Positions 1 to 64,000 of a DNA stretch of 64,000 bases are shown one piece after another. Position 1 is the stretch's first letter, and each line of letters starts with the position of its first letter. The stretch is from Cenococcum geophilum 1.58 (lineage: Eukaryota > Ascomycota > Dothideomycetes > Gloniales > Gloniaceae): the NCBI GenBank assembly GCA_001692895.1, contig KV748189.1, positions 628,432-692,431 of the forward strand. Reading direction: 5' to 3'. A program made the position numbers and the translations under genes. Under the pieces are notes generated by a model that was not told the DNA's origin, ran no database searches, and saw nothing but the letters and a program-made list of their open reading frames with translations.

Positions 1-465
1 TATACCTTCCTCGTGTATATATAGACGCTTTAGAGCTACATTTACAATCAAGTTGCTTGTTCAATTCCACACTGCAAAGGCTTACACTTTAGGTTAATTA
101 ATTGGCTTATTACTTATAAACTCGGGTCAAAATTTTCGTTGGGGGGTACCAACGATCCGCATGTTAAGCTACGGTACACGGTCCACCTCGGTAGTGCCTT
201 GGCGTTGTATTGCTCAGGTGTTGACCCGTTCAGATATGTCACGCAGTCGAGTCTACCTATTCCTCCAGCACAGCAACGTGCATGACTTACTCCAGATTAC
301 CATCTTTCAGCCCAAAAATTGAGAGCTATCTGCCGCCACTTCTCCTAAAACATGTCCCAGCCTGACCAGGGATCACCAGATCCTCATGTGTCATATCTGG
401 TGAACCACCAGTGGGCTCATCCGGTAGTTAACCCCTATGTCAAGGTAAAGCGACTGTGTTAAGCG
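1..465. other. Upstream region of the HET gene, no gene seen
   Basis: This stretch has ordinary base composition, unlike the TA-rich block further right. I see no open frame with recognisable content and no convincing TATA box at a usual distance from the ATG at 466. It presumably holds the promoter and 5' leader of the HET gene. Confidence 0.4.
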
Positions 466-2298
466 ATGCAGAATCTGTTCTATAACTATCAGAGGCTGGA
501 CACACCATCGAGCTTTCGACTTTTGCGAATTGGATGTCCTCCTGATGATACGAACGCTCAGTGCCATTACTCGTTGATTCAGACAACATTCGATCAAGCT
601 CCCCCTTACGAGACTCTTTCCTATGTATGGGGTACGACTGATCGGAGTGAGATGGTGACACTTGGGAACGGCAAGTTTCTGCGCATCACAAAGCTATTGA
701 AAGAAGCTCTAGCTTTCGTGGAAAGACAATGTTCGGCCGGATATCTGTGGATCGATCAGATTTGTATTGATCAAGACGACAGGAACGAGCGAGGTCATCA
801 AGTTAAGCTTATGGGCCAGATATACACTTCGTGTTCTCGTGTTCTTGTATGGCTTGGTCGAATGACCAAATTCGACGCTGAACTTTCCTTTGCAGACGAT
901 CTTGAGCAGAGCCAATCATCAAAAGACACATTGGTCCCAAAAATTTCAACCATGAGGCATCTTATACACCGTTTGCGCAAGGTGACTGGATCTGGCGGAT
1001 CCTCTACGGGAAGTTTCTGGCTTGAAATATTGCAGTCACCGTGGTTCCAAAGAGCATGGGTCTTCCAGGAAATTGTGCTACCCCCGTCAGCATTGTTCAT
1101 CCTGGCCACGATGTCGACGCTTCCGCATCAAGCGCTTACTATATCTCTTTCGGAACTTCATACAATGGTTAATCTCCAACCTATGGGTATAGATGGGGCT
1201 GACGCAGTAGTTAACACCATACGCATCATGTATCGTCGTTGCAGTGAACAGCGCAGAAAAAATGATCATCCTCACTCGTCCATTGAGCAGACGTTGTCTC
1301 TCTTAGCACCCCGGGCGAAAACATCAGAGCAGCTCGATCGACTTTATGCGTTCTTCGGGCTTAATTTAGATGCCTGTATCAATCTGACACCATCGTACAA
1401 TTCTTCCCTAGAGGTAGCTATGATCGATACCGCTACCTCGATAATAGAGGGAACCTGTAGCTTAGATCTCTTCGAAGTTATTCCCAGGGCTGTGGAGTAT
1501 ACAATATACAACGTAGGAATTCCGACCTGGACGCCAGATTTCCGAGAAGAGCAACTCGTTATACCGTTTAAACGATCAAATGCCGACTTTCGACAACTTG
1601 CCAAATCATTCCCCAAGCTGTGTCCTCTATTCATCCCTACTCAAACCACATACTACCGTGGCACGGTTTACTGCGCGGGTGAGGAGAAGCGGATGATACA
1701 GGCTCACGGATTTGTTCTCGACCATGTCGACACCAAAATAGGCTCTCTATCATCTCGAACAACTATTGAGACCCATCTCAATGCACTGTTGAAGCGCTGC
1801 AAGAAGGCTTGGAACAAGATAAAGTGGTCTGTTGAACACAAAGACTCTTTAGCGTCAAGACATAAACGTAAAAGTACTGGACTTGCTGAATTCACCGTTG
1901 ACCTTGGCTTTGCTCCGATACCTACCATAGATAAACTGTACCAGGTGCTCGCTGCAGAAGGCTGTTGCGCACTGAGCTATGAACATCTTCCGCCTTGCCC
2001 ATCCGATTCCACAGAAAATGTATCATCGACAAAGCACACCATGATGATGCAAGTCATGCGTGGTCGCACTCTGTGGATGACACGATCTGGTCGATTCGCG
2101 CTAGGAAGCTATTTGCGTTGTGGAGATCATATTTGCCTTGCTTATGGATGCTCGAATCCAATAGCGCTTAGAGGCGAGCATGAGATGACTAAAGTCTTGG
2201 GAACCTGTTTTCTGGAAGAATGGATGGACCCATGGAGTAACGGGAATATCGCAAGGGCAGAAAAGGAATTTGCTAGCACTGTGTTTCACATAATATGA
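466..2298 (+). CDS. HET-domain (heterokaryon incompatibility) protein, intact single-exon gene
   Basis: The 610-residue protein has the three classical HET blocks in order: YETLSYVWG (residues 48-56), LWIDQICIDQDD (94-105) followed by a helix around residues 110-120, and PWFQRAWVFQEI (192-203). The C-terminal part (about 530-590) has the usual closing module of this family, with RSGRFALGS, then a GD-x-I-C-L-A-Y-G-C stretch and a final short strand. The start fits because the family begins with a Tyr/Leu/Arg-rich strand about 45 residues before YETLSYVWG. HET proteins are cytosolic and are known to trigger cell death after fusion of unlike strains or to act as downstream effectors of NLRs; the trigger of this one cannot be read from sequence. 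No transmembrane segment, signal peptide, intron or RIP-type stop is visible, so it looks functional. It lies about 200 bp left of the hAT element that opens the decayed block. Confidence 0.93.
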   Translation: MQNLFYNYQRLDTPSSFRLLRIGCPPDDTNAQCHYSLIQTTFDQAPPYETLSYVWGTTDRSEMVTLGNGKFLRITKLLKEALAFVERQCSAGYLWIDQICIDQDDRNERGHQVKLMGQIYTSCSRVLVWLGRMTKFDAELSFADDLEQSQSSKDTLVPKISTMRHLIHRLRKVTGSGGSSTGSFWLEILQSPWFQRAWVFQEIVLPPSALFILATMSTLPHQALTISLSELHTMVNLQPMGIDGADAVVNTIRIMYRRCSEQRRKNDHPHSSIEQTLSLLAPRAKTSEQLDRLYAFFGLNLDACINLTPSYNSSLEVAMIDTATSIIEGTCSLDLFEVIPRAVEYTIYNVGIPTWTPDFREEQLVIPFKRSNADFRQLAKSFPKLCPLFIPTQTTYYRGTVYCAGEEKRMIQAHGFVLDHVDTKIGSLSSRTTIETHLNALLKRCKKAWNKIKWSVEHKDSLASRHKRKSTGLAEFTVDLGFAPIPTIDKLYQVLAAEGCCALSYEHLPPCPSDSTENVSSTKHTMMMQVMRGRTLWMTRSGRFALGSYLRCGDHICLAYGCSNPIALRGEHEMTKVLGTCFLEEWMDPWSNGNIARAEKEFASTVFHII

Positions 2299-2497
2299 CT
2301 GGTCATTACGTACTTATTGGGGCGTACCTATGCTTTCCGTATGTTTCCCAGCGCTGATACCACGAGTTGTTAAAACTCGATATCAATCGTTGAAGGATGA
2401 ACTAGTGCCTTTAGTAAATACTTACTATGTATTAAATTCTGAGAGGGCGAAATGACATGGTAGTCCATGTCTACCATTAAGTAAATACTATTAATAA

Positions 2498-2505
2498 TCC
2501 ATGGC
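2498..2505. repeat. Left 8-bp target-site duplication of the hAT element
   Basis: tccatggc lies directly before the left TIR. The matching copy after the right TIR (5750-5757) is tccatagc, one G-to-A difference. Eight bases is the duplication length of hAT transposons. Confidence 0.85.
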
Positions 2506-5500
2506 CAGACTTGCTAATAAACAAACCCCGTTTGCTAGTTTGTTTACTTGTTTGCTTTATAATTAAACAACCAATCAAGCCTAGAGGCCTAATTTTAGCA
2601 GTCAATCAAGCCCTATATCGTCTCGTTTGATTGAGTTGGTTTGCTCGTTTGATATATAAGATATAGGTATTATTTTTAGTCAACAGGCGGTTCTTGGTGG
2701 TTAAGTTTTGGGTAGTTCTATAATATACCACGATCGTGATATAATATACGCGCCGAAAATAAACACCTAAACGCGTCTTTCTAACTTAACCCTCTAAAGT
2801 CTCCTCTTTTACCCACCAATTCCTGTCGCTATACTGCCTATATTATGTCTTCCCATCTTACTAAAGCTAGCCCTATTAATTTAGCAGACAATACGCCTAT
2901 AATTATGCCCAGCGAAGCCTGCGAAGGTTCCGATACCTCATCAGAATTAACCCCCCTTAAGGACGAATACGAAGGCCTTAATTGGGACCGTATAGAGAGA
3001 TATCAACGGCCTTATCGAGACCTCCTTAGAACTCCGAGCTTTATATAGGATCATGGCTGGCGGCTCCAGTAAAGATTTGGTAAGAAAATAACCGTTTTCT
3101 TATATAAATATTGCCATCTGCATAAGATTAAGGTAACCCTATATAAAACTGGTAGGGCTACTACTTCTGCAGCAGGACACCTTGCTAAGGATATAGATGG
3201 CCATCGGGTTAATTCTCGTGGTCCTATTAATTATACAATATCTTAAAAGCGGAAGGCTTCAACTATTCTAGAGCAGATTTAACGAACCCACTATATGTCA
3301 CAAGCAGTTGCTAATGAGCTTATTAAGTCCTATAACTCTAATATCTTTAAACAAGCAGTTATACTATGGATCGCCGCCGGAAACCACCCTCTATAAGAAG
3401 TCGAGTGACCTGAATTTTGAGCCCTAATTGCGGCCGTAGGTGAAGACGCCGAGCTTAATTTATACCAAAACCACGAGTTAATTTACAGTCAAGTTCTTAC
3501 TAAATATAATGGTAATAAAGGTATAGTAACGGAAGAACTGGCGCAATTAATAACAAGATTTTATATATTATTTAATAGCTGGACAACGCGCGATAAGAAG
3601 AAGGCTCTTACTAGTATCTACGTTTACTATTTAGACCATTAAGGCCAGATTTAAGACTTTATACTTGCTCTACTAGAGCAGCTTAGCCCGTATAGCGGCT
3701 ATAACTACTATAATATTATTAGCAATACCATTGCTAAGTATAATCTTGGTAGTTAAATTGGCTGGTTCGTTATGGATAACGCCCACAATAATAATACCTG
3801 TATTAACTTTCTCTTAATAGAGCTTGGATTTAATAAAGAACAACGTTAAGTACGGTGCGCTACTTATATATTTAATCTAGTGGCTTAATCAAGTCTATTT
3901 GGAACCGATAAAGATGCGTTTAAGAACGGTGATAAGAACTTAACGGTAGGTAGGCGTTCCCCTACTATTAATATAATTAAAACTAAGACTTCTATAGGAA
4001 GAGCAGCAGTTCCTAGAGGAGTGGCGAAAGGAAGGCCCACTTGGAACTCTTATTAATTTTATCTATTTAATCTATTCGCTATAAAAGTACAAATAGTTCT
4101 ATGCCTTTCAGCGAGAGGAAAACGCTATGCTACCGTACGCCAATTTTAAAGTCCTTAAGCTTGTTAAGCCTGTTAAGACTAGGTAGAATAGTTATTTAAT
4201 AACATTTAAACGGGCTGTTAAGCTTTAAGGCCCTATTTCCTTAATAATATAGCTTGATATTAATAAATGGAATAGGAAGCTCGCAACAATCGAGTCCAGT
4301 TAACGACGTAGAAAGAATCTGAATCCGTATTAGAAGCCTCTTAATTAACCTCTCTACGTGCGAGTCGGCGGCCTTACTTCCTATAATTGGGACGTCATTA
4401 AATAATATATTCAGCTTCTTAAGCCGCTTCAGCAAGCTATACTTAAGCTTAAAGGAAGAGGCAAGGCCGGGCGTAATGGCGCAATATAGGAAGTTATCCC
4501 TTGCATAGAGTTTTTAATAAGGCACTACGAAGAAGCTAAGGCTTGATTGACTAAGGCGACGACAGAGGATTATCCTAATTAAGAGGTAATTGAGGATTAC
4601 TACAAAATCAATGTTAATCGCGGGTAGGCGAAGCTTTAAAAATACTACATGGCGCTTAATTAGACGCCTATCTACTACGTAGCTTGCCTACTACACCCTA
4701 ACCTTAAGCAATTCTGCTAAAACAACTGGAAAGAGAGGCCTAATTAGATAACTAGCTATAACGCTTCCTTCTAGAAGCTCTAGCTTAAGTACAAAGGAAA
4801 GAAGCTATGGTCAGCGTAAGCCTCTAAGAAAAATCAGCCTTTGCAATCTGATATTAATGACTTCATTAGAAGCTTTACAGGCACCGCCTTTGCTACAGCA
4901 CCTTCCTCATCTAACGATTAAGAAGACGAGTATGAGCAGTAGAAGAAACTTAATCCACTAATAGAAGATCACCCACTAGCTCGCAATCTGTTCTTATACT
5001 AGAGGATAATAGTAACGGAGTTTCCTAACCTCAGCCAAATGGCGCTTGATATACTAAGTATACCACCATTAAGCTGCGACTACGAACGATCGTTTAGTGA
5101 GCTCGGTGATATGCTTAAGCCTTGTCGCTCATAAATACAGCCTAATATTATCGCAGCCTTATAGTGTACGCGAAGCTGGAACCATAACGGCTTTATTAAA
5201 CGCAGAAAATAACCTTTCCTAATAAGGAAATCGTACACTGGTTCGGACTTAACCAGAGATCGCGCCATTCGATTTAGTTTGCTAACTTTTAAATAGAGCG
5301 ACGAGTCCTACCCAAATTTTCAACCCCAGCCTCCAACTGCGGTACTATTAAGAGGCGCATCTCCTACTTCAGGAGCTGTTTTGTATACATATAATAATAT
5401 ACAGGGAGGATTGGCTACATAGCCGGATCGATATTACTGCCGTCGTGGAGGCGATCAATTTTTTAGGCAATCTTTTGTATAGGAAAACTCTGCATTAAAG

Positions 5501-5749
5501 TTGGAGTCACGTGACCTTACCTAACCTTTAAGCCTAGTACAACACCAAACGCCTATTACCAAATTGCAGTATAGAGCTCCTCCTACTGTCGCGTAAAAAT
5601 GTATAATAATCTGTCCAAACAGTCAAATCTATCCAAACCGTTTGCTAGTTTAATTAACCAAACGAAATAAACAAGCTTAAAGCTTTAAAATATCCAATCA
5701 ACCAAACCAAAGATCTATGGTTTGAATTGTTTGTTTATTAGCAAGTCTG
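2506..5749 (+). mobile_element. hAT-superfamily DNA transposon, complete but RIP-decayed
   Basis: The 3244-bp element is bounded by a perfect 21-bp terminal inverted repeat (2506-2526 and 5729-5749) that starts with CAG, reading cagacttgctaataa inward. It is flanked by an 8-bp duplication. The interior encodes a hAT transposase on the plus strand with many TAA/TAG stops. Subterminal regions on both sides (about 2527-2660 and 5600-5728) hold repeated caaac/gtttg and caatcaa motifs, typical of transposase-binding regions in this superfamily. It sits between the intact HET gene and the rest of the transposon block. Confidence 0.92.
2845..5290 (+). pseudogene. hAT transposase, RIP-killed
   Basis: The reading frame opens at the ATG at 2845, with about 67 residues before the first stop at 3046, and can be followed with stops and shifts to about 5290. 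Family blocks remain readable: a BED-like N-terminal region around 3090-3250, the catalytic region around 3770-3800 (WFVMDNAHNNN, with the Asp kept), and near the C-terminus at 5070-5200 the hAT dimerisation block with CDYERSFSELGDMLKPCRS. Most stops replace expected Gln codons (CAA/CAG to TAA/TAG), as RIP does. An active family member would cut and paste the element by binding its ends; this copy cannot encode a functional enzyme. It is the only gene inside the TIR-bounded element. Confidence 0.88.
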
Positions 5750-5757
5750 TCCATAGC
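5750..5757. repeat. Right 8-bp target-site duplication of the hAT element
   Basis: tccatagc follows the right TIR directly and matches tccatggc at 2498-2505 except for one G/A transition. Confidence 0.85.
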
Positions 5758-6690
5758 ACAAAGATCTGTATGGCAACAGCAGAAACGCAAATAGGACAGC
5801 CACAATAAATAGTCCTGCGATCCACTCACATGCTCCTTAATTATCGCCATGTGTTACTAGGCACCCTTCGCGAGAGTAGATCAGAGATGGGCGAAGTCGC
5901 CTAGATGTAGTCGATGTATTAGACCAGAACGTTCCATCCAAACTCAGTCTCCTCTCTCTTCTCACAATGGCTAGGGCATAGCGAGTGATGAATATGTACA
6001 AGCGAGTAGCAGAGACATACGAGCAGCTAGCACTATGCCTATATGCTGTTCTATCTTAGACAAGCTTGTGCCAGCCTTTCCTGAGCAGTATAGTCTCTTC
6101 AGTAGTTCCGAATCCCGCTACGCCTATGCCTTACCCATCCTTATCCACTAATTTGCTATATTGGATTCTTATATTAAGTAGATCTTTATTTATCTAGCCT
6201 TTCTTATTGTACTTCTAACCTACTATAATAAGGTTCTTTATCTATATTCGCTCTATAGTACTAAATATTACCTATAAAAAGCCCCTGTTAATTACTAACT
6301 CTTTATTCTATTATAATAACTAAATACCTATAGCTATAAATAATAAAGCAATTATAAATAAAAGGGTATATAGTAGAATAAAGTTAAGAGGTATAGAAAA
6401 TTTATATATTATTTAGTACTTAGTAACGTTTACTATACGGAACATTATAGTAGGCTATAATAGTATACTATCTTTATATAGCCGTCTAAGCATAGCGTTT
6501 AGCTATTTTAGGTAAAGCTTACTGCTAAGACTGCTGCCTAAGGTGAGTCTAAGTGGTTTTATTATGCGCTCGGCTGCGGGTTTTACTAACGCTTATAATT
6601 CGACTTAGTACAGGACGGGTTTAGCGGTAGTATAATTAGCGGTATTTACAGCAGGTGATTGAAGCGTAAAATACTTTAAGCTCGCCCCTG
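5758..6690. other. Gene-free stretch, composition boundary
   Basis: 5758 to about 6120 has near-normal composition. From about 6130 on the sequence becomes TA-rich with frequent ctata/tatag. I recognise no coding frame, RNA gene or terminal repeat in it. It may be old host sequence at the edge of the RIP-affected block. Confidence 0.4.
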
Positions 6691-9266
6691 CTAGTAGGGA
6701 GGGTGGCCGAGCCGCACTGACTAGACCCTTGTTTTTGTGGATACCCTAGGTAGTGCATGGCCATAATAGAATATATATATATACATACATACGTTTTCGT
6801 GGCGTTTCCTAGATACTAGCGTGGTTAAAGCTACGAGCTACTTTATGAAGGAGATAGGATATTTACACCTAAGTAAATAAGATGCAGTAAGTGTATAAGC
6901 CGATCTTAATAAGCGAATAGTAAGGATCCTCTCTCATACCTACACCTCTTAACCAACTACTTTGCGAGCCTCTACCTTACGTACCTCCCCTAGTGCGTCG
7001 CTGATTAAGAAGTGCACGACACTAAAACAGCCCTACGGACTTAAGGCATTATAAATCACTTATCTGGGTTCGCTCCTACCCCTCGCTATATTATATTTTA
7101 ATAGTTATATATTACTCTCCTTTTATTTCCTTAGTTAGGTATAGCGTTAAGCTAGGGAGTTAAGGTGCTAATTAAAGGCTTACTGGCTGCTAAATAACCG
7201 GTCGCGTTAAGAATCTAATAACCTTAACCCCCTCTATCCTGCCTCCTTTAACTTCCCCTTAACGTACTCTACCGCCTTCTTTAACATAACTATCTCCCCT
7301 ATATTCGCCCCACTCTTAATATGTTAAGTTAACCCACTTAGCGTAAAAAAGTGCTTTATTATATCCTACACTTCTATTTTGCTAAGGGACAATAGTATAA
7401 GAGATAGTGGATAGTGGAATATCTTTAGTATATAGACTGGCGGGGATGAATAACTCTAAAGAGCCTAGATATTGTAGAAAGCCTTATAGTTGGAATATAG
7501 CGGATATAAAAATTTAAGGACGAAAGAAAGGCGGGAAGACTGCAGTTTAGTAAATTGCCTAGAAGTGGGAGGGCTATTAGTACTAGTGTTAGGTGTAAAT
7601 ATAATGCTCCCTATTAGAGATAAAGAGGAGTACTTAGCTTTAAGTATCTCTAGCTCCGTCTCTACTAGGGCGCCGTCGTTGCAGGTAATTAGGTAATTAA
7701 TATTCTTTTCTTAAACAACCTTGTTTAGTTTTTACTATATTATCTTTAAGCGGCAGGACCCGCTCTTAAGGTAATAGAGCAGTGCCGAAGGATAATTAAA
7801 GCGCTTTTTATATTTCTTATAAGCTATATTAGATATTACTAAGGGAGTAGTAAACTATTAAGGACTAGTATTAGAGCAGGGCTATTTTGTTAACAAACTC
7901 CTAGTTATACTTTTTATATATACGCTTATAGCATAAGGGAGGAGCATAGACTTTAGTAGTGAGATACTGTTATAAAGCGGGCTCGTTAGCGAAGTTTTAG
8001 TTATAGTTATAGTAGCAGAACTCTGTTACAGAGGCCGAGGAGCGTAGGTTATAGTTCCTATAGAAACTATATCCTATAGACCTTTTATACGCTTAAAAGG
8101 ATATATAGCTAGTAAAGTCCGCCTAGTTATAGATAGGGTAGGGGTTAGAGTAATATATAGAGCGGTAGTTAGTAAGGGCTCTAATATAAGGAAAGAATTA
8201 ATTGCATTCTTTATAGTGTATTAGGGGTAATCCTTTACATATAGAGTCCTTATTATAGGTTAAGAAAGATAGAAATAGACGGCCTAGTAATACGGAGAAG
8301 TTAATTACAATTCTAATATTAAGGCAATGTTTGGTTATCTAGTACTGTTTAAGTGCATTATAGTTGCATAAAGGCATTTTAATATAAGAAACTATAGTAA
8401 TAAACGTTAAATTTAAAGTTTAGAAAGAGTAGGGTAAAGACATATTAGGTCCTATAGGAAACCTTTTATACGGTATAAGATATACCTAAGAAAAGTTCTA
8501 AGTAGGGTTTTAGCTCGGACTAAACAGTTTTTAAAAGAATAAAATCTCTAATAAGGTCTAAAATGGGACCCTTTACTCGGTATATTAATTATACAGTTAC
8601 AGTCCCCACTAATAATTACAGATAAAAATATCTTAAAAATTAATAGGTAATTCCTTTTAAATAAGACTGCCTTTTTACTAACGTAAAATATTTAATAAAA
8701 ATATATTCTAGATAGGCGTAAGTAAAGGTAATAAAGTATTAGATATCTTACTTTACATACCTTACCTATAATTTGCTATTAGCGTATAATAATAGTATCT
8801 CTATATTCTAGTTTGCAGAGTTAATTAACAATTGCCTATAATATATATTATGCTAATTTAAATAGTCCCCTTTACTAAAGAGTACTAAGTAGCAAACTAG
8901 GTTCTATTATAATCTTATTTTACCTTTTCTAAACTATAAGAATAAGGATCTTCTGGCTATAGGTGCTATATAGTACGGTTAATTTATATATTCCTTCCGC
9001 TAGTATATTTTGTCCTACTATTATTAATAAAAGCTAGCTAATAGAGTTAACAGGATTAAGGCTCTGTAATTATACCTATTTATATACAATCTACCTTTTA
9101 TAGGACGTTACCAGTAAAAGGAATAGCTAAGTAGCGTTTTCTAGATACTAAGCTCTGCTATATATAGCCCAGTTATTCCATTAATTATTTTCTTCTATAT
9201 TTCTACCAAATTTAGTATATTTTAATAAGGGTGTAGCTAGAGCAGGTCGGCCACCCTCCCTACTAG
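6691..9266. mobile_element. Unclassified TIR element, family Y, copy 1
   Basis: The two ends are inverted copies of ctagtagggagggtggccga (6691-6710, and reversed at 9247-9266). The ends have the sequence CTAG outermost, which could be a 4-bp palindromic target duplication. The inner part of the right terminus (acacccttatta, reversed at about 9220-9232) also occurs at the left end of copy 2. About 6795-7160 is similar in the same orientation to 47930-48230 at the left end of copy 2. The interior has plus-strand stretches that look like decayed coding sequence, e.g. 7490-7700 and about 8550-9220, but I do not recognise the protein. It is RIP-decayed like its neighbours. Superfamily unknown. Confidence 0.5.
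7490..9220 (+). pseudogene. Decayed coding region of Y element copy 1, unrecognised
   Basis: A 68-residue open stretch is present at 7490-7696. From about 8550 to 9220 one plus-strand frame can be read with interruptions that are nearly all TAA/TAG in place of likely Gln codons, which suggests former coding sequence rather than random DNA. I cannot assign it to a transposase or other family: no DDE pattern, zinc finger or helicase motif is clear. It could equally be cargo carried by the element. Confidence 0.3.
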
Positions 9267-9552
9267 CGTAATTAATATATTTATCCGCTTCTTTTAGAAC
9301 CTAAGTATAATAAATCTTTAAGCCTAAACGTAGTTCTATTACTAGCTATCTTATTACTAATTTAGAGGATTTTAAAAGCTTCGCCTTATATAGTAGTAAA
9401 TTACCTAATTATATATTTACGTTTATCCCTAAACCCCTCTATAAAATAGAGATATAAAGAAAAATAATAAATAATTAGTTATAGGTAATATAAAAATATA
9501 AGTTATATTTATAATATTAAAAGATTATAGCAAATATTTAATTTAATAATAT

Positions 9553-9754
9553 TGTTGGAATATAGGAGTAGACAAAGAAGACAGCACGGCTAGTAGTTAT
9601 TTGTTTTACGTGTTACGTATATAAAATATATAAACTACGCAAAACGCGTATATATTATTAAACACTACACTATAAAATAGAACCTTAAGAATCTAACTAT
9701 ACACTGCACTGCACGTATATTACGTTTATTACACCATATTAAAGTATCCTAATA
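9553..9754 (+). repeat. 5' LTR of copia element 1
   Basis: It begins TGTTGGAATATAGG and ends ...agtatcctaata, where the expected terminal ACA has become ATA. It is 202 bp long, the same as the partner at 15425-15626. Confidence 0.9.
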
Positions 9755-9955
9755 CTAATTAGTGAGCGCGCACAGATTAGGAAACACGTAGATAACTTAG
9801 AAGATAGTTATACTATCCACCTTACAGCAGATTAGAAGATAGTTATACTTATCCACCTTTCCTATTAGCCTATTTTAGTTAAAGAAAAGAAGAGAAACTA
9901 CTTAAAAGTACTTATCTGGTATCCACAACAACTTCTAAATATCTCGTTCTATCTA

Positions 9956-10170
9956 CGGAGGTGCGTTTCAAAAGTCTTCGCCGCCCCTTGTTGGGCGGTC
10001 TTATGGGCGGTGACTCCCTGAGGTTGGTAGGGTAACGGGCTAGAAGCCGCCCAATGGCGCCTTTAAGGTCCCCCAGAACCGGCTTAAAATGCGCCCAATT
10101 TTCGGCTATATGTGGGCTCTTTAGGCTCAACCTAGGCAGGGCCGGCAAAGACTTTTGAAACGCACCTCCG
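9956..10170. mobile_element. 215-bp MITE with TA duplication, not RIP-mutated
   Basis: The ends are a near-perfect inverted repeat of about 30 bp starting cggaggtgcgtttcaaaagt. TA dinucleotides flank it at 9954-9955 and 10171-10172, which points to the Tc1/mariner superfamily. It has clearly higher GC than the copia leader around it, no TA enrichment, and intact CA/TG dinucleotides. It therefore probably landed after the copia element was hit by RIP, or was too short to be recognised. It encodes no transposase; the minus-strand open frame across it (9912-10148) is incidental. Confidence 0.85.
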
Positions 10171-10299
10171 TATTCTAAAAGATTACTACGTAAAATATCT
10201 TACCCCTTACCTAACTTAAACAACTTAACTACCTCCTTAACCGCCTCCTTAACCACTCCCCTACCTCTACCCTATAAATACCCTTACTTACCTAAATAA

Positions 10300-13200
10300 T
10301 ATATAAAATATAAGATGTTAGGAATAGAGAAAGATTAGAAGGAAGAAGCAGCTAAATAGGAAGATGGAATTAACCTAACGGAAGCCTCTAAAGATAAACT
10401 AACTAACTACTTATAATGTAAGATGTATATATACATAGAGATATACAACTAGCTAGACTTAATACTCTAGGAATTATTTTAGGGAGATTTTAAGGATTTT
10501 ACGGTTAATATCTTTACGCAAATCCCCTTATACTAGCTTTAGCAACTATATAACTACCTAAATATTAAAGGAGTATAGGTTAATGTTAACTATAAATAAG
10601 GCAAAATGCTCCCTTAGTCTTTATATAATATAGTATAAGAAAAAAACCAAACTAAATAGAGTATAGAGATAATTAAATTAGCTAATAATAAGTATAAACC
10701 AACGCTATCTAGATTAATTAAGGTATATACAATAAAGGGTACTTTAGAGGAGCAATAATAAGCTAAAGCTACCGCAACCCAACTAACTGGTACACTAACT
10801 ACCTCTACTTTTATATTAACTGCTATACCTTAACCTATAAATACCTTTACTTTTATACCATCTGTTACACCTTAACCTATAATAATATAATAACTCTATA
10901 TACAACCCACAAACGAGGAGAACTGCCCTATTACTGCAACCGGTTATAGTAAGAAAATTATAAATATAGTTAAGATATACACAGAGGAGTAAAAATATAG
11001 TAGTATAAACAAAAGCCTTAACTATAAATTAACAATATTCTATAATATCTGTAATTAAGCGGACGTACCATAAGAAGCTTACCTTAAGGCATTCCCTACT
11101 ATATTAAAAGGACTAGCTTTAGACCACTTCTATATAAACTAACTATCCCGCCTACTATTTGCCAAAGTCTATAAGCACCTTTAGAATTTCTTTAAAGGAC
11201 TAAGATTTTAACGCAAGAACCTAAATAAGTAGAATACTATTATACTTATAACGGCAATAGTAGGAAATATAAATAAGGCTATAAGCAAATGCCTCTAATT
11301 ATTAATTTATAGACTTTATTAACTACAGTATAGCCTTAAGCCCACCTTATAAACTATAGACTTCCTTTATAACAAAATCGTCACTTTTTACCAGGGAGTA
11401 TTAGTATATAGATATATAGTCTCTAACCCACTAGACAACTTTAGAGCCCTTATTAATAAACTTTAATCGTCTATTATAGTATATAAGAAAGAGTATATAG
11501 AGAAGACATAAGCTTTCTTTACGGACTAATAATTCTATAAAAGAGATAATAACTATAACCGTAATAACCGTAGTAACCGTAGCAACCCCCTATATAACCG
11601 CAACCGATAGAAACCACGTTACTTTATATATAATAGGGAAGGATATCGCTTATAGAAATATATTAAGGAGAAGTAAGAAGAGTCTAAGACTAGGTTTAAA
11701 AATAAGTTTAAGGACCACCTTTAGGAATAAATAAAGCAATATATTATAGACTACAAAGGCAACGATAATAAGGATAACGACTTAGATAATAAAATCACTA
11801 ACGTATTTAACGCCCTAGTAGTTAATATAGACCCCAGCACCCTATTAGACAAAGACGACCAGGCTATAGCATATTACACTTTATACGGCAAGATTAAACT
11901 AGATAATATAACCGCTATAGCTTTAGAACTGGCCAACAGAGCATACAGCCACGCAGTTATAACTATTAATACTATAATAAATGCATTCCTTACTAATATA
12001 AACCTGTTTGCGTATAATATAACCTTATACTACACCTCTATAAAGTTTATAAGTATAATAATTAACACTAGAGCCTCTAAACGTTCTACGGCAAAATACG
12101 GTTAGTTTCTTATACTTTAGAAGATTAATAAAGTACAGTTAAACAAGTCTATAAAAGGTACAGTTAGCGTACAGTTTGGAATAGGCTCTATATCTTCCAT
12201 TGGTTCTATTAAGGTAACTATACTAATAGGCACAGTAGAGTTCCACGTTATTAAAGTCAACACCCCTTTCTTATTTTGCCTAGCGGATATAGACAACTTA
12301 TAAGTATACTTTAATAACCTAAAGAATATCCTAATAACCCCCTTAAAGACCGTACCAGTTATATACCGATTTGGACACCCGTTTCTACTATAAAATACTT
12401 TATTACATATATTTATTATAAAGTCTTTTAACTAAAACCTATACTACCTAACGAATATAAAATTGCGACGCCTATACCAACGCTTTAAATATCTATTAGT
12501 ATAGTAACTTAAAAGAATATTAGACCGCGCTAGCTATAAAAACAATACTAATCGTAAGACCCTTAAGTATATTACCCGCTATTACTTATACTGTTAAAAG
12601 CACGGAAAGTTACTAAGCAGATTTAGATTTACCTTAAAGGACGACGTTAATTTTAACTACTACATTATCGTTAATATTATATATATAGACAGCAGGCCCG
12701 TACTTTATATTATTAATAAAGGCACCTAATTTTAAATAGGTAAATAGCTATATAATATTAGCGCTAAGTATATATGGGACATATTATAAACGTGCTAGAT
12801 TAATACATACCTAGGCCCCCTAGATGTGATTACACACAACATAAAAAAGAACTTTATTAGTAGAGAGTTTAAGCAATACGCGGTTAATATAGGCACTACT
12901 ATAAAGAGCGTACCGGTCAAAGCTTATAACTTAATTAGTATAGTAGAGCGTTACTATAGCCCCTTACGACGTATATACTACATTATCACTTCTAAAATAC
13001 TAGGAATTAATAAGGATATGGCACTATAAATGGCCTTTAAAGTAATTAATAACTTCGTAAAACCAGACGGCCTACTACCTATACTATTAGTATTTAGAGC
13101 GTACCCCTAAATAATAGAGTTTAATATACCTTCACCTACAGTAATATAGCGTGTAATTGCACTTAAGAAAGCTATAGAGGAAGTAAAGAAAATATAAGTG

Positions 13201-15240
13201 GAACGCTAGGTTACAAATGCACTTAATATATATAATAGCCCTAACACTACCGCAATTCATAATCTACCCCTTAACTCTTTAATACTAGTCTAGAGAGAAG
13301 GCAGTATAGAATAACTTAGATACTAGGTAGGACTATATAACCTACTAAATATTAAAGAAAAAATATGCACTGTTAACCTACCTAGCGGCCCTATAAAGTT
13401 CTATAGCACTATTATTAAACTATACTTAACAGACCCTAAATATATTTAGGCTGAGGATATTTAAGCTAATAGTACCTAAGTTAATAACATCCAAATTAAT
13501 AATATTTAACCCACTATAGAAACCGCCTTTATATAGAAACCGTCCCTTACTAAAACTAAAGAAGTACAACTACCCTGCTAAGGAAGAGGAAGACCCCACA
13601 AGTATCCCCCCCATATTAATACTACCAACATTACTATATTCTCGCAAGAGGATAGCAACTATAAGTAGTTCGAAACGTCCCATTAAAAGGAAATTATAGA
13701 ACTAATTAAAAAGGGCGTATTTAAGATAATTAACCCTTAAGACGTACCCGCGGGAACTAGAATCTTTAACTTATAATTTATAGATAAGATTAAGAACCCC
13801 AGTACTAATAAAGCCTTTAAGAAATTAAAACTCGTCGTCTAAGCGTATAATAATCTTAAAAAAGGCATTATACTAACCTAGTTACCTACTATCTAACGAG
13901 TTAGCTAACGCCTTATCCTATATATTATAGCGATACTATAAGACAACGGTATACAGTTATACCTATAAGATACCTCCTAGGCGTATATCCAGTCTCTTAT
14001 AAAGCTAAATTAAGACTTTTATATTCGACCACCTTATAAACTAGGAAGCTAACTAGGTATTAAAAAGAACTTAATCTTAAAGGTAATTAAGCCTTTATAC
14101 GGTGTCCCAGAAGTAGGCAATTACTAGTTTATAACCTACTATAATTATTATATTAAGGAATTAAATATAAACTTATTAACGTATAACCCTTACCTCTTAT
14201 AAAGTAACACTCCTAACTACTTTAGTATTATTAGCCTTTAAACTAATAATACTCTCTTCTTAGCTAATACTACCTTTATGAACGCGGAACAATAGTAGCT
14301 AAAAAGGCTTACTTTCTTATAAAAGAGCGCGAGCAACTTACGGTTAAGTAGTTACTTAAATTTAATAGATATATTATTTAACTCTCTTAGAAAGGCAAAA
14401 TTATAATAACCTAGGAATGCTAGTATAAGAACCTAAATATAGTTTACCTTAGTAAAGCAGCTATAACCACAAGCTTAAGAGGTACTGTCCGCGATATACT
14501 AACTATAAAGGAATAATACGTTGCGTAACGCGTAAGAGGCGTATATATTGCCTCTATATATTAACTAAAAGCCTCCTTTAATCTCTCTTTTACCGCCTAG
14601 GTAATTAACCCTATAAAGGAAGATATTACAGCACTTAATAAACGACTATAATTGTAAATCGATAACCCAATAAGAGGCCTTATATTTATTAAACTAGATA
14701 TTAATATATTACGCCTACTTACTTTTATTAATACCTTATTCGCTAATAATAAGGACCTCTTATTACAAATAGGATATATACTAGTATTAAAGGACGCGTT
14801 ATATAAGGCTAATATTATCTACTAGTTATTAATTAAGTGCAAAAGAGTTACTAAAAGCGTACTAGCCTTAGAACTCTACGTAATAGCCTACGGATTTAAT
14901 ATTGGCGCCGTAATTAAGTTAACCGTCAAATAACTCCTATAAATTAAACTCCCACTTATACTTTGTACCGACTTAAAATTACTCTATAAATGTTTTATTA
15001 AGCTAGGCACTATATAAGAGAAACGTCTTATAATAGACGTTATATGTCTTTGTTAGTTATATAAGCGCAAAAAGATTACAGAAGTTAAGTAAATTAATAG
15101 TAATAGTAACCCTACTAACTCGATAACTAAAAGCAAGGCATCTATAGCTTTTAAGAAGTTAATTAATACTAATTACTTAGAACTATAAACTATAAAGTAG
15201 GTAAAATAGAAAGACATTTAATACAAAAGGAGATTTAACT
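10300..15240 (+). pseudogene. Copia 1 gag-pol polyprotein, RIP-killed
   Basis: Gag-like sequence occupies about 10300-11640. Integrase follows at about 12560-13130 and includes an open 67-codon piece at 12826-13029 with the block VERYYSPLRRIYYI (family: VERYH-x-PLRRAY), then DGLLPILLVFRAYP. The reverse transcriptase is at about 13670-14250, with KKGVFKIINP and DVPAGTRIFNL near its start and KPLYGVPEVGNY further on. RNase H is at about 14940-15080 with TDLKLLYKCFIKLGT and QEKRLIIDVICL-type blocks. Stops sit mainly at expected Gln codons. In a live element this protein packages, reverse transcribes and integrates the RNA; this copy has dozens of stops and is dead. The integrase-before-RT order assigns it to Ty1/copia. 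Confidence 0.9.
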
Positions 15241-15279
15241 AATTAGGATTTTCCATACCCGGTATAGAAAATCGTTATT
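15241..15279 (+). other. Conserved hairpin upstream of the 3' LTR (copia 1)
   Basis: attttccatacccggtatag is the centre of an imperfect palindrome, followed by gctcgctta and tagcgcctta. The same hairpin plus following block occurs at the equivalent place in copia 2 (22729-22771, reversed) and in the gag-only element (55842-55884). It lies about 145 bp before the 3' LTR. Confidence 0.75.
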
Positions 15280-15424
15280 AGCTCGCTTAACACTAGCGCC
15301 TTAGCGGCCCCCATAATATATCCACCTGCTATTTAATAATTCTTCTTCTTCCTTTCCTTAGCTTAATATCTTTACTATTACAAAAGAGGTTCTATTGGTT
15401 TTTTAGCATTTAAATAGTTACTAG

Positions 15425-15626
15425 TATTAGAATATAGGAATAGATAAAGGAGACAGCACGGCTAGTAGTTATTTGTTTTACGTGTTACGTATATAGAGTA
15501 CATAAACTACGCGAAACGCGTATATATTGTTAAACACTACACTATAGAATAGAACCTTAAGAATCCAACTATACACTACACTGCACGTGTATTACATCTA
15601 TTGTACCGCGTTAAAGTATCCTAACA
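15425..15626 (+). repeat. 3' LTR of copia element 1
   Basis: It is 202 bp and starts tattagaatatagg, where the expected TGTTGG has become TATTAG by G-to-A change. It ends ctaaca. It pairs with 9553-9754. Confidence 0.9.
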
Positions 15627-15652
15627 AATATTTACTATACCAAAATTAAGCT

Positions 15653-16030
15653 AGCCCTAGTACCTTCTTAAATCCTTTTAAATCCTACTTGTATATTACT
15701 TTAGCCTCTTTATACTTATCCTACCTTAATAATACTAACCTAAGGTTATTAACACTAGTAAGTATAAAAGGGTGCTTTAGCCCTAGTACCTTTTTATATC
15801 CTTTTAGCGCCCGCTAGTATATTACTTTAGCTTTTTTATACTTACCCTAGCTTAATAATATTAATTTAAGGTTATTAATACTAGTAAGCGTAAAAGGGTA
15901 CTCTAGCCCTAGTACCTTTTTATATCCTTTTAGCGCCCACTAGTATATTACTTTAGCCTCTTTATACTTACCCTAGCTTAATAATACTAACCTAAGATTA
16001 TTAATGCTAGTAAGTATATTAATATACTCT
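15653..16030 (-). repeat. 126-bp tandem repeat = 42-residue TPR units (left copy)
   Basis: Units start at 15653, 15779 and 15905 (spacing exactly 126 bp), with a fourth occurrence of the ctagtacctt landmark near 16025. On the minus strand each unit reads as a TPR helix pair, with GKYKEAKVI and KVLG motifs. It is coding repeat, not satellite. The right copy shows only three occurrences of the landmark. Confidence 0.85.
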
Positions 16031-16488
16031 AGACCTAGTACCTTCTCTCTTACTTTCACTAATATTTAAATAACTTTCTTTATAGATTTATACTTACCTC
16101 TAAGGTATAGGTACTAGCCTATACTAAAAGCAATCTTTACTTAATTTAGTTCGTTCTTTTTATCTTTTATTTTATAGCTAATAGCTTCTCTTATATAGGG
16201 GAGGAGTATTTAGTAGTCTACTTATATTTTATAGTCTCTATTAAGAAATACCGTAGTTAAAACTCTTATTAACTCCTTTATTTATTTATTTAGCTACTTA
16301 TCTACCTTAAGCTACCTTCTTATTAATAGCTGTATTAAATAGTATATCTTAAATAACTACTTTTTAATTTTTACTTAAATAAGGGAAAAGCTTAGTAATG
16401 GCGCTAGAGCGTTCTTAAAGTCTAGCTAACTAGTACTATTTTATAGTAAGGATACTAAAATACCCTATTTATTAAATATGCTTATTAA

Positions 16489-16514
16489 CTGTAACGGGAC
16501 TAGCCCAGTTACAG
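16489..16514. other. Near-palindrome at the LINE 3' end
   Basis: ctgtaacgggactagcccag followed by ttacag is an almost perfect inverted repeat at the extreme 3' end of the LINE. It may be a stem-loop used for recognition of the element RNA by its own RT, as in other LINEs, but this is inference. Confidence 0.5.
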
Positions 16515-18931
16515 TAGGAATGTCTCGGTGAAACACTCGACAAATGAATTCCAACGCATCGACCAAATTCTGTCGAATTTTACCGAAGACCGCGTGCGTA
16601 TATACGCACGCATCGACCACCAAGCCCCCTAACTATTTAATTATATAATTCTCTCGTTATTCCTTTCTCTTTTTTACGCAACGTCTTGTACTCTATAAGA
16701 GCTATATACCCTTAGATTTAAATAGAATTTATATTATTCCTTTAAATCTTCCTTAAAGCCTCTTAGCGCCCTTATATTAACGTAAGTTTTTATTTTTATT
16801 TTTATATCCATTGTATTGTACTACGTACAATACTACGCGTGCAGCCTCTAGGCTATGGCGCTATAGTTTTATATATATAAATCCTTTCTAGGCAGCTTAA
16901 TATATACTAGTAGCTATATCTTAGTAGTTTATAAACCTTTAGACTAGAGGTTTACCGCTCCCTAGTAAAATACTAGGTTACGACAACTATTAGGTGGTAT
17001 TAAAACAGTAGAAAAACGGTAAAAGAAATGGTAAAAGAATCCTAACGCCTGCCCCTGTACAATTTATAGTTTATTTCTGTCTTTTTGCTCACTACTGTCT
17101 ATTTACTAGAAGTCTAGTAGGAGTTACCTCCTTCTAAAGCTTCTGCTTCCATTAGCCACTTTTTAGTAGCTATTTTTGTCTTACTTAGGAATAGGAAAAG
17201 CGCCCTTCTTCCTTTCTCTGTACAAAAGAGCTTCTCTAGGGAAAGAGAAGAGCTTAGTTGTCTTTGCATTTCTTTTCTCTCTTCTTAGTATAGTCTGTAT
17301 TCTAGTAATAGGTGCTTAGGAGTCTGTATAGCTCTACAGTCCTTAAAGCATCTACCTTCTTTATCCTTCCCTATTGTTTTAGAGAAGGATTTAAAGAAGC
17401 CTTTTCCTAGTTTTAGTTAAAAGAAAGCTGATTATAACCTTTTAGGATATTTATCCTTAGGGGCTTTAAGAGATAAAGAGTAGTTTCCTTTAGAGATCCT
17501 AGTATAGTGTTTTCCTTTATTTTTTTTCTGTTGCCAGTTGCTTTTCCACTATCCTAATATTTTTTTCTCTTGCTGCTCTCCCTATATAGGCTAGGGATGT
17601 ATAAGAAGATTATATTTTTCTTCTAAAGAGGCCCTTTTTAGCTAGCTTATTTGCTATTTCATTTCCGTAGATTCCTAGGTGACTAGGAACCCAGTAAAAG
17701 TTAATAGAGATATTTTTACTAGCTAGATAAGAGCAGCTTTACGTAATTTTAAAGACTAGTTCTTGTCCCCCTGTAAGAGAATTAAGCTATAATCTTTTAA
17801 TAGCTGCTTGGCTATCTATAAAGATATAAACTTATTTCTCTTCTAGTCTTTATTGTTTTAGATATTTTAGGGCCCTATAGACTGCATAAAGTTCTGCGTC
17901 TATAATTTCTATATAAGGCCCTAGATTCCAATTTATTGCGTATTTAATCCTATTTCTCTCCCCTATTTTACATATGGCCGCTACACTTAATTTACTATCT
18001 TTAGAGCCATCTGTATAGTATATATCTACTAGGTCCCATTCTAGGGATTCTTATAGATTTTCTACTAGTCTTAAATGTTCTTATATAGCTTCTTCTTTAC
18101 TACCCCTAGAGATAGAAAAGAATGTAGAAATAGGGAGAGACTACGGTTTTTGCTAATCTAGAGAGATTCTCTTTATTTTCCAATTTTAAATTAGTTGCTG
18201 GACTCTAGAAGCTAGAGATAGTAGTTAAGTTTTTAGCTGTAGAAGGTGTCTTATAGTAGAGTTTCTAGGGCTAGAACTAGAACTAGAACTAGTCACTAGT
18301 TCCTCCCTATCCTTATTAATCTCTTCTATATAGGCCTTCTTAATTGCGTGGTTTTCTTTAAATTTTAGGATTCTTAATGCATAGCTATTGCAAAGCTTTT
18401 TAAATTTAATTCTAGGAGGAGGGATAGAGGCCTCGATTTCTATAGCTTGTATAGGAGATCCTCTAAACGCTCCTAAAACTAGTTTTAGGGCCTTATCTTG
18501 TAGAGATTGGTACCTAGCTAGTAGGTAGTCTCTAGATTTGCTTTTCCACCAGCATTGTATTCCATAGTCTGCTATAGTAGTAACGCAAGCTATATAGAGC
18601 TGTCGTAGAGCTTATAGAGATAGACCTCTTTATATATTGCCTAGTCTTCTAATTAAATAGAAGGCTGTTTTTGCTTTCGAGATTTTTATTTTTACGTGTT
18701 GTTTATAAGCTTAGAGTTTAGAAATACCCCTAGCTACCTAACTAGGGGTTTAGGGGATATTTCTGTATCTCCTAGCTTTAGCCCTTCTTCTATAGTAGTA
18801 CGCTTACTATAGAAGTGTATAAGCTCTATTTTGCTAAAATCAAAACTAATAGCGGCTTCTTTAGCTCTAGACATTAGCTCTAGCGCTATTCCCTCTAGCT
18901 TTTTACAATTGGATTTAGCTGAGTTTGAAGA
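16490..18931 (-). mobile_element. Tad-like LINE, 5'-truncated
   Basis: The 2442-bp insertion is flanked by tattaac at 16483-16489 and 18932-18938, a 7-bp target duplication. The empty site is seen in the right arm around 46570-46590. It reads on the minus strand and starts abruptly inside the reverse-transcriptase palm, so most of RT, the endonuclease and ORF1 are missing. That is the usual result of incomplete target-primed reverse transcription. The 3' end (16490-16625) is less mutated and ends in a near-palindrome (16489-16514). Confidence 0.85.
16650..18930 (-). pseudogene. LINE RT (C-terminal part) and RNase H remnant
   Basis: The frame starts at SSNSAKSNCKKLE just after the RT active-site position; the open stretch to 18734 includes AKEAAISFDFSKIELIHFYS and GDTEISPKPLV. 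RNase H follows at about 17640-18035, with YYTDGSKDSKLSVAAIC, ELYAVYRALKYL, FIDSQAAIKRL and FYWVPSHLGIYGNE, i.e. the Asp, Glu, Asp and His positions of the fold are all kept. The tail (about 16650-17600) is strongly interrupted. RT with a C-terminal RNase H is the Tad1/I-type layout common in ascomycetes. The copy is dead because it lacks the 5' half. Confidence 0.88.
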
Positions 18932-21395
18932 TATTAACGTAAGTAAGTCCATAGCTAACTGCTCTATTTATTAAATTTAAATAAATAAGATCTGCTACGT
19001 TGTAATAACTATATGCTATATATTATAATCTCGCTAAAGGTTTTCTATACTTTTTTTAACCTAAAAAACGTACCTAATTTACCTTACTCTTATAAAATAG
19101 CTTAAGGTAGCCTAATATAGTTATTAAGGGTGCCCTTATTTTAATATATACTATAATATAGGTAATTATAAGAGGTATATATTCTAGAGCCTAGATAAGC
19201 GCCTTTATATTAACTTTACTAGACTTACTAAATAGCACTCTAGTATTAAGTAGCGCTAACGCTTTTTTTTAATTATCTATTAGCTCTACCTAGATTATTT
19301 TATTATATATCCCTATAAAATTAAATACTATATTTTTATTTCTTAAGGTAATAAGGATTGTTCTATTTAGCGTTTAAGGGAAAAGGCTTTTAAGCGGCCT
19401 TATATAGCTTATAATGTCGCTCTTCTATATAATACCTATAGTATTTTTATTAGTAGGGAAGAAAACCGCGTTATTATTAGTATTATTAAGTATTATAAGC
19501 TATTGCTTATTTTTTCTATTTAATAGCTACGCGTATATAAGTTATAAGATATTAGCCTTTAGATTTTTTACCTAAGAAGTAAATTTTTATTAATAATAGC
19601 TTTATATCCTTATTTGAATCTAGTAGGATTATTTATATATATCTATACTACTAGAGTATATTACTCTACCTCTTAAACTCTATATATATACTTAATTATA
19701 ATTTATAACTTTCTAAAGATATATTAGACTACTATTTATAAAAATACTATAAAATAATATTTACCCTATACCTTTTAGCCTAATAAGAGCTAGGTAGGTA
19801 TAGTTTTATAAAACTACTTATTTATATTTCTTACTAATCTCTATAATAATGCCTTTTTAGCTAATAAATAAGTTATCCCTAAAAAAGGGCACTATAAATA
19901 ATATATTAGTTACTAGTAGGAGTATATTTATAAGTGTTTTATACTATAATACTTAATATTCTATAGATTTTATATATAAGAAACGTCTAAAGTATTAGTA
20001 GGTAGTATTTTTATACTCTTTAGCTCCTAATAGATAAAGCTTTTTAAAACGCTAAAAATAGTATAGTAGCCCTAATTATCTTTACTGTTATATTTAGCTA
20101 TATATATATAATTTATATTAATACTTTTAATAATTTCTAATATTTATAAAAGGTTAAGCTTTAATAAGAAGTTATCTATAACCTTTAATTATTAGCGTTA
20201 TTTAAGTAGATTATAGGTAGATAATATATAGCATTATAGAAAAATATACCTTTTTATTTAGTCCCTTTATACTAATAATTCCTTATATCTCCTAAAAGAA
20301 ATAAATTTTTATTATACCCTTAATATAATAGTCTTAAAATACTTATAAATATTATTTAGAACCTTATTATTTACCTTTAATATTTTAAAGATCTTTTTAT
20401 TTATATCTTAAAGGGTAAGTTAAATAAAATTAAAGGTAACCTAGCCCTAGTTAGTAAATTTACTCCTTTAGTAAGGCGTCTAAAGGAAAATAATAAGCTT
20501 TATTTATTTATAGATTTTCTCTAATTAATTAATAGCCTATAGTAATAAGTAAGTAGGCATATCTTTATACTAGGTATTATTAAAATAGTATATCTTTAAT
20601 AATATTATTATTAAGACTATATATTATAAACGTAATTAGTTTTTATAAAGCTATTAAAGTAACTACTCTACTTAAGGTAATAGGCTATTATTAATCTTAC
20701 TTTTAAGTTTAACTAATAGAGTTTAGCTATACTAAAAGATGCTATTTTTATTATTTGCCTAAAAGAGAATTTTAATAATATCTATATTATACCTATACGT
20801 CTATACTTTAGCCTAAGGTATATTAGGCGTAAGGTACTATTTTAGCTAAAAGATATTTAATAATAATAATAGTAATAAAAAGGCTTATATCTATTTTATA
20901 GTTATTAATAGAGACTTAACTAATTATTACTTAAATAAGGACTTAAGGCCTTTATACTTAGCCGCGTTACTAGTATATTTACTATTTATAACTAAAGTAG
21001 TTTTTTAGGTTCCTTAGAGATACCCTTAAAGGTTATAGATAAATATTATACTATAGTAAGTTAGTAAATAACCCTAAAACGTAAAAAAATGTGGTTTAAC
21101 CTTAAGCTAAACTAGTTATTATTTATTTCTCTAGCTAAAAGCCTTATAAATTTATAGTAGTAAATATTTACTATCTGCGTTATAGGCCTAAAATGGCGTT
21201 TAAATAAATAAAAGTACTATATAAAACTTTAGTAGCTAATTTATAGTGTTTATAGTATATATATACCTTAAAATAAGGAACTAAAAAATAGGGCCTTACT
21301 TAGCTTTTTACTTAGCTGTATATAGGTAGTATAAGCTAAACCCTAGCGCTTAGCTAATAGCCGTATACTTAAAGCCTTAAAGTAAAGCTACTATC

Positions 21396-21521
21396 CCTTA
21401 ACCCGTTAAAATACATCCAATAATTATCAGCCAATTAAAATATCTGGATTAGCGAAAGACACCCAATAAAATCTAGTCGTAAACTTAAGCGACTTTAGCG
21501 TAGGGCTCTAACGGGTTAAGG
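21396..21521. mobile_element. 126-bp MITE-like element
   Basis: 13-bp inverted ends ccttaacccgtta and taacgggttaagg bound a sequence that is not strongly TA-enriched. The target duplication is probably TA but cannot be separated from the palindromic ends. It lies at the inner edge of the left arm and has no counterpart in the right arm. Confidence 0.6.
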
Positions 21522-21688
21522 AATAGGGTTTTTTAATACTAAATAGGGGGCGGGTTAACTTATAAGGCATATTTAGTTATCATTCTATAATATTTAGAAT
21601 CTAAGCTTATAACATCTCTCTTAAAAAAGCTTCTAATTTAGTAGAGAAATATATATTAAAAGGTTAATATAACTAAAGAGAAAGTTAA

Positions 21689-21909
21689 TATAAGGCATAT
21701 TGCTAGGGTATACGGTAGGGAGTAGGTAAGCCAAGCATAAGTTATAAGGAGAGTTAATAGAAAAGGACGATATAGTAATAAGGGTAGGTAATAGCCTACG
21801 TATAGAGACGAACCAATAAGGAGGGAAAGGGCTATAAGCCTAAGGGAGCTTATAAGGAGGTGCTAAGGGCTAGCTAAAGGCCAGCCTTAGCAGCCGCTAA
21901 AAGATCCCT
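21689..21909 (-). repeat. Partial copy of a 263-bp LTR-like repeat
   Basis: Starting tataaggcatattgc, this is similar to the reverse complement of 45758-46020, including the tacggtagggagtaggtaag block and the gctaaaggccagcctt hairpin region. It is RIP-mutated. Similarity fades around 21909. Confidence 0.65.
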
Positions 21910-22319
21910 TATAGTTAGCCCCTTATAGCAGCTCCGCTCTAAGGCTTTAAGTATATAGCTATTAGCTAAGCGCTAGGGTTTAGCTTATACTGCCTATATA
22001 TAGCTAAGAAGCTAAGTAAGGCCCTACCTTCTTTAAACCCTACCGCACCTTATATAATACTCTTTTTTAGTTCCTTATTTTAAGGTATATATATATTATA
22101 AATACTATAAATTAGGCACTAAAGTTTTGCGTAGCACTTTTATCTATTTAAACGCTATTCTAGGCCTATAATATAGATAGTAAATATTTACCGCTATAGA
22201 TTTATAAGGCTCTTAGCTAGAAAGGGAAATAATAACTAGTTTAGCTTAAAGTTAGACTACGTTTTTTTCTGTTTTAGGGCTATTTACTAACTCGCTATAG
22301 TATAATATTTATTTATAGC

Positions 22320-22520
22320 TGTTGGTTACACAAGGGGATATTACGTAGCTACGGTTCGTAGATAGTATAATAGTTATTGTTCTTCTTGTATATCCTAAAG
22401 AAAGGGGTAAGGAACTTAAGGTTCCTCACCACGCTAGTGCCTCGGCGACACGTGACGGCAACTTGCCGCACGTAACGGCAACTTGCCTCACGTGACGGCA
22501 ACTTGCCTATATTCCCAACA
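22320..22520 (-). repeat. 3' LTR of copia element 2
   Basis: On the plus strand it runs from tgttggttacacaagg to tattcccaaca. It holds three tandem units of cacgtgacggcaacttgcct type (about 22450-22510). Confidence 0.9.
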
Positions 22521-22728
22521 CTAGCAACTCTTCTTTTGCGGTTACCATCTACATATATATACCGCTCGACTAGCGTAACAAATATCAATCCTCCTTACTT
22601 ACTATTGCCATTGTAATATAAGTCTCGCTGTCCTAAAATTTACCTCTTAGCACGTAGTGCTTTCTTGCTTATAAGTTGTGGGCAGGTATCTTATTAGTAG
22701 GGCTGCTAAGGCGCTAGCGGTAAGCAAG

Positions 22729-22771
22729 CCAATAGCAATTTTCTATCCCGGGGATAGAAAATCCTAATTGG
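22729..22771 (-). other. Conserved hairpin upstream of the 3' LTR (copia 2)
   Basis: A 43-bp imperfect palindrome centred on ctatcccggggatag with ccaat / attgg outer arms. It lies about 210 bp inside the 3' LTR and is followed (minus strand) by gcttgcttaccgctagcgcc, as in the other two copia-type elements. Confidence 0.8.
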
Positions 22772-22799
22772 CTAGGTTAAGTTAGGGTCTACAGAATCT

Positions 22800-25700
22800 A
22801 ACCAATTAGATAACTTTAACCGCCGGTTAAAGTTCCTAGATATCTTAAGACCTTACGTAACTAAGAAATTTCTAGGGACTCCCTTTTAACCCAACCTTTA
22901 ACTCGTATACGTAGAGTATTTATATTAATAAACGTCTCTAGTGCCTTATTTAGGTTCGCCTTCGTTATCGCATCTACTAGGTTATCTTAGCCATTAATCC
23001 ATTAAATCTTAAAGAGTTTTTAACGCTTGTAGGATTGCTAAAGTGCCATAATATCGATTATAAGGCGCTTCTCCTTTATGGTACTAAGCTTAACTAAACA
23101 CTTATAGAGGGAATATAAGTTAGTATACATAATTATAGGGATAACGGGAAGTTCGAGTCAATCTATAATTATCTTTAGGGTAGTTCCAATTGTAATTGCC
23201 ATATTAACTCCGCTAACCATTCTATATATCTCTAATACCAAAACACTTTAAGTAATACGCTTGCTCTTAGTTAAGCTCTAATAGATAAGGTTGCTGTAGA
23301 TTATAAAGTTATTCTCTCTAGTAGATTTTATTTGCGATAATAATCTTATATCCCAACTAAGAGCTAAAATCTTTATTATTTATGAATGATCTATTAATAA
23401 ATATAAAGAGCTTAGCGGTGGGAAGATTAATAGGTATATAGAGTAGTCCCCGGTCGAGATAGCTTATTTACTAAAAAAGACGTTTATTTAGGGCAAGAAC
23501 GTCGTCCTTAGTTAATTCCTAGTATTAGGCGGTAATAGAGAAATTAAATAAAGCCTTAGGTTAATAAATAGAAGTAACATAAGCTCCGCAAGCGCGTTGC
23601 TCCACATATCCTTACTTTAGGAAATTAACGTTAATAACGTTAATCTTCTTACCTTAACCCTTCTGGCGTAAAGCAATAGAATCCTTATTTAGGGAAAGAA
23701 TGCATCTATTAAAGAGTAATAGTATTATCAAATTAAGCTTTTCTTTTAGCTTTGCTATAAGATTTACCTTTACTAGCTTATCTTCTTTAAGAGCTAAGAA
23801 TTAGTCATCTCCTAAGATAATAGTATTATCAGTTTATATACCGATAATTCTAAACAGAGTTCCTATAGTTATAATAAGGAAGCAGGGATTAAATATAGAA
23901 GTAGTTATTAAAAGCTTCTCTTTATAGTGCTTACTATAGGTAGCCTACTAATAAGTTCCTACCTCTATAATTTTATATAATAGCTTAAGCACAACCATAA
24001 TTATATCTTTAGGATATTAGTGGCGAATTTGCTCTAGAAGGTGCGCTAATATTAAGCGTTAAAGGTGCGTCTCTAATTGGGTATAGGCTTAAGTAATATC
24101 TTATAAATAAACCGCCATTCCATTCTTTATTAAGGAGGGAGCTAATATAACAATAACTCGCTAACTAGCTCGTTAAATCATAGGAGATTGTGTAAAAATT
24201 ATCTCTTTACTATTATCGTTGTAACCTTAGATAATAAGCCTTAATTTCTTAAATAGGGCATTAGTAGCTTTGCCCTTAATCTTATTAACTATCCTTAACT
24301 TAAAGATGCGAACTTCGTTAAACTTAGTAGGGTTATACTTCTTAAATTTAAAAACTCCTCTTGCAATAAGACTGTTAATCTCCTACTTATTAGATACTTA
24401 AAAAGGAGCTTCTAGAGTTATAATACAATCTTCCTTTCGGAGCTATTTTACAAGTTTAAAGTTAGCCTTCTCCTTAGCTGTTATAAAGGCCATTAATAGC
24501 TTAACTCTATTCTTAATAGCGGCAATAAATTGCTCTTTAAAATTAATAAGATGTTAGCAATTTTATAATCCCTTTAGGCAATCTCTACCGCGTTATAGTT
24601 GCGGTATATCTACTATAATTATATTAGGATTATAGTCGTCTTCTAAAGTATATTAATCGTAATTCTCCTTTAGGGTATCTTCTAGGGCATCCTACAAAGG
24701 CTTAGAATTATTATCTTTATAATAAAGCTTAATAACGGTTAAACGGAATTAAGTGGGTCTATAAGGCATCTAAATAGTATAAGTTTAACTATTAATTATA
24801 ATAAGTTAGTATAGGCCTAACCATCCTCCCTTTTTACGCTATACGCGTACTTTAGACTAAAGTAGTAGATCGAGCGTAGTTAAGGTATTTAGGCCATTTC
24901 TTATTCCTAGTGCGTTATTAACCTAGCGTATAGCGTAGAGACGTCGCACCTCCTTTATTGCCTTGCAAATAGCCTCAGCTTATTACATAATAGAGGGAGA
25001 TAGTGGAGAATTATTAGTTATTTAAGGGTAGGCGCTAAAAACTAGTAATATAGGTACGAGTCCATCCGGGCCAGCGGAATTATTAATAGCTTTAACAGCC
25101 ATTTATAAGGTAAGTTCTTTGCTAGCATCCTTTAGTTCTAAAGAGATAATCTTATATACGCGGCGTAATAGCGTATAGTATCGCTCTACTTTTTTAATGC
25201 TATTATATGCCTTAACGGGGACTTCCTTAACCTTAATTGCCATTACCTTTATTTATTATCGGAACTCTATAAATAAGAAGTTCTTTTCTATATTATAGAC
25301 AATTTAATTAGGAGGTCCTAAATAGATATTAATCTAGCATAACTAAAGGGTATCCTATGCGTTTTTAGCTAATATATCTTTTAAGAAACGCGCGGCTTAA
25401 AAAAAGGTTAAAAAGTCAATAACTTAGAGCACTAGCTTGCCGCTAAGATATATAACGTTAATAATAATACAAAAGTTAAAGTTATAGTTATCCTTAAGGG
25501 TAAACTTAAATCGGCCAGGGGACTTCTAGTTTATTTAGTAGTAATAGTAGTACTTTATAAGATACTTAATTGCCTTAACCTTAACTTTATGGCCTACTCG
25601 CTAAAGAACCCTAAGCAATTAATAAACGGATAGGTAGCCAAAACGACGGTGCAGTTAGCGTAATTCTAACTTAGTTAAATAGCTTTAAGCAACACTCTTT

Positions 25701-27790
25701 TCTAGTTAATAAAGGAGTAACTAGGGGTAACCCTACTTACGCACAATAGGTACCCAGTTATCTCCCTAAATAAGTATATTCTTAAGGTTGTTAAGCCTAA
25801 CGCCTAACTTATTTATATCCCTAATGCAAAATAGGAACGGAGTGTTTGTAGGAATAATATGGAAAGTAATATATCCTAAGGGGGTTTAGACCCTAATTAT
25901 GCTAAAAGAGATCGCAGTACCTTTACTAAAGCAAATCGTATATTGGCCTGCCGTTAATTAGTTAATCTAAATAGAGCTATTAAGCTGTTAAAGAGCTTAA
26001 ATTTAAGGTTCTCCTACTATAGATACTCCTGCGGCTCCTATATCCGGCATAATACCATAAAAGACGTACGTCGAGTATCTGTCGTCGAAGGAAAACGCGG
26101 AACTCTTCTTTGGCTTATTAAAGATATCTAATTTCATAATAGAATGGAGCATAGATTAATTATTAAGGATAGTAACGGTTTATATGCTATCTACCTTACT
26201 ATACTCTATAAAGTATTAGTTAGAAGAGTAGTCCTTAATTTCTATATCTATAAGGAGCTGTTTAACCTTATTACCCTCACCCTTAAGATCTTCTACGCCT
26301 TTATATTAAACTAGGAAGCTTTAGAAGTAGGCCGTAGTAACCTTACAATTTCTAACGTTTCTTATACTTTAACGGAACTTATTATATGCCTCTTTTCGCT
26401 TATTAAGGGAGTATCTAGTTAACCAGCAATTTAGCTTCTTATAAACATAGCACTTTTTCTAGCAATTACTTTAAAATAAACCTCTATAAGGACCTCCATA
26501 ATTACCTTATAGTTGATATTAATTGTACCCTTTACCATATTCCCTACCACGGCCGCCATATATTTAATTAGTCCAGTTATAATCGTGTTAGTTAGGAACG
26601 CTTAGTTAGGTAGGGCTTTCGGTATAGAACTATTAAGATTCTTATATTTATATTACAGTACCTACAGCGGAGCGTAGCTCGGTATATACTCCTTTAAATA
26701 TATCTATAGGTTTATATAGCGCTAAGTTACACTTAGGAACGCCACGGCATGCTAAAATAACCTAGTCCCTTAGGCTGTTCTTATTTTAGTAAGTTTTGGT
26801 AAAGCCACATTAGATTTTCTAAAGTTTATTAAAGAGTAGTTAAAGGCACTCTAAATAAGTCTTTATTAGATTAGAAGCAATAACTCTCTAGAATATAGTC
26901 TCTCGCCATTCGGACATATAAAGTTAGCAATTTTTATTAGTCTTAAAGTAGGCTCTAATAAGCTAAAGCATTATATTAAAGCTATAGTTTTTACCCGCAA
27001 TATAGTCGTAATAGAATATTACTGCCCGTCCCTTTAATATAATAGAGAAAGCGTAGTAGTACTAATAGCATTAAATTTTAACCTTATTGCAACAGTTATA
27101 GAAGACCTATAGTTTTACTCCGAGTATATTATATAATTCTCCTCTAAACTTCTTCTCTTCGTCCAAATATACCTTTATTAGATTTATAACTTCTTATAAT
27201 AGAGGGTCACCGGTTAGCTAAAGTAGAGAAGCTAGAAGCGGCGGAGGTAGAGAAAGAGTACCTCTCAGTAGGAGAGCACCTCTAGGTAGAAGAGCACCTT
27301 TAGGTAGAAGAGTAGCGTTCTAGGGGTTTCGTTCTAAATTAAAGTTGCCTTTTAAAGAATATAGGTTAGTTCTAGGTTTCCGTAGTTAACGTATAATCTT
27401 AGCTTCCGTCCATACTAGTTTTTTTATACTAGTAATAACGGCCTAAATATTACTAGCAATTGGGTTACCGTTCTCAGTAACGTATACCCTATTCCTATAA
27501 AGAAAGTCTTAAAAATCCTAAACAATATTAATATTGCCAAGTGCCCAGGTATTAGCGGTCCATCCTATAAAATCCTCCCTAAAATATTCCCACAGCTATA
27601 CATCGGCGTAGTGTCTACTTTAGTAGAATATAATACAGTGTAGAAGAAAGCTATTAACTTGTTTTACGGTACAAGTTATTATATTAAAGGTAAATTCGTC
27701 CTAATTTTTATTAATAAGTTTCGCGTATAAAGCTACCCTTAGTAGTAAGGAGTCTTCCCAGTTGTTTAAAGTAGGCGTAGCCATGTTTTT
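22800..27790 (-). pseudogene. Copia 2 gag-pol polyprotein, RIP-killed
   Basis: Gag starts near 27784 (minus strand) with ATPTLNNWEDSLLLRVALY and continues with LWEYFREDF. Integrase is at about 25000-25800, with YLIKYYYYCQIN, FRFTLKDDYNFNFYIIVDV and VERYYALLRRVYKII then SAGPDGLVLILLVFSAYP. RT is at about 23700-24420 with ARGVFKFKKYNPTKF, VRIFKLRIVNKIKGKAT and LLYKIVEVGTYW. RNase H is further 3' and ends with the WINGQDNLVDAITKA block at about 22960-23010. Most interruptions are TAA/TAG at Gln/Trp positions. Nearly the whole polyprotein can be followed, so the element was complete before RIP. Confidence 0.9.
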
Positions 27791-28171
27791 AGAGGGAGGG
27801 AGGTGTTATTAGCGTAGGGATTGTTGTTTGGTACGCGTTCGTAATGTATATTTGTTATTTAGTACGCGTTTATAATAAGAATCTGCGATTATAGGGCTTA
27901 GGACCAGTTCTGGCCTTAAATCGCGAAGACTTATAAAGCGTGTTGTTCTGCGTAATAAACGCAAGAATCCGTAATCTTAGAAAGGCTTAGGACCAGTTCT
28001 AGCCTTTAAATCCTTAGATTCGTAAAAGAGTTCTATTTAAGGTTTAGGACTAGTTCTAACCTTAAAAGACAGCTTCCTCTAGCACGAGTAGCACTAGTAT
28101 AGTGGCTCGTCTCTTCTTGGTAGAATACCTTGCTATTCTATAGTATAACAGTGAAGTTAACCACTAATCAG

Positions 28172-28332
28172 TGTTGGTTACACAAGGGGATATCACGTAG
28201 CTACGGTTCGTAGATAGTATAATAGTTGTTATTCTTCTTATATATCCTAAAGAAAGGGGTGAGGAACTTAAGGTTCCTCACCACGCTAGTGCTGCGGCGA
28301 CACGTGACGGCAACTTACCTATATTCCCAACA
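28172..28332 (-). repeat. 5' LTR of copia element 2
   Basis: 161 bp, from tgttggttacacaagg to tattcccaaca, with a single cacgtgacggcaactt unit where the partner has three. Confidence 0.9.
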
Positions 28333-29597
28333 ATAGCCTTTAAGGGCATTTTTAAGGAATTTAGAAAACCGCTTTAGTTATAAATAGTAAATATATTAGC
28401 AACGCGGTTAAGTATAAAGGCCTTAAGTCCTTATTTAAGTAATAATTAATTAGGTCTTTATTAATAACTATAAAGTAAGTATAAGCCTTTTTATTACTAT
28501 TATTATTATTATTTAATATCTTTTAGCTAAAATAGTACCTTATACCTAATATACCTTAGGCTAGAGTATAAATATATAAATATAATATAAATATTATTAG
28601 AATTCTTTTTTAAGTAAATAATAAAAATAGTATTTTCTAGCATAGCTAGGATTTATTAATTAGACTTAAAAGTAAAATTAATAATAAAGTATAATAATAA
28701 TAGCCTATTACTTTAAGTAGAGTAGTTATTTAAATAGCTTTATAAAAACTAATTATGTTTATAGTATATAGTCCTAATAGTATTATTATTAAAGATATCC
28801 CTACTTACTTACTACTATAGGCTATTAATTAATTAGAGAAAATCTATAAATAAATAAAGCTTATTATTTTCCTTAGGATACCTTACTAGGGGAGTAAATT
28901 TACTAGCTAGGGCTAGGTTACCTCTAATTTTATTTAACTTATCCTTTAATATATAAATAAAAATATTTTTAAAATGCTAAAGGTAAATAATAAGGTTTTA
29001 AATAATATCTATAAGTATTTTAAGACTATTATATTTAAGGGTATAATAAATATTTATTTCTTTTAGGAGATATAAGGAATTATTAGTATAAAGCTATATA
29101 TTATCTACCTATAATCTACTTAAATAACGCTAATAATTAAAGGTTATAAATAACTTCTTATTAAAGCTTAACCTTTTATAAATATTAGAAATTATTAAAA
29201 GTATTAATATAAATTATATATATATAGCTAAATATAGTAGTAAAGATAATTAGGGCTACTATACTATTTTTAGCATTTTTAAAAGCTTTATTTATTAGGA
29301 GCTAGAGAGTATAAAATTATTCCCTATTAATACTCTAAACATTTCTTATATATAAAATCTATAGAATATTAAGTATTATAATATAGAACGCTTATAAATA
29401 TACTCCTACTAGTAACTAATATCTTATTTATAGTACCCTTTTTTAAAGATAACTTATTTATTAGCTAAAAAGGCATTATTATAGAGATTAGTAAGAAATA
29501 TAAATAAGTAGTCTTATATAACTACGCCTACCTAGCTCTTATTAAGCTAAAACGTATAGGGTAAATATTATTTTATAGTATCCTTATAGATAGTAGT

Positions 29598-29977
29598 TAT
29601 CACAAAGTAAGTATAAGCGGCGATAATATATAGCAAGGTAGATATTATTAAGCTATATACATAAACTATATAAGGAGGTTAAGACGTTATATAAGGAAAG
29701 AAGGTAGGAAAACGGGAAGAAAGGGTATATATTGTGGACTTAGTTACTTAGTTAATATATATATAGAGCATAATAGGATTTAGGTAGTAGTCCTAGCAGA
29801 ACTTAGTAGGATTTAGTAGAACTTAGTAGAATATAGTAGAATATAGTAGAATATAGTAGGTTACCATTAAATTGCCGCAGATTGCTATTAGATTGCCGTC
29901 TTATAGTCGGTCTTTAGTTACTAAGTTAGTAGAAATAAGTAGACGTGTATAAGGTGTTATAGGGATATCCTATAATA
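29598..29977 (-). repeat. 3' LTR of gypsy element 1
   Basis: 380 bp, plus-strand limits tatcacaaagtaag and gatatcctataata. It contains several short repeats of the type gaacttagtaggatttagta (about 29800-29860). Confidence 0.9.
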
Positions 29978-29989
29978 GTACCCCCCCTT

Positions 29990-31454
29990 TAAACTCGAGC
30001 TTCTACGAGATAGGGCTGTAGTAGTTTTAGGTAGAGTTTATAAAAGTCTTCTGCGGCTTATATAAGTCCTATAAAGTTAATAGGTTCCTATAAGGGCTTA
30101 ATAAAGCCTCTCCATTTTATAAAATATATATATTAGCGTTTCCGTTTATTATACTTAATATTATTAATTCTTTTAATAAAGTACTTATTCTTACTATCCA
30201 CTTTAACTAATAGGGGAGGGTTTTATATCTATTTAGGCAGGGCGTCTAATATAGGGGTAGTAGGGTAAAGGACTAACGTATAGAATACGGGGTAGATTTT
30301 AACCATATTAGGGAGCTTTAGTTAGTAAGTGTAAGAGGAGATAACTTTCTTAACCTTATATAGGCTAGCGTTTTTCTAATTAAGTTTCTTAGTAGGTTGT
30401 TTTATGTTTAAATTTCTTATATTTAGCTAGCCAAAGTTACTAATTTAATAGGCTGGTACTAGGGTTTATTTCTTATTTACTACGGCTTTATAGATAGATT
30501 AAGCCCATATTATTTTATTAGCAAGGAACTGCTATAGTTCCTCCATCTTCTCTATAAATTTATTTACTTTTATAACTTATAAGGCGTAATAAGTAGGGCG
30601 AGGAACATTACTAAAGGGTTTTAAACCTATTTATAAATACTAGCCGTAGTTGGCCAGGAATAGGGAGACTATTGTAGTTTATAAAACGGAATTATTTATA
30701 GTAAACTTAGTAAATACAAGCTAGTTAATCTAGTTATCTTATAAGTATGATGTGTATATCCAAATATACTGTTCTATTATAGCATTTATATATTCCGTTT
30801 AGCTATTTATTTCTAGATAGTATACTATAAATAATAGTGCTTTAATATAAAGTTAGGTAGTTAGTTTTTCCCAAAATATAGAGATAAACTAGCTACCTTT
30901 ATTGGAGATAATTGTTTTAGGAAATTTGTAGAGTTTCTATACGTAATCTAGGAATAGTTAGGTAATAGCAGATATTAATATATCGGGGTAGGCGATTAAG
31001 TATCTTATCTTAAATAGTTGGTCTATAACTACTATAATATTTATATAGCCCTTACTTACGGGGAGGTTAATAATAAAGTTAATTAAAATATTCTTTTATC
31101 TTTAGTCTGAAACAGGCAGTGGCTTTAAAAGGCCGTTGTACGTTTTATATAAAGCTTTAGCTTATTAGCAGATATAGCAGTTAGAGATATACCTTTATAT
31201 TATATTATATATATTTAGCTAATAGTATTCTTATTAAAGTAGTTCTAGGGTTTTTCCTTAGCCTAGGTAGCCGGCTACTAGTAAATCATATACATGTTTA
31301 AAGAGCTTAAGCTTAAGTTTATCGTAATTAGGGATAATTAGACGGTTCTAGTAATATAAGCAGTTTCCGCGAGCTTTATATTTACTTAGAGAGATCTTTT
31401 TAAAGCGTTTAACGCCGTTATAGATTAGCTTAAGCGTATCTTAAATAAACTCGT
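29990..31454 (-). pseudogene. Gypsy 1 integrase with C-terminal chromodomain, RIP-killed
   Basis: On the minus strand, HVYDLLVAGYLG near 31290 is the start of the zinc-binding H-H-C-C region, with ISNCYIC downstream. The integrase core follows, with INFIINLPVSKGYINIIVVI (Asp changed to Asn) and LYKFPKTIISNKGS (Asp to Asn again). MEELQQFLANK and the KLN-KN-x-LYKVKKVISSYTY region come next, then LPNMVKIYPVFY. A chromodomain closes the frame at about 30050-30190, with SKNKYFIKRINNIKYNKRKR then a stop, KWRGF and an EPINF block. Chromodomains guide chromovirus integration to heterochromatin in the family; here the active-site changes and stops make it inactive. Its N-terminal continuation is at 33462-34316 beyond the Fot1 insertion. 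Confidence 0.88.
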
Positions 31455-31456
31455 TA

Positions 31457-33459
31457 TCCGTGGCCTGCGTAGCTGCGCCTTAACCACCCACCCTCTCAGG
31501 TAAGTGGTAGACATCCTAATCGCCAGGACACCTCAATCGCCAGGGTTTGAAAAGAATTAATTATATAGCACCACTATAATAATAATTACAAGTCTTCCTG
31601 CTGCTTACGCGCTTTATCCTATTTACTATATTTATCCCTAGAGTTATTAAGAGTCTTAGGCTCTGGTATTAGTGTTTTAGCCTACTTTTTACACTTATTT
31701 ACGAGCTTCTTTTTATTAGCTTTCTTCCTCTTTTTAGCTAGTAAACGACCCTCTATAACTATAACTACCCCAGACTTCTATATAACCTTTCTAGCATTAA
31801 CCTTCTGCTTTTAGCGTCGCTTATTTTTAGCCTTAGTCTCCTTTAACTGCCATTTAAGAGATCTAAACGCCTAGAGCTGAATCTCTGCCCTATATATATA
31901 TTTTTATATAGCCTTATTTAGGTCCTTATTCTCCTATTCCTACCAATTCTACCTAATATATAAGGCTAGGTCGCTTACCTACCTAAGTGTTTTTAGTATC
32001 GTAATATTGATAATCTTTAACTATAGGTCCTTCTCTAGTGTAGCCTTATGTGGTAAAGGTAGTTTATTAAGTACCTTCTTTGGGTTAAACGGGTAAAGGC
32101 CAGTCTCTGCAAATGCCGCTTTTATTATTGCTTTCTTAAATATGCACTTCTATACGTCAGGAATAAGGTAAAGAAATTCCATCTTATTAATCTTAAATAC
32201 GCTAGTACAGTAAGCCTAGTTTACGGCCTTGCCGTATTAGTGCTTAAATGGCTAAAATACAACCACATTAAGCGGCTATATCTTATGCGTAAGATATAAG
32301 AGAAAGTAGGCTAGTAAGATCTTGCGATTAATATAGTATTGCGTAAATTCTAGCGTCTTATAAGAGCCGTAGCTATTAAGGATAAGGAGTCTATATGCAC
32401 CCTTTATCCGATTTTGCGTATAAAGATTAAAGTATTTAATCCATTTAAGCGCGATCTCGTCGTTTATATACGCCGTATTACTAATACCAATAGTATAGCT
32501 ATTGGGAATTGTCGTCTCTAAGTACCAGCGCATCTAGTAGGTCTTACCTTTAAAGATAATAAGAGGTAGGATAACGTGGCCATCTGCGTAAATTATCTCT
32601 ATAACCGTAATAGATTTATAGCTAAATGCCTTACCTGCCTTATACCACGCTGCCTTATTATAAATAATAAGTACCTTTTCTTTCTTTCCTTGCCCTATAC
32701 GTACGCCTAATTTATCTATATTATATATATCTTTATACTATACGGCGTACTTCTTAATATCCCTCCCTAACGCGTTAAACTACTTTTTTTATAAAAACAG
32801 GATCTTTAGCAGCCTGTCTCTTTACCTCTTTAGGTACCTTAGTCTTAAGTATAACCTTTTAGCGCTTATAGAAGCGTATAGCCTATTTAGTACCGTAGGT
32901 AGGTAGTGGTTTAGTAGGATCTATATAACGGTCGGCAAGGATATAATTAATAAATTATTTAAGTAGAGAAATACTAGGGCATTAACTAATATCGTTTAGC
33001 CGTGTTTATAAAAAAAAAAATTTTATTAGAGGAAAATTTTTTCTAGAACTTTAGTATGAACTATTGGTACTATTATATTTATATTAATGATGGCTACAGC
33101 TTTCCTGGGTTATGTATAGCATAATGCCTTCTTCTTTGGTGTCGTTAAGTAGCCTATTTGTTGCAGGTCGATCTAATTAAGACGTTCGTCTAGCGACGCG
33201 ATTCTTGACGCGACCATATAGGTCAGGATTCTCACGCGTTGCCTCTGCAATTAAGGGATATTCGCCATTGCGGATAGCTTGAGCAAGGTAAGCGACCTAG
33301 TTTTTAGTAGACAGATAATCGCTTATATTGGTGGTTGTGTAGTAATTGAATAATTGAGAAAGCTGATTAATTATAGCTATTGAGGTGTCCTGGCGATTAG
33401 GATGTCCACCTCTTACCCAAGAGGGTGGGTGGTTAAGGCGCAGCTACGCAGGCCACGGA
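31457..33459 (-). mobile_element. Fot1/pogo-type DNA transposon, partly RIP-decayed
   Basis: The 2003-bp element lies in gypsy 1, flanked by TA (31455-31456 and 33460-33461). The TIRs are about 75 bp, starting tccgtggcctgcgtagctgc, and include ccttaaccacccaccctct and catcctaatcgccaggacac. Size, TA duplication and a DDE transposase on the minus strand fit Fot1/pogo of Tc1/mariner. The end at about 33060-33459 is far less mutated than the rest. Confidence 0.93.
31560..33380 (-). pseudogene. Fot1/pogo-type DDE transposase, RIP-killed
   Basis: From the right, YLAQAIRNGEYPLIAEATRE (about 33220-33300) is part of the N-terminal region. The DDE core starts near 32740 with IYNIDKLGVRIGQGKK, where family members have an N-x-DE motif. 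An open 85-residue piece at 32276-32533 holds MRWYLETTIPNSYTIGIS, ALKWIKYFNLYTQNR and LLILNSYGSY, where the catalytic Asp of the family's LLILDGHGSH is Asn. After a stop come PLNVVVF, PFKH and KAAFAETGLYPFNPKKVL (about 32060-32270). The C-terminal tail is Lys-rich (about 31650-31900). Two acidic changes and many stops show loss of function, but frame order is complete. Confidence 0.88.
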
Positions 33460-33461
33460 TA

Positions 33462-34316
33462 TTTAGGTATTTATCAATTATAATTTATTTAATTAATTAA
33501 TTAGTTATTTCAAGGACGTGTACTATAAGGTCTTTAGTAGGAGGGTTAAATAGTTTAGGACAAAGTAGGGTCTAGTTTTAGTAAAAGCGCGCTTTTTTTA
33601 GTACTAGCGCGTCTTATAAATATTAGGTTAGAGTATTAGGCTTCTAACCTTAAACGCCTAGGCGGTATATAATTAAGAATTAGAAATAGGATAGATATTT
33701 TAACTAGCGGGCCTAATAATAGCTTAGCTGTTTTATAGTTATAAAGTACTATAGATTCTTATAGTTGCTAAGGACCTTAATTAGAAATCTAGCGCCTTCT
33801 AGTTTAGGTCACCATTATTTAAACTATCTAATAATAGCCAGTAACTCCTTATTATAGATCTTATAGTTATATTTAGCTAGGCTTAATCGTTTTAAGTAGT
33901 ATGCTATAGGGTATAATACTCTATCCTCATCATACTAAGATTGAATACCTCTAGTAATATAGTTGGATAAATTAGCTTCTATAATACTTATTTAGTTTAG
34001 GTTAAAGTGTTAAAGTATAGGTGCGGTAGTAAATATAACCTTTAGATAAGTAAAGGCCTTTTTATATTCCTTATTAAAGATAAAGGCTTTATCCTTTTGG
34101 GTTAACGCTATAAGGGGTAAAACTAAGGCGGAGAAGTTATTAATAAACCGTTAGTAGAAATTAGCAAATCCTATAAAGGCTCTTATATCCTTAACGTTCT
34201 CAAGTTCTTACTAGTTTATAATTACTTTAACCTTCTTTAGGTCTATTTATATACTATTTATAGAAATAAGAAGCCTAAGGTATAGGACTTCCGTTTTATA
34301 AAATTTGCATTTATCT
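33462..34316 (-). pseudogene. Gypsy 1 RNase H / RT C-terminal segment
   Basis: Minus-strand RNase H-like sequence of gypsy 1 lies between the Fot1 insertion and gypsy 2. Around 34080-34320 the RT thumb/connection can be read, with a KCKFYKTEVLYLRLLIS-type block and FIGFANFYQRF-like codons. Stops are mostly TAA/TAG. It joins 42056-43000 once gypsy 2 is removed. Confidence 0.75.
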
Positions 34317-34320
34317 ATAT

Positions 34321-34740
34321 TGTTACGGACCTTATATCGGCAGTAGTACGACTACTAAGAATAGACATAAACGGGTTAGTTAAGACAGTATAGGAGGCGC
34401 TAAAACCGATCAAGCTATGGGATAAAAGGTAGCTAAGTTATATATCCAGTTACGTTATAAGTTTAGAACGTGGGAACGTGGGAATATGGGAACGTAATAT
34501 ACTGACGTACTAATATACCGACGTACTAAACCCTTTACTATAGGGGGGAGTTATATATTTAAGGACACACGGTCTCTATAGATAGTTTCTCTTCTTTATA
34601 GTAAATCTTAGAATATAATTAGAGTTAATCTATTAGGTAACCACTCTACTAGTTATTACTACGTTGTTAACTTCCTATTTACCTATATACCCGGCCTATT
34701 AATAAGTCTACCGTAGTTCCTACTATAAGGCTTCGTTATA
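34321..34740 (+). repeat. 5' LTR of gypsy element 2
   Basis: 420 bp, tgttacggaccttatatcgg to cttcgttata. It holds a tandem acgtgggaacgtgggaat motif and repeated actgacgtactaatat blocks near 34480-34530. Confidence 0.92.
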
Positions 34741-34779
34741 TATTTACTACTAAGGTTACGGTATTAATAAAGTTAAACA

Positions 34780-37700
34780 ATATACTACTAAAAGCAGCAG
34801 CTATAATAGCGTTAACAGCAGCAACTACTTTAGGATTAGGTAACGAGACTAGTATAATAGATACTAACTCTTAGCTAGTTACCATTAGATAGCTATAAGA
34901 AATAGTTAATTAATTAACAGACAATAATAGGATACTTAAAGAAAGAATTAATGGGATTAGAGCGGCTAAGGTTAAGTTACCCTTAATTAAGTAATTTTTA
35001 GGGGAGAAGTTAAAGCTTAAAGGATTCCTTATATAAATGCACTTTAAGGTTATATAGGAAGGAGTTAAACTAGGAACGCCTATGGATTAAGTTACTTATA
35101 TAGGATTGTTCTTAACAGAGAGAGCACTTAAGTGGTTTAAGCCTTACCTTACGGAGGTATAGGAGTATAGTATAACGACCACTAACTAGGAGGTGCGATA
35201 TATATTCTTAAGTTAAAACGGGTTTATAGAACGCTTAATGTAGATATTTAAAGACCTAAAGGCAACTACTATAGTGGAAAGAAAGCTTTAAAACCTAGTA
35301 TAGAGGATTTTAGTAATTAAATACATAATATAGTTTTAAACATTGGTAATATAAGTTAAATAGAATAATAAGGCGCTTATGGCACAGTATAAACAGGGAC
35401 TTAAAGTAAAAGTCTAGGATATAATTATCCTAATAGAAGATGCGGATACTTTTAGGGATTTAATTAATTAAGCAATTAAGATTAATAATAGGATCTACCA
35501 AAGAGAGTAGACTAAGAAAGGTTAGGATAGAGTTCTATAGTTATATAAGGCGTAGGGTATACATTAGTAAAATTAAAGTTAGAAACTATAGTATAGCGTA
35601 GAGCTAATAGACCTAAGTAGTACTAAAAAAAATATAATAAAATAAACAACTATAGAAACCCAGAGGATAAGAATTAAGTAATTAAAGGTCTAAGGAGCAG
35701 AGGCTAAACCAGGGATCTTAGTAGTAGAAGACGTTTAGGTAGACTCTATAATAAGAAAAATAGTTTAGGGAAGGAGCTTATATAAATTATAGAAAACAGA
35801 GTCATTATATTAAAGACTGTAAAAGTGGTTAGAGTTACTATATAGTAAAAGAAACGAGACTAATAGAAGATATATATATATAAAGGGATAATAGTATACT
35901 ATAAGGAACAAAAGAATGTTTAATTAAAAGTTTTGCGTTTTGTTATAATAACGCATACTAAATTTATAAGGATGCTAAGTATAGCGTAAGCTATTAGCTA
36001 TAAGAGCTAAAAATACTAAAGTTTAAAGGAACTAATAAACTAGTTCGCAGATTAGATATTAAGGACAATAAATTTAATAAAGGTAATAAAAGTAGCTTAC
36101 TAGGAGTATATAGACTTTAAAGATATTATATAAGAGGTAGAGGATAATTCCACTATAGAATAGGGAATATTAGTAGGGATTAAGACCCCACTAGATATAA
36201 TATCTATTGCTTTATAAGATGTAAGAAAAGTAAAATAGTAAACTACTTTAGTATTTAATAAAGGCAAAAGGCTAAAGGCTTAAGATTCTTAAGAAGAGAT
36301 GTAAGACGCTTAAGATTTCTAAGATAAGATAAGATAAGCTTAAGGACCTATAATAAACGACAACCGATAGAGTATAGTAACGGCTTAGTTCAGTAATATA
36401 TAAATAAGCTTAAGACGAAGTTTCCTAAAGGCATAAGACTCTTAAGACGAGATAAGTAAGATTTAAGACTTTTAAGACAAGATAAGAATACTAAAGAAGC
36501 CTAGTTAGACTAAGGCTAAAGCTAAACTTAAGATAGAAGCAAGCTTAGGATTAAGAATCCTATAGGACTAAGATTTCTAAACACGAATAAGGACTATTAA
36601 ATAAACTAAAATTAAGAAGTAAGAAGATTTTAAGGATTTACTTATAAGGCAAAAACTAAAAGAAAATATAGAGGAATTTAGATAGAAAATTCTCGCATAG
36701 TAAAAATAAAAGCTAGATTAACGAACTAGTATATTAGGTTATATAAGGGATAGAGCACCTATATAAAGAATTACTAATAGGCCTAGGGCAGGTATATTAA
36801 AAGCTAAGTGGCTTACTAAACTAGAAGATAAAGAGGATCTAAGAATCCCTACTAGGTTTAAGAAACGACATATAAAGGGCTATTATAATATAGTAATAAG
36901 AAGATACTTCCTTACGGACAAGCTATATATACTTTAATAGCTATACTAAAAGTGGTATAGGCAACGACATAATAATAAGTGGGAAGATTTCTATATATAG
37001 TTGGATAAAAGAGTTATCTAGGACTACCCCATTATAAAAAAGGCTATAACTTATATTAAGGGTGCCTTAATTATAATATTAAAGGATTTAGAGGAACGAT
37101 TAGAGGACTAGAGAAGTAAAAGATATATTTTAGTACCTATAAATAAAGTTATAACGTTTAGATTAATATGGTAAAGGTTTAAACTTAAGGATAAGGATAA
37201 GTTAAGAGTTAACCTAAAGTACCTAGTATACTACACGTTATTATAGATAGCGTATATAGATGATATATGCGAAATATATAAAAATCCAAAAAAGAAGAAT
37301 CGGAAGTACCCTATAAGGATATATTAGGCGCTAGATAAGCGATAATATAAAAATACTAAGTATATATATGGCTGGCATTTAGTAGAAGTTTAAAAGTTAG
37401 GAGACTTAATACTTTAACTAGGAAGATCCTCTATAGAAGAATGCCTAGATGGATAACAGCAGTAGGAACATCTAAAGAACACGTATCTATAGTATATAGA
37501 GGATAAAAAGCGAACTAGTCATTAGCTAAAGAATAAGCTAAGTACGTAAGAATTAAGCAGCTAATAGTTAGGAAAAGTAGAGGCCTATAGGACTAGAGGG
37601 AGCTAGTAGTAGAGCCTTAAACCCTTAAAGGAATTTAAGGACAATACCTAAATTTATAAGTTAATTGGTAAGATTAGTAGTTTAAAGCACTAATAGATAG

Positions 37701-40700
37701 TGGAGTAATACAAAACTATATCTTACTAATAGTAGTAAAAAGGATGGGATTACCTTATAGATAGAAGGAATAACCTTACCTATTAGTTATAATTTTAGGA
37801 GATCTAATAGCCTATAGAGGAGGTATTATTAACCTTAAAACAGGACCTATTTAGATAACTATTAAAGGGAGATAAATTAAAATGTCTTTTAATATCCTAC
37901 TATTAGGACAGAATAAGGCAGTATTAGGCATACCTTAGTTACAGGAATATAATCTAAAGATTAATTAAATTATAGGTTAGGTTAATATTAGAGATATTTA
38001 ACGCCGTAAAATATAATAAGAAACTAAGTTAGTATAGTACTAAGTTAGAGCGATATATAAAGAGACTAAGTAAGGCTTAAGTTATATACTAAAGAGATAC
38101 TATAAGTATAGTAAGAAACTATATAGCCTAGAAAGTAAAAAGCTGGTAAATTATATAGTATAGGACTATAAGATAGAGTTAGAACTAAAAATAAGTCTAA
38201 GGTTCTTTCTAATCTATAAGCTTACTTAGGAGGAGTTAAGAGCACTTAAAGAGTTTATCTAGGAGAACTTATAAAAGGGATATATTAGACCATCGCAGTT
38301 ATTAGTAGGATATTTAGTATTATTTGTACTAAAGAAAAACGGAAAACTTAGGCTATATATTAACTATAATAGTTAAATAGTATTACTTAAAAGGATAAGT
38401 ATCCTTTACCCTTAATTAGCGAGATTTAGGATTAGATAGGTAACGCGTAAATCTTTATAAAGATAGATCTAAGATAGGCGTACCATTAGATTAGAATTAA
38501 GGAAGGTAATAAATAAAAAGCAGCCTTTAGATTAAGAGAAGGACTATATAAACTATTAGTAATGCAGTTTAGGTTAACAAATATACCAGTAATATTTTAA
38601 AAAAGAATTAATAGTGTGTTAGGAGAACACCTTAATAAGTTTATTATAGTATACCTTAACGATATTATTATCTACTTAATAACTAAGGAAGAATATAGGG
38701 AATACGTTAAATAGGTCTTAAAGAGACTATAAGAGGAACAGATGCTAGTAGCAATTAAGAAATACGAGTTCTTTACTAGGAAGACCGATTTCGTTAGATT
38801 TATTATTAAACTAGGTTATATTAGTATAGACCCAAAGAAGATTAAAGCTATAGTAAATTAGCAAGAACTAGAGAATATAATATAGTTAAGGTTATTTTTA
38901 GGGTTTTGTAACTACTACAGAAGGTTTATAATATAGTGGTTAAAGAATATTAAACTATTTACTAAGCTTATAAAGAAAGAGGAACTATAGGTATGGGGAG
39001 ATAAATAAAGGAAGTTATTTAGCGAACTTAAAGAGTTGTTTACCTAGGAGCCAATCTTTAAAATCTATTAACTAGGACTAGACACGGTTATAAAAACGGA
39101 TGTATTAGACTTTATACTAGGAGTATATTTACTATAGAGGTATAAGGACGTATAGTATCTAGTAATATATTACAGTCGGAAGATAATACTACTAGAACTA
39201 AACTATAACGTCTATAATAAGGAGTTATTATATATAGTTATAGTACTTAAAGAATAGAGAGTATTCTTACAAGGCGTAGAAAAACTATTTATAGTTAAAA
39301 TAGATTATAAAAACCTAACGGGGTTTCTAATAATAAAAGAACTTAATTATAGATAGGTTAGATAGGTAGAGATACTTATAGAATACTATTTTAAGATTTA
39401 GTATACTAAAGGAACCAAGAATATAAGAGCAGACGCACTTAGTAGAAAGGCTAAACTATAGAATAATAAGAAACTATTAGGAACAATGCTACGCAGAGAT
39501 AAGGATAGATTAATTAGATATAATTACCCTAAACTAGCAGTAACTTAAGAGAATAACAAACTAGAAAGAGTCTATAAGATACTAGAGAGCTTTTAAGTAT
39601 AAAGAATTCTAAAAGCATAGATAGATATATATAAAAACTAAGAAGTAAAGTATATCCTAAAGAGTATAGTAGAGTATTTTATAGAAGATTTTTATAAGGG
39701 AATAACTTAAGGGCATAATGGAGTAATAGGCTTAGTGTTAAGACTTTAAAAAGAATATATTATTAATAGAATTTAGAGTATAGCTAGAAAAGTAATAAAA
39801 GAGTATTTAAATTGCTAAAGGAATAAACTAATAAGGCATAAGCTATATAGAGGGCTATAACCTATTAAAATACTAGAGAGACTATAGGAGGTTATATTAT
39901 AGGACTTTATTATTAAGTTACTAAAGTTAAGAAATCCTATTACCGGATAAGAGTATAATATAATCTTAGTAATAGTAGACAAGTTAACTAAATAGGGCTA
40001 CTTTATAGCATATATAAAAGAAATCTCAGCGGAGGATATTACTAGAATCTATATTAAAGAAGTATTTATAAGATTTATAGTAGTATTTTAGGAGGTATTC
40101 TTAGCGGAATAAGGAGTTAGAGCAGCAACTTCTACTATATATTATCCGCAAACGGACAAATAAATAAAAAAATTAAATTAGACGCTAGAATAATATCTAA
40201 GGCATTATATTAATTATGCATAGAATAATTAGGTGCTATTATTACTAGTTATATAGTTTGCGTATAATACAACACTATAAAAAGGGATAGGTATATTACT
40301 ATTTAAGGCAAATTACAGATATAAGCTAAGAATATTATTATTACTATAATAAGTAAAGAAAATAAGTAGCACAGCTAAAGAAAGAATAAATATATTAATA
40401 AATCTTTATACAGACTTTATAGAATTAGTAAAGGCAGTATAAAAGAAAATAAAAAGGTACTACGACGCTAAGAGATCTAAGGGACTAGATCTTAAGGAGG
40501 GGGATAAAGTATAGCTACTATATAAAAATTTTAAGAGTTAACAACTAAGTAAAAAGTTAAACTACGTTAAACTAGAACCTTTTAAAATTATTTAGAGGAT
40601 TTTACTGGTTATATTTAAGTTAAACCTACTAGCTAAAATAAAGATCTACCCTATATAGTATATTATAATGCTAAAGCTAGTATACGGGAATGTTAAGCCA

Positions 40701-40900
40701 CTAATTTATAAAGTAGATACGTATAAAGGATAAGAGGAAGATAAATAGTAAGTTTTAAAGATTATTAGTTATAAGGACATTAATAATAAAATATAGTATA
40801 AGGTTAAGTAGATAGGCTATAATAAGACTACCTAGGAACTACTATAAAATTTAAAGAATACTATAGGAAAGGTATAGGAGTATTAGAAGAAAACGGGTTA
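34780..40900 (+). pseudogene. Gypsy 2 gag-pol with chromodomain, RIP-killed
   Basis: Gag-like sequence runs from about 34780 and ends in a CCHC-type knuckle at about 35771-35825 (INYRKQSHYIKDCKSG, two Cys lost). A middle protein-rich region (36200-37700) and a protease-like block around 37660-37700 follow. RT is at about 38200-38720, with GYIRPSQLLVGYLVLFVLKK, NGKLRLYINY and VYLNDIIIY (the YLDD box now YLND). Then come GFCNYYRRFI, RNase H with LELNYNVYNKELL (about 39190) and GTKNIRADALSRKA (about 39420). Integrase is at about 39700-40300, with TSTIYYPQTDK, and a chromodomain at about 40745-40890 (YKVKWIGYNKTTWELL). Stops replace Gln/Trp codons throughout. The order RT, RNase H, integrase, chromodomain defines a chromovirus. 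Confidence 0.92.
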
Positions 40901-40959
40901 GGTAATATTAAAAAGGAGCTAAAGATAAAAGAATTAGTTAAAGGTAATAGATAAGCTAG

Positions 40960-41500
40960 ATTATCTAAGGGATCTACCACTAGCATATAAACTATTTCCG
41001 CCTCTTCTTAATTAGAATCCTTTTTAGCCTCTTTAGCCTTAAATTTAAATAGACCTTACTTTACTAAGCGAAGCTCTTTTAAGCGCACTTTTTTTATAAA
41101 CCTTTACTAGACGGCTTAGATAAGTATAAGTATCTAGTTAAGCTTTTAGAGCCTAAGACGCCTTATTAGAATAATACTGTACTTTAATAAGGGCCTCGGC
41201 TAGTTTACTCTTTAGTCTTTTAGCCGCTACTAATACGCGCAACCCTAGAGAAGATTAAATAAGGAACTAGACGGTTATAAAGAATAATAAAACGCGTATA
41301 TTTAGCGTTAGAGATAGATTAAATATTATAGGATAATCGCATATTTACTCGCGTACACTTAGTATAGAAAGAAGGTTAGTAACTAGATAGAGACGTAATT
41401 GCAATATATACTAACTTCTTCTCCGTATAATAAGAATAGGATAGTATAACTTTACTAAGTAATAGAATAAACGTTACTAGCTAGTTATAATGATTAGACG
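40960..41500 (-). pseudogene. Possible antisense accessory frame between pol and 3' LTR of gypsy 2
   Basis: On the minus strand a frame from about 41500 to 40960 has few interruptions apart from TAA/TAG, and includes LRVLVAAKRLKSKLAEALI, KVQYYSNKAS and LDTYTYLSRLVKVYKKSALK. The sequence is rich in Lys, Ala and Leu and could form a coiled coil. I do not recognise a family. The plus strand is much more broken here. It could be a non-coding 3' region that reads by chance. Confidence 0.35.
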
Positions 41501-41630
41501 CAAAGGATCTAATAGAAGGTATTAGAAATAATAAAGATTATTAAATTAAAGATAGAAATGCTATACCTCTAATAGACGACTTAGAGATAGAAGATATCTT
41601 TAAGGATAAAGATAAAGAGGAGGGGGATAG

Positions 41631-42050
41631 TATTACGGACCTTATATCGGCAGTAGTACGACTACTAAGAATAGATATAAACAGGTTGGTTAAGATAGTA
41701 TAGGAGGCGCTGGAACTAATTAAGCTATAGGATAAGAGGTAGCCGAGTTACGTAGCTAGTTACGTTATAAGTTTAAAATATAAAAACGTGAGAACGTGGG
41801 AACGCGATATACTGACGTACTAATATACTAACGTACTAAACCCTTTACTATAGGGGGGAGTTATATATTTAAGGACACATGGTCTCTACAGATAGTTTCT
41901 CTTCTTTATAATGAATCTTAGAATATAATTAGAGTTAATCTATTGGGTAATCACTCCGCCAGTTATTACTACGTTATTGACTTCCTATTTACCTATATAC
42001 CCGGCCTATTGATAAGTCCACTATAGTTCCTGCTATAAGGCTTCGTTATA
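41631..42050 (+). repeat. 3' LTR of gypsy element 2
   Basis: 420 bp, starts tattacggaccttatatcgg (G-to-A change in the first TG) and ends cttcgttata. The partner is 34321-34740. Confidence 0.92.
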
Positions 42051-42055
42051 TATAT

Positions 42056-45000
42056 CTAATTATAAACTAGCTCCTTATAGTGCTTATAGGATAAAATTAA
42101 CGTGTTTCCGGTATTTAGTTGGGTTATTACTATATATTAGGATATTGTTAATATAAGTAGTACAGAAGATATCCAGGTAAGGACGTAGGGTATTATTTAT
42201 ATAATATTAAAACAAGCTCGGAGCGTTTGCGAGGCTAAAGGGTATTATTAAGTACTTAAATAATCTATATTGGGTACAAAATGTAGTAAGCTATTTGTCT
42301 CCTTTTATAATACAGAGGCTGTTAAATATAGAGATAATATTAAGCTTTATATAGAAGTAAGCCTTAGTTAGTTAGTTTAGTGTCTCCTATATTAGTGGGA
42401 TTAGATATTAGTTTTTAACGGTAATAGTATTAAAAGCTTAATAGTCTATATAGAAGCGTAGTCCACTACCTAGTTTCTTAATAAAGATTATTAGTATAAC
42501 TATAGGTAAAGAGCTTACTCTAATAAATCCTTTACTTAGGTTCTTGTCTAGATACTTTTATAGCACTTAGAGTTTATTTTAGAATATCCTATATAGGGGT
42601 CTAAATCCAGGCTGCTTTCCTTCTTTAAGTACAATCTTATAGTCGTATAATCGGTATTTCAGTAGCTTATTGGCTTCCTTTTATAAAAATACTTCTAGGC
42701 GGTTATAGTACTCTACTAATACCTTCGTAGCAGGGTTAGTGTACTTCTTCAGTGCTAAGGCCTTCTTAATATTAGCTATAGTAACAGCAAAAATTATATA
42801 TTTAGGTTTCTTAGCAAGTCGCGCTAGTAGGGTAGCTCTAATTATATAGATATTTAGGGCGTTAAGCAGGCTCTAGTCGTCTATAGTTTCATATATAGTT
42901 CTTTATTTAATTTTAGGTTTGGTATTAGGTATAGAGTTAGTATTAGATTTAGATTCGGGTTCTTTAAGTATTCTTTTTATTATAGAGTACCAGTTTTTCT
43001 AGTAGTTTTATATACTAAGCTTAAGCTTCTACTTAGTTTAGGGCGGTGTAGTACTTAGGGTCTGTTTATAGGGTTTAGTAGAATTTTTAGATCTTTAATA
43101 GATATTAGTAGAAATCTTACGTTAGTAGAATTTAGTAGAATTCCTAGGTTAGTAAAATCTGGTAAATTCCTTAGGCATAGGGTAGATATTAGTGGAAATC
43201 TTAGGCTAATAGATTTTAGTAGATTTTCTAAATTTTAGTTTAGGGTTAGGATGGTGCGTTATAAGGCACTTCTGCTTATAACAGGAGGCGGTAAATAAAA
43301 GCTTAAGGTTGTCCTAATTAATGGTTACCTTATATAGCCTTATCTAGGGTTGTTTAAGAATTACTAGGTAACCTAAGGTGGTAACTGTTATAGCACTAAC
43401 GCGCGTAACCTGGATAGGGCCTAGTTAGGGGGGTTCGCTTACGCCTTAGCTCCATGTATATAGACGTATCCTTTTTACAACCTTTTTTTGCTCCTTATCT
43501 TAATATCCGGGTCTATAGACTACCAATTATACAGGCTTGCATACGTTCTACGGCGCTCGTGCCTTAATTGACTAAGTCGCTATAATAGTAACAAAGAGCT
43601 TAATTAGTTCTTTATAGTTTAGGGATTAGAGTCTTAGGTATACTACATAGGTAATTTAGCCTAAGACCGTGCNTTTACTATTAAATCTAAATATATTAAT
43701 ATGCCAGTCGAGGGGGGTTAAGGTAAAACTATTATCTTACGCGAAGATTTTATTAATAAATCCTATGCTACTAGCTCCTATATTAATTAGGACTTAAGTA
43801 TTAGCCTATTAATTATTCTACTAAATACAATAGTTAACAGTTATACTACGATCCTAAGAGTTAGAGTTTGTAATATTTAAAGCATTTAATAAGATCCTAA
43901 GGTAGAGCCGTTCTAAAGAGCGACTTAACTCTAAAATATGCCTTTTAGTAGTAAGCGAGAAGGGGTTCCTATAGAATATTAGTTATAGCTTTACCCTTAT
44001 AAGTGGTGCTTATTAGATATAGGGCTAAAACTAAGTAAAAATTAAGGGTGGTAACTAAAAGATTAATACGGTAAATGGTTGCTAGTATTAGCTGTTTATA
44101 AATTGTATTTAGGTATAGGGACGGAGCAGTAGTTAAAGAGGTAGGAGTTACTTCTATATTTAAAGCAGAGGCCTAGCTTAATACGTTATTCTTATTTAGA
44201 GGACCCTAGTAGGGCGTATTTTAGGGTTCTAGTGTTAATATCTATGGCGTTAGGGTGCTTAAACTAAGATAACTTGGTAGACATTTATAGGGCTATTATA
44301 TTATATTAAGGAGCGTGTTTTAGTATTAGGCGTAGTATATTATTATATTATTTGTTAATAACGTTTATATAGGCATTAAGGGCTCCTAGTAGGTCTACGC
44401 CTATTAAAGAGGTTTTTAGTTTAAGGCTTAGGGATTTAATAAGGCTGTTAACTAATATAAAGTCGTTCTAGCTAGTTTCCTTTACGTAACGGTTGAACCT
44501 GGAAAAGTATACTAGGAAACTTTTCGTTCCTTAAGCTATATAGTTTATTTTCCTCTAAGTAGTAGCTTAGCGGTTTAGGTTACCGTATATAGCTTTAAGA
44601 AGTATAACTAGGCTTTATACTAAGTTTAGCTAAAGAGGTTTAATAAGATTAGCTGCCTCTTCTCCTAGTTAACTTAGGGCGTAATAGAGTCGGTTAGCGT
44701 TACTAGTTAGCTTATTTTTAAGCTAGCTTAGAAATAATTAGAGCTTTTATTATTTACTAGTAAATACTAAAGGATTTAGTAATTATTTAAATTATTATAG
44801 TATAGTAGTTGGCTTAGGGTAAGAGACTATTATAGGTTTAGGGCTTGCGTTCCGCGTATTTATCTCTAGAGATAGCGTTTAGTTTTAAGGTCCTAGCGTA
44901 GGTATCTTAAGGGTATAAATTTCTTCTTAGAGGTTCTTAATTAATTACTAGTGTCGTGGTTCTTATTTAGCTTATTATTAATTTAAAATAGCTTAGTTCT

Positions 45001-45130
45001 ATATAAGGGCGTCTATAAAAGACTTCTATATCCCTACTAATTATTCTTAGAGTACGGATATAATATCGGCGGCTATTATAGGAGTTTTGGGTTCGTTCTG
45101 CATGTTAATAATAGTATAGGTAGTTAACGC
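42056..45130 (-). pseudogene. Gypsy 1 gag, protease and reverse transcriptase segment
   Basis: Reading leftward from the 5' LTR, an ATG near 45100 starts MQNEPKTPIIAADII, a gag-like protein extending to about 43500. RT appears at about 42690-42056, with KEGKQPGFRPLYRIF, SKGFIRVSSLPIVILIIFIK, KKLGSGLRFYIDY and AFNTITVKN; these are the usual gypsy RT blocks 1-3 with RIP-type substitutions. The sequence then runs into gypsy 2. One undetermined base (n) is at 43673. Confidence 0.8.
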
Positions 45131-45137
45131 AACGTAA

Positions 45138-45517
45138 TATTATAGAGTAAGTATAAGCGGCGATAATATATAGTAAGGTAGGTATTATTAAGCTATATAT
45201 ATAAACTGTATAAGGAGGTTAAGACGTTATATAAGGAAAGAAGGTAGGAAAATAGGAAGAAAGGGTATATATTATGGACTTAGTTGCTTAGTTAATATAT
45301 ACACGAAGTAGAATAGGATTTAAGTAGTAGTCCTAGCAGAACTTAGCAGGATTTAGTAAAACTTAGTAGAACTTAGTGGAATATAGTAGAATGCGGTAGG
45401 TTGCCGTTAGATTGCCGTAGATTGCTATTAAATTACCGTCTTATAGTCGGTCTCTAGTTACTAAGTTAGTAAAAACAGGTAGACGTATATAAGGTATTAT
45501 GGGGATATCCTATAACA
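45138..45517 (-). repeat. 5' LTR of gypsy element 1
   Basis: 380 bp, plus-strand limits tattatagagtaagtataag and gatatcctataaca. It pairs with 29598-29977; differences are largely transitions. Confidence 0.9.
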
Positions 45518-45757
45518 GTAGTCTAATATATCTTTAAGAAGTTATAGATTACGATTAAGTATACGTATAAAGTTTAAGAGGTAGAGTAATATACTTTAGT
45601 AGTATAGATATATATAAGTAATCCTACTAGATTTAAATAAGGATATAAAGCTATTACTAATAAATTTTTACTTTCTAGGCAAGAATATCTAAAGGTTAAT
45701 ATCTTATAACTTATATATATATAGCTATTAAATAGGAGAAATAGGTAATAGCTTATA

Positions 45758-46020
45758 TATAAGGGTACTTTTAGTCCCTTACTTGGCTATATCCTGGGAG
45801 CTCTTAGGGGCTGCCAAGGCTAGCCTTCGGCTAGGCCTTGGCCGCCCCTTATAAGCTCCTCGGGCTTACAGCCTCCTTTCTCCCCTATCGGTTTATCTCT
45901 CTCTCTTAGTATAAGGCTATTGCCTACTCTTTACCATATCGTCCTCTTCCATCGACTCTCCTTGTAACTTATGCTCGGCTTACCTACTCCCTACCGTACA
46001 CCCTGGCAATATGCCTTATA
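45758..46020 (-). mobile_element. 263-bp insertion, probable solo LTR
   Basis: Inserted in the NB-ARC region of the right NLR copy and absent from the left copy (empty site agcttataatact near 19490, reversed). It is flanked by ttata at 45753-45757 and 46021-46025. The ends tataagg/ccttata would fit TG...CA ends after RIP. It contains a strong hairpin ccaaggctagccttcggc/taggccttgg near 45820-45850 and is GC-richer than its surroundings. A partial copy lies at 21689-21909. Confidence 0.65.
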
Positions 46021-46999
46021 TTATAATACTTAATAATGCTAATAATAATTTTTTTCTCTTACTAATAAAGATAATATAAGTATTATATAGAAGAGCGATA
46101 TTATAAGCTACGCGAGGCCGCTTAGAGCCTTTTTCCCTTAAATACTAAATAGAATCATTTTTATTACCTTAAGGAATAAAAATACGGTATTTAGTTTCGT
46201 GGGGATATATAATAAAATAATCTAGATGGAGCTAATGGATAAAAAGAAAGCGCTAGCGCTGCTTAATACTAAGGTGCTATTTAGCAAGTCTAATAAAGCT
46301 AATATAAAAGCGCTTATCTAGGCTCTAGAATATATATATCTTATAATTACTTATACTACGGCGTATATTAAGATAAAAGTACCCCTAATAACTATATTGG
46401 GCTACCTTAAGCTATTCCGTAAAAGTAAGGTAAATTGGGTATATTTCTTAGGTAAAAAGAGTATAAAAGACCTTTATCGAGACTATAGTATATAGTATAT
46501 AGTTATCGCAATATAGTAGATTTTATTTATCTAGATCTAGTAAATAAAGTAGTTAGCTATAGACTTGCTTGTATTAATAAGCATGTTTAATAAATAGGGT
46601 ATTCTAGTATTCTTGCTATAAAATAGTACTAATTAGCTAGACTTTAATAACGCTTCAGTACTATCACTAAGCTTCTCTTTTATTTAAGTAGAGATCGGAG
46701 AGTAGTTATTTAAGATATACCGTCTAGTATAGCTATTAATAAAAAGGTAGCTTAAGGTAGATAAGTAGCTAAAAAAAATAGATAAAGAAGTTAATAGGAG
46801 TTTTAACTATAGTATTTCCTAATAAAAACTATAAAATATAGGTAGATTGCTAAGTACTCCTCCCCTATATAAGAGAAGCTATTAGCTATAAAATATAAGA
46901 TAAAGAGGACATACTAAATTAAGTAAAAATTATTTTTAGTATAGGCTAGTACCTATACCTTAAAGGCGAGTATAAATCTATAAAGAAAGTTATTTAAAT

Positions 47000-47600
47000 A
47001 TTAGTAAAAGTAAGAGAGAAGGTACTAGGCCTAGAGTATATTAATATACTTACTAGTATTAATAATTTTAGGTTAGTATTATTAAGCTAAGGTAAGTATA
47101 AAGAGGCTAAAGTAATATACTAGTAGGAAGGGAATCCAGTATATTTAATCCCTAACTATAATACTAGCGCGTCTATAGGCTTGCTACGGCAGCAGTGGTT
47201 CCTAAGGAGGTTAAAAAGTAAGGTAGTAGAGCACCATAGGCGACTTGTAGGCGCCTCGCAGGCGTTAAGTAAGCGAGTCCTAAAAGGCGGGGATATAGGT
47301 CACAGGGTTTTCTTAAGTAGAGTTTTCTCCCTATGTATAAATAAGGAGTAGTCCGCGTGGGCCTAATAGGGATCTAAATCGGACGTTAAGCAATAAATAA
47401 TATTATAATATATATATACTAATAAGCGCTAAAAGGATATAAGAAGGTATTAGGGCTAGAGCACCCTTTTATACTTACTAGCGTTAATAACCTTAGGTTA
47501 GTATTATTAGGCTAGGGTAAGTATAAAGAGGCTAAAGTAATATACTAGCGGGATTTAAAAGGTTTTAAAAAGGTACTAGGGCTAGATTAATTTTAGTATA
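47000..47600 (+). repeat. TPR repeat region of the right NLR copy, split by an insertion
   Basis: The aaggtactagg-type unit landmark is seen near 47025, 47451 and 47570, i.e. three times against four in the left copy. The plus-strand frame reads GKYKEAKVI and KVLGLE-type TPR motifs. About 290 bp at 47124-47417 interrupt a unit. Confidence 0.75.
47124..47417. mobile_element. About 290-bp insertion in a TPR unit, possible solo LTR
   Basis: The left arm gives the empty site as tatactagcgggcgctaaaa. Here the site is split, with tactag on the left and tactaa on the right as a likely 5- to 6-bp duplication. The insert has near-normal composition in its middle (aggcgacttgtaggcgcctc region). It encodes nothing recognisable. 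Exact borders are uncertain by a few bases. Confidence 0.55.
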
Positions 47601-48779
47601 GTAAATATTATAGAATTAAATATTTGCTATAACCTTTTAACGTTATAAATATAACTTATATTCTTATATTACCTATAACTAATTTTTTTTATCTTTATTT
47701 TATAGAGAGGTTTAGGGATAAATATAAATATATAGTTAGGTAATTTGCCACTATATAGGGCGAAGCTTTTAGAATTCTTTAGATTAATAATAAGATAGCT
47801 AGTAATAGAACTATATTTAGGCTTAAAGATTTGCTATACTTAGGTCCTAAAGGAAGTAGATAAATATATTAATTATACTAGTAGGAAGGGTGGCCGATCC
47901 GCTCTAGCTACACCCTTATTAAGGTGGCGTTTCCTAAATATTAGCGTGGTTAAAGCTACGATTTACTTTATAAAGGAGATAGAACGTTTATACCTAAGTA
48001 AATAATAAGCCGATTTTAATAAGCGAATACTTTTAAGAATTCCCTTTTTTACTTATACCTCTTAACTAACTACACTATAAGCCTCTACCTTATATGCCTT
48101 TGCTAGTCCGTTACTAATTAAGAAGCGTATGACGCTAAAACAGCCCTACGCCTTTAAGCTCTGACTTTCTTCTAATAATAATATATTACTTTCCTTTATT
48201 TCCTTAGTTAAGTATAGTATTAAGTAATAGATATATAATTTTTATAGTTGGCTTCCAAACTAGAGCAAGCATATTAGTAATAGGAAGTATTTAACTAGCG
48301 CTCTATAACGGCCTATACTCTAAATAGTACGGCTATAATAATAATATATATATATATATACGTGGTTTAAGAACTAGCAATAATTCTAGTAGTAGTGCAG
48401 CTTAAAGAGATATAATAATATAAATTTTAGCGTTGGAGGCTAGGGAGCGCCTTAACCAAAATATAGAGTATTAGAAGCTATTTTTGGGGTCCTTTTTAAG
48501 ATATAGGGTAGCGTTCCTATAATAGTTACGTAGTGTCTAATATATATAGCCTCTTCTATATAGCACAATTATTATATAGGGTGTTATCTATTTAACTAAA
48601 GCCTCTTTCCTTAGCTAAAGAAAGGTGGCCGCTATAGAGTTGGCCGCTATAATTATAGGAGGTAGGTTTGTATTGCCCTATAAGGCTAAATAAGCCAAGA
48701 CCCATATATTAGTCTCTATAGGTAACTTTATTCTACTACCTTCCGCTTATATACGCAAGCGTAGTGTCCGCCTTTTAAC

Positions 48780-51700
48780 TATAATCCCTTTACTTATAAT
48801 AAACCGACTTAAGGCATACTAATAGATACTATTAGTACTAAGATAGAAAATATATGCCTTCTTTACTTCCCCTTTGCGTTTAATTTTTATAACTAATATA
48901 ACTATTATAGAAACTTATAATCCTTTAATATAATATCTACTTTAAGCTTAACTAGCTCTTAAATATAAATCTAAAGTATTTCTAGCTAATCTGTAATTAA
49001 GCGCTTATACTTTCCGCAGCTATTAATTCTATAGCTATATACTATATTACCACTAAAAACTTATTTAAAGAAGGTTTATAGAATTATAATAATGCTTTTA
49101 TTAATACTAGTAAGCTCCTTTTAGCTTCTAGCTTGTCCTCCTTACCTATAAATAAGCTAGCTAAATAGACCAAGGCAAGCACCGCTAATTAGTTTTCCTC
49201 TTATAATGGTAATTTAACGCCATCTTAAGGCGTTAACACAACCCCCTAAAAGTCTCTCGCGCCTTCTCTTTAATACCCTTTATTCTATATAGAAAACTAG
49301 TTCCTCTCTATAGCTATAAACTTATTAATCTAAAGTATAGAGATATTGTAGTAAAACCCTAGTAGTTAACCCTATAATTATACGGATAACTAGAAAGGAG
49401 AGAAATAATAGTTACTATCTTAGGTAGACAAGTAACACTATAAAGAGCCTTAATAATTAATTAACTATAATCTCTAATATATAAGGCGGGACAACTAAAT
49501 ATAGGCGCGTAAAGAGGGGCAGGATAAGGTAGAGTTAGATAATATTTATAGACGGAATAATATAATAGAAGAACGTATAAAAAACGTCTCTCTTATTAAA
49601 CGCGATTTTAAACCATAAAGTAAAATATACTAGAAAGAAGGAGTATAATCGCCTATAAATAAAAAGTAACTATAGCGAGCTAAGCCTACTAAAATACTAA
49701 ATATAGCGATTATTAGGTCTAGAAGGATAATATTAAAGCGGCTTTAGAGCAAATAAAAAGTTAATAATTAGCACTCTTATAGGGTTAAGAGGCTACAGAA
49801 ATAAACTCTAAAGGAGATTCTACCTATCTATAACTACAAATTTCTATTAATAGAAATATATTAAACCTTTGCTAACTATAGATTATTAGATAATTCTAAT
49901 AGGCTCTAGCTCCTTACTCGCTTATTCTTTATAGTTGCTAGCTAAAACGCTTTTATATAGCTATGGAATTCCTATTTTACTATTTAGGAGAGCATAAGCA
50001 TAGTTATTCTTTCTTTTAGTAATACAGTATCCGTAAATAGAGAGTCTCTAAATTAATTAAATGTCTTACTTACTATAGTTTTTATTACAAAGCGATTCCA
50101 CCTAATTAGATTAGTAAAAGCTTATATATAGCTAGAATAGAATTACCGGCTTTAACTAGTTTAGTAAACTAGATATTAGCGGAATAAAGAGCGAATATTA
50201 GAACTAGGTTATTGCGGCTAAGCTACTTCCCGCGCTTTAGACGATATACTATCCTAGGCGTATTCTAAACTTATAAGGTATATAGTTAAGTATAATAAAT
50301 AACTAACTACCCTAAAAAATAGACTTAGTTAGGGACGCAACTGGCATATACTAGTAGCTTAATTTGGTACTAATATCCTTACTTTAGTCCTAACTAATAG
50401 TAATTTTAATATCTACGACTATAAGTAAGCTTCCTTCCTGCTAGCAGAATTTATACTAAGCTAACTTTCTATAGTATTAAAAGACTTCTAGCAGATAATT
50501 TTAAACTGCTTATTAATATTTTAGATAAAGAACGTGGTGGTTTTCTCTATAAATGCAGCTAATAGATAACTTACTTTCTTAATCTCCTCTTAGGACTAAT
50601 TCTAGAAAGAAAATATATACTTAAGGATATAGATAGATCCCTTATAAAGGAGGAGCCATTTAACTTACTAGGTTTAATAGAATACCTAAAACTAAATAGG
50701 TAAATATTAGTATAGATTTTTGCAGTATATAAGGGATATATATTAATTGTATATATAAATTATTACAACCAAAAAGCTTAATATAGCTCTTACCATATAT
50801 ATTTATAAACTTTACGCAATAATTAATTTAATAGGCATTGTATTTAGGGTTAGGGCTTCTAGAAGGCTCTTAATTCTAAAAAAAAAAAAACTAATCTTAA
50901 TTACCTATTCCTACTCTTATTTACTAGTATAATTACTATAGAGGAACTATAAATAGTGTAGATAGTAGTAAAAGAATAAAATATTAGAGATATAGTAAAG
51001 TGTAAGGCTCTATACGCCTAAGGTAACACTAAGCTAGGTACCTATATTGCGCTATACCGCGTATAAGGCTAGATAATAAAATATATACCTTACTTTTTAT
51101 AATAAGTAATAACTAAAAGAGTAACTAACCTAAAAAAGGTCTTTTATTTAACGCCTAAAACTAGGTACTTAATTTTCAAGGTCTACTTAATCCCCTAAAC
51201 TTCCTTAATATTATTACCTTCTCTCTAGCGCTTAGCCCCGAGTTAAGTAGTAATGCTAATTATTTAAGTGATAGGAAATTCTACTAATAACTCTCCGCTC
51301 CGCCTAATTGCTTTTATAGTATCTTAAGTCCGAATAAATCTAAAATGTCTTCTTAATGGGCATTCTTGTCTTATCTTTACGCTTGCTTTAGTTACTCTTA
51401 TTTATATTGGCCCCGATCTTAATATAGCGCTTAACGGCCTTATTTCTAGTCTAGCCGCTATACTTAATAAGAAAGGGAATAAGCCTCGCCATTTTACTAC
51501 AACGTATAGTCTTGCAAATATTATAATACTACTTAATTGCTTTGAGCCTAGTAAGGATATATATCTCTAACTTTTATAATTGCGCCTCTAAAGTGGCATA
51601 CTTATAGTATATACTCTTAAAGATACAAAACTCTTAGGGCGTATTAATAACCAACTAAAAGTAATTTATAAATACTAACCAAAGCTAGAGGTTCCTTTTA

Positions 51701-52490
51701 GATATATTAAAAACTGGCGCGGATATATACCTAGAGATTACCCTATTTATATATAAATGGTAAACGCTAGTACCTCTTAGGATATTTAGCAAGAATTTAA
51801 AGCCGCTGTAAGTACTCTTAATTAAAGGCTTCTCTAATAGATATTCGGCTAATAATACTAAGTTAAAAAAGAACCGTTTAAAGCCTAAGAAGGGGAAATA
51901 TCTATTAGAGGCAGGAGATATTAGTTAAAATAATATAATAAAGCGTTAATTATAGACATATAGTAATTTAAGAGATAGAGTTAAGAAATAAGATTCTTAA
52001 GTTTTTCTGTCTAAGGCTAGAGGGATTTAGAGAGAAACTAAGGTTTTATTTAACTTAGCTATATTTATAACTATAAATAAAGAGTATTACGTTGGGCACT
52101 TCTAACTTTAAAAGGCTTATTCCATTAATTCTGGCGTTCTATACTCTAAATTACAGCTATATATACCCTATAATATCTTTATATTCTAGATATTATTTAA
52201 ATTATTTTCCGTATACTATACGCCGTTTTATCTAGCTGTATTACACTTACGCGTGTACTTATTAGAGTAAAAGTAACTATAGCTATATAAGAGTGTTTCC
52301 TAAATATATATAGTATGCCTCTAAAGACAAGTTAGCTGCTTTCTATAGATAGTAAGAAATAATCTTATAAATTTAAGGCAGAATGCTAGCTCTTCTTTTG
52401 TAGGAATTTGTAGTTTTATAGCCTTTTATAGAGTAATATTTTTTAAAGCTGTTAGTATAGAACAGAGCTAAGGAAAGTGGACTTTAATAG
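48780..52490 (+). pseudogene. Decayed coding region of Y copy 2, unrecognised
   Basis: A plus-strand frame at about 51290-51850 is unusually clean, with LNIALNGLISSLAAIL, GNKPRHFTTTYSLANIIILL, NCFEPSKDIYL, VIYKYQPKLEVPFRYIKNW and GYIPRDYPIYI before TAG/TAA changes take over. Further left (49600-50560) another plus-strand frame is broken mainly by TAA/TAG. I find no transposase triad, integrase, helicase or zinc finger. It could be the element's own transposase from a poorly known group, or host cargo. Confidence 0.35.
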
Positions 52491-53329
52491 GTAAGCTCGG
52501 ACCCCCGGAACTCGGTTACCGCCCGAACTCGGTTACCCTACCAAAATTGGTTGTAATACTTTGGAAGCTATCTACACCCAACTAAATCAAATTAACTATT
52601 TACCCCTATATGCTATTTAATATATTGACTTCGCTCTTTCTAGCTAACACTTTATAAGGCCTTGATTTTGGCTCCTTTGCCCTTATTTTAGCCTATTTCT
52701 CCTCTACCTCCTTTATAGCTTCCTTAATTCCATCTCTATATTTAGAGTCTATATTTAGATCTATAGGTACTTACCTATAAATTTTTACGCTTTTAAGGTC
52801 TTTAAGTTATAATTGCAGGCTATATATTTAAGGGTCTATATATATAGCCTTTATAATAAGCTGCTGAAGTTATTGATTTACTTTTTATAAAAATAACTAA
52901 ATCTTTAATTAAGTGTATATCTATTATAAAGGCCTTAATCTATTTAATATCTGTTATAGGGCTTCTTTTAGGTAACTATAATGTTAACCTAATTATTACT
53001 AGCCTATTTAAGGCTTAGAACCTCTATTAAAGCTTTATTTTTAACCTATAAAAAATTTAAGCTATTATATAGATTTTATAGATAACTACTAAAGATATAC
53101 TATCTAAATTTAATTATCTTTGCCATAAGACCTTCCCTTTAGGTCTTATAGTAATACTTAGTAAAGTAGTACTTCTTAATTAAAGCTATATTATTAAGAA
53201 ATATAAGCTTTATAATCTACTCCTAATATTTTTATTTAATAAAGGAGAAATATTATATATTTAAAGGTTACTATATTAAATAAAGTAGTAAAAAAATAAA
53301 GTTATATATTAATTAATTTATATTTTAAT

Positions 53330-53586
53330 AAAAACTTAATTATATAATAGCTTATATAGCTATTAAGTAAAAATAATTAGGGTTTATTACTGAATAATTC
53401 GGTTTTAAGTTAAAAAAAGTTTAATAAATAACAATTATTTTTACTTAATAGCTATATAAGCTATTATATAATTAAGTTTTTATAAAAACTTAATTATATA
53501 ATAGCTTATATAGCTATTAAGTAAAAATAATTAGGGTTTATTACTGAATAATTCGGTTTTAAGTTAAAAAAAGTTTAATAAATAAC
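53330..53586. repeat. Local direct and inverted repeat
   Basis: A 103-bp segment (53330-53432) is repeated at 53484-53586. Between them, 53433-53483 is the reverse complement of the first 50 bp of the segment. The block is very AT-rich and lies inside the Fot1-like element. Confidence 0.85.
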
Positions 53587-53695
53587 CTAAATATAATAAA
53601 ATTAATTAGGCAATTATTTCTTAAGGCTATATATGTCTAATAAGGCATTTTAGCTTAGTATAACTATATTAGTAATAATAAAAATTAATTAATTA

Positions 53696-53903
53696 TGTCG
53701 GGAATGAGGCAATTTGCCGTCACGTACGGCAAACTGCCGTCACGTGATGGCAAGTTGCCATCACGTGTCGCCGCGGCACTAGCGTAGCGAGGAGCCTTAA
53801 GCTCCTCGCCCTTCCTCATTCTAATTAATAAGCTTTATTAACCAACATCACTATAACCCTACTTAAGTAGTTATTATTGGTGAGTCACCCTATGTGACTA
53901 ATA
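53696..53903 (+). repeat. 5' LTR of the gag-only element
   Basis: 208 bp, tgtcgggaatgaggcaattt to tatgtgactaata. It is more C-to-T mutated than its partner at 56099-56306. Confidence 0.92.
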
Positions 53904-54329
53904 CTAATTAGTGGTTAAATACATAGTTAACTATAGAGCAGCTAGGTTTTCGAACAGAAGAGATAGTCTCATATAGGGGTGCTATATACACTCATATGGA
54001 ATGGATTCCGGCGATACTGTGCTACCTTAAACTTACAAAAAACTAGTAATAGAAGTGTTACTAAGTACTAGGAGATACCAAGTTGCGTCTATTATATAGA
54101 ACAACCGCGTTTACAAAGATTTAGTTAAGTACTTTAGGTTAAAAGTGTTACTAAACCTAGGGTCCCAAGTTAACGTCCAAAACGCGTTAAACGACGTCCA
54201 AAACGCGTCAAACAATATCTCGAATTGCCTACCTCTTGACAGCAAACCTACGAGATCCTACAAAACCGAAAATCCTACCTACCTTTAACGTACGACACCC
54301 CGTCAATTCTATACCTACCATAGCGTTAA

Positions 54330-55250
54330 CCTACCCAAAGAAGTATAAGGAAGATATTAACCCAAAGACATAGAATAAAGCCATAATTGACTTTGCAAAC
54401 GCTAATAAATAAGACTTAAATGGATTCTTATTATACCGCATAGCACACTATAAAGATAGCGAATACGATAACACCGCACTATGGGAATATATAAGGGAGG
54501 ACTTTGTTAGATGGACAAAGGAAACATGGGCTCTTGCGAAGAAGGTCATCGTACGAGACTTCCGTAGCTTCCTTCGGGAGAATGGAGTATTTGTCCCTAT
54601 GGATGGGGGCATTATTAGAGATAATATTCAGGAGTATGTTATTAACGTAATGGAGGAGTATGGATGGACTCTACAAGAGATTGAGCACTAGAAGAAGCTT
54701 AGCTTACGCTGGAATTTAAGCAATACACTAGAGACGCTTTAGCCTACGCAAGAACCTCCGTAAGAATCTCCGCAGTAACCACTACAGATAACCTCAGGCT
54801 ATTAAACACCTCAAGTTCCTTAAGCTGCCGTATCTCAACCTGTGCCATAAGCTCCGCCCGCACAAGCTCCGTCCGCGTAAGCTCCGTCCCACTTAAGTGC
54901 TAAGACGTCTCCCCTAACCCCTGCCACGCCTAGATAACCGGCATAATAAGCTAGATCTGCGAATGATATCCCAACCCACCAGCAGTAGCCTCTATAAGAA
55001 CCTCTAAAGCAACCTCCGAAGTAACCTCCGTAGTAACCTCCGCAGTAACCTCCGCAGCAACCTCCGTAACAACCTCCGCAACCTCCGCAATAACCTAGAT
55101 CTGCGAACAGCATCTTTAATCAGCAGTAATAGTTATCTATTCCTCCACAAAGATTCTAAGACTCCTGTAGTTCCCAAGGTAGCTACAGAGGTGGCTACCA
55201 GCGTGATCCAGATAGGAAGTTCTCGTGGAGGGTACCGTGAAGAGAGAATG
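54330..55250 (+). pseudogene. Gag-like protein with Pro/Gln-rich tail, RIP-damaged
   Basis: One plus-strand frame is open over long pieces: KAIIDFANANK, DLNGFLLYRIAHYKDSEYD, ALWEYIREDFVRWTKETWAL, AKKVIVRDFRSFLRENGVFV and EYVINVMEEYGWTLQEIEH before a stop at 54689. After that, stops are all at Gln codons in a tail of Pro-Gln repeats (about 54730-55110), followed by a Ser/Arg-rich stretch. The LWEYIREDF-x-x-WTKETWAL region resembles the gag of copia 2 (LWEYFREDF). Gag proteins build the particle; no enzymatic domain is present in this element. The repeated PPQQPP-type codons produce an incidental Gly/Tyr-rich frame on the opposite strand. Confidence 0.75.
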
Positions 55251-55841
55251 ATGTAAGAGGGGGGGAGCGGTTGGAACGGCACAGTTACGCAGGCAAAGCA
55301 TAAAGAAAGAACTGCTAGTATTTGCGGTAGCTATAAACCCGATAAGCCTTGTGCTAATATGCCCGCGACACGAACCATGAACTAGACAACGATAGCGCTA
55401 ATACGCCTGCTATTACAAACCAACCCTATAATAAGACTCCGTGCTGATCTGCCTATGGAACCGACCCTGTGCTAGTACCGTACTGCCACATACTATCGAC
55501 AAACTGATAGCGCCGCTATGCCTGCTATTACGATACTGATTGCGCCGATACGCCTGCGATCTACCGACCAAATGATCGTGCCTATACGCCTACGATTAAC
55601 CGACCGACTGATAGACAAGCTCTATACTTGACCACTATCACTACCGCCGCTGGTACCGTACTACCACCTAAACAGACTTTTGCTGCTTCTACCTGCAGCT
55701 AAACCAATACCTTACTGCCTTCCTGCAGCACTACATCCACAAAAGAAGAATTGCCAGAAGCTTCTTATGGAACTTAGTAAGGTAGATAACGGTACTAGGG
55801 CATGCTACCTGCGACATTCTACAGACCCTGACTTCAACCAG

Positions 55842-55884
55842 CCAATCAGGATTTTCCATCCCCGGGATGGAAAATCGCTATTGG
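55842..55884 (+). other. Conserved hairpin upstream of the 3' LTR (gag-only element)
   Basis: A 43-bp near-perfect inverted repeat, ccaatcaggattttccatcc reading into cccgggatgg and ending attgg. It is followed by ctcgcttacagctagcgcct. It is the best preserved of three copies in the window and lies 214 bp before the 3' LTR. Confidence 0.85.
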
Positions 55885-56098
55885 CTCGCTTACAGCTAGC
55901 GCCTTGGCGGCCCTGACGGCCCTAACACGATGTCTACCCACGACTCCTCAGCAAGAAAGCACCACGTGCTAAGAGGCAAATTTTGGGACAGCGAGACTTA
56001 TATTGCAATGGCAATAGTAAGTAAGAAGGATCCATATTTGTTACGATAGTTAAGCAGTATTTGTATATAGAGGGCAACCACAAAAGAAGAGTTGCTAG

Positions 56099-56306
56099 TG
56101 TTGGGAATGAGGCAATTTGCCGTCACGTACGGTAAACTGCCGTCACGTGATGGCAAGTTGCCATCACGTGTCGCCGCGGCACTAGCGTGGCGAGGAGCCT
56201 TAAGCTCCTCGCCCTTCCTTATTCCAATTAATAAGCTTTATCAACCAACATCACTGTAACCCTACTCGAGTAGTCGTTATTGGTGAGTCACCCTGTGTGA
56301 CCAACA
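56099..56306 (+). repeat. 3' LTR of the gag-only element
   Basis: 208 bp, tgttgggaatgaggcaattt to tgtgtgaccaaca, with intact TGTTGG...CCAACA ends. Confidence 0.92.
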
Positions 56307-58167
56307 AATTAACTAGGGGTAAATATTACCCCTGTAATAGACATATTTATAGTTATTTAGTAACTATATAAAAGCCTCCTTTTTATAGGCACCTCTTATA
56401 GTAATTAGGTTTATATATATACATAATATCACTCTAAATTCATCTATATTATAGGTTTTTTTTACCTCTATATTAGCCTTCCCTTTTACCCCTCTTATAA
56501 AGATTATAAAACCTTTAAATTTGCTTTAATTATGCCCTATTAATCTATATCTTTTCTATTAACTATATAGTTTAATATTTAATAATAAGATTTTGGTTAA
56601 AATGGCTAATTACCTATATTTTACTAAAGGGCTTAGTATTACTATTTTAACTAAATATTTAAGCTACTATTTTTTTAGAATTATAAATATAAGGGAGTAA
56701 ATCTTTATAGGTCCTATTTAAGTATTCAATTTATAAACAAGACCTCCTATATAGGAGTTAATTATATATATAAATCGGGTTAATAGCTTGCTATTTAATT
56801 AATCGCTTAAAATCGACAAAGGAACACTATATGCAAGCACGGCTTTTTGCGCAGGCTTATAAACACCAGATTCGGAATCTACAATAGTCGTTTATAAGTT
56901 CTGCCAATTTTGGTCTATATTAATTAACTCGTTGTGGAGAAAATAGGTAAGTTGATTTTGGTGTAGTGACTGAGTTCGGGAGGCGACCGAGTTCCGGGGG
57001 TCCGAGCTTATATAAACTATTAATACTTATCTCTATTTAAATGAGGCTGGATTTATATATATTAGTACAGATATATTGGCAGCAAAGATATATAAAAACA
57101 GCTGCATGCAGCAAGAAAATGCACTTAGATATTTAAACTATTCTATTTTAAGGTGCCTGCAGTAAGGCTCTAAAATATTAAGTAATAGCCTTATAGGTAT
57201 TACTAACCAGTAAATATAGATCCTTTTATATCTTAGATATTAATATCTAGTAATGCTACCTATAAGTTAATATCCAAAACGCAGTAAAAGTAATAGTATT
57301 TTATAAATAAAATAAAGTAGGGGCGCTAAGCAGGCTATTCTACTATAGGCTTAGTAGGGGCATCCTAAGAGGATATTTTCGCTGCAGATGCCTCCGCTAA
57401 GAGGATAGTGCCTAGAATATGCCTCTAAGTAAGCTCGTATAGCATAAACTGCTAATTTGGCAGCGAGATAATAAATATATACGCTCTAGATACCGCCTTT
57501 TATCTAGCTCTTTTACTTACCGCTATAAAGCCTTTATTTATACAGAAGCTTAAAAGCGCTCTACTTTGGTGTAGCTAAGTAGGTATATAAACAACAAGTT
57601 AATTCCTCCTACCATTATAGTCATATCTGTCCAACTGGTATCTCTTCCCTACTAGAAGCTACGTACCGTATCTTGTCCTTAATAAACCCAAATAGCGACT
57701 TGTCTTACCCAAGCCGACGCTTTATCTTATTGTATTCCCCTTATATAAGCTAAAAGGATATCTATAAATTTTAATTTCTATATCTCTAAGAAGCGCGATA
57801 ACTTAAAAAGCTTAGGTAAAGGCTTTCTTGTCAGTCGGTGGAGGCGTTAAAAGCGCGCCTATAAAGCTTAAAGGCAGTATAATATACTGGGATTCTTTTA
57901 GAGGAGGCTGCGATGTAAATATAGCCGTATATTATAGTATAAGATAGGCTGTATCCCAAAGTTAAACGGTGGTCATCTTAAGGACTAGTTGGGGTTTCGT
58001 TATAGTTAGGGTTTTAGTATAGTTTAGTTGACTTAGTAACCGCGCTAAGCTAAACGCCAAGTAGCGAAGGCAGTATATTACTGCTATAACGCCACTAACT
58101 ATAGTTCCTAGAAAGTAGACCCTTAATAAGGGTATAGCTGAAGCGGGTTAGCTACCCTCTCTACTAG

Positions 58168-59354
58168 CGTAGTAAAAGGATAAGTACCTCGCCACGTATG
58201 TTATTATTACGATTTTTAAAAACCTATAGAATCCCTAAAAGCTAGCTTTAACTAAAACGGAACTAATAGAATCTGCTAAAAAAGGCCCTCTTATAATATA
58301 AATATATATATAGTCCCCTAAACCCCCATATCCCTTATAACATTAATTTAAGTCCTATTCTTACCAATAAGCTCTAGCCAATTATATCGCTGGGATTTTA
58401 GAGCCATAATAAGGAATATAAAGCTCTAATAAACGGGCAGCTGCTAAGGCCTTAGAGGTAGTTCCTTTACTATATAAGTTAGAGGAATGACATATTTAGT
58501 AGATTAGACAACGTTAGAATTAAAAAAGGCACGATTAGAAGGCATAGTGGTTAATTAATTAATAACTAAATAAAAGTTTGTACGTACCTTATGTAAGAAT
58601 AATTACATTTTAGGCCGTAACCTTAGAATTATTGTTAATTAATAATAGTGCCACTACCGTATCGTCCCTACTATTGCCACTAAGCCCTACTTATAGTAAG
58701 CATAAAGGTCTACTATTATTACCTTTATTCTCGCCTTATATAGAGTAGCGGGATATATAGTTACGCTATTTATAATTCCTATATATTTCGCTAAAGTGCC
58801 TAAATACCTAACAATATAATAGAAACGGGTAGTAGCCTAGGTAAGCGTTAAGGCACGTAGTATATGGGTTACCTACTACCCAACCCTAAGATTATATAAA
58901 GATAGCGTTAATATATAAAGGCTGGTGTAAAGCTATCTAATAAGGGAAGATCGCGCCTTATATAAACTCTATATCCTATTCTAAAAGGGGTAATAACGTA
59001 TAGCTCTACGGACTATAATATTAGGGAGCTAACTGCTACTATCATATAATAAGAATGGGGTTAGCGTTAGCGCTAGTAAAGGCGGCGGTAGCGGCGGTAG
59101 CGTTATAGAGGATAAGAGCCCTAGGTTAATATTAACTTTATATAATCTTTCTGGATAATATACGTATATTATTATTGCTGTTATTAGTAGGGTGGGGTTA
59201 GTTAAAGTAAAGGGTTAATATTAAAAGATTATATAAAGGCGTATTATTACGTAACTAGATTATATAGCTTAAGTTATATAATTATATTAAAAAAAAACTA
59301 TTAATCTATGCCAATAATTCGTATAATATTTATTTTTAATAAGTATATTTCTAT
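58168..59354. other. Decayed gene-free DNA
   Basis: TA-rich sequence without a frame I can assign. Around 59080-59110 there is a short ggcggtagcggcggtagcg repeat. tttatataatctttc near 59131 is inverted as agattatataaag near 59227. Probably an old mobile-element remnant. Confidence 0.35.
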
Positions 59355-59356
59355 TA

Positions 59357-59694
59357 CAGTTAAATCTCTTTAGTACGATACCGTTTGTTCGACCGAGCGT
59401 ATCGTAATACTAATGGTATTGTTATATCAAGAGTCACGTATTAGGTGAGTAAGTAGGAAAAACAGGAGCTTAATACTTAAAAAGGCTTAGGATATCTACC
59501 TCGCGGGCCAAATAGGGCCCTCTCCCATACAAATTCTCTACTGGTTATACCGATATTGGTGGTAGATGCTTAACGATATTGTCAAAAGTAAGATTATCGT
59601 AATATTCCACCAAAAAAGGCTTGATTAAGGGGTGTAGATCGTAATGCAGAGGATATCGTTATATACCCCATATCGTATTAAGGAGGTGTGACTG
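59357..59694. mobile_element. 338-bp MITE of Tc1/mariner type
   Basis: The ends cagttaaatctctttagtac and (reversed) cagtcacacctccttaatac are inverted repeats differing mainly by transitions. TA flanks both sides (59355-59356, 59695-59696). CAGT termini with TA duplication are usual in this superfamily. No coding sequence. Composition is less biased than the flanks. Confidence 0.75.
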
Positions 59695-59799
59695 TATAAT
59701 AATTTTATCTAAATTATTGCTAATATTTTAATATTAACACTGTAAATATTAAAAAATGCCAATATCTTATTGGCTGGATTTTCGCTTATTGAAAACTAT

Positions 59800-60377
59800 A
59801 CTGTAGCAACTTAATTAATTTAGAGGCCCTAATTGAATTAAATTGATTAATAAATATTAAAGCTTTTAATATTATATATATTACTAGAGTTAACAGGTCG
59901 TAATACTCCAACCCTTTTTTTTAGTCTCCCCTATTAAAGAAAAGTTTGCCCGTTGTTTATACAGTTATATCGCCGCTAGAGTCTTGGCAAATAACCGCGA
60001 TAAGTCTAACAATTAGCTTGCACGAGTAGGTTACCCTAAGGACGTTTAATATGCTAACCCGATTGCATATATACGGTAGAAAGGTAAGCTAATACTATAC
60101 CAAGACTTACGATAGGCTTATATTAAGAGCCGGGCAATAAAAAGGAAGGTAGGAAGTAATATAAGTGTTGCTAGGTAGGCCCTCCTATATTAACGCCGTG
60201 CCGGGACTTGCGATATTTGCTAACTCCTATATCTGTTGAATTTAGTTGAAACAGTTGCTAAGATCTTAATATTGAGTTAACCAATTCAACCAACTAAGCT
60301 CTCTGCTTACAAAGCTTTCAATTCAACCAATTCAAGGTCTCAGTTGAGTTGAGTTGATTGATTTGCAACCCTGCCGC
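59800..60377. mobile_element. Possible remnant of a non-autonomous hAT-like element
   Basis: 60300-60377 ends in gagttgattgatttgcaacc ctg, which reversed gives cagggttgcaaatcaatcaa, a hAT-like terminus. The region 59800-59875 has a weak inverted match (ttgaattaaattgatt, aaagctttt). No target duplication could be confirmed, so the pairing is tentative. Confidence 0.35.
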
Positions 60378-60438
60378 TGGCAGTGCTACTTAATGCGGTT
60401 TCGAAGCTACGAGCACTCCACCACCGAAGCTAGAATAA

Positions 60439-60660
60439 CCTTGCCACATACCTACTCACCTTGATCGGCCAGAAAACTTCAGCCGTGATACAGCAGGCCC
60501 TGATGTATTATTTGAGACGACATATAACTACATATCAGGCAGCCAGGTTGTTAAGGATGGTATTACTAGAGACAGGATAAGCATAGAACTAGGAGTGATG
60601 AACGACTTCGGGCGTAAACATTCGCCTTGGGGTCTGACATACCGAGCGCCAGGGATTTTA
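60439..60660 (+). pseudogene. Short open frame, possible gene remnant
   Basis: 74 codons run without a stop in normal-composition DNA, including FETTYNYISGSQVVKDGIT and GVMNDFGRKHSPWGL. The pattern faintly recalls the strand-turn region of pepsin-like aspartic proteases (T-Y...SG...V-x-D), but no catalytic DTG is present. It may be chance. No start codon at the left end and no continuation in frame after the TAG at 60661. Confidence 0.2.
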
Positions 60661-60964
60661 TAGAGCAGGCCTCTAAAGCATGACTTGATCTAGGTAGATT
60701 GTGCGAGGGAAATGCTCGCCGCTCAAGACACTCGTCGCCTCGTTCTAAGCTTCACTCTCTGTCTGTGGATCTCTCATGCAACTGTAGGAATTCGAGGGGG
60801 ATGGGAGGATCGTATCTGCACTGTTGGACATCAACTAGGTAGGATTACTCTGGATGAATGAGGAGCAGCTCGGATTCGACCCCACCATCATTACTGCCAA
60901 AGGCAAGCGGTATGTCGATCAAGCGAGATAGCCGGACGGAGCATCTCATTAACGACGAAGCAGC

Positions 60965-61195
60965 TCAATCCTGACTATACCCCATCCATCCCATCAATCG
61001 CTTCGCCGTCCTCGAAAACAATCCTTCTGAAGTCCCTTCACCTGCAGCAAGAAGTCTCACTATCGTCTTGTGGCCTCTAACTGCGGCCCAATATTCCGGA
61101 GCCTCGCCCCATCGGTCTCTTGTATATGGGTCGGCGCCATTCTCGAGCAGCAACTTCACCACACTCTCGCGCCCACGGTGTGGCAAGCCACAGTG
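60965..61195 (-). pseudogene. Out-of-frame 3' continuation of the HET-ankyrin gene
   Basis: In a different frame from the main ORF, the minus strand from about 61190 reads GRESVVKLLLENGADPYTRD then RWGEAPEYWAAVRGHKTIV, i.e. the second half of ankyrin repeat 6 and a full repeat 7. A C-terminal tail ends MGWMGYSQD with a stop at 60965. Repeat spacing suggests loss of two bases (or gain of one) between LWLAT and GRESVV, near 61170-61190. With the frame restored the protein would be about 490 residues rather than 455. Confidence 0.8.
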
Positions 61196-62444
61196 GCGTA
61201 CGACCATCCGGATTTCGGGGATCTCGGTCGACCCCTTTCTTAAGAAGCAAACTCACCATCGCCGTGTGCCCATTGATTGCAGCCCAAAGCAGCGGTGCCG
61301 CGCCCCATCTATCTCTCGCATTTGGGTTAACACCATTCTCTAGCAACGACCTCACCTTCTCCACATCTCCATTATACGTGGCCCAAAACAGTGCTACTCC
61401 ATCATCTTGGTTTTTGGAATCTGGGTCAATCCTCTCCTTGAGCAGCATCCTCTCAACCGCCTCGTGTTGGTTATATGTTGCCTCCCAAAGAGGCATCAGA
61501 CCGTCTGAGGTTCCTAAATCCGGGTTTGCCCCTTTCTCGACCAGCAGCCTCGCCACCCCCTCGTGCCCATTTCTTGCAGCCCAAAATAGGGCGGTACAAC
61601 CGTCTGAATCTAGGGAGTCCGGGTCGGTCCCCTCCTCTAGCAGCTGCCGCACCACATCCTCCCGGTCCTCCTTGGCTGCCTGATGCAGGGCGCACAAACC
61701 CCCTTCTAATTTTTTAATTTTGTTCTTAAGCCTCTTTACTGCCTTCTCCCGTCCTTCACCGTAAATGAGCGGCATATGGATGTCGAAAATGCCTAGTAGG
61801 GAGTATGCTGCGTCTTCTCCGCGTTTCGTCTGACGTCGTGCTGCCCATGACATTCGCTCATAAACACTAAAATGAGACAAAGGCCTTCCTTGCAGAGCTT
61901 GAACAGTAATTCCCGTTATCTCGTGGATTAGTTGTTCGAGTGATTTTCTATCGCCAAGTCGCTGGCCCTCCAAGGAGAAGAATTCAACGGATGCCGGAGC
62001 AATAAGCTCCTGAAGGGTCCAGCCCCGAGTAAACCATCTACTTTTCTGTAAGGTTGCTTGCAATGTTTGCTGGGAGAACTGGTCATTCTTAACAGAGCCA
62101 CCAATGGAAACATCTGACAGATACACATAGCATTTCGCCGCATTATGGTACCAGCGAAACATAGAGTTGATAGCTTCTGAAAGCTCCGCGCTGCTTGATT
62201 TATCGATGCAGCAAGTATCCACCCAGAAGTAATGGAGGTCGTCCTTCGTAGCTTGCTTTCCGGAAAATTGAATCTTTTTATAGCCGGCTTTACTCTTGCC
62301 CGTGCCTTTCACTATGTCATTAAAGGTGACCTCTTCGTCGTCCGCTCCCCAAGTATGCGAAAGAATAGCGTATAGTGGAATCTCATCCTCAACAAACTCG
62401 ATCAGGCTGAAGTCACCATCGTCTTTCAGTTTCAAAAGACGCAT
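61077..62444 (-). CDS. HET-domain/ankyrin-repeat protein, frameshifted near its 3' end
   Basis: The 455-residue ORF starts MRLLKL, the usual beginning of the HET-E/HET-D type. HET blocks: LYAILSHTWG (24-33), YFWVDTCCIDKSSSAELSEA (72-91), MFRWY (95-99), RWFTRGWTLQELIAP (136-150), and the terminal SLLGIFDIHMPLIYGEG (215-231). A short linker leads straight into ankyrin repeats from residue 250: ALHQAA, ALFWAA, PLWEAT, ALFWAT, PLLWAA, PLWLAT. There is no NACHT or NB-ARC module between them, unlike HET-E. From about residue 418 the frame departs from the ankyrin pattern and gives an Arg/Trp-rich tail; the true continuation lies in another frame to 60965. The repeats probably sense a partner and HET executes cell death. 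It may be a recent pseudogene, or a truncated yet active allele; an assembly error is also possible. No RIP signature. Confidence 0.88.
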   Translation of the reverse strand: MRLLKLKDDGDFSLIEFVEDEIPLYAILSHTWGADDEEVTFNDIVKGTGKSKAGYKKIQFSGKQATKDDLHYFWVDTCCIDKSSSAELSEAINSMFRWYHNAAKCYVYLSDVSIGGSVKNDQFSQQTLQATLQKSRWFTRGWTLQELIAPASVEFFSLEGQRLGDRKSLEQLIHEITGITVQALQGRPLSHFSVYERMSWAARRQTKRGEDAAYSLLGIFDIHMPLIYGEGREKAVKRLKNKIKKLEGGLCALHQAAKEDREDVVRQLLEEGTDPDSLDSDGCTALFWAARNGHEGVARLLVEKGANPDLGTSDGLMPLWEATYNQHEAVERMLLKERIDPDSKNQDDGVALFWATYNGDVEKVRSLLENGVNPNARDRWGAAPLLWAAINGHTAMVSLLLKKGVDRDPRNPDGRTPLWLATPWARECGEVAAREWRRPIYKRPMGRGSGILGRS

Positions 62445-62639
62445 TATGGTGATAATAAGATTATTAGAGAGCTCCAGGTAAGGAATTTGTTAAGATAGAC
62501 AAGGGTATAATATTTCGCGTTGAGCAACTGAAGAACTGCGACTATGCTGCCTGGCAGACTCATGGAGGTAAAGGATGAACTGAAATGGCGTGGGGCAGTG
62601 CAACGTGGCCGAGCTTCAATGGCTTGACCCATGTCTCAG

Positions 62640-64000
62640 CCCTGTATTGTAATCATGCTTACTAGTGATATAACGAGCATTAAAACGGTTCCGGCATTGG
62701 ATATCGCCACCAGAAGCGGGGAGGGTGGCCGACAAGCTCCGGCCACACCCTTGTTAAGGGTCTTGACAGTCTGGGAGAAGCTAGTACTAGAAAAAGGAGG
62801 ATATATATCTTAGATATTCTTTTAATCGTATCCTAATCTCTTGTTTAGCTAGTTCCCGCTATAAGGCGGCCTCTGCCGCCTACCGAACGAAGCGCCGGAG
62901 CCCAAATAGCTGCTTCGACCCCTAAACGTATATTAGTAACACCACCTCTAGACCCGCCTACGGCTCTACTAAGAGGGTATAAAGAAACTAACCGCGAAGG
63001 TCCTAGAGACCTAGTAGTTACTAAGGATATAAGCTTAATAATTGGCGTAATATAAATAGTAAATAACCGCACTATAAATTTTACCTTAAACCAAACTATA
63101 AAGTAGAGTTAATTTTAATTAAGGAGGACTATAACTTTAAGTTACTTAAGCACGCGCTACTTAATAGTAGTATAGGCTTATTAATTATATAGTAAACTAC
63201 TTAGAAGACTTTAAAGCGGATTAGTAATGTTATAATACTATAGTAGAGGCCTTACTTAACGTCTTAATTAGTAAGTACTCTATATAGATATATTATAAAA
63301 GACTAGACCTTATCCTTTTTTATACTACCTCTTAATTCCTACCCATAAGAAATAGCCTTTGCCCTCTTATTAAATCCTTATTACTTTACCGCGTAGCTTA
63401 AAAAGTTACTAAAGTTATTTTATAGTTTAGCTTTAAATTAATAAGCATATAGCTACTACTTTAACTTATAAAAAGAAGCTTTAATTAAATTAAAATTAGG
63501 TAAGTAAGGAGGAAGATATTTAAGCTTAATACTAATAGCATTATAGAGGCGTTAAGCTTCCTAGATTTAAGTAAGTAATAATATTAGGCGCTTATCCTTT
63601 ATAGATACTACATACCTTATTACGATAGATTAACGTATTATTTATTACTAGAACTAAATAAGGCTATAGATAAGGCTATATATAAGTAAAAACCTTATTT
63701 ATAATCTACTAAATAAATATTAGCCTATTAATAGCGCCCTAGTGTATTAACTAGCTAGATATTAGCCCTACTAAGTATATACTAGCAGTAAGCTCTATCC
63801 TTTAGATCTTTTAAATTCTAATATTCCTTTAGTAAGCTTATTAATTAGCGCCTATCTATACTTTCTATTTATTATCTTCTTATTATAAGCTAATTTATTA
63901 ATAAAGATAAACTAATCGCGTCTATAGCTATAGGTTTAAATAATCTAGTCCTTTCTTAGGCCTAGGTTATGTCACGGCTAGCTTTCTATAGGAGCGGTCC
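62640..64000 (+). mobile_element. Left part of a decayed mobile element, cut by the window end
   Basis: Near 62715-62760 the motif ggggagggtggccgacaagc, then ggccacacccttgttaaggg, matches the Y-type termini seen at 6.7, 9.2, 47.9 and 58.1 kb. From about 62880 a plus-strand frame of Pro/Ser/Thr/Arg-rich character can be followed (PLDPPTALLRGYKETNREGP, later stops at Gln codons), reminiscent of a disordered gag-like protein. RIP increases sharply after 63000. It may be an LTR element starting near 62650 or another Y copy; the right end is outside the window. Confidence 0.45.

What the first reader, a model, noticed from the sequence alone, without database searches (positions are those of the whole stretch)
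9267..47877. Head-to-head pair of NB-ARC/TPR (NLR-like) genes forming a giant palindrome, killed by RIP
After removing insertions, both arms carry the same gene in divergent orientation: P-loop, Walker-B region, GLPL-like ALEYIPL and 42-residue TPRs. Both copies have Gly-to-Lys/Arg and Gln-to-stop changes, as expected when a duplicated sequence is detected by RIP. A duplicated immune-type receptor converted into a silent palindrome between two HET genes is an unusual example of genome defence acting on the host's own recognition repertoire.
Basis: partly seen in the sequence, partly recalled or inferred. Interest (0 to 1): 0.82.

Follow-up and report, generated by a model that had tools for sequence, protein, structure and literature searches.

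The report
RIP-killed palindromic NLR-carrying transposon-like unit
In a large, transposon-rich fungal genome, a mirror-image pair of ruined immune-receptor-type genes turns out to be one member of a scattered family of transposon-like packages, bounded by the same inverted end sequence, that often carry self/non-self recognition genes; this may show how such genes spread and what happens when the copying produces repeats long enough for the fungus's repeat-mutating defence to hit.

Summary
The inverted repeat is real. Two about 3.6-kb arms (9222-21394; 21925-47922) are split by three LTR retrotransposons, each with a 5-bp target duplication, and by smaller inserts. Both arms carry the same NB-ARC-type/DUF7779/TPR gene, head to head. 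They differ at 371 of 3485 aligned columns, 332 by transitions, and are nearly emptied of CpA/TpG: RIP is well supported.

Its outer ends (tips 9227 and 47917) are a 42-bp inverted motif; a RIP-tolerant pattern counts 290 genome copies at up to 3 mismatches, 0 in the reversed control. Among 165 listed copies, adjacent pairs within 20 kb face inward 31, outward 6. NB-ARC-type places lie inside tips 7:1 (within 5 kb), HET places 7:0 (within 6 kb; 7:2 within 10 kb). Seven of nine full units read hold recognition-type sequence. The window holds three units; the palindrome's HET and HET-ankyrin neighbours lie in the other two.

Best reading: a cargo-bearing, TIR-bounded transposon-like unit whose arms grew to include the receptor gene and were saturated by RIP. 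Mobility is inferred: no consistent target-site duplication and no transposase were found.

The parts
9222..9553 (-). left arm, outermost part: shared 3' end module of the unit family, ending in the terminal motif (tip at 9227)
   Evidence: inverted match to 47604-47922; 9222-9530 has 49 matches genome-wide, itself and the right arm included; motif exact
9227..9268 (+). left terminal inverted motif (reads inward)
   Evidence: 0 mismatches to the RIP-tolerant 42-bp consensus
9536..15624 (.). LTR retrotransposon inserted in left arm (217-bp LTR match, TSD CAAAT)
15627..16488 (-). left arm: DUF7779-region end and TPR repeats (126-bp period)
   Evidence: TPR_10 E=5.2e-14; tblastn with C102 protein
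16489..18931 (.). insert in left arm holding a 128-aa minus-strand frame at 18225-18611 that looks like a non-LTR retrotransposon fragment (resemblance recalled, not tested)
   Evidence: absent from right arm; ORF
18932..21394 (-). left arm: NB-ARC-type region (about 18930-20020, P-loop exon included) and about 1.3 kb of unidentified 5' sequence
21395..21924 (.). centre of palindrome: about 291 bp spacer plus a short repeat 21686-21908 also present at 45796-46023; no terminal motif at 6 or fewer mismatches
21925..22317 (+). right arm, 5'-most part
22320..28332 (.). LTR retrotransposon in right arm (148-bp LTR match, TSD ATAGC)
28333..29597 (+). right arm, 5' region up to the P-loop exon
29598..45517 (.). 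large LTR element in right arm (383-bp LTR match, TSD GTAGT) with a nested direct-repeat pair 34317-42053
45514..47127 (+). right arm: NB-ARC-type region, DUF7779 region, first TPRs; interrupted by a short GC-rich insert at about 45758-46007
   Evidence: tblastn E=9e-55
47128..47413 (.). short, GC-richer insert inside the TPR array of the right arm
   Evidence: GC 0.42 against 0.27-0.28 in neighbouring arm DNA
47414..47922 (+). right arm: last TPRs and 3' end module
47876..47917 (-). right terminal inverted motif (tip at 47917)
   Evidence: 0 mismatches to the RIP-tolerant consensus; 2 mismatches to the left copy over 20 bp
47924..48158 (+). repeat X abutting the tip from outside (40 genome matches scored, of 187 candidates)
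463..2298 (+). HET gene, open 611-codon frame, on the inner side of the tip at 6730 (a left tip would lie outside the window and was not seen)
   Evidence: HET E=4e-32; tip with 2 mismatches; 6489-6715 matches the end of L074 at 71% over 232 columns
58128..62752 (.). third unit: tips 58128 (+) and 62752 (-), 4.6 kb
   Evidence: the 62752 tip is weak on its own
61077..62489 (-). HET-ankyrin open frame inside the third unit
   Evidence: HET E=8e-14, Ank_2 E=9e-37

Best explanation
The palindrome (9227-47917) is one TIR-bounded, transposon-like unit of a dispersed family in this fungal genome. The other units read have inverted ends of 38-119 bp (one 675 bp) and often hold genes of the HET/NB-ARC/NACHT/TPR/ankyrin/WD40 recognition type. 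In this unit the inverted ends became about 3.6 kb long and came to include a NB-ARC-type/TPR gene on each side, reading outward from the centre. Long, closely linked inverted copies are what RIP detects (general knowledge). RIP then turned both copies into AT-rich relics, and retrotransposons landed in them. Shown here: the arms, the gene identity, the transition bias and CpA loss, the insert order, the terminal motif and its genome-wide inward pairing, and the cargo of nine other units. Inferred: that the units move or moved, that the arms grew inside a unit rather than by fusion of two units, and that RIP was triggered by arm length.
For: Arms and gene. RIP: 332 transitions against 39 transversions; (CpA+TpG)/(ApC+GpT) 0.10-0.24 in the arm pieces, 0.34-0.61 in the four large inserts, 1.30-1.35 in the two HET genes. 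Terminal motif at both ends. Family: 290 motif copies at up to 3 mismatches, 0 in the reversed-pattern control. Pairing: 31 inward, 6 outward and 5 same-strand adjacent pairs within 20 kb, among 165 listed copies. Position of genes: of 56 NB-ARC-type places (Pfam hits plus relatives of the arm's NB region), 7 have an inward-facing tip within 5 kb and 1 an outward-facing one (8 and 1 within 10 kb). Of 150 HET places, 7 inside and 0 outside within 6 kb (7 and 2 within 10 kb). The two ends of one unit resemble each other more than ends of different units do (permutation p=0.0006 for bases 1-44 and 0.0008 for bases 45-160, nine units without the window). Cargo of nine units. A smaller case, L073, has 675-bp arms that differ by 78 transitions and 0 transversions in 672 columns. 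The inner 2.46 kb of the left arm has no other good DNA copy: apart from five matches in the palindrome itself, one 82-bp match at 77%. No terminal motif at the centre at 6 or fewer mismatches.
Against: No target-site duplication common to the units could be read by eye: the palindrome has TTAA and L066 has TA on both sides, the other units nothing convincing (flanks printed). No transposase domain was seen among the frames scanned. The sequence just outside the tips is semi-conserved and drawn from a few recurrent types (X and others), so the true tips may lie further out. In C6 the sequence outside the motif is itself an inverted repeat (L061/L062). 49 of 56 NB-ARC-type and 143 of 150 HET places have no listed inward tip within 5 or 6 kb, although only 165 tips were listed against 290 counted. 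L066 and L070 look RIPed although their TIR matches are only 119 and 51 bp, and in L073 the middle is about as RIPed as the arms (index 0.61 against 0.46 and 0.54), so arm length is not the only trigger. Past base 44 the own-end similarity rests mainly on L066, L071 and L073; in L068, L072, L069 and L074 it is no better than between units. Arm differences are not concentrated at CpA (54 of 332 transitions), presumably because CpA is exhausted. The 62752 tip has 6 mismatches; the best value among 100 shuffled windows was also 6 (mean 8.45).
Confidence: 0.7

Rival explanations
1. Plain inverted duplication of a resident NLR-type gene, later RIPed. The terminal motif was already downstream of the gene as an old transposon end and was duplicated with it.
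For: Same arm anatomy and RIP signature. The 330-bp end module follows a 126-bp repeat array elsewhere too (L048), so gene and end module travel together.
Against: The repeat would have to stop at the motif on both sides. The motif is found paired and inward elsewhere (31:6), with spacings of 2.6-15.8 kb (limit set at 20 kb) that include the size of this unit without its inserts (about 7.7 kb by arithmetic on the blocks).
Confidence: 0.2
2. Two separate units with the same NLR inserted head to head, followed by loss of the two inner ends.
For: Directly abutting tips occur elsewhere (L073 left end).
Against: No motif remnant near the centre at 6 or fewer mismatches, although the outer motifs survived RIP well.
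Confidence: 0.1
3. The motif is not a transposon end but a conserved gene-border or regulatory element of recognition genes, present at both ends of each gene.
For: No consistent TSD and no transposase found. Semi-conserved flanks outside the motif.
Against: 290 dispersed copies, within-unit similarity of the ends, inverted-end lengths from 38 to 675 bp, and a unit with other cargo (L072: gag-type protease; DUF6594).
Confidence: 0.12

Closest known systems
RIP-inactivated NWD pseudogenes of Podospora anserina (PMC1805685; abstract and section headings seen)
   Same: NLR-type recognition genes with repeat domains, broken by RIP
   Different: There members of a gene family; here an inverted pair inside a terminal-motif-bounded unit
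Transduplication: histone H3 captured and amplified by a hAT transposon and RIPed in Dothideomycetes (PMC6710886; passages seen)
   Same: Host gene carried between TIRs and inactivated by RIP in the same fungal class (if the host is a dothideomycete)
   Different: There one gene, a transposase domain, 20-bp TIRs and 8-bp TSDs; here many different recognition-type genes, with no transposase and no consistent TSD found
Starship giant transposons (papers seen in search listing only; NLR cargo recalled)
   Same: Fungal mobile elements that can carry NLR-type cargo
   Different: Starships are large and driven by a tyrosine recombinase (recalled); these units are 2.6-15.8 kb between listed tips (20-kb limit set by me), with inverted ends
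Fungal DNA transposons that encode TET/JBP dioxygenases (PMC12730594; title and start of summary seen in listing)
   Same: Non-transposase genes travelling with fungal DNA transposons
   Different: A single enzyme family beside transposases; here diverse recognition-type genes, no transposase seen
Head-to-head NLR pairs of plants (introduction of PMC12258605, passage seen)
   Same: Two divergent NLR-type genes
   Different: Plant pairs are described as highly diverged sensor/helper genes; here two copies of one gene, both dead

Membership tests
Fungal NB-ARC/TPR NLR-type gene | NB-ARC nucleotide-binding domain with P-loop | tested here: met
   By a chain of homology: arms to C102 (RY z=57), C102 to L069 (E=3e-50), L069 over the Pfam NB-ARC cut-off. 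No direct Pfam NB-ARC hit in the arms nor, at E<=0.01, in the C102 frame
Fungal NB-ARC/TPR NLR-type gene | 42-residue TPR array at the C-terminus | tested here: met
   TPR_10/TPR_12, 126-bp direct repeats
Fungal NB-ARC/TPR NLR-type gene | N-terminal effector domain | tested here: inconclusive
   About 1.3 kb 5' of the NB region. Not like the hydrolase region of C102 (RY z=0.7). No Pfam hit in six frames; one antisense frame piece matched only the palindrome
RIP-mutated duplicate | Transition excess and CpA/TpG depletion in duplicated DNA | tested here: met
   332 of 371 differences are transitions; substitution index 0.10-0.24
RIP-mutated duplicate | Host has a RIP pathway acting in the sexual cycle | not tested
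   No search for RIP genes was made
TIR DNA transposon with cargo | Terminal inverted repeats facing inward | tested here: met
   31 inward, 6 outward, 5 same-strand pairs; own-end similarity
TIR DNA transposon with cargo | Dispersed multicopy family | tested here: met
   290 motif copies at up to 3 mismatches, control 0
TIR DNA transposon with cargo | Target-site duplication | tested here: not met
   By eye at the tips of nine fetched units, the third window unit and the palindrome: TTAA at the palindrome and TA at L066, nothing convincing in the rest; true tips may lie outside the motif
TIR DNA transposon with cargo | Transposase in an autonomous member | tested here: inconclusive
   Nine of 31 inward pairs read; no transposase domain among the 18 frames scanned
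Starship | Tyrosine-recombinase captain gene at one end | not tested
   No search with that family was made

The most novel reading that the evidence does not exclude
This genome has a family of small TIR-bounded mobile cassettes that ferry and reshuffle recognition-type genes (HET, NB-ARC, NACHT, TPR, ankyrin, WD40). The third unit in this window and the C2 unit share an 81%-identical HET head over 777 columns but continue into ankyrin and NB-ARC/TPR tails. Short inverted ends and mosaic cargo would let the repertoire spread under RIP's length threshold; the palindrome would be a case where the ends grew and RIP destroyed it.
Probability: 0.35. Interest if true: 0.87.

Novelty: new variant of a known kind. 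Interest (0 to 1): 0.68.

Why it matters
[quoted passage not shown] Motif-bounded units carrying mosaic recognition genes would be a concrete, testable route, and the palindrome would show its cost. The Cenococcum genome paper reports expanded families with HET, NACHT and WD40 domains and gives no mechanism in the one section I read (PMC5023957, section 6).

Tried and rejected
Direct Pfam search for NB-ARC in the arms: no hit, overcome by homology and purine/pyrimidine alignment. The idea that the 5' part of the arms encodes the hydrolase-like head of the C102 paralogue: not supported (z=0.7). Antisense coding in the 5' part, which looked suggestive by eye: no Pfam hit and no match outside the palindrome. 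Three-base periodicity of purines as a RIP-proof coding test: too weak, even in the intact control. Gene conversion between arms: differences are clustered (longest identical run 25 G/C-bearing sites, permutation p=0.009; variance p=0.002), a hint only. A reading of hAT-type 8-bp, TA or TTAA duplications: different choices fit different units, so none is claimed. A negative control family (PF07690) for the inside/outside test did not complete; the outer side of the tips is the only control. Rfam: nothing over the gathering scores in the window. For the NB-ARC-type count, 33 of the 34 rows (one left out as the same place as its neighbour) and the 27 rows were merged within 3 kb into 58 places and the 2 of the palindrome dropped. 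For HET, the 150 scored of 439 candidates were used. The HET gene of this window counts there as 'outside' at 10 kb because its own tip (6730) is not among the 165 listed; the 165 also lack the 62752 tip. Units L070-L074 were the shortest pairs not yet fetched, except that two pairs (C11, 5.4 kb; C18, 5.7 kb) were skipped.
Full report
What is there. The window lies at C14:628432-692431 of a 177,193,698-base assembly in 162 contigs. Its size, RIP-like composition and HET genes fit Cenococcum geophilum, whose mapped genome is given as 178 Mbp with 81% repeats (PMC11799279 passages; PMC5023957 section 6). That identification is an inference, not a sequence match. GC falls from about 0.46 at the left end to 0.22-0.35 across the middle, and to 0.20 in one arm piece.

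The palindrome. BLAST of the window against itself shows seven inverted blocks joining 9222-21394 to 21925-47922. Large blocks are missing from one arm or the other. Three are LTR retrotransposons with LTR pairs and 5-bp target duplications (9536-15624 CAAAT; 22320-28332 ATAGC; 29598-45517 GTAGT); the rest are a 2.4-kb insert (16489-18931) and short inserts. They came after the duplication, because each interrupts only one arm. LTR pairs differ by 22+5, 7+1, 38+2 and 46+2 (transitions + transversions) in 217, 148, 383 and 427 columns. That transversion share (10 of 1175) is close to that of the arms (39 of 3485), so duplication and insertions are of the same order of age.

The gene. On the minus strand of the left arm and the plus strand of the right arm lies the same gene, reading outward. 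TPR repeats of 42 residues are recognised directly (on the right arm only below the curated cut-off). The decayed NB-ARC is not recognised by Pfam. An intact 776-residue frame on contig C102 aligns along both arms, including the exon with the P-loop. Pfam finds DUF7779 and TPR in it but no NB-ARC at E<=0.01. The NB-ARC name comes from its match to the L069 frame (E=3e-50), which is over the Pfam NB-ARC cut-off. An alignment in purine/pyrimidine letters, blind to transitions, scores 57 standard deviations above shuffles. The C102 gene has a hydrolase-like head by eye only; in a second paralogue (C9, L036) a separate nearby frame matches Abhydrolase_6 and DUF676. The 1.3 kb 5' of the NB region in the palindrome does not match the C102 head (z=0.7) and remains unidentified. 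The inner 2.46 kb of the left arm has no other copy in the genome apart from one 82-bp match (only best candidates are scored). Relatives of the NB region number 27 places at E<=0.001, the two arms included, several with stops.

RIP. Of 371 differences, 332 are transitions. CpA and TpG are almost gone from the arms: substitution index 0.10-0.24, against 0.34-0.61 in the four large inserts and 1.30-1.35 in the two HET genes. Differences are clustered, which may hint at conversion between arms.

The ends. The outer 309 bp of the left arm matched 49 places genome-wide, itself and the right arm included, many of them only over the last 45 bp. That terminal motif, AAGGGTGTGGC(C/T)(A/G)G(A/T)GCGGGTCGGCCGCCCTCCC in its common forms, stands at 9227, and at 47917 with two mismatches to the left copy over 20 bp. 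A RIP-tolerant pattern counts 136 forward and 154 reverse copies with up to 3 mismatches, and 0 for the reversed control. From the 165 distinct copies listed, adjacent pairs within 20 kb are inward in 31 cases, outward in 6 and same-strand in 5. Random orientation would give inward in a quarter of cases.

What lies between paired ends. I read nine of the 31 pairs: one as the first inward pair noticed (L066), two because an NB-ARC-type hit lay inside (L067, L069), one because its two listed ends were identical (L068), and five by small size (L070-L074). Contents: ankyrin (L066); HET - NB-ARC (Pfam below cut-off) - TPR (L067); PNP_UDP - NPHP3_N - ankyrin (L068); HET by homology to L067, NB-ARC, TPR (L069); TPR traces in RIPed DNA (L070, DNA match only); HET, DUF7104 and TPR-like DNA (L071); DUF6594 and a gag-type protease (L072); nothing recognised (L073); a WD40 gene head to head with a DUF7580 gene (L074). 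So 7 of 9 hold recognition-type sequence; of the 7 chosen without knowing the cargo, 5; of the 5 chosen by size, 3. Inverted-end matches run from 38 to 119 bp, except L073 with 675 bp. The two ends of a unit resemble each other more than ends of different units do (p=0.0006 and 0.0008 without the window), though past base 44 this rests mainly on L066, L071 and L073.

Inside against outside. With the 165 tips, 7 of 56 NB-ARC-type places outside this palindrome have an inward-facing tip within 5 kb and 1 has an outward-facing one (8 and 1 within 10 kb). For HET, 7 of 150 scored places against 0 within 6 kb, and 7 against 2 within 10 kb. The numbers are small, and most such genes have no listed tip nearby.

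Three units in the window. A scan with the 42-bp RIP-tolerant consensus finds five tips at 6 or fewer mismatches: 6730 (-), 9227 (+), 47917 (-), 58128 (+), 62752 (-) with 2, 0, 0, 1 and 6. I looked near 6799 because a repeat X that abuts the palindrome's right tip (47924) has its other window copy there; the tip at 6730 was then found. The 62752 tip is weak by itself: the best of 100 shuffled windows also had 6 mismatches. It is supported by a 43-bp inverted match to the 58128 end and by a 106-column match to one end of L067. The HET-ankyrin gene of that third unit shares 777 columns at 81% with the HET head of L067, after which the two part into ankyrin and NB-ARC/TPR. That suggests the units exchange modules.

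How it most likely arose. A unit with short inverted ends carried an NB-ARC-type/TPR gene. An inverted duplication within the unit extended the arms to about 3.6 kb. RIP, which acts on duplicated DNA above a few hundred bases (general knowledge), then saturated both arms. L073 may show the same course at a smaller, younger scale: 675-bp arms with 78 transitions and no transversion in 672 columns, though its middle is also RIPed. Fusion of two units is less likely because no motif is left at the centre.

Limits. No consistent target duplication and no transposase were found; tips may extend outward; one genome only; no strain comparison was possible; the neutral-family control did not complete. 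My searches in the paper library (titles and starts of abstracts seen) did not list a description of such units, but the library lacks most subscription papers.

Noticed in passing
47924-48158 and 6799-7045: Repeat X (40 matches scored of 187 candidates) abuts motif tips from outside at 6-10 bp in fixed orientation at 12 of those 40 places (comparing); other recurrent flank types exist. Its nature and relation to the true unit ends are unexplained.
   Followed up: partly
20182-20342: A run of 25 consecutive G/C-bearing sites identical between the arms, longer than expected (p=0.009); possible conversion between arms after RIP.
   Followed up: partly
45758-46007, 21686-21908, 47128-47413: Short GC-richer inserts (0.42-0.51) inside heavily RIPed arms; they may be too short for RIP or later arrivals.
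   Followed up: no
L074 (C1:3608560-3614730): Unit with a WD40-repeat gene head to head with a DUF7580 gene, in normal GC (0.53) without RIP signature; a living-looking example of divergent genes in one unit.
   Followed up: partly
L073 position 94: Two motif tips directly abut each other (CCTT/AAGG), so neighbouring units can touch.
   Followed up: no
L061/L062 (C6:2058100-2071800): Sequence outside the motif is itself an inverted repeat (649 bp, 89%), so some units may be larger than the motif-to-motif span.
   Followed up: no
53307-53586: A 126-bp direct repeat (95%) just outside the palindrome.
   Followed up: no
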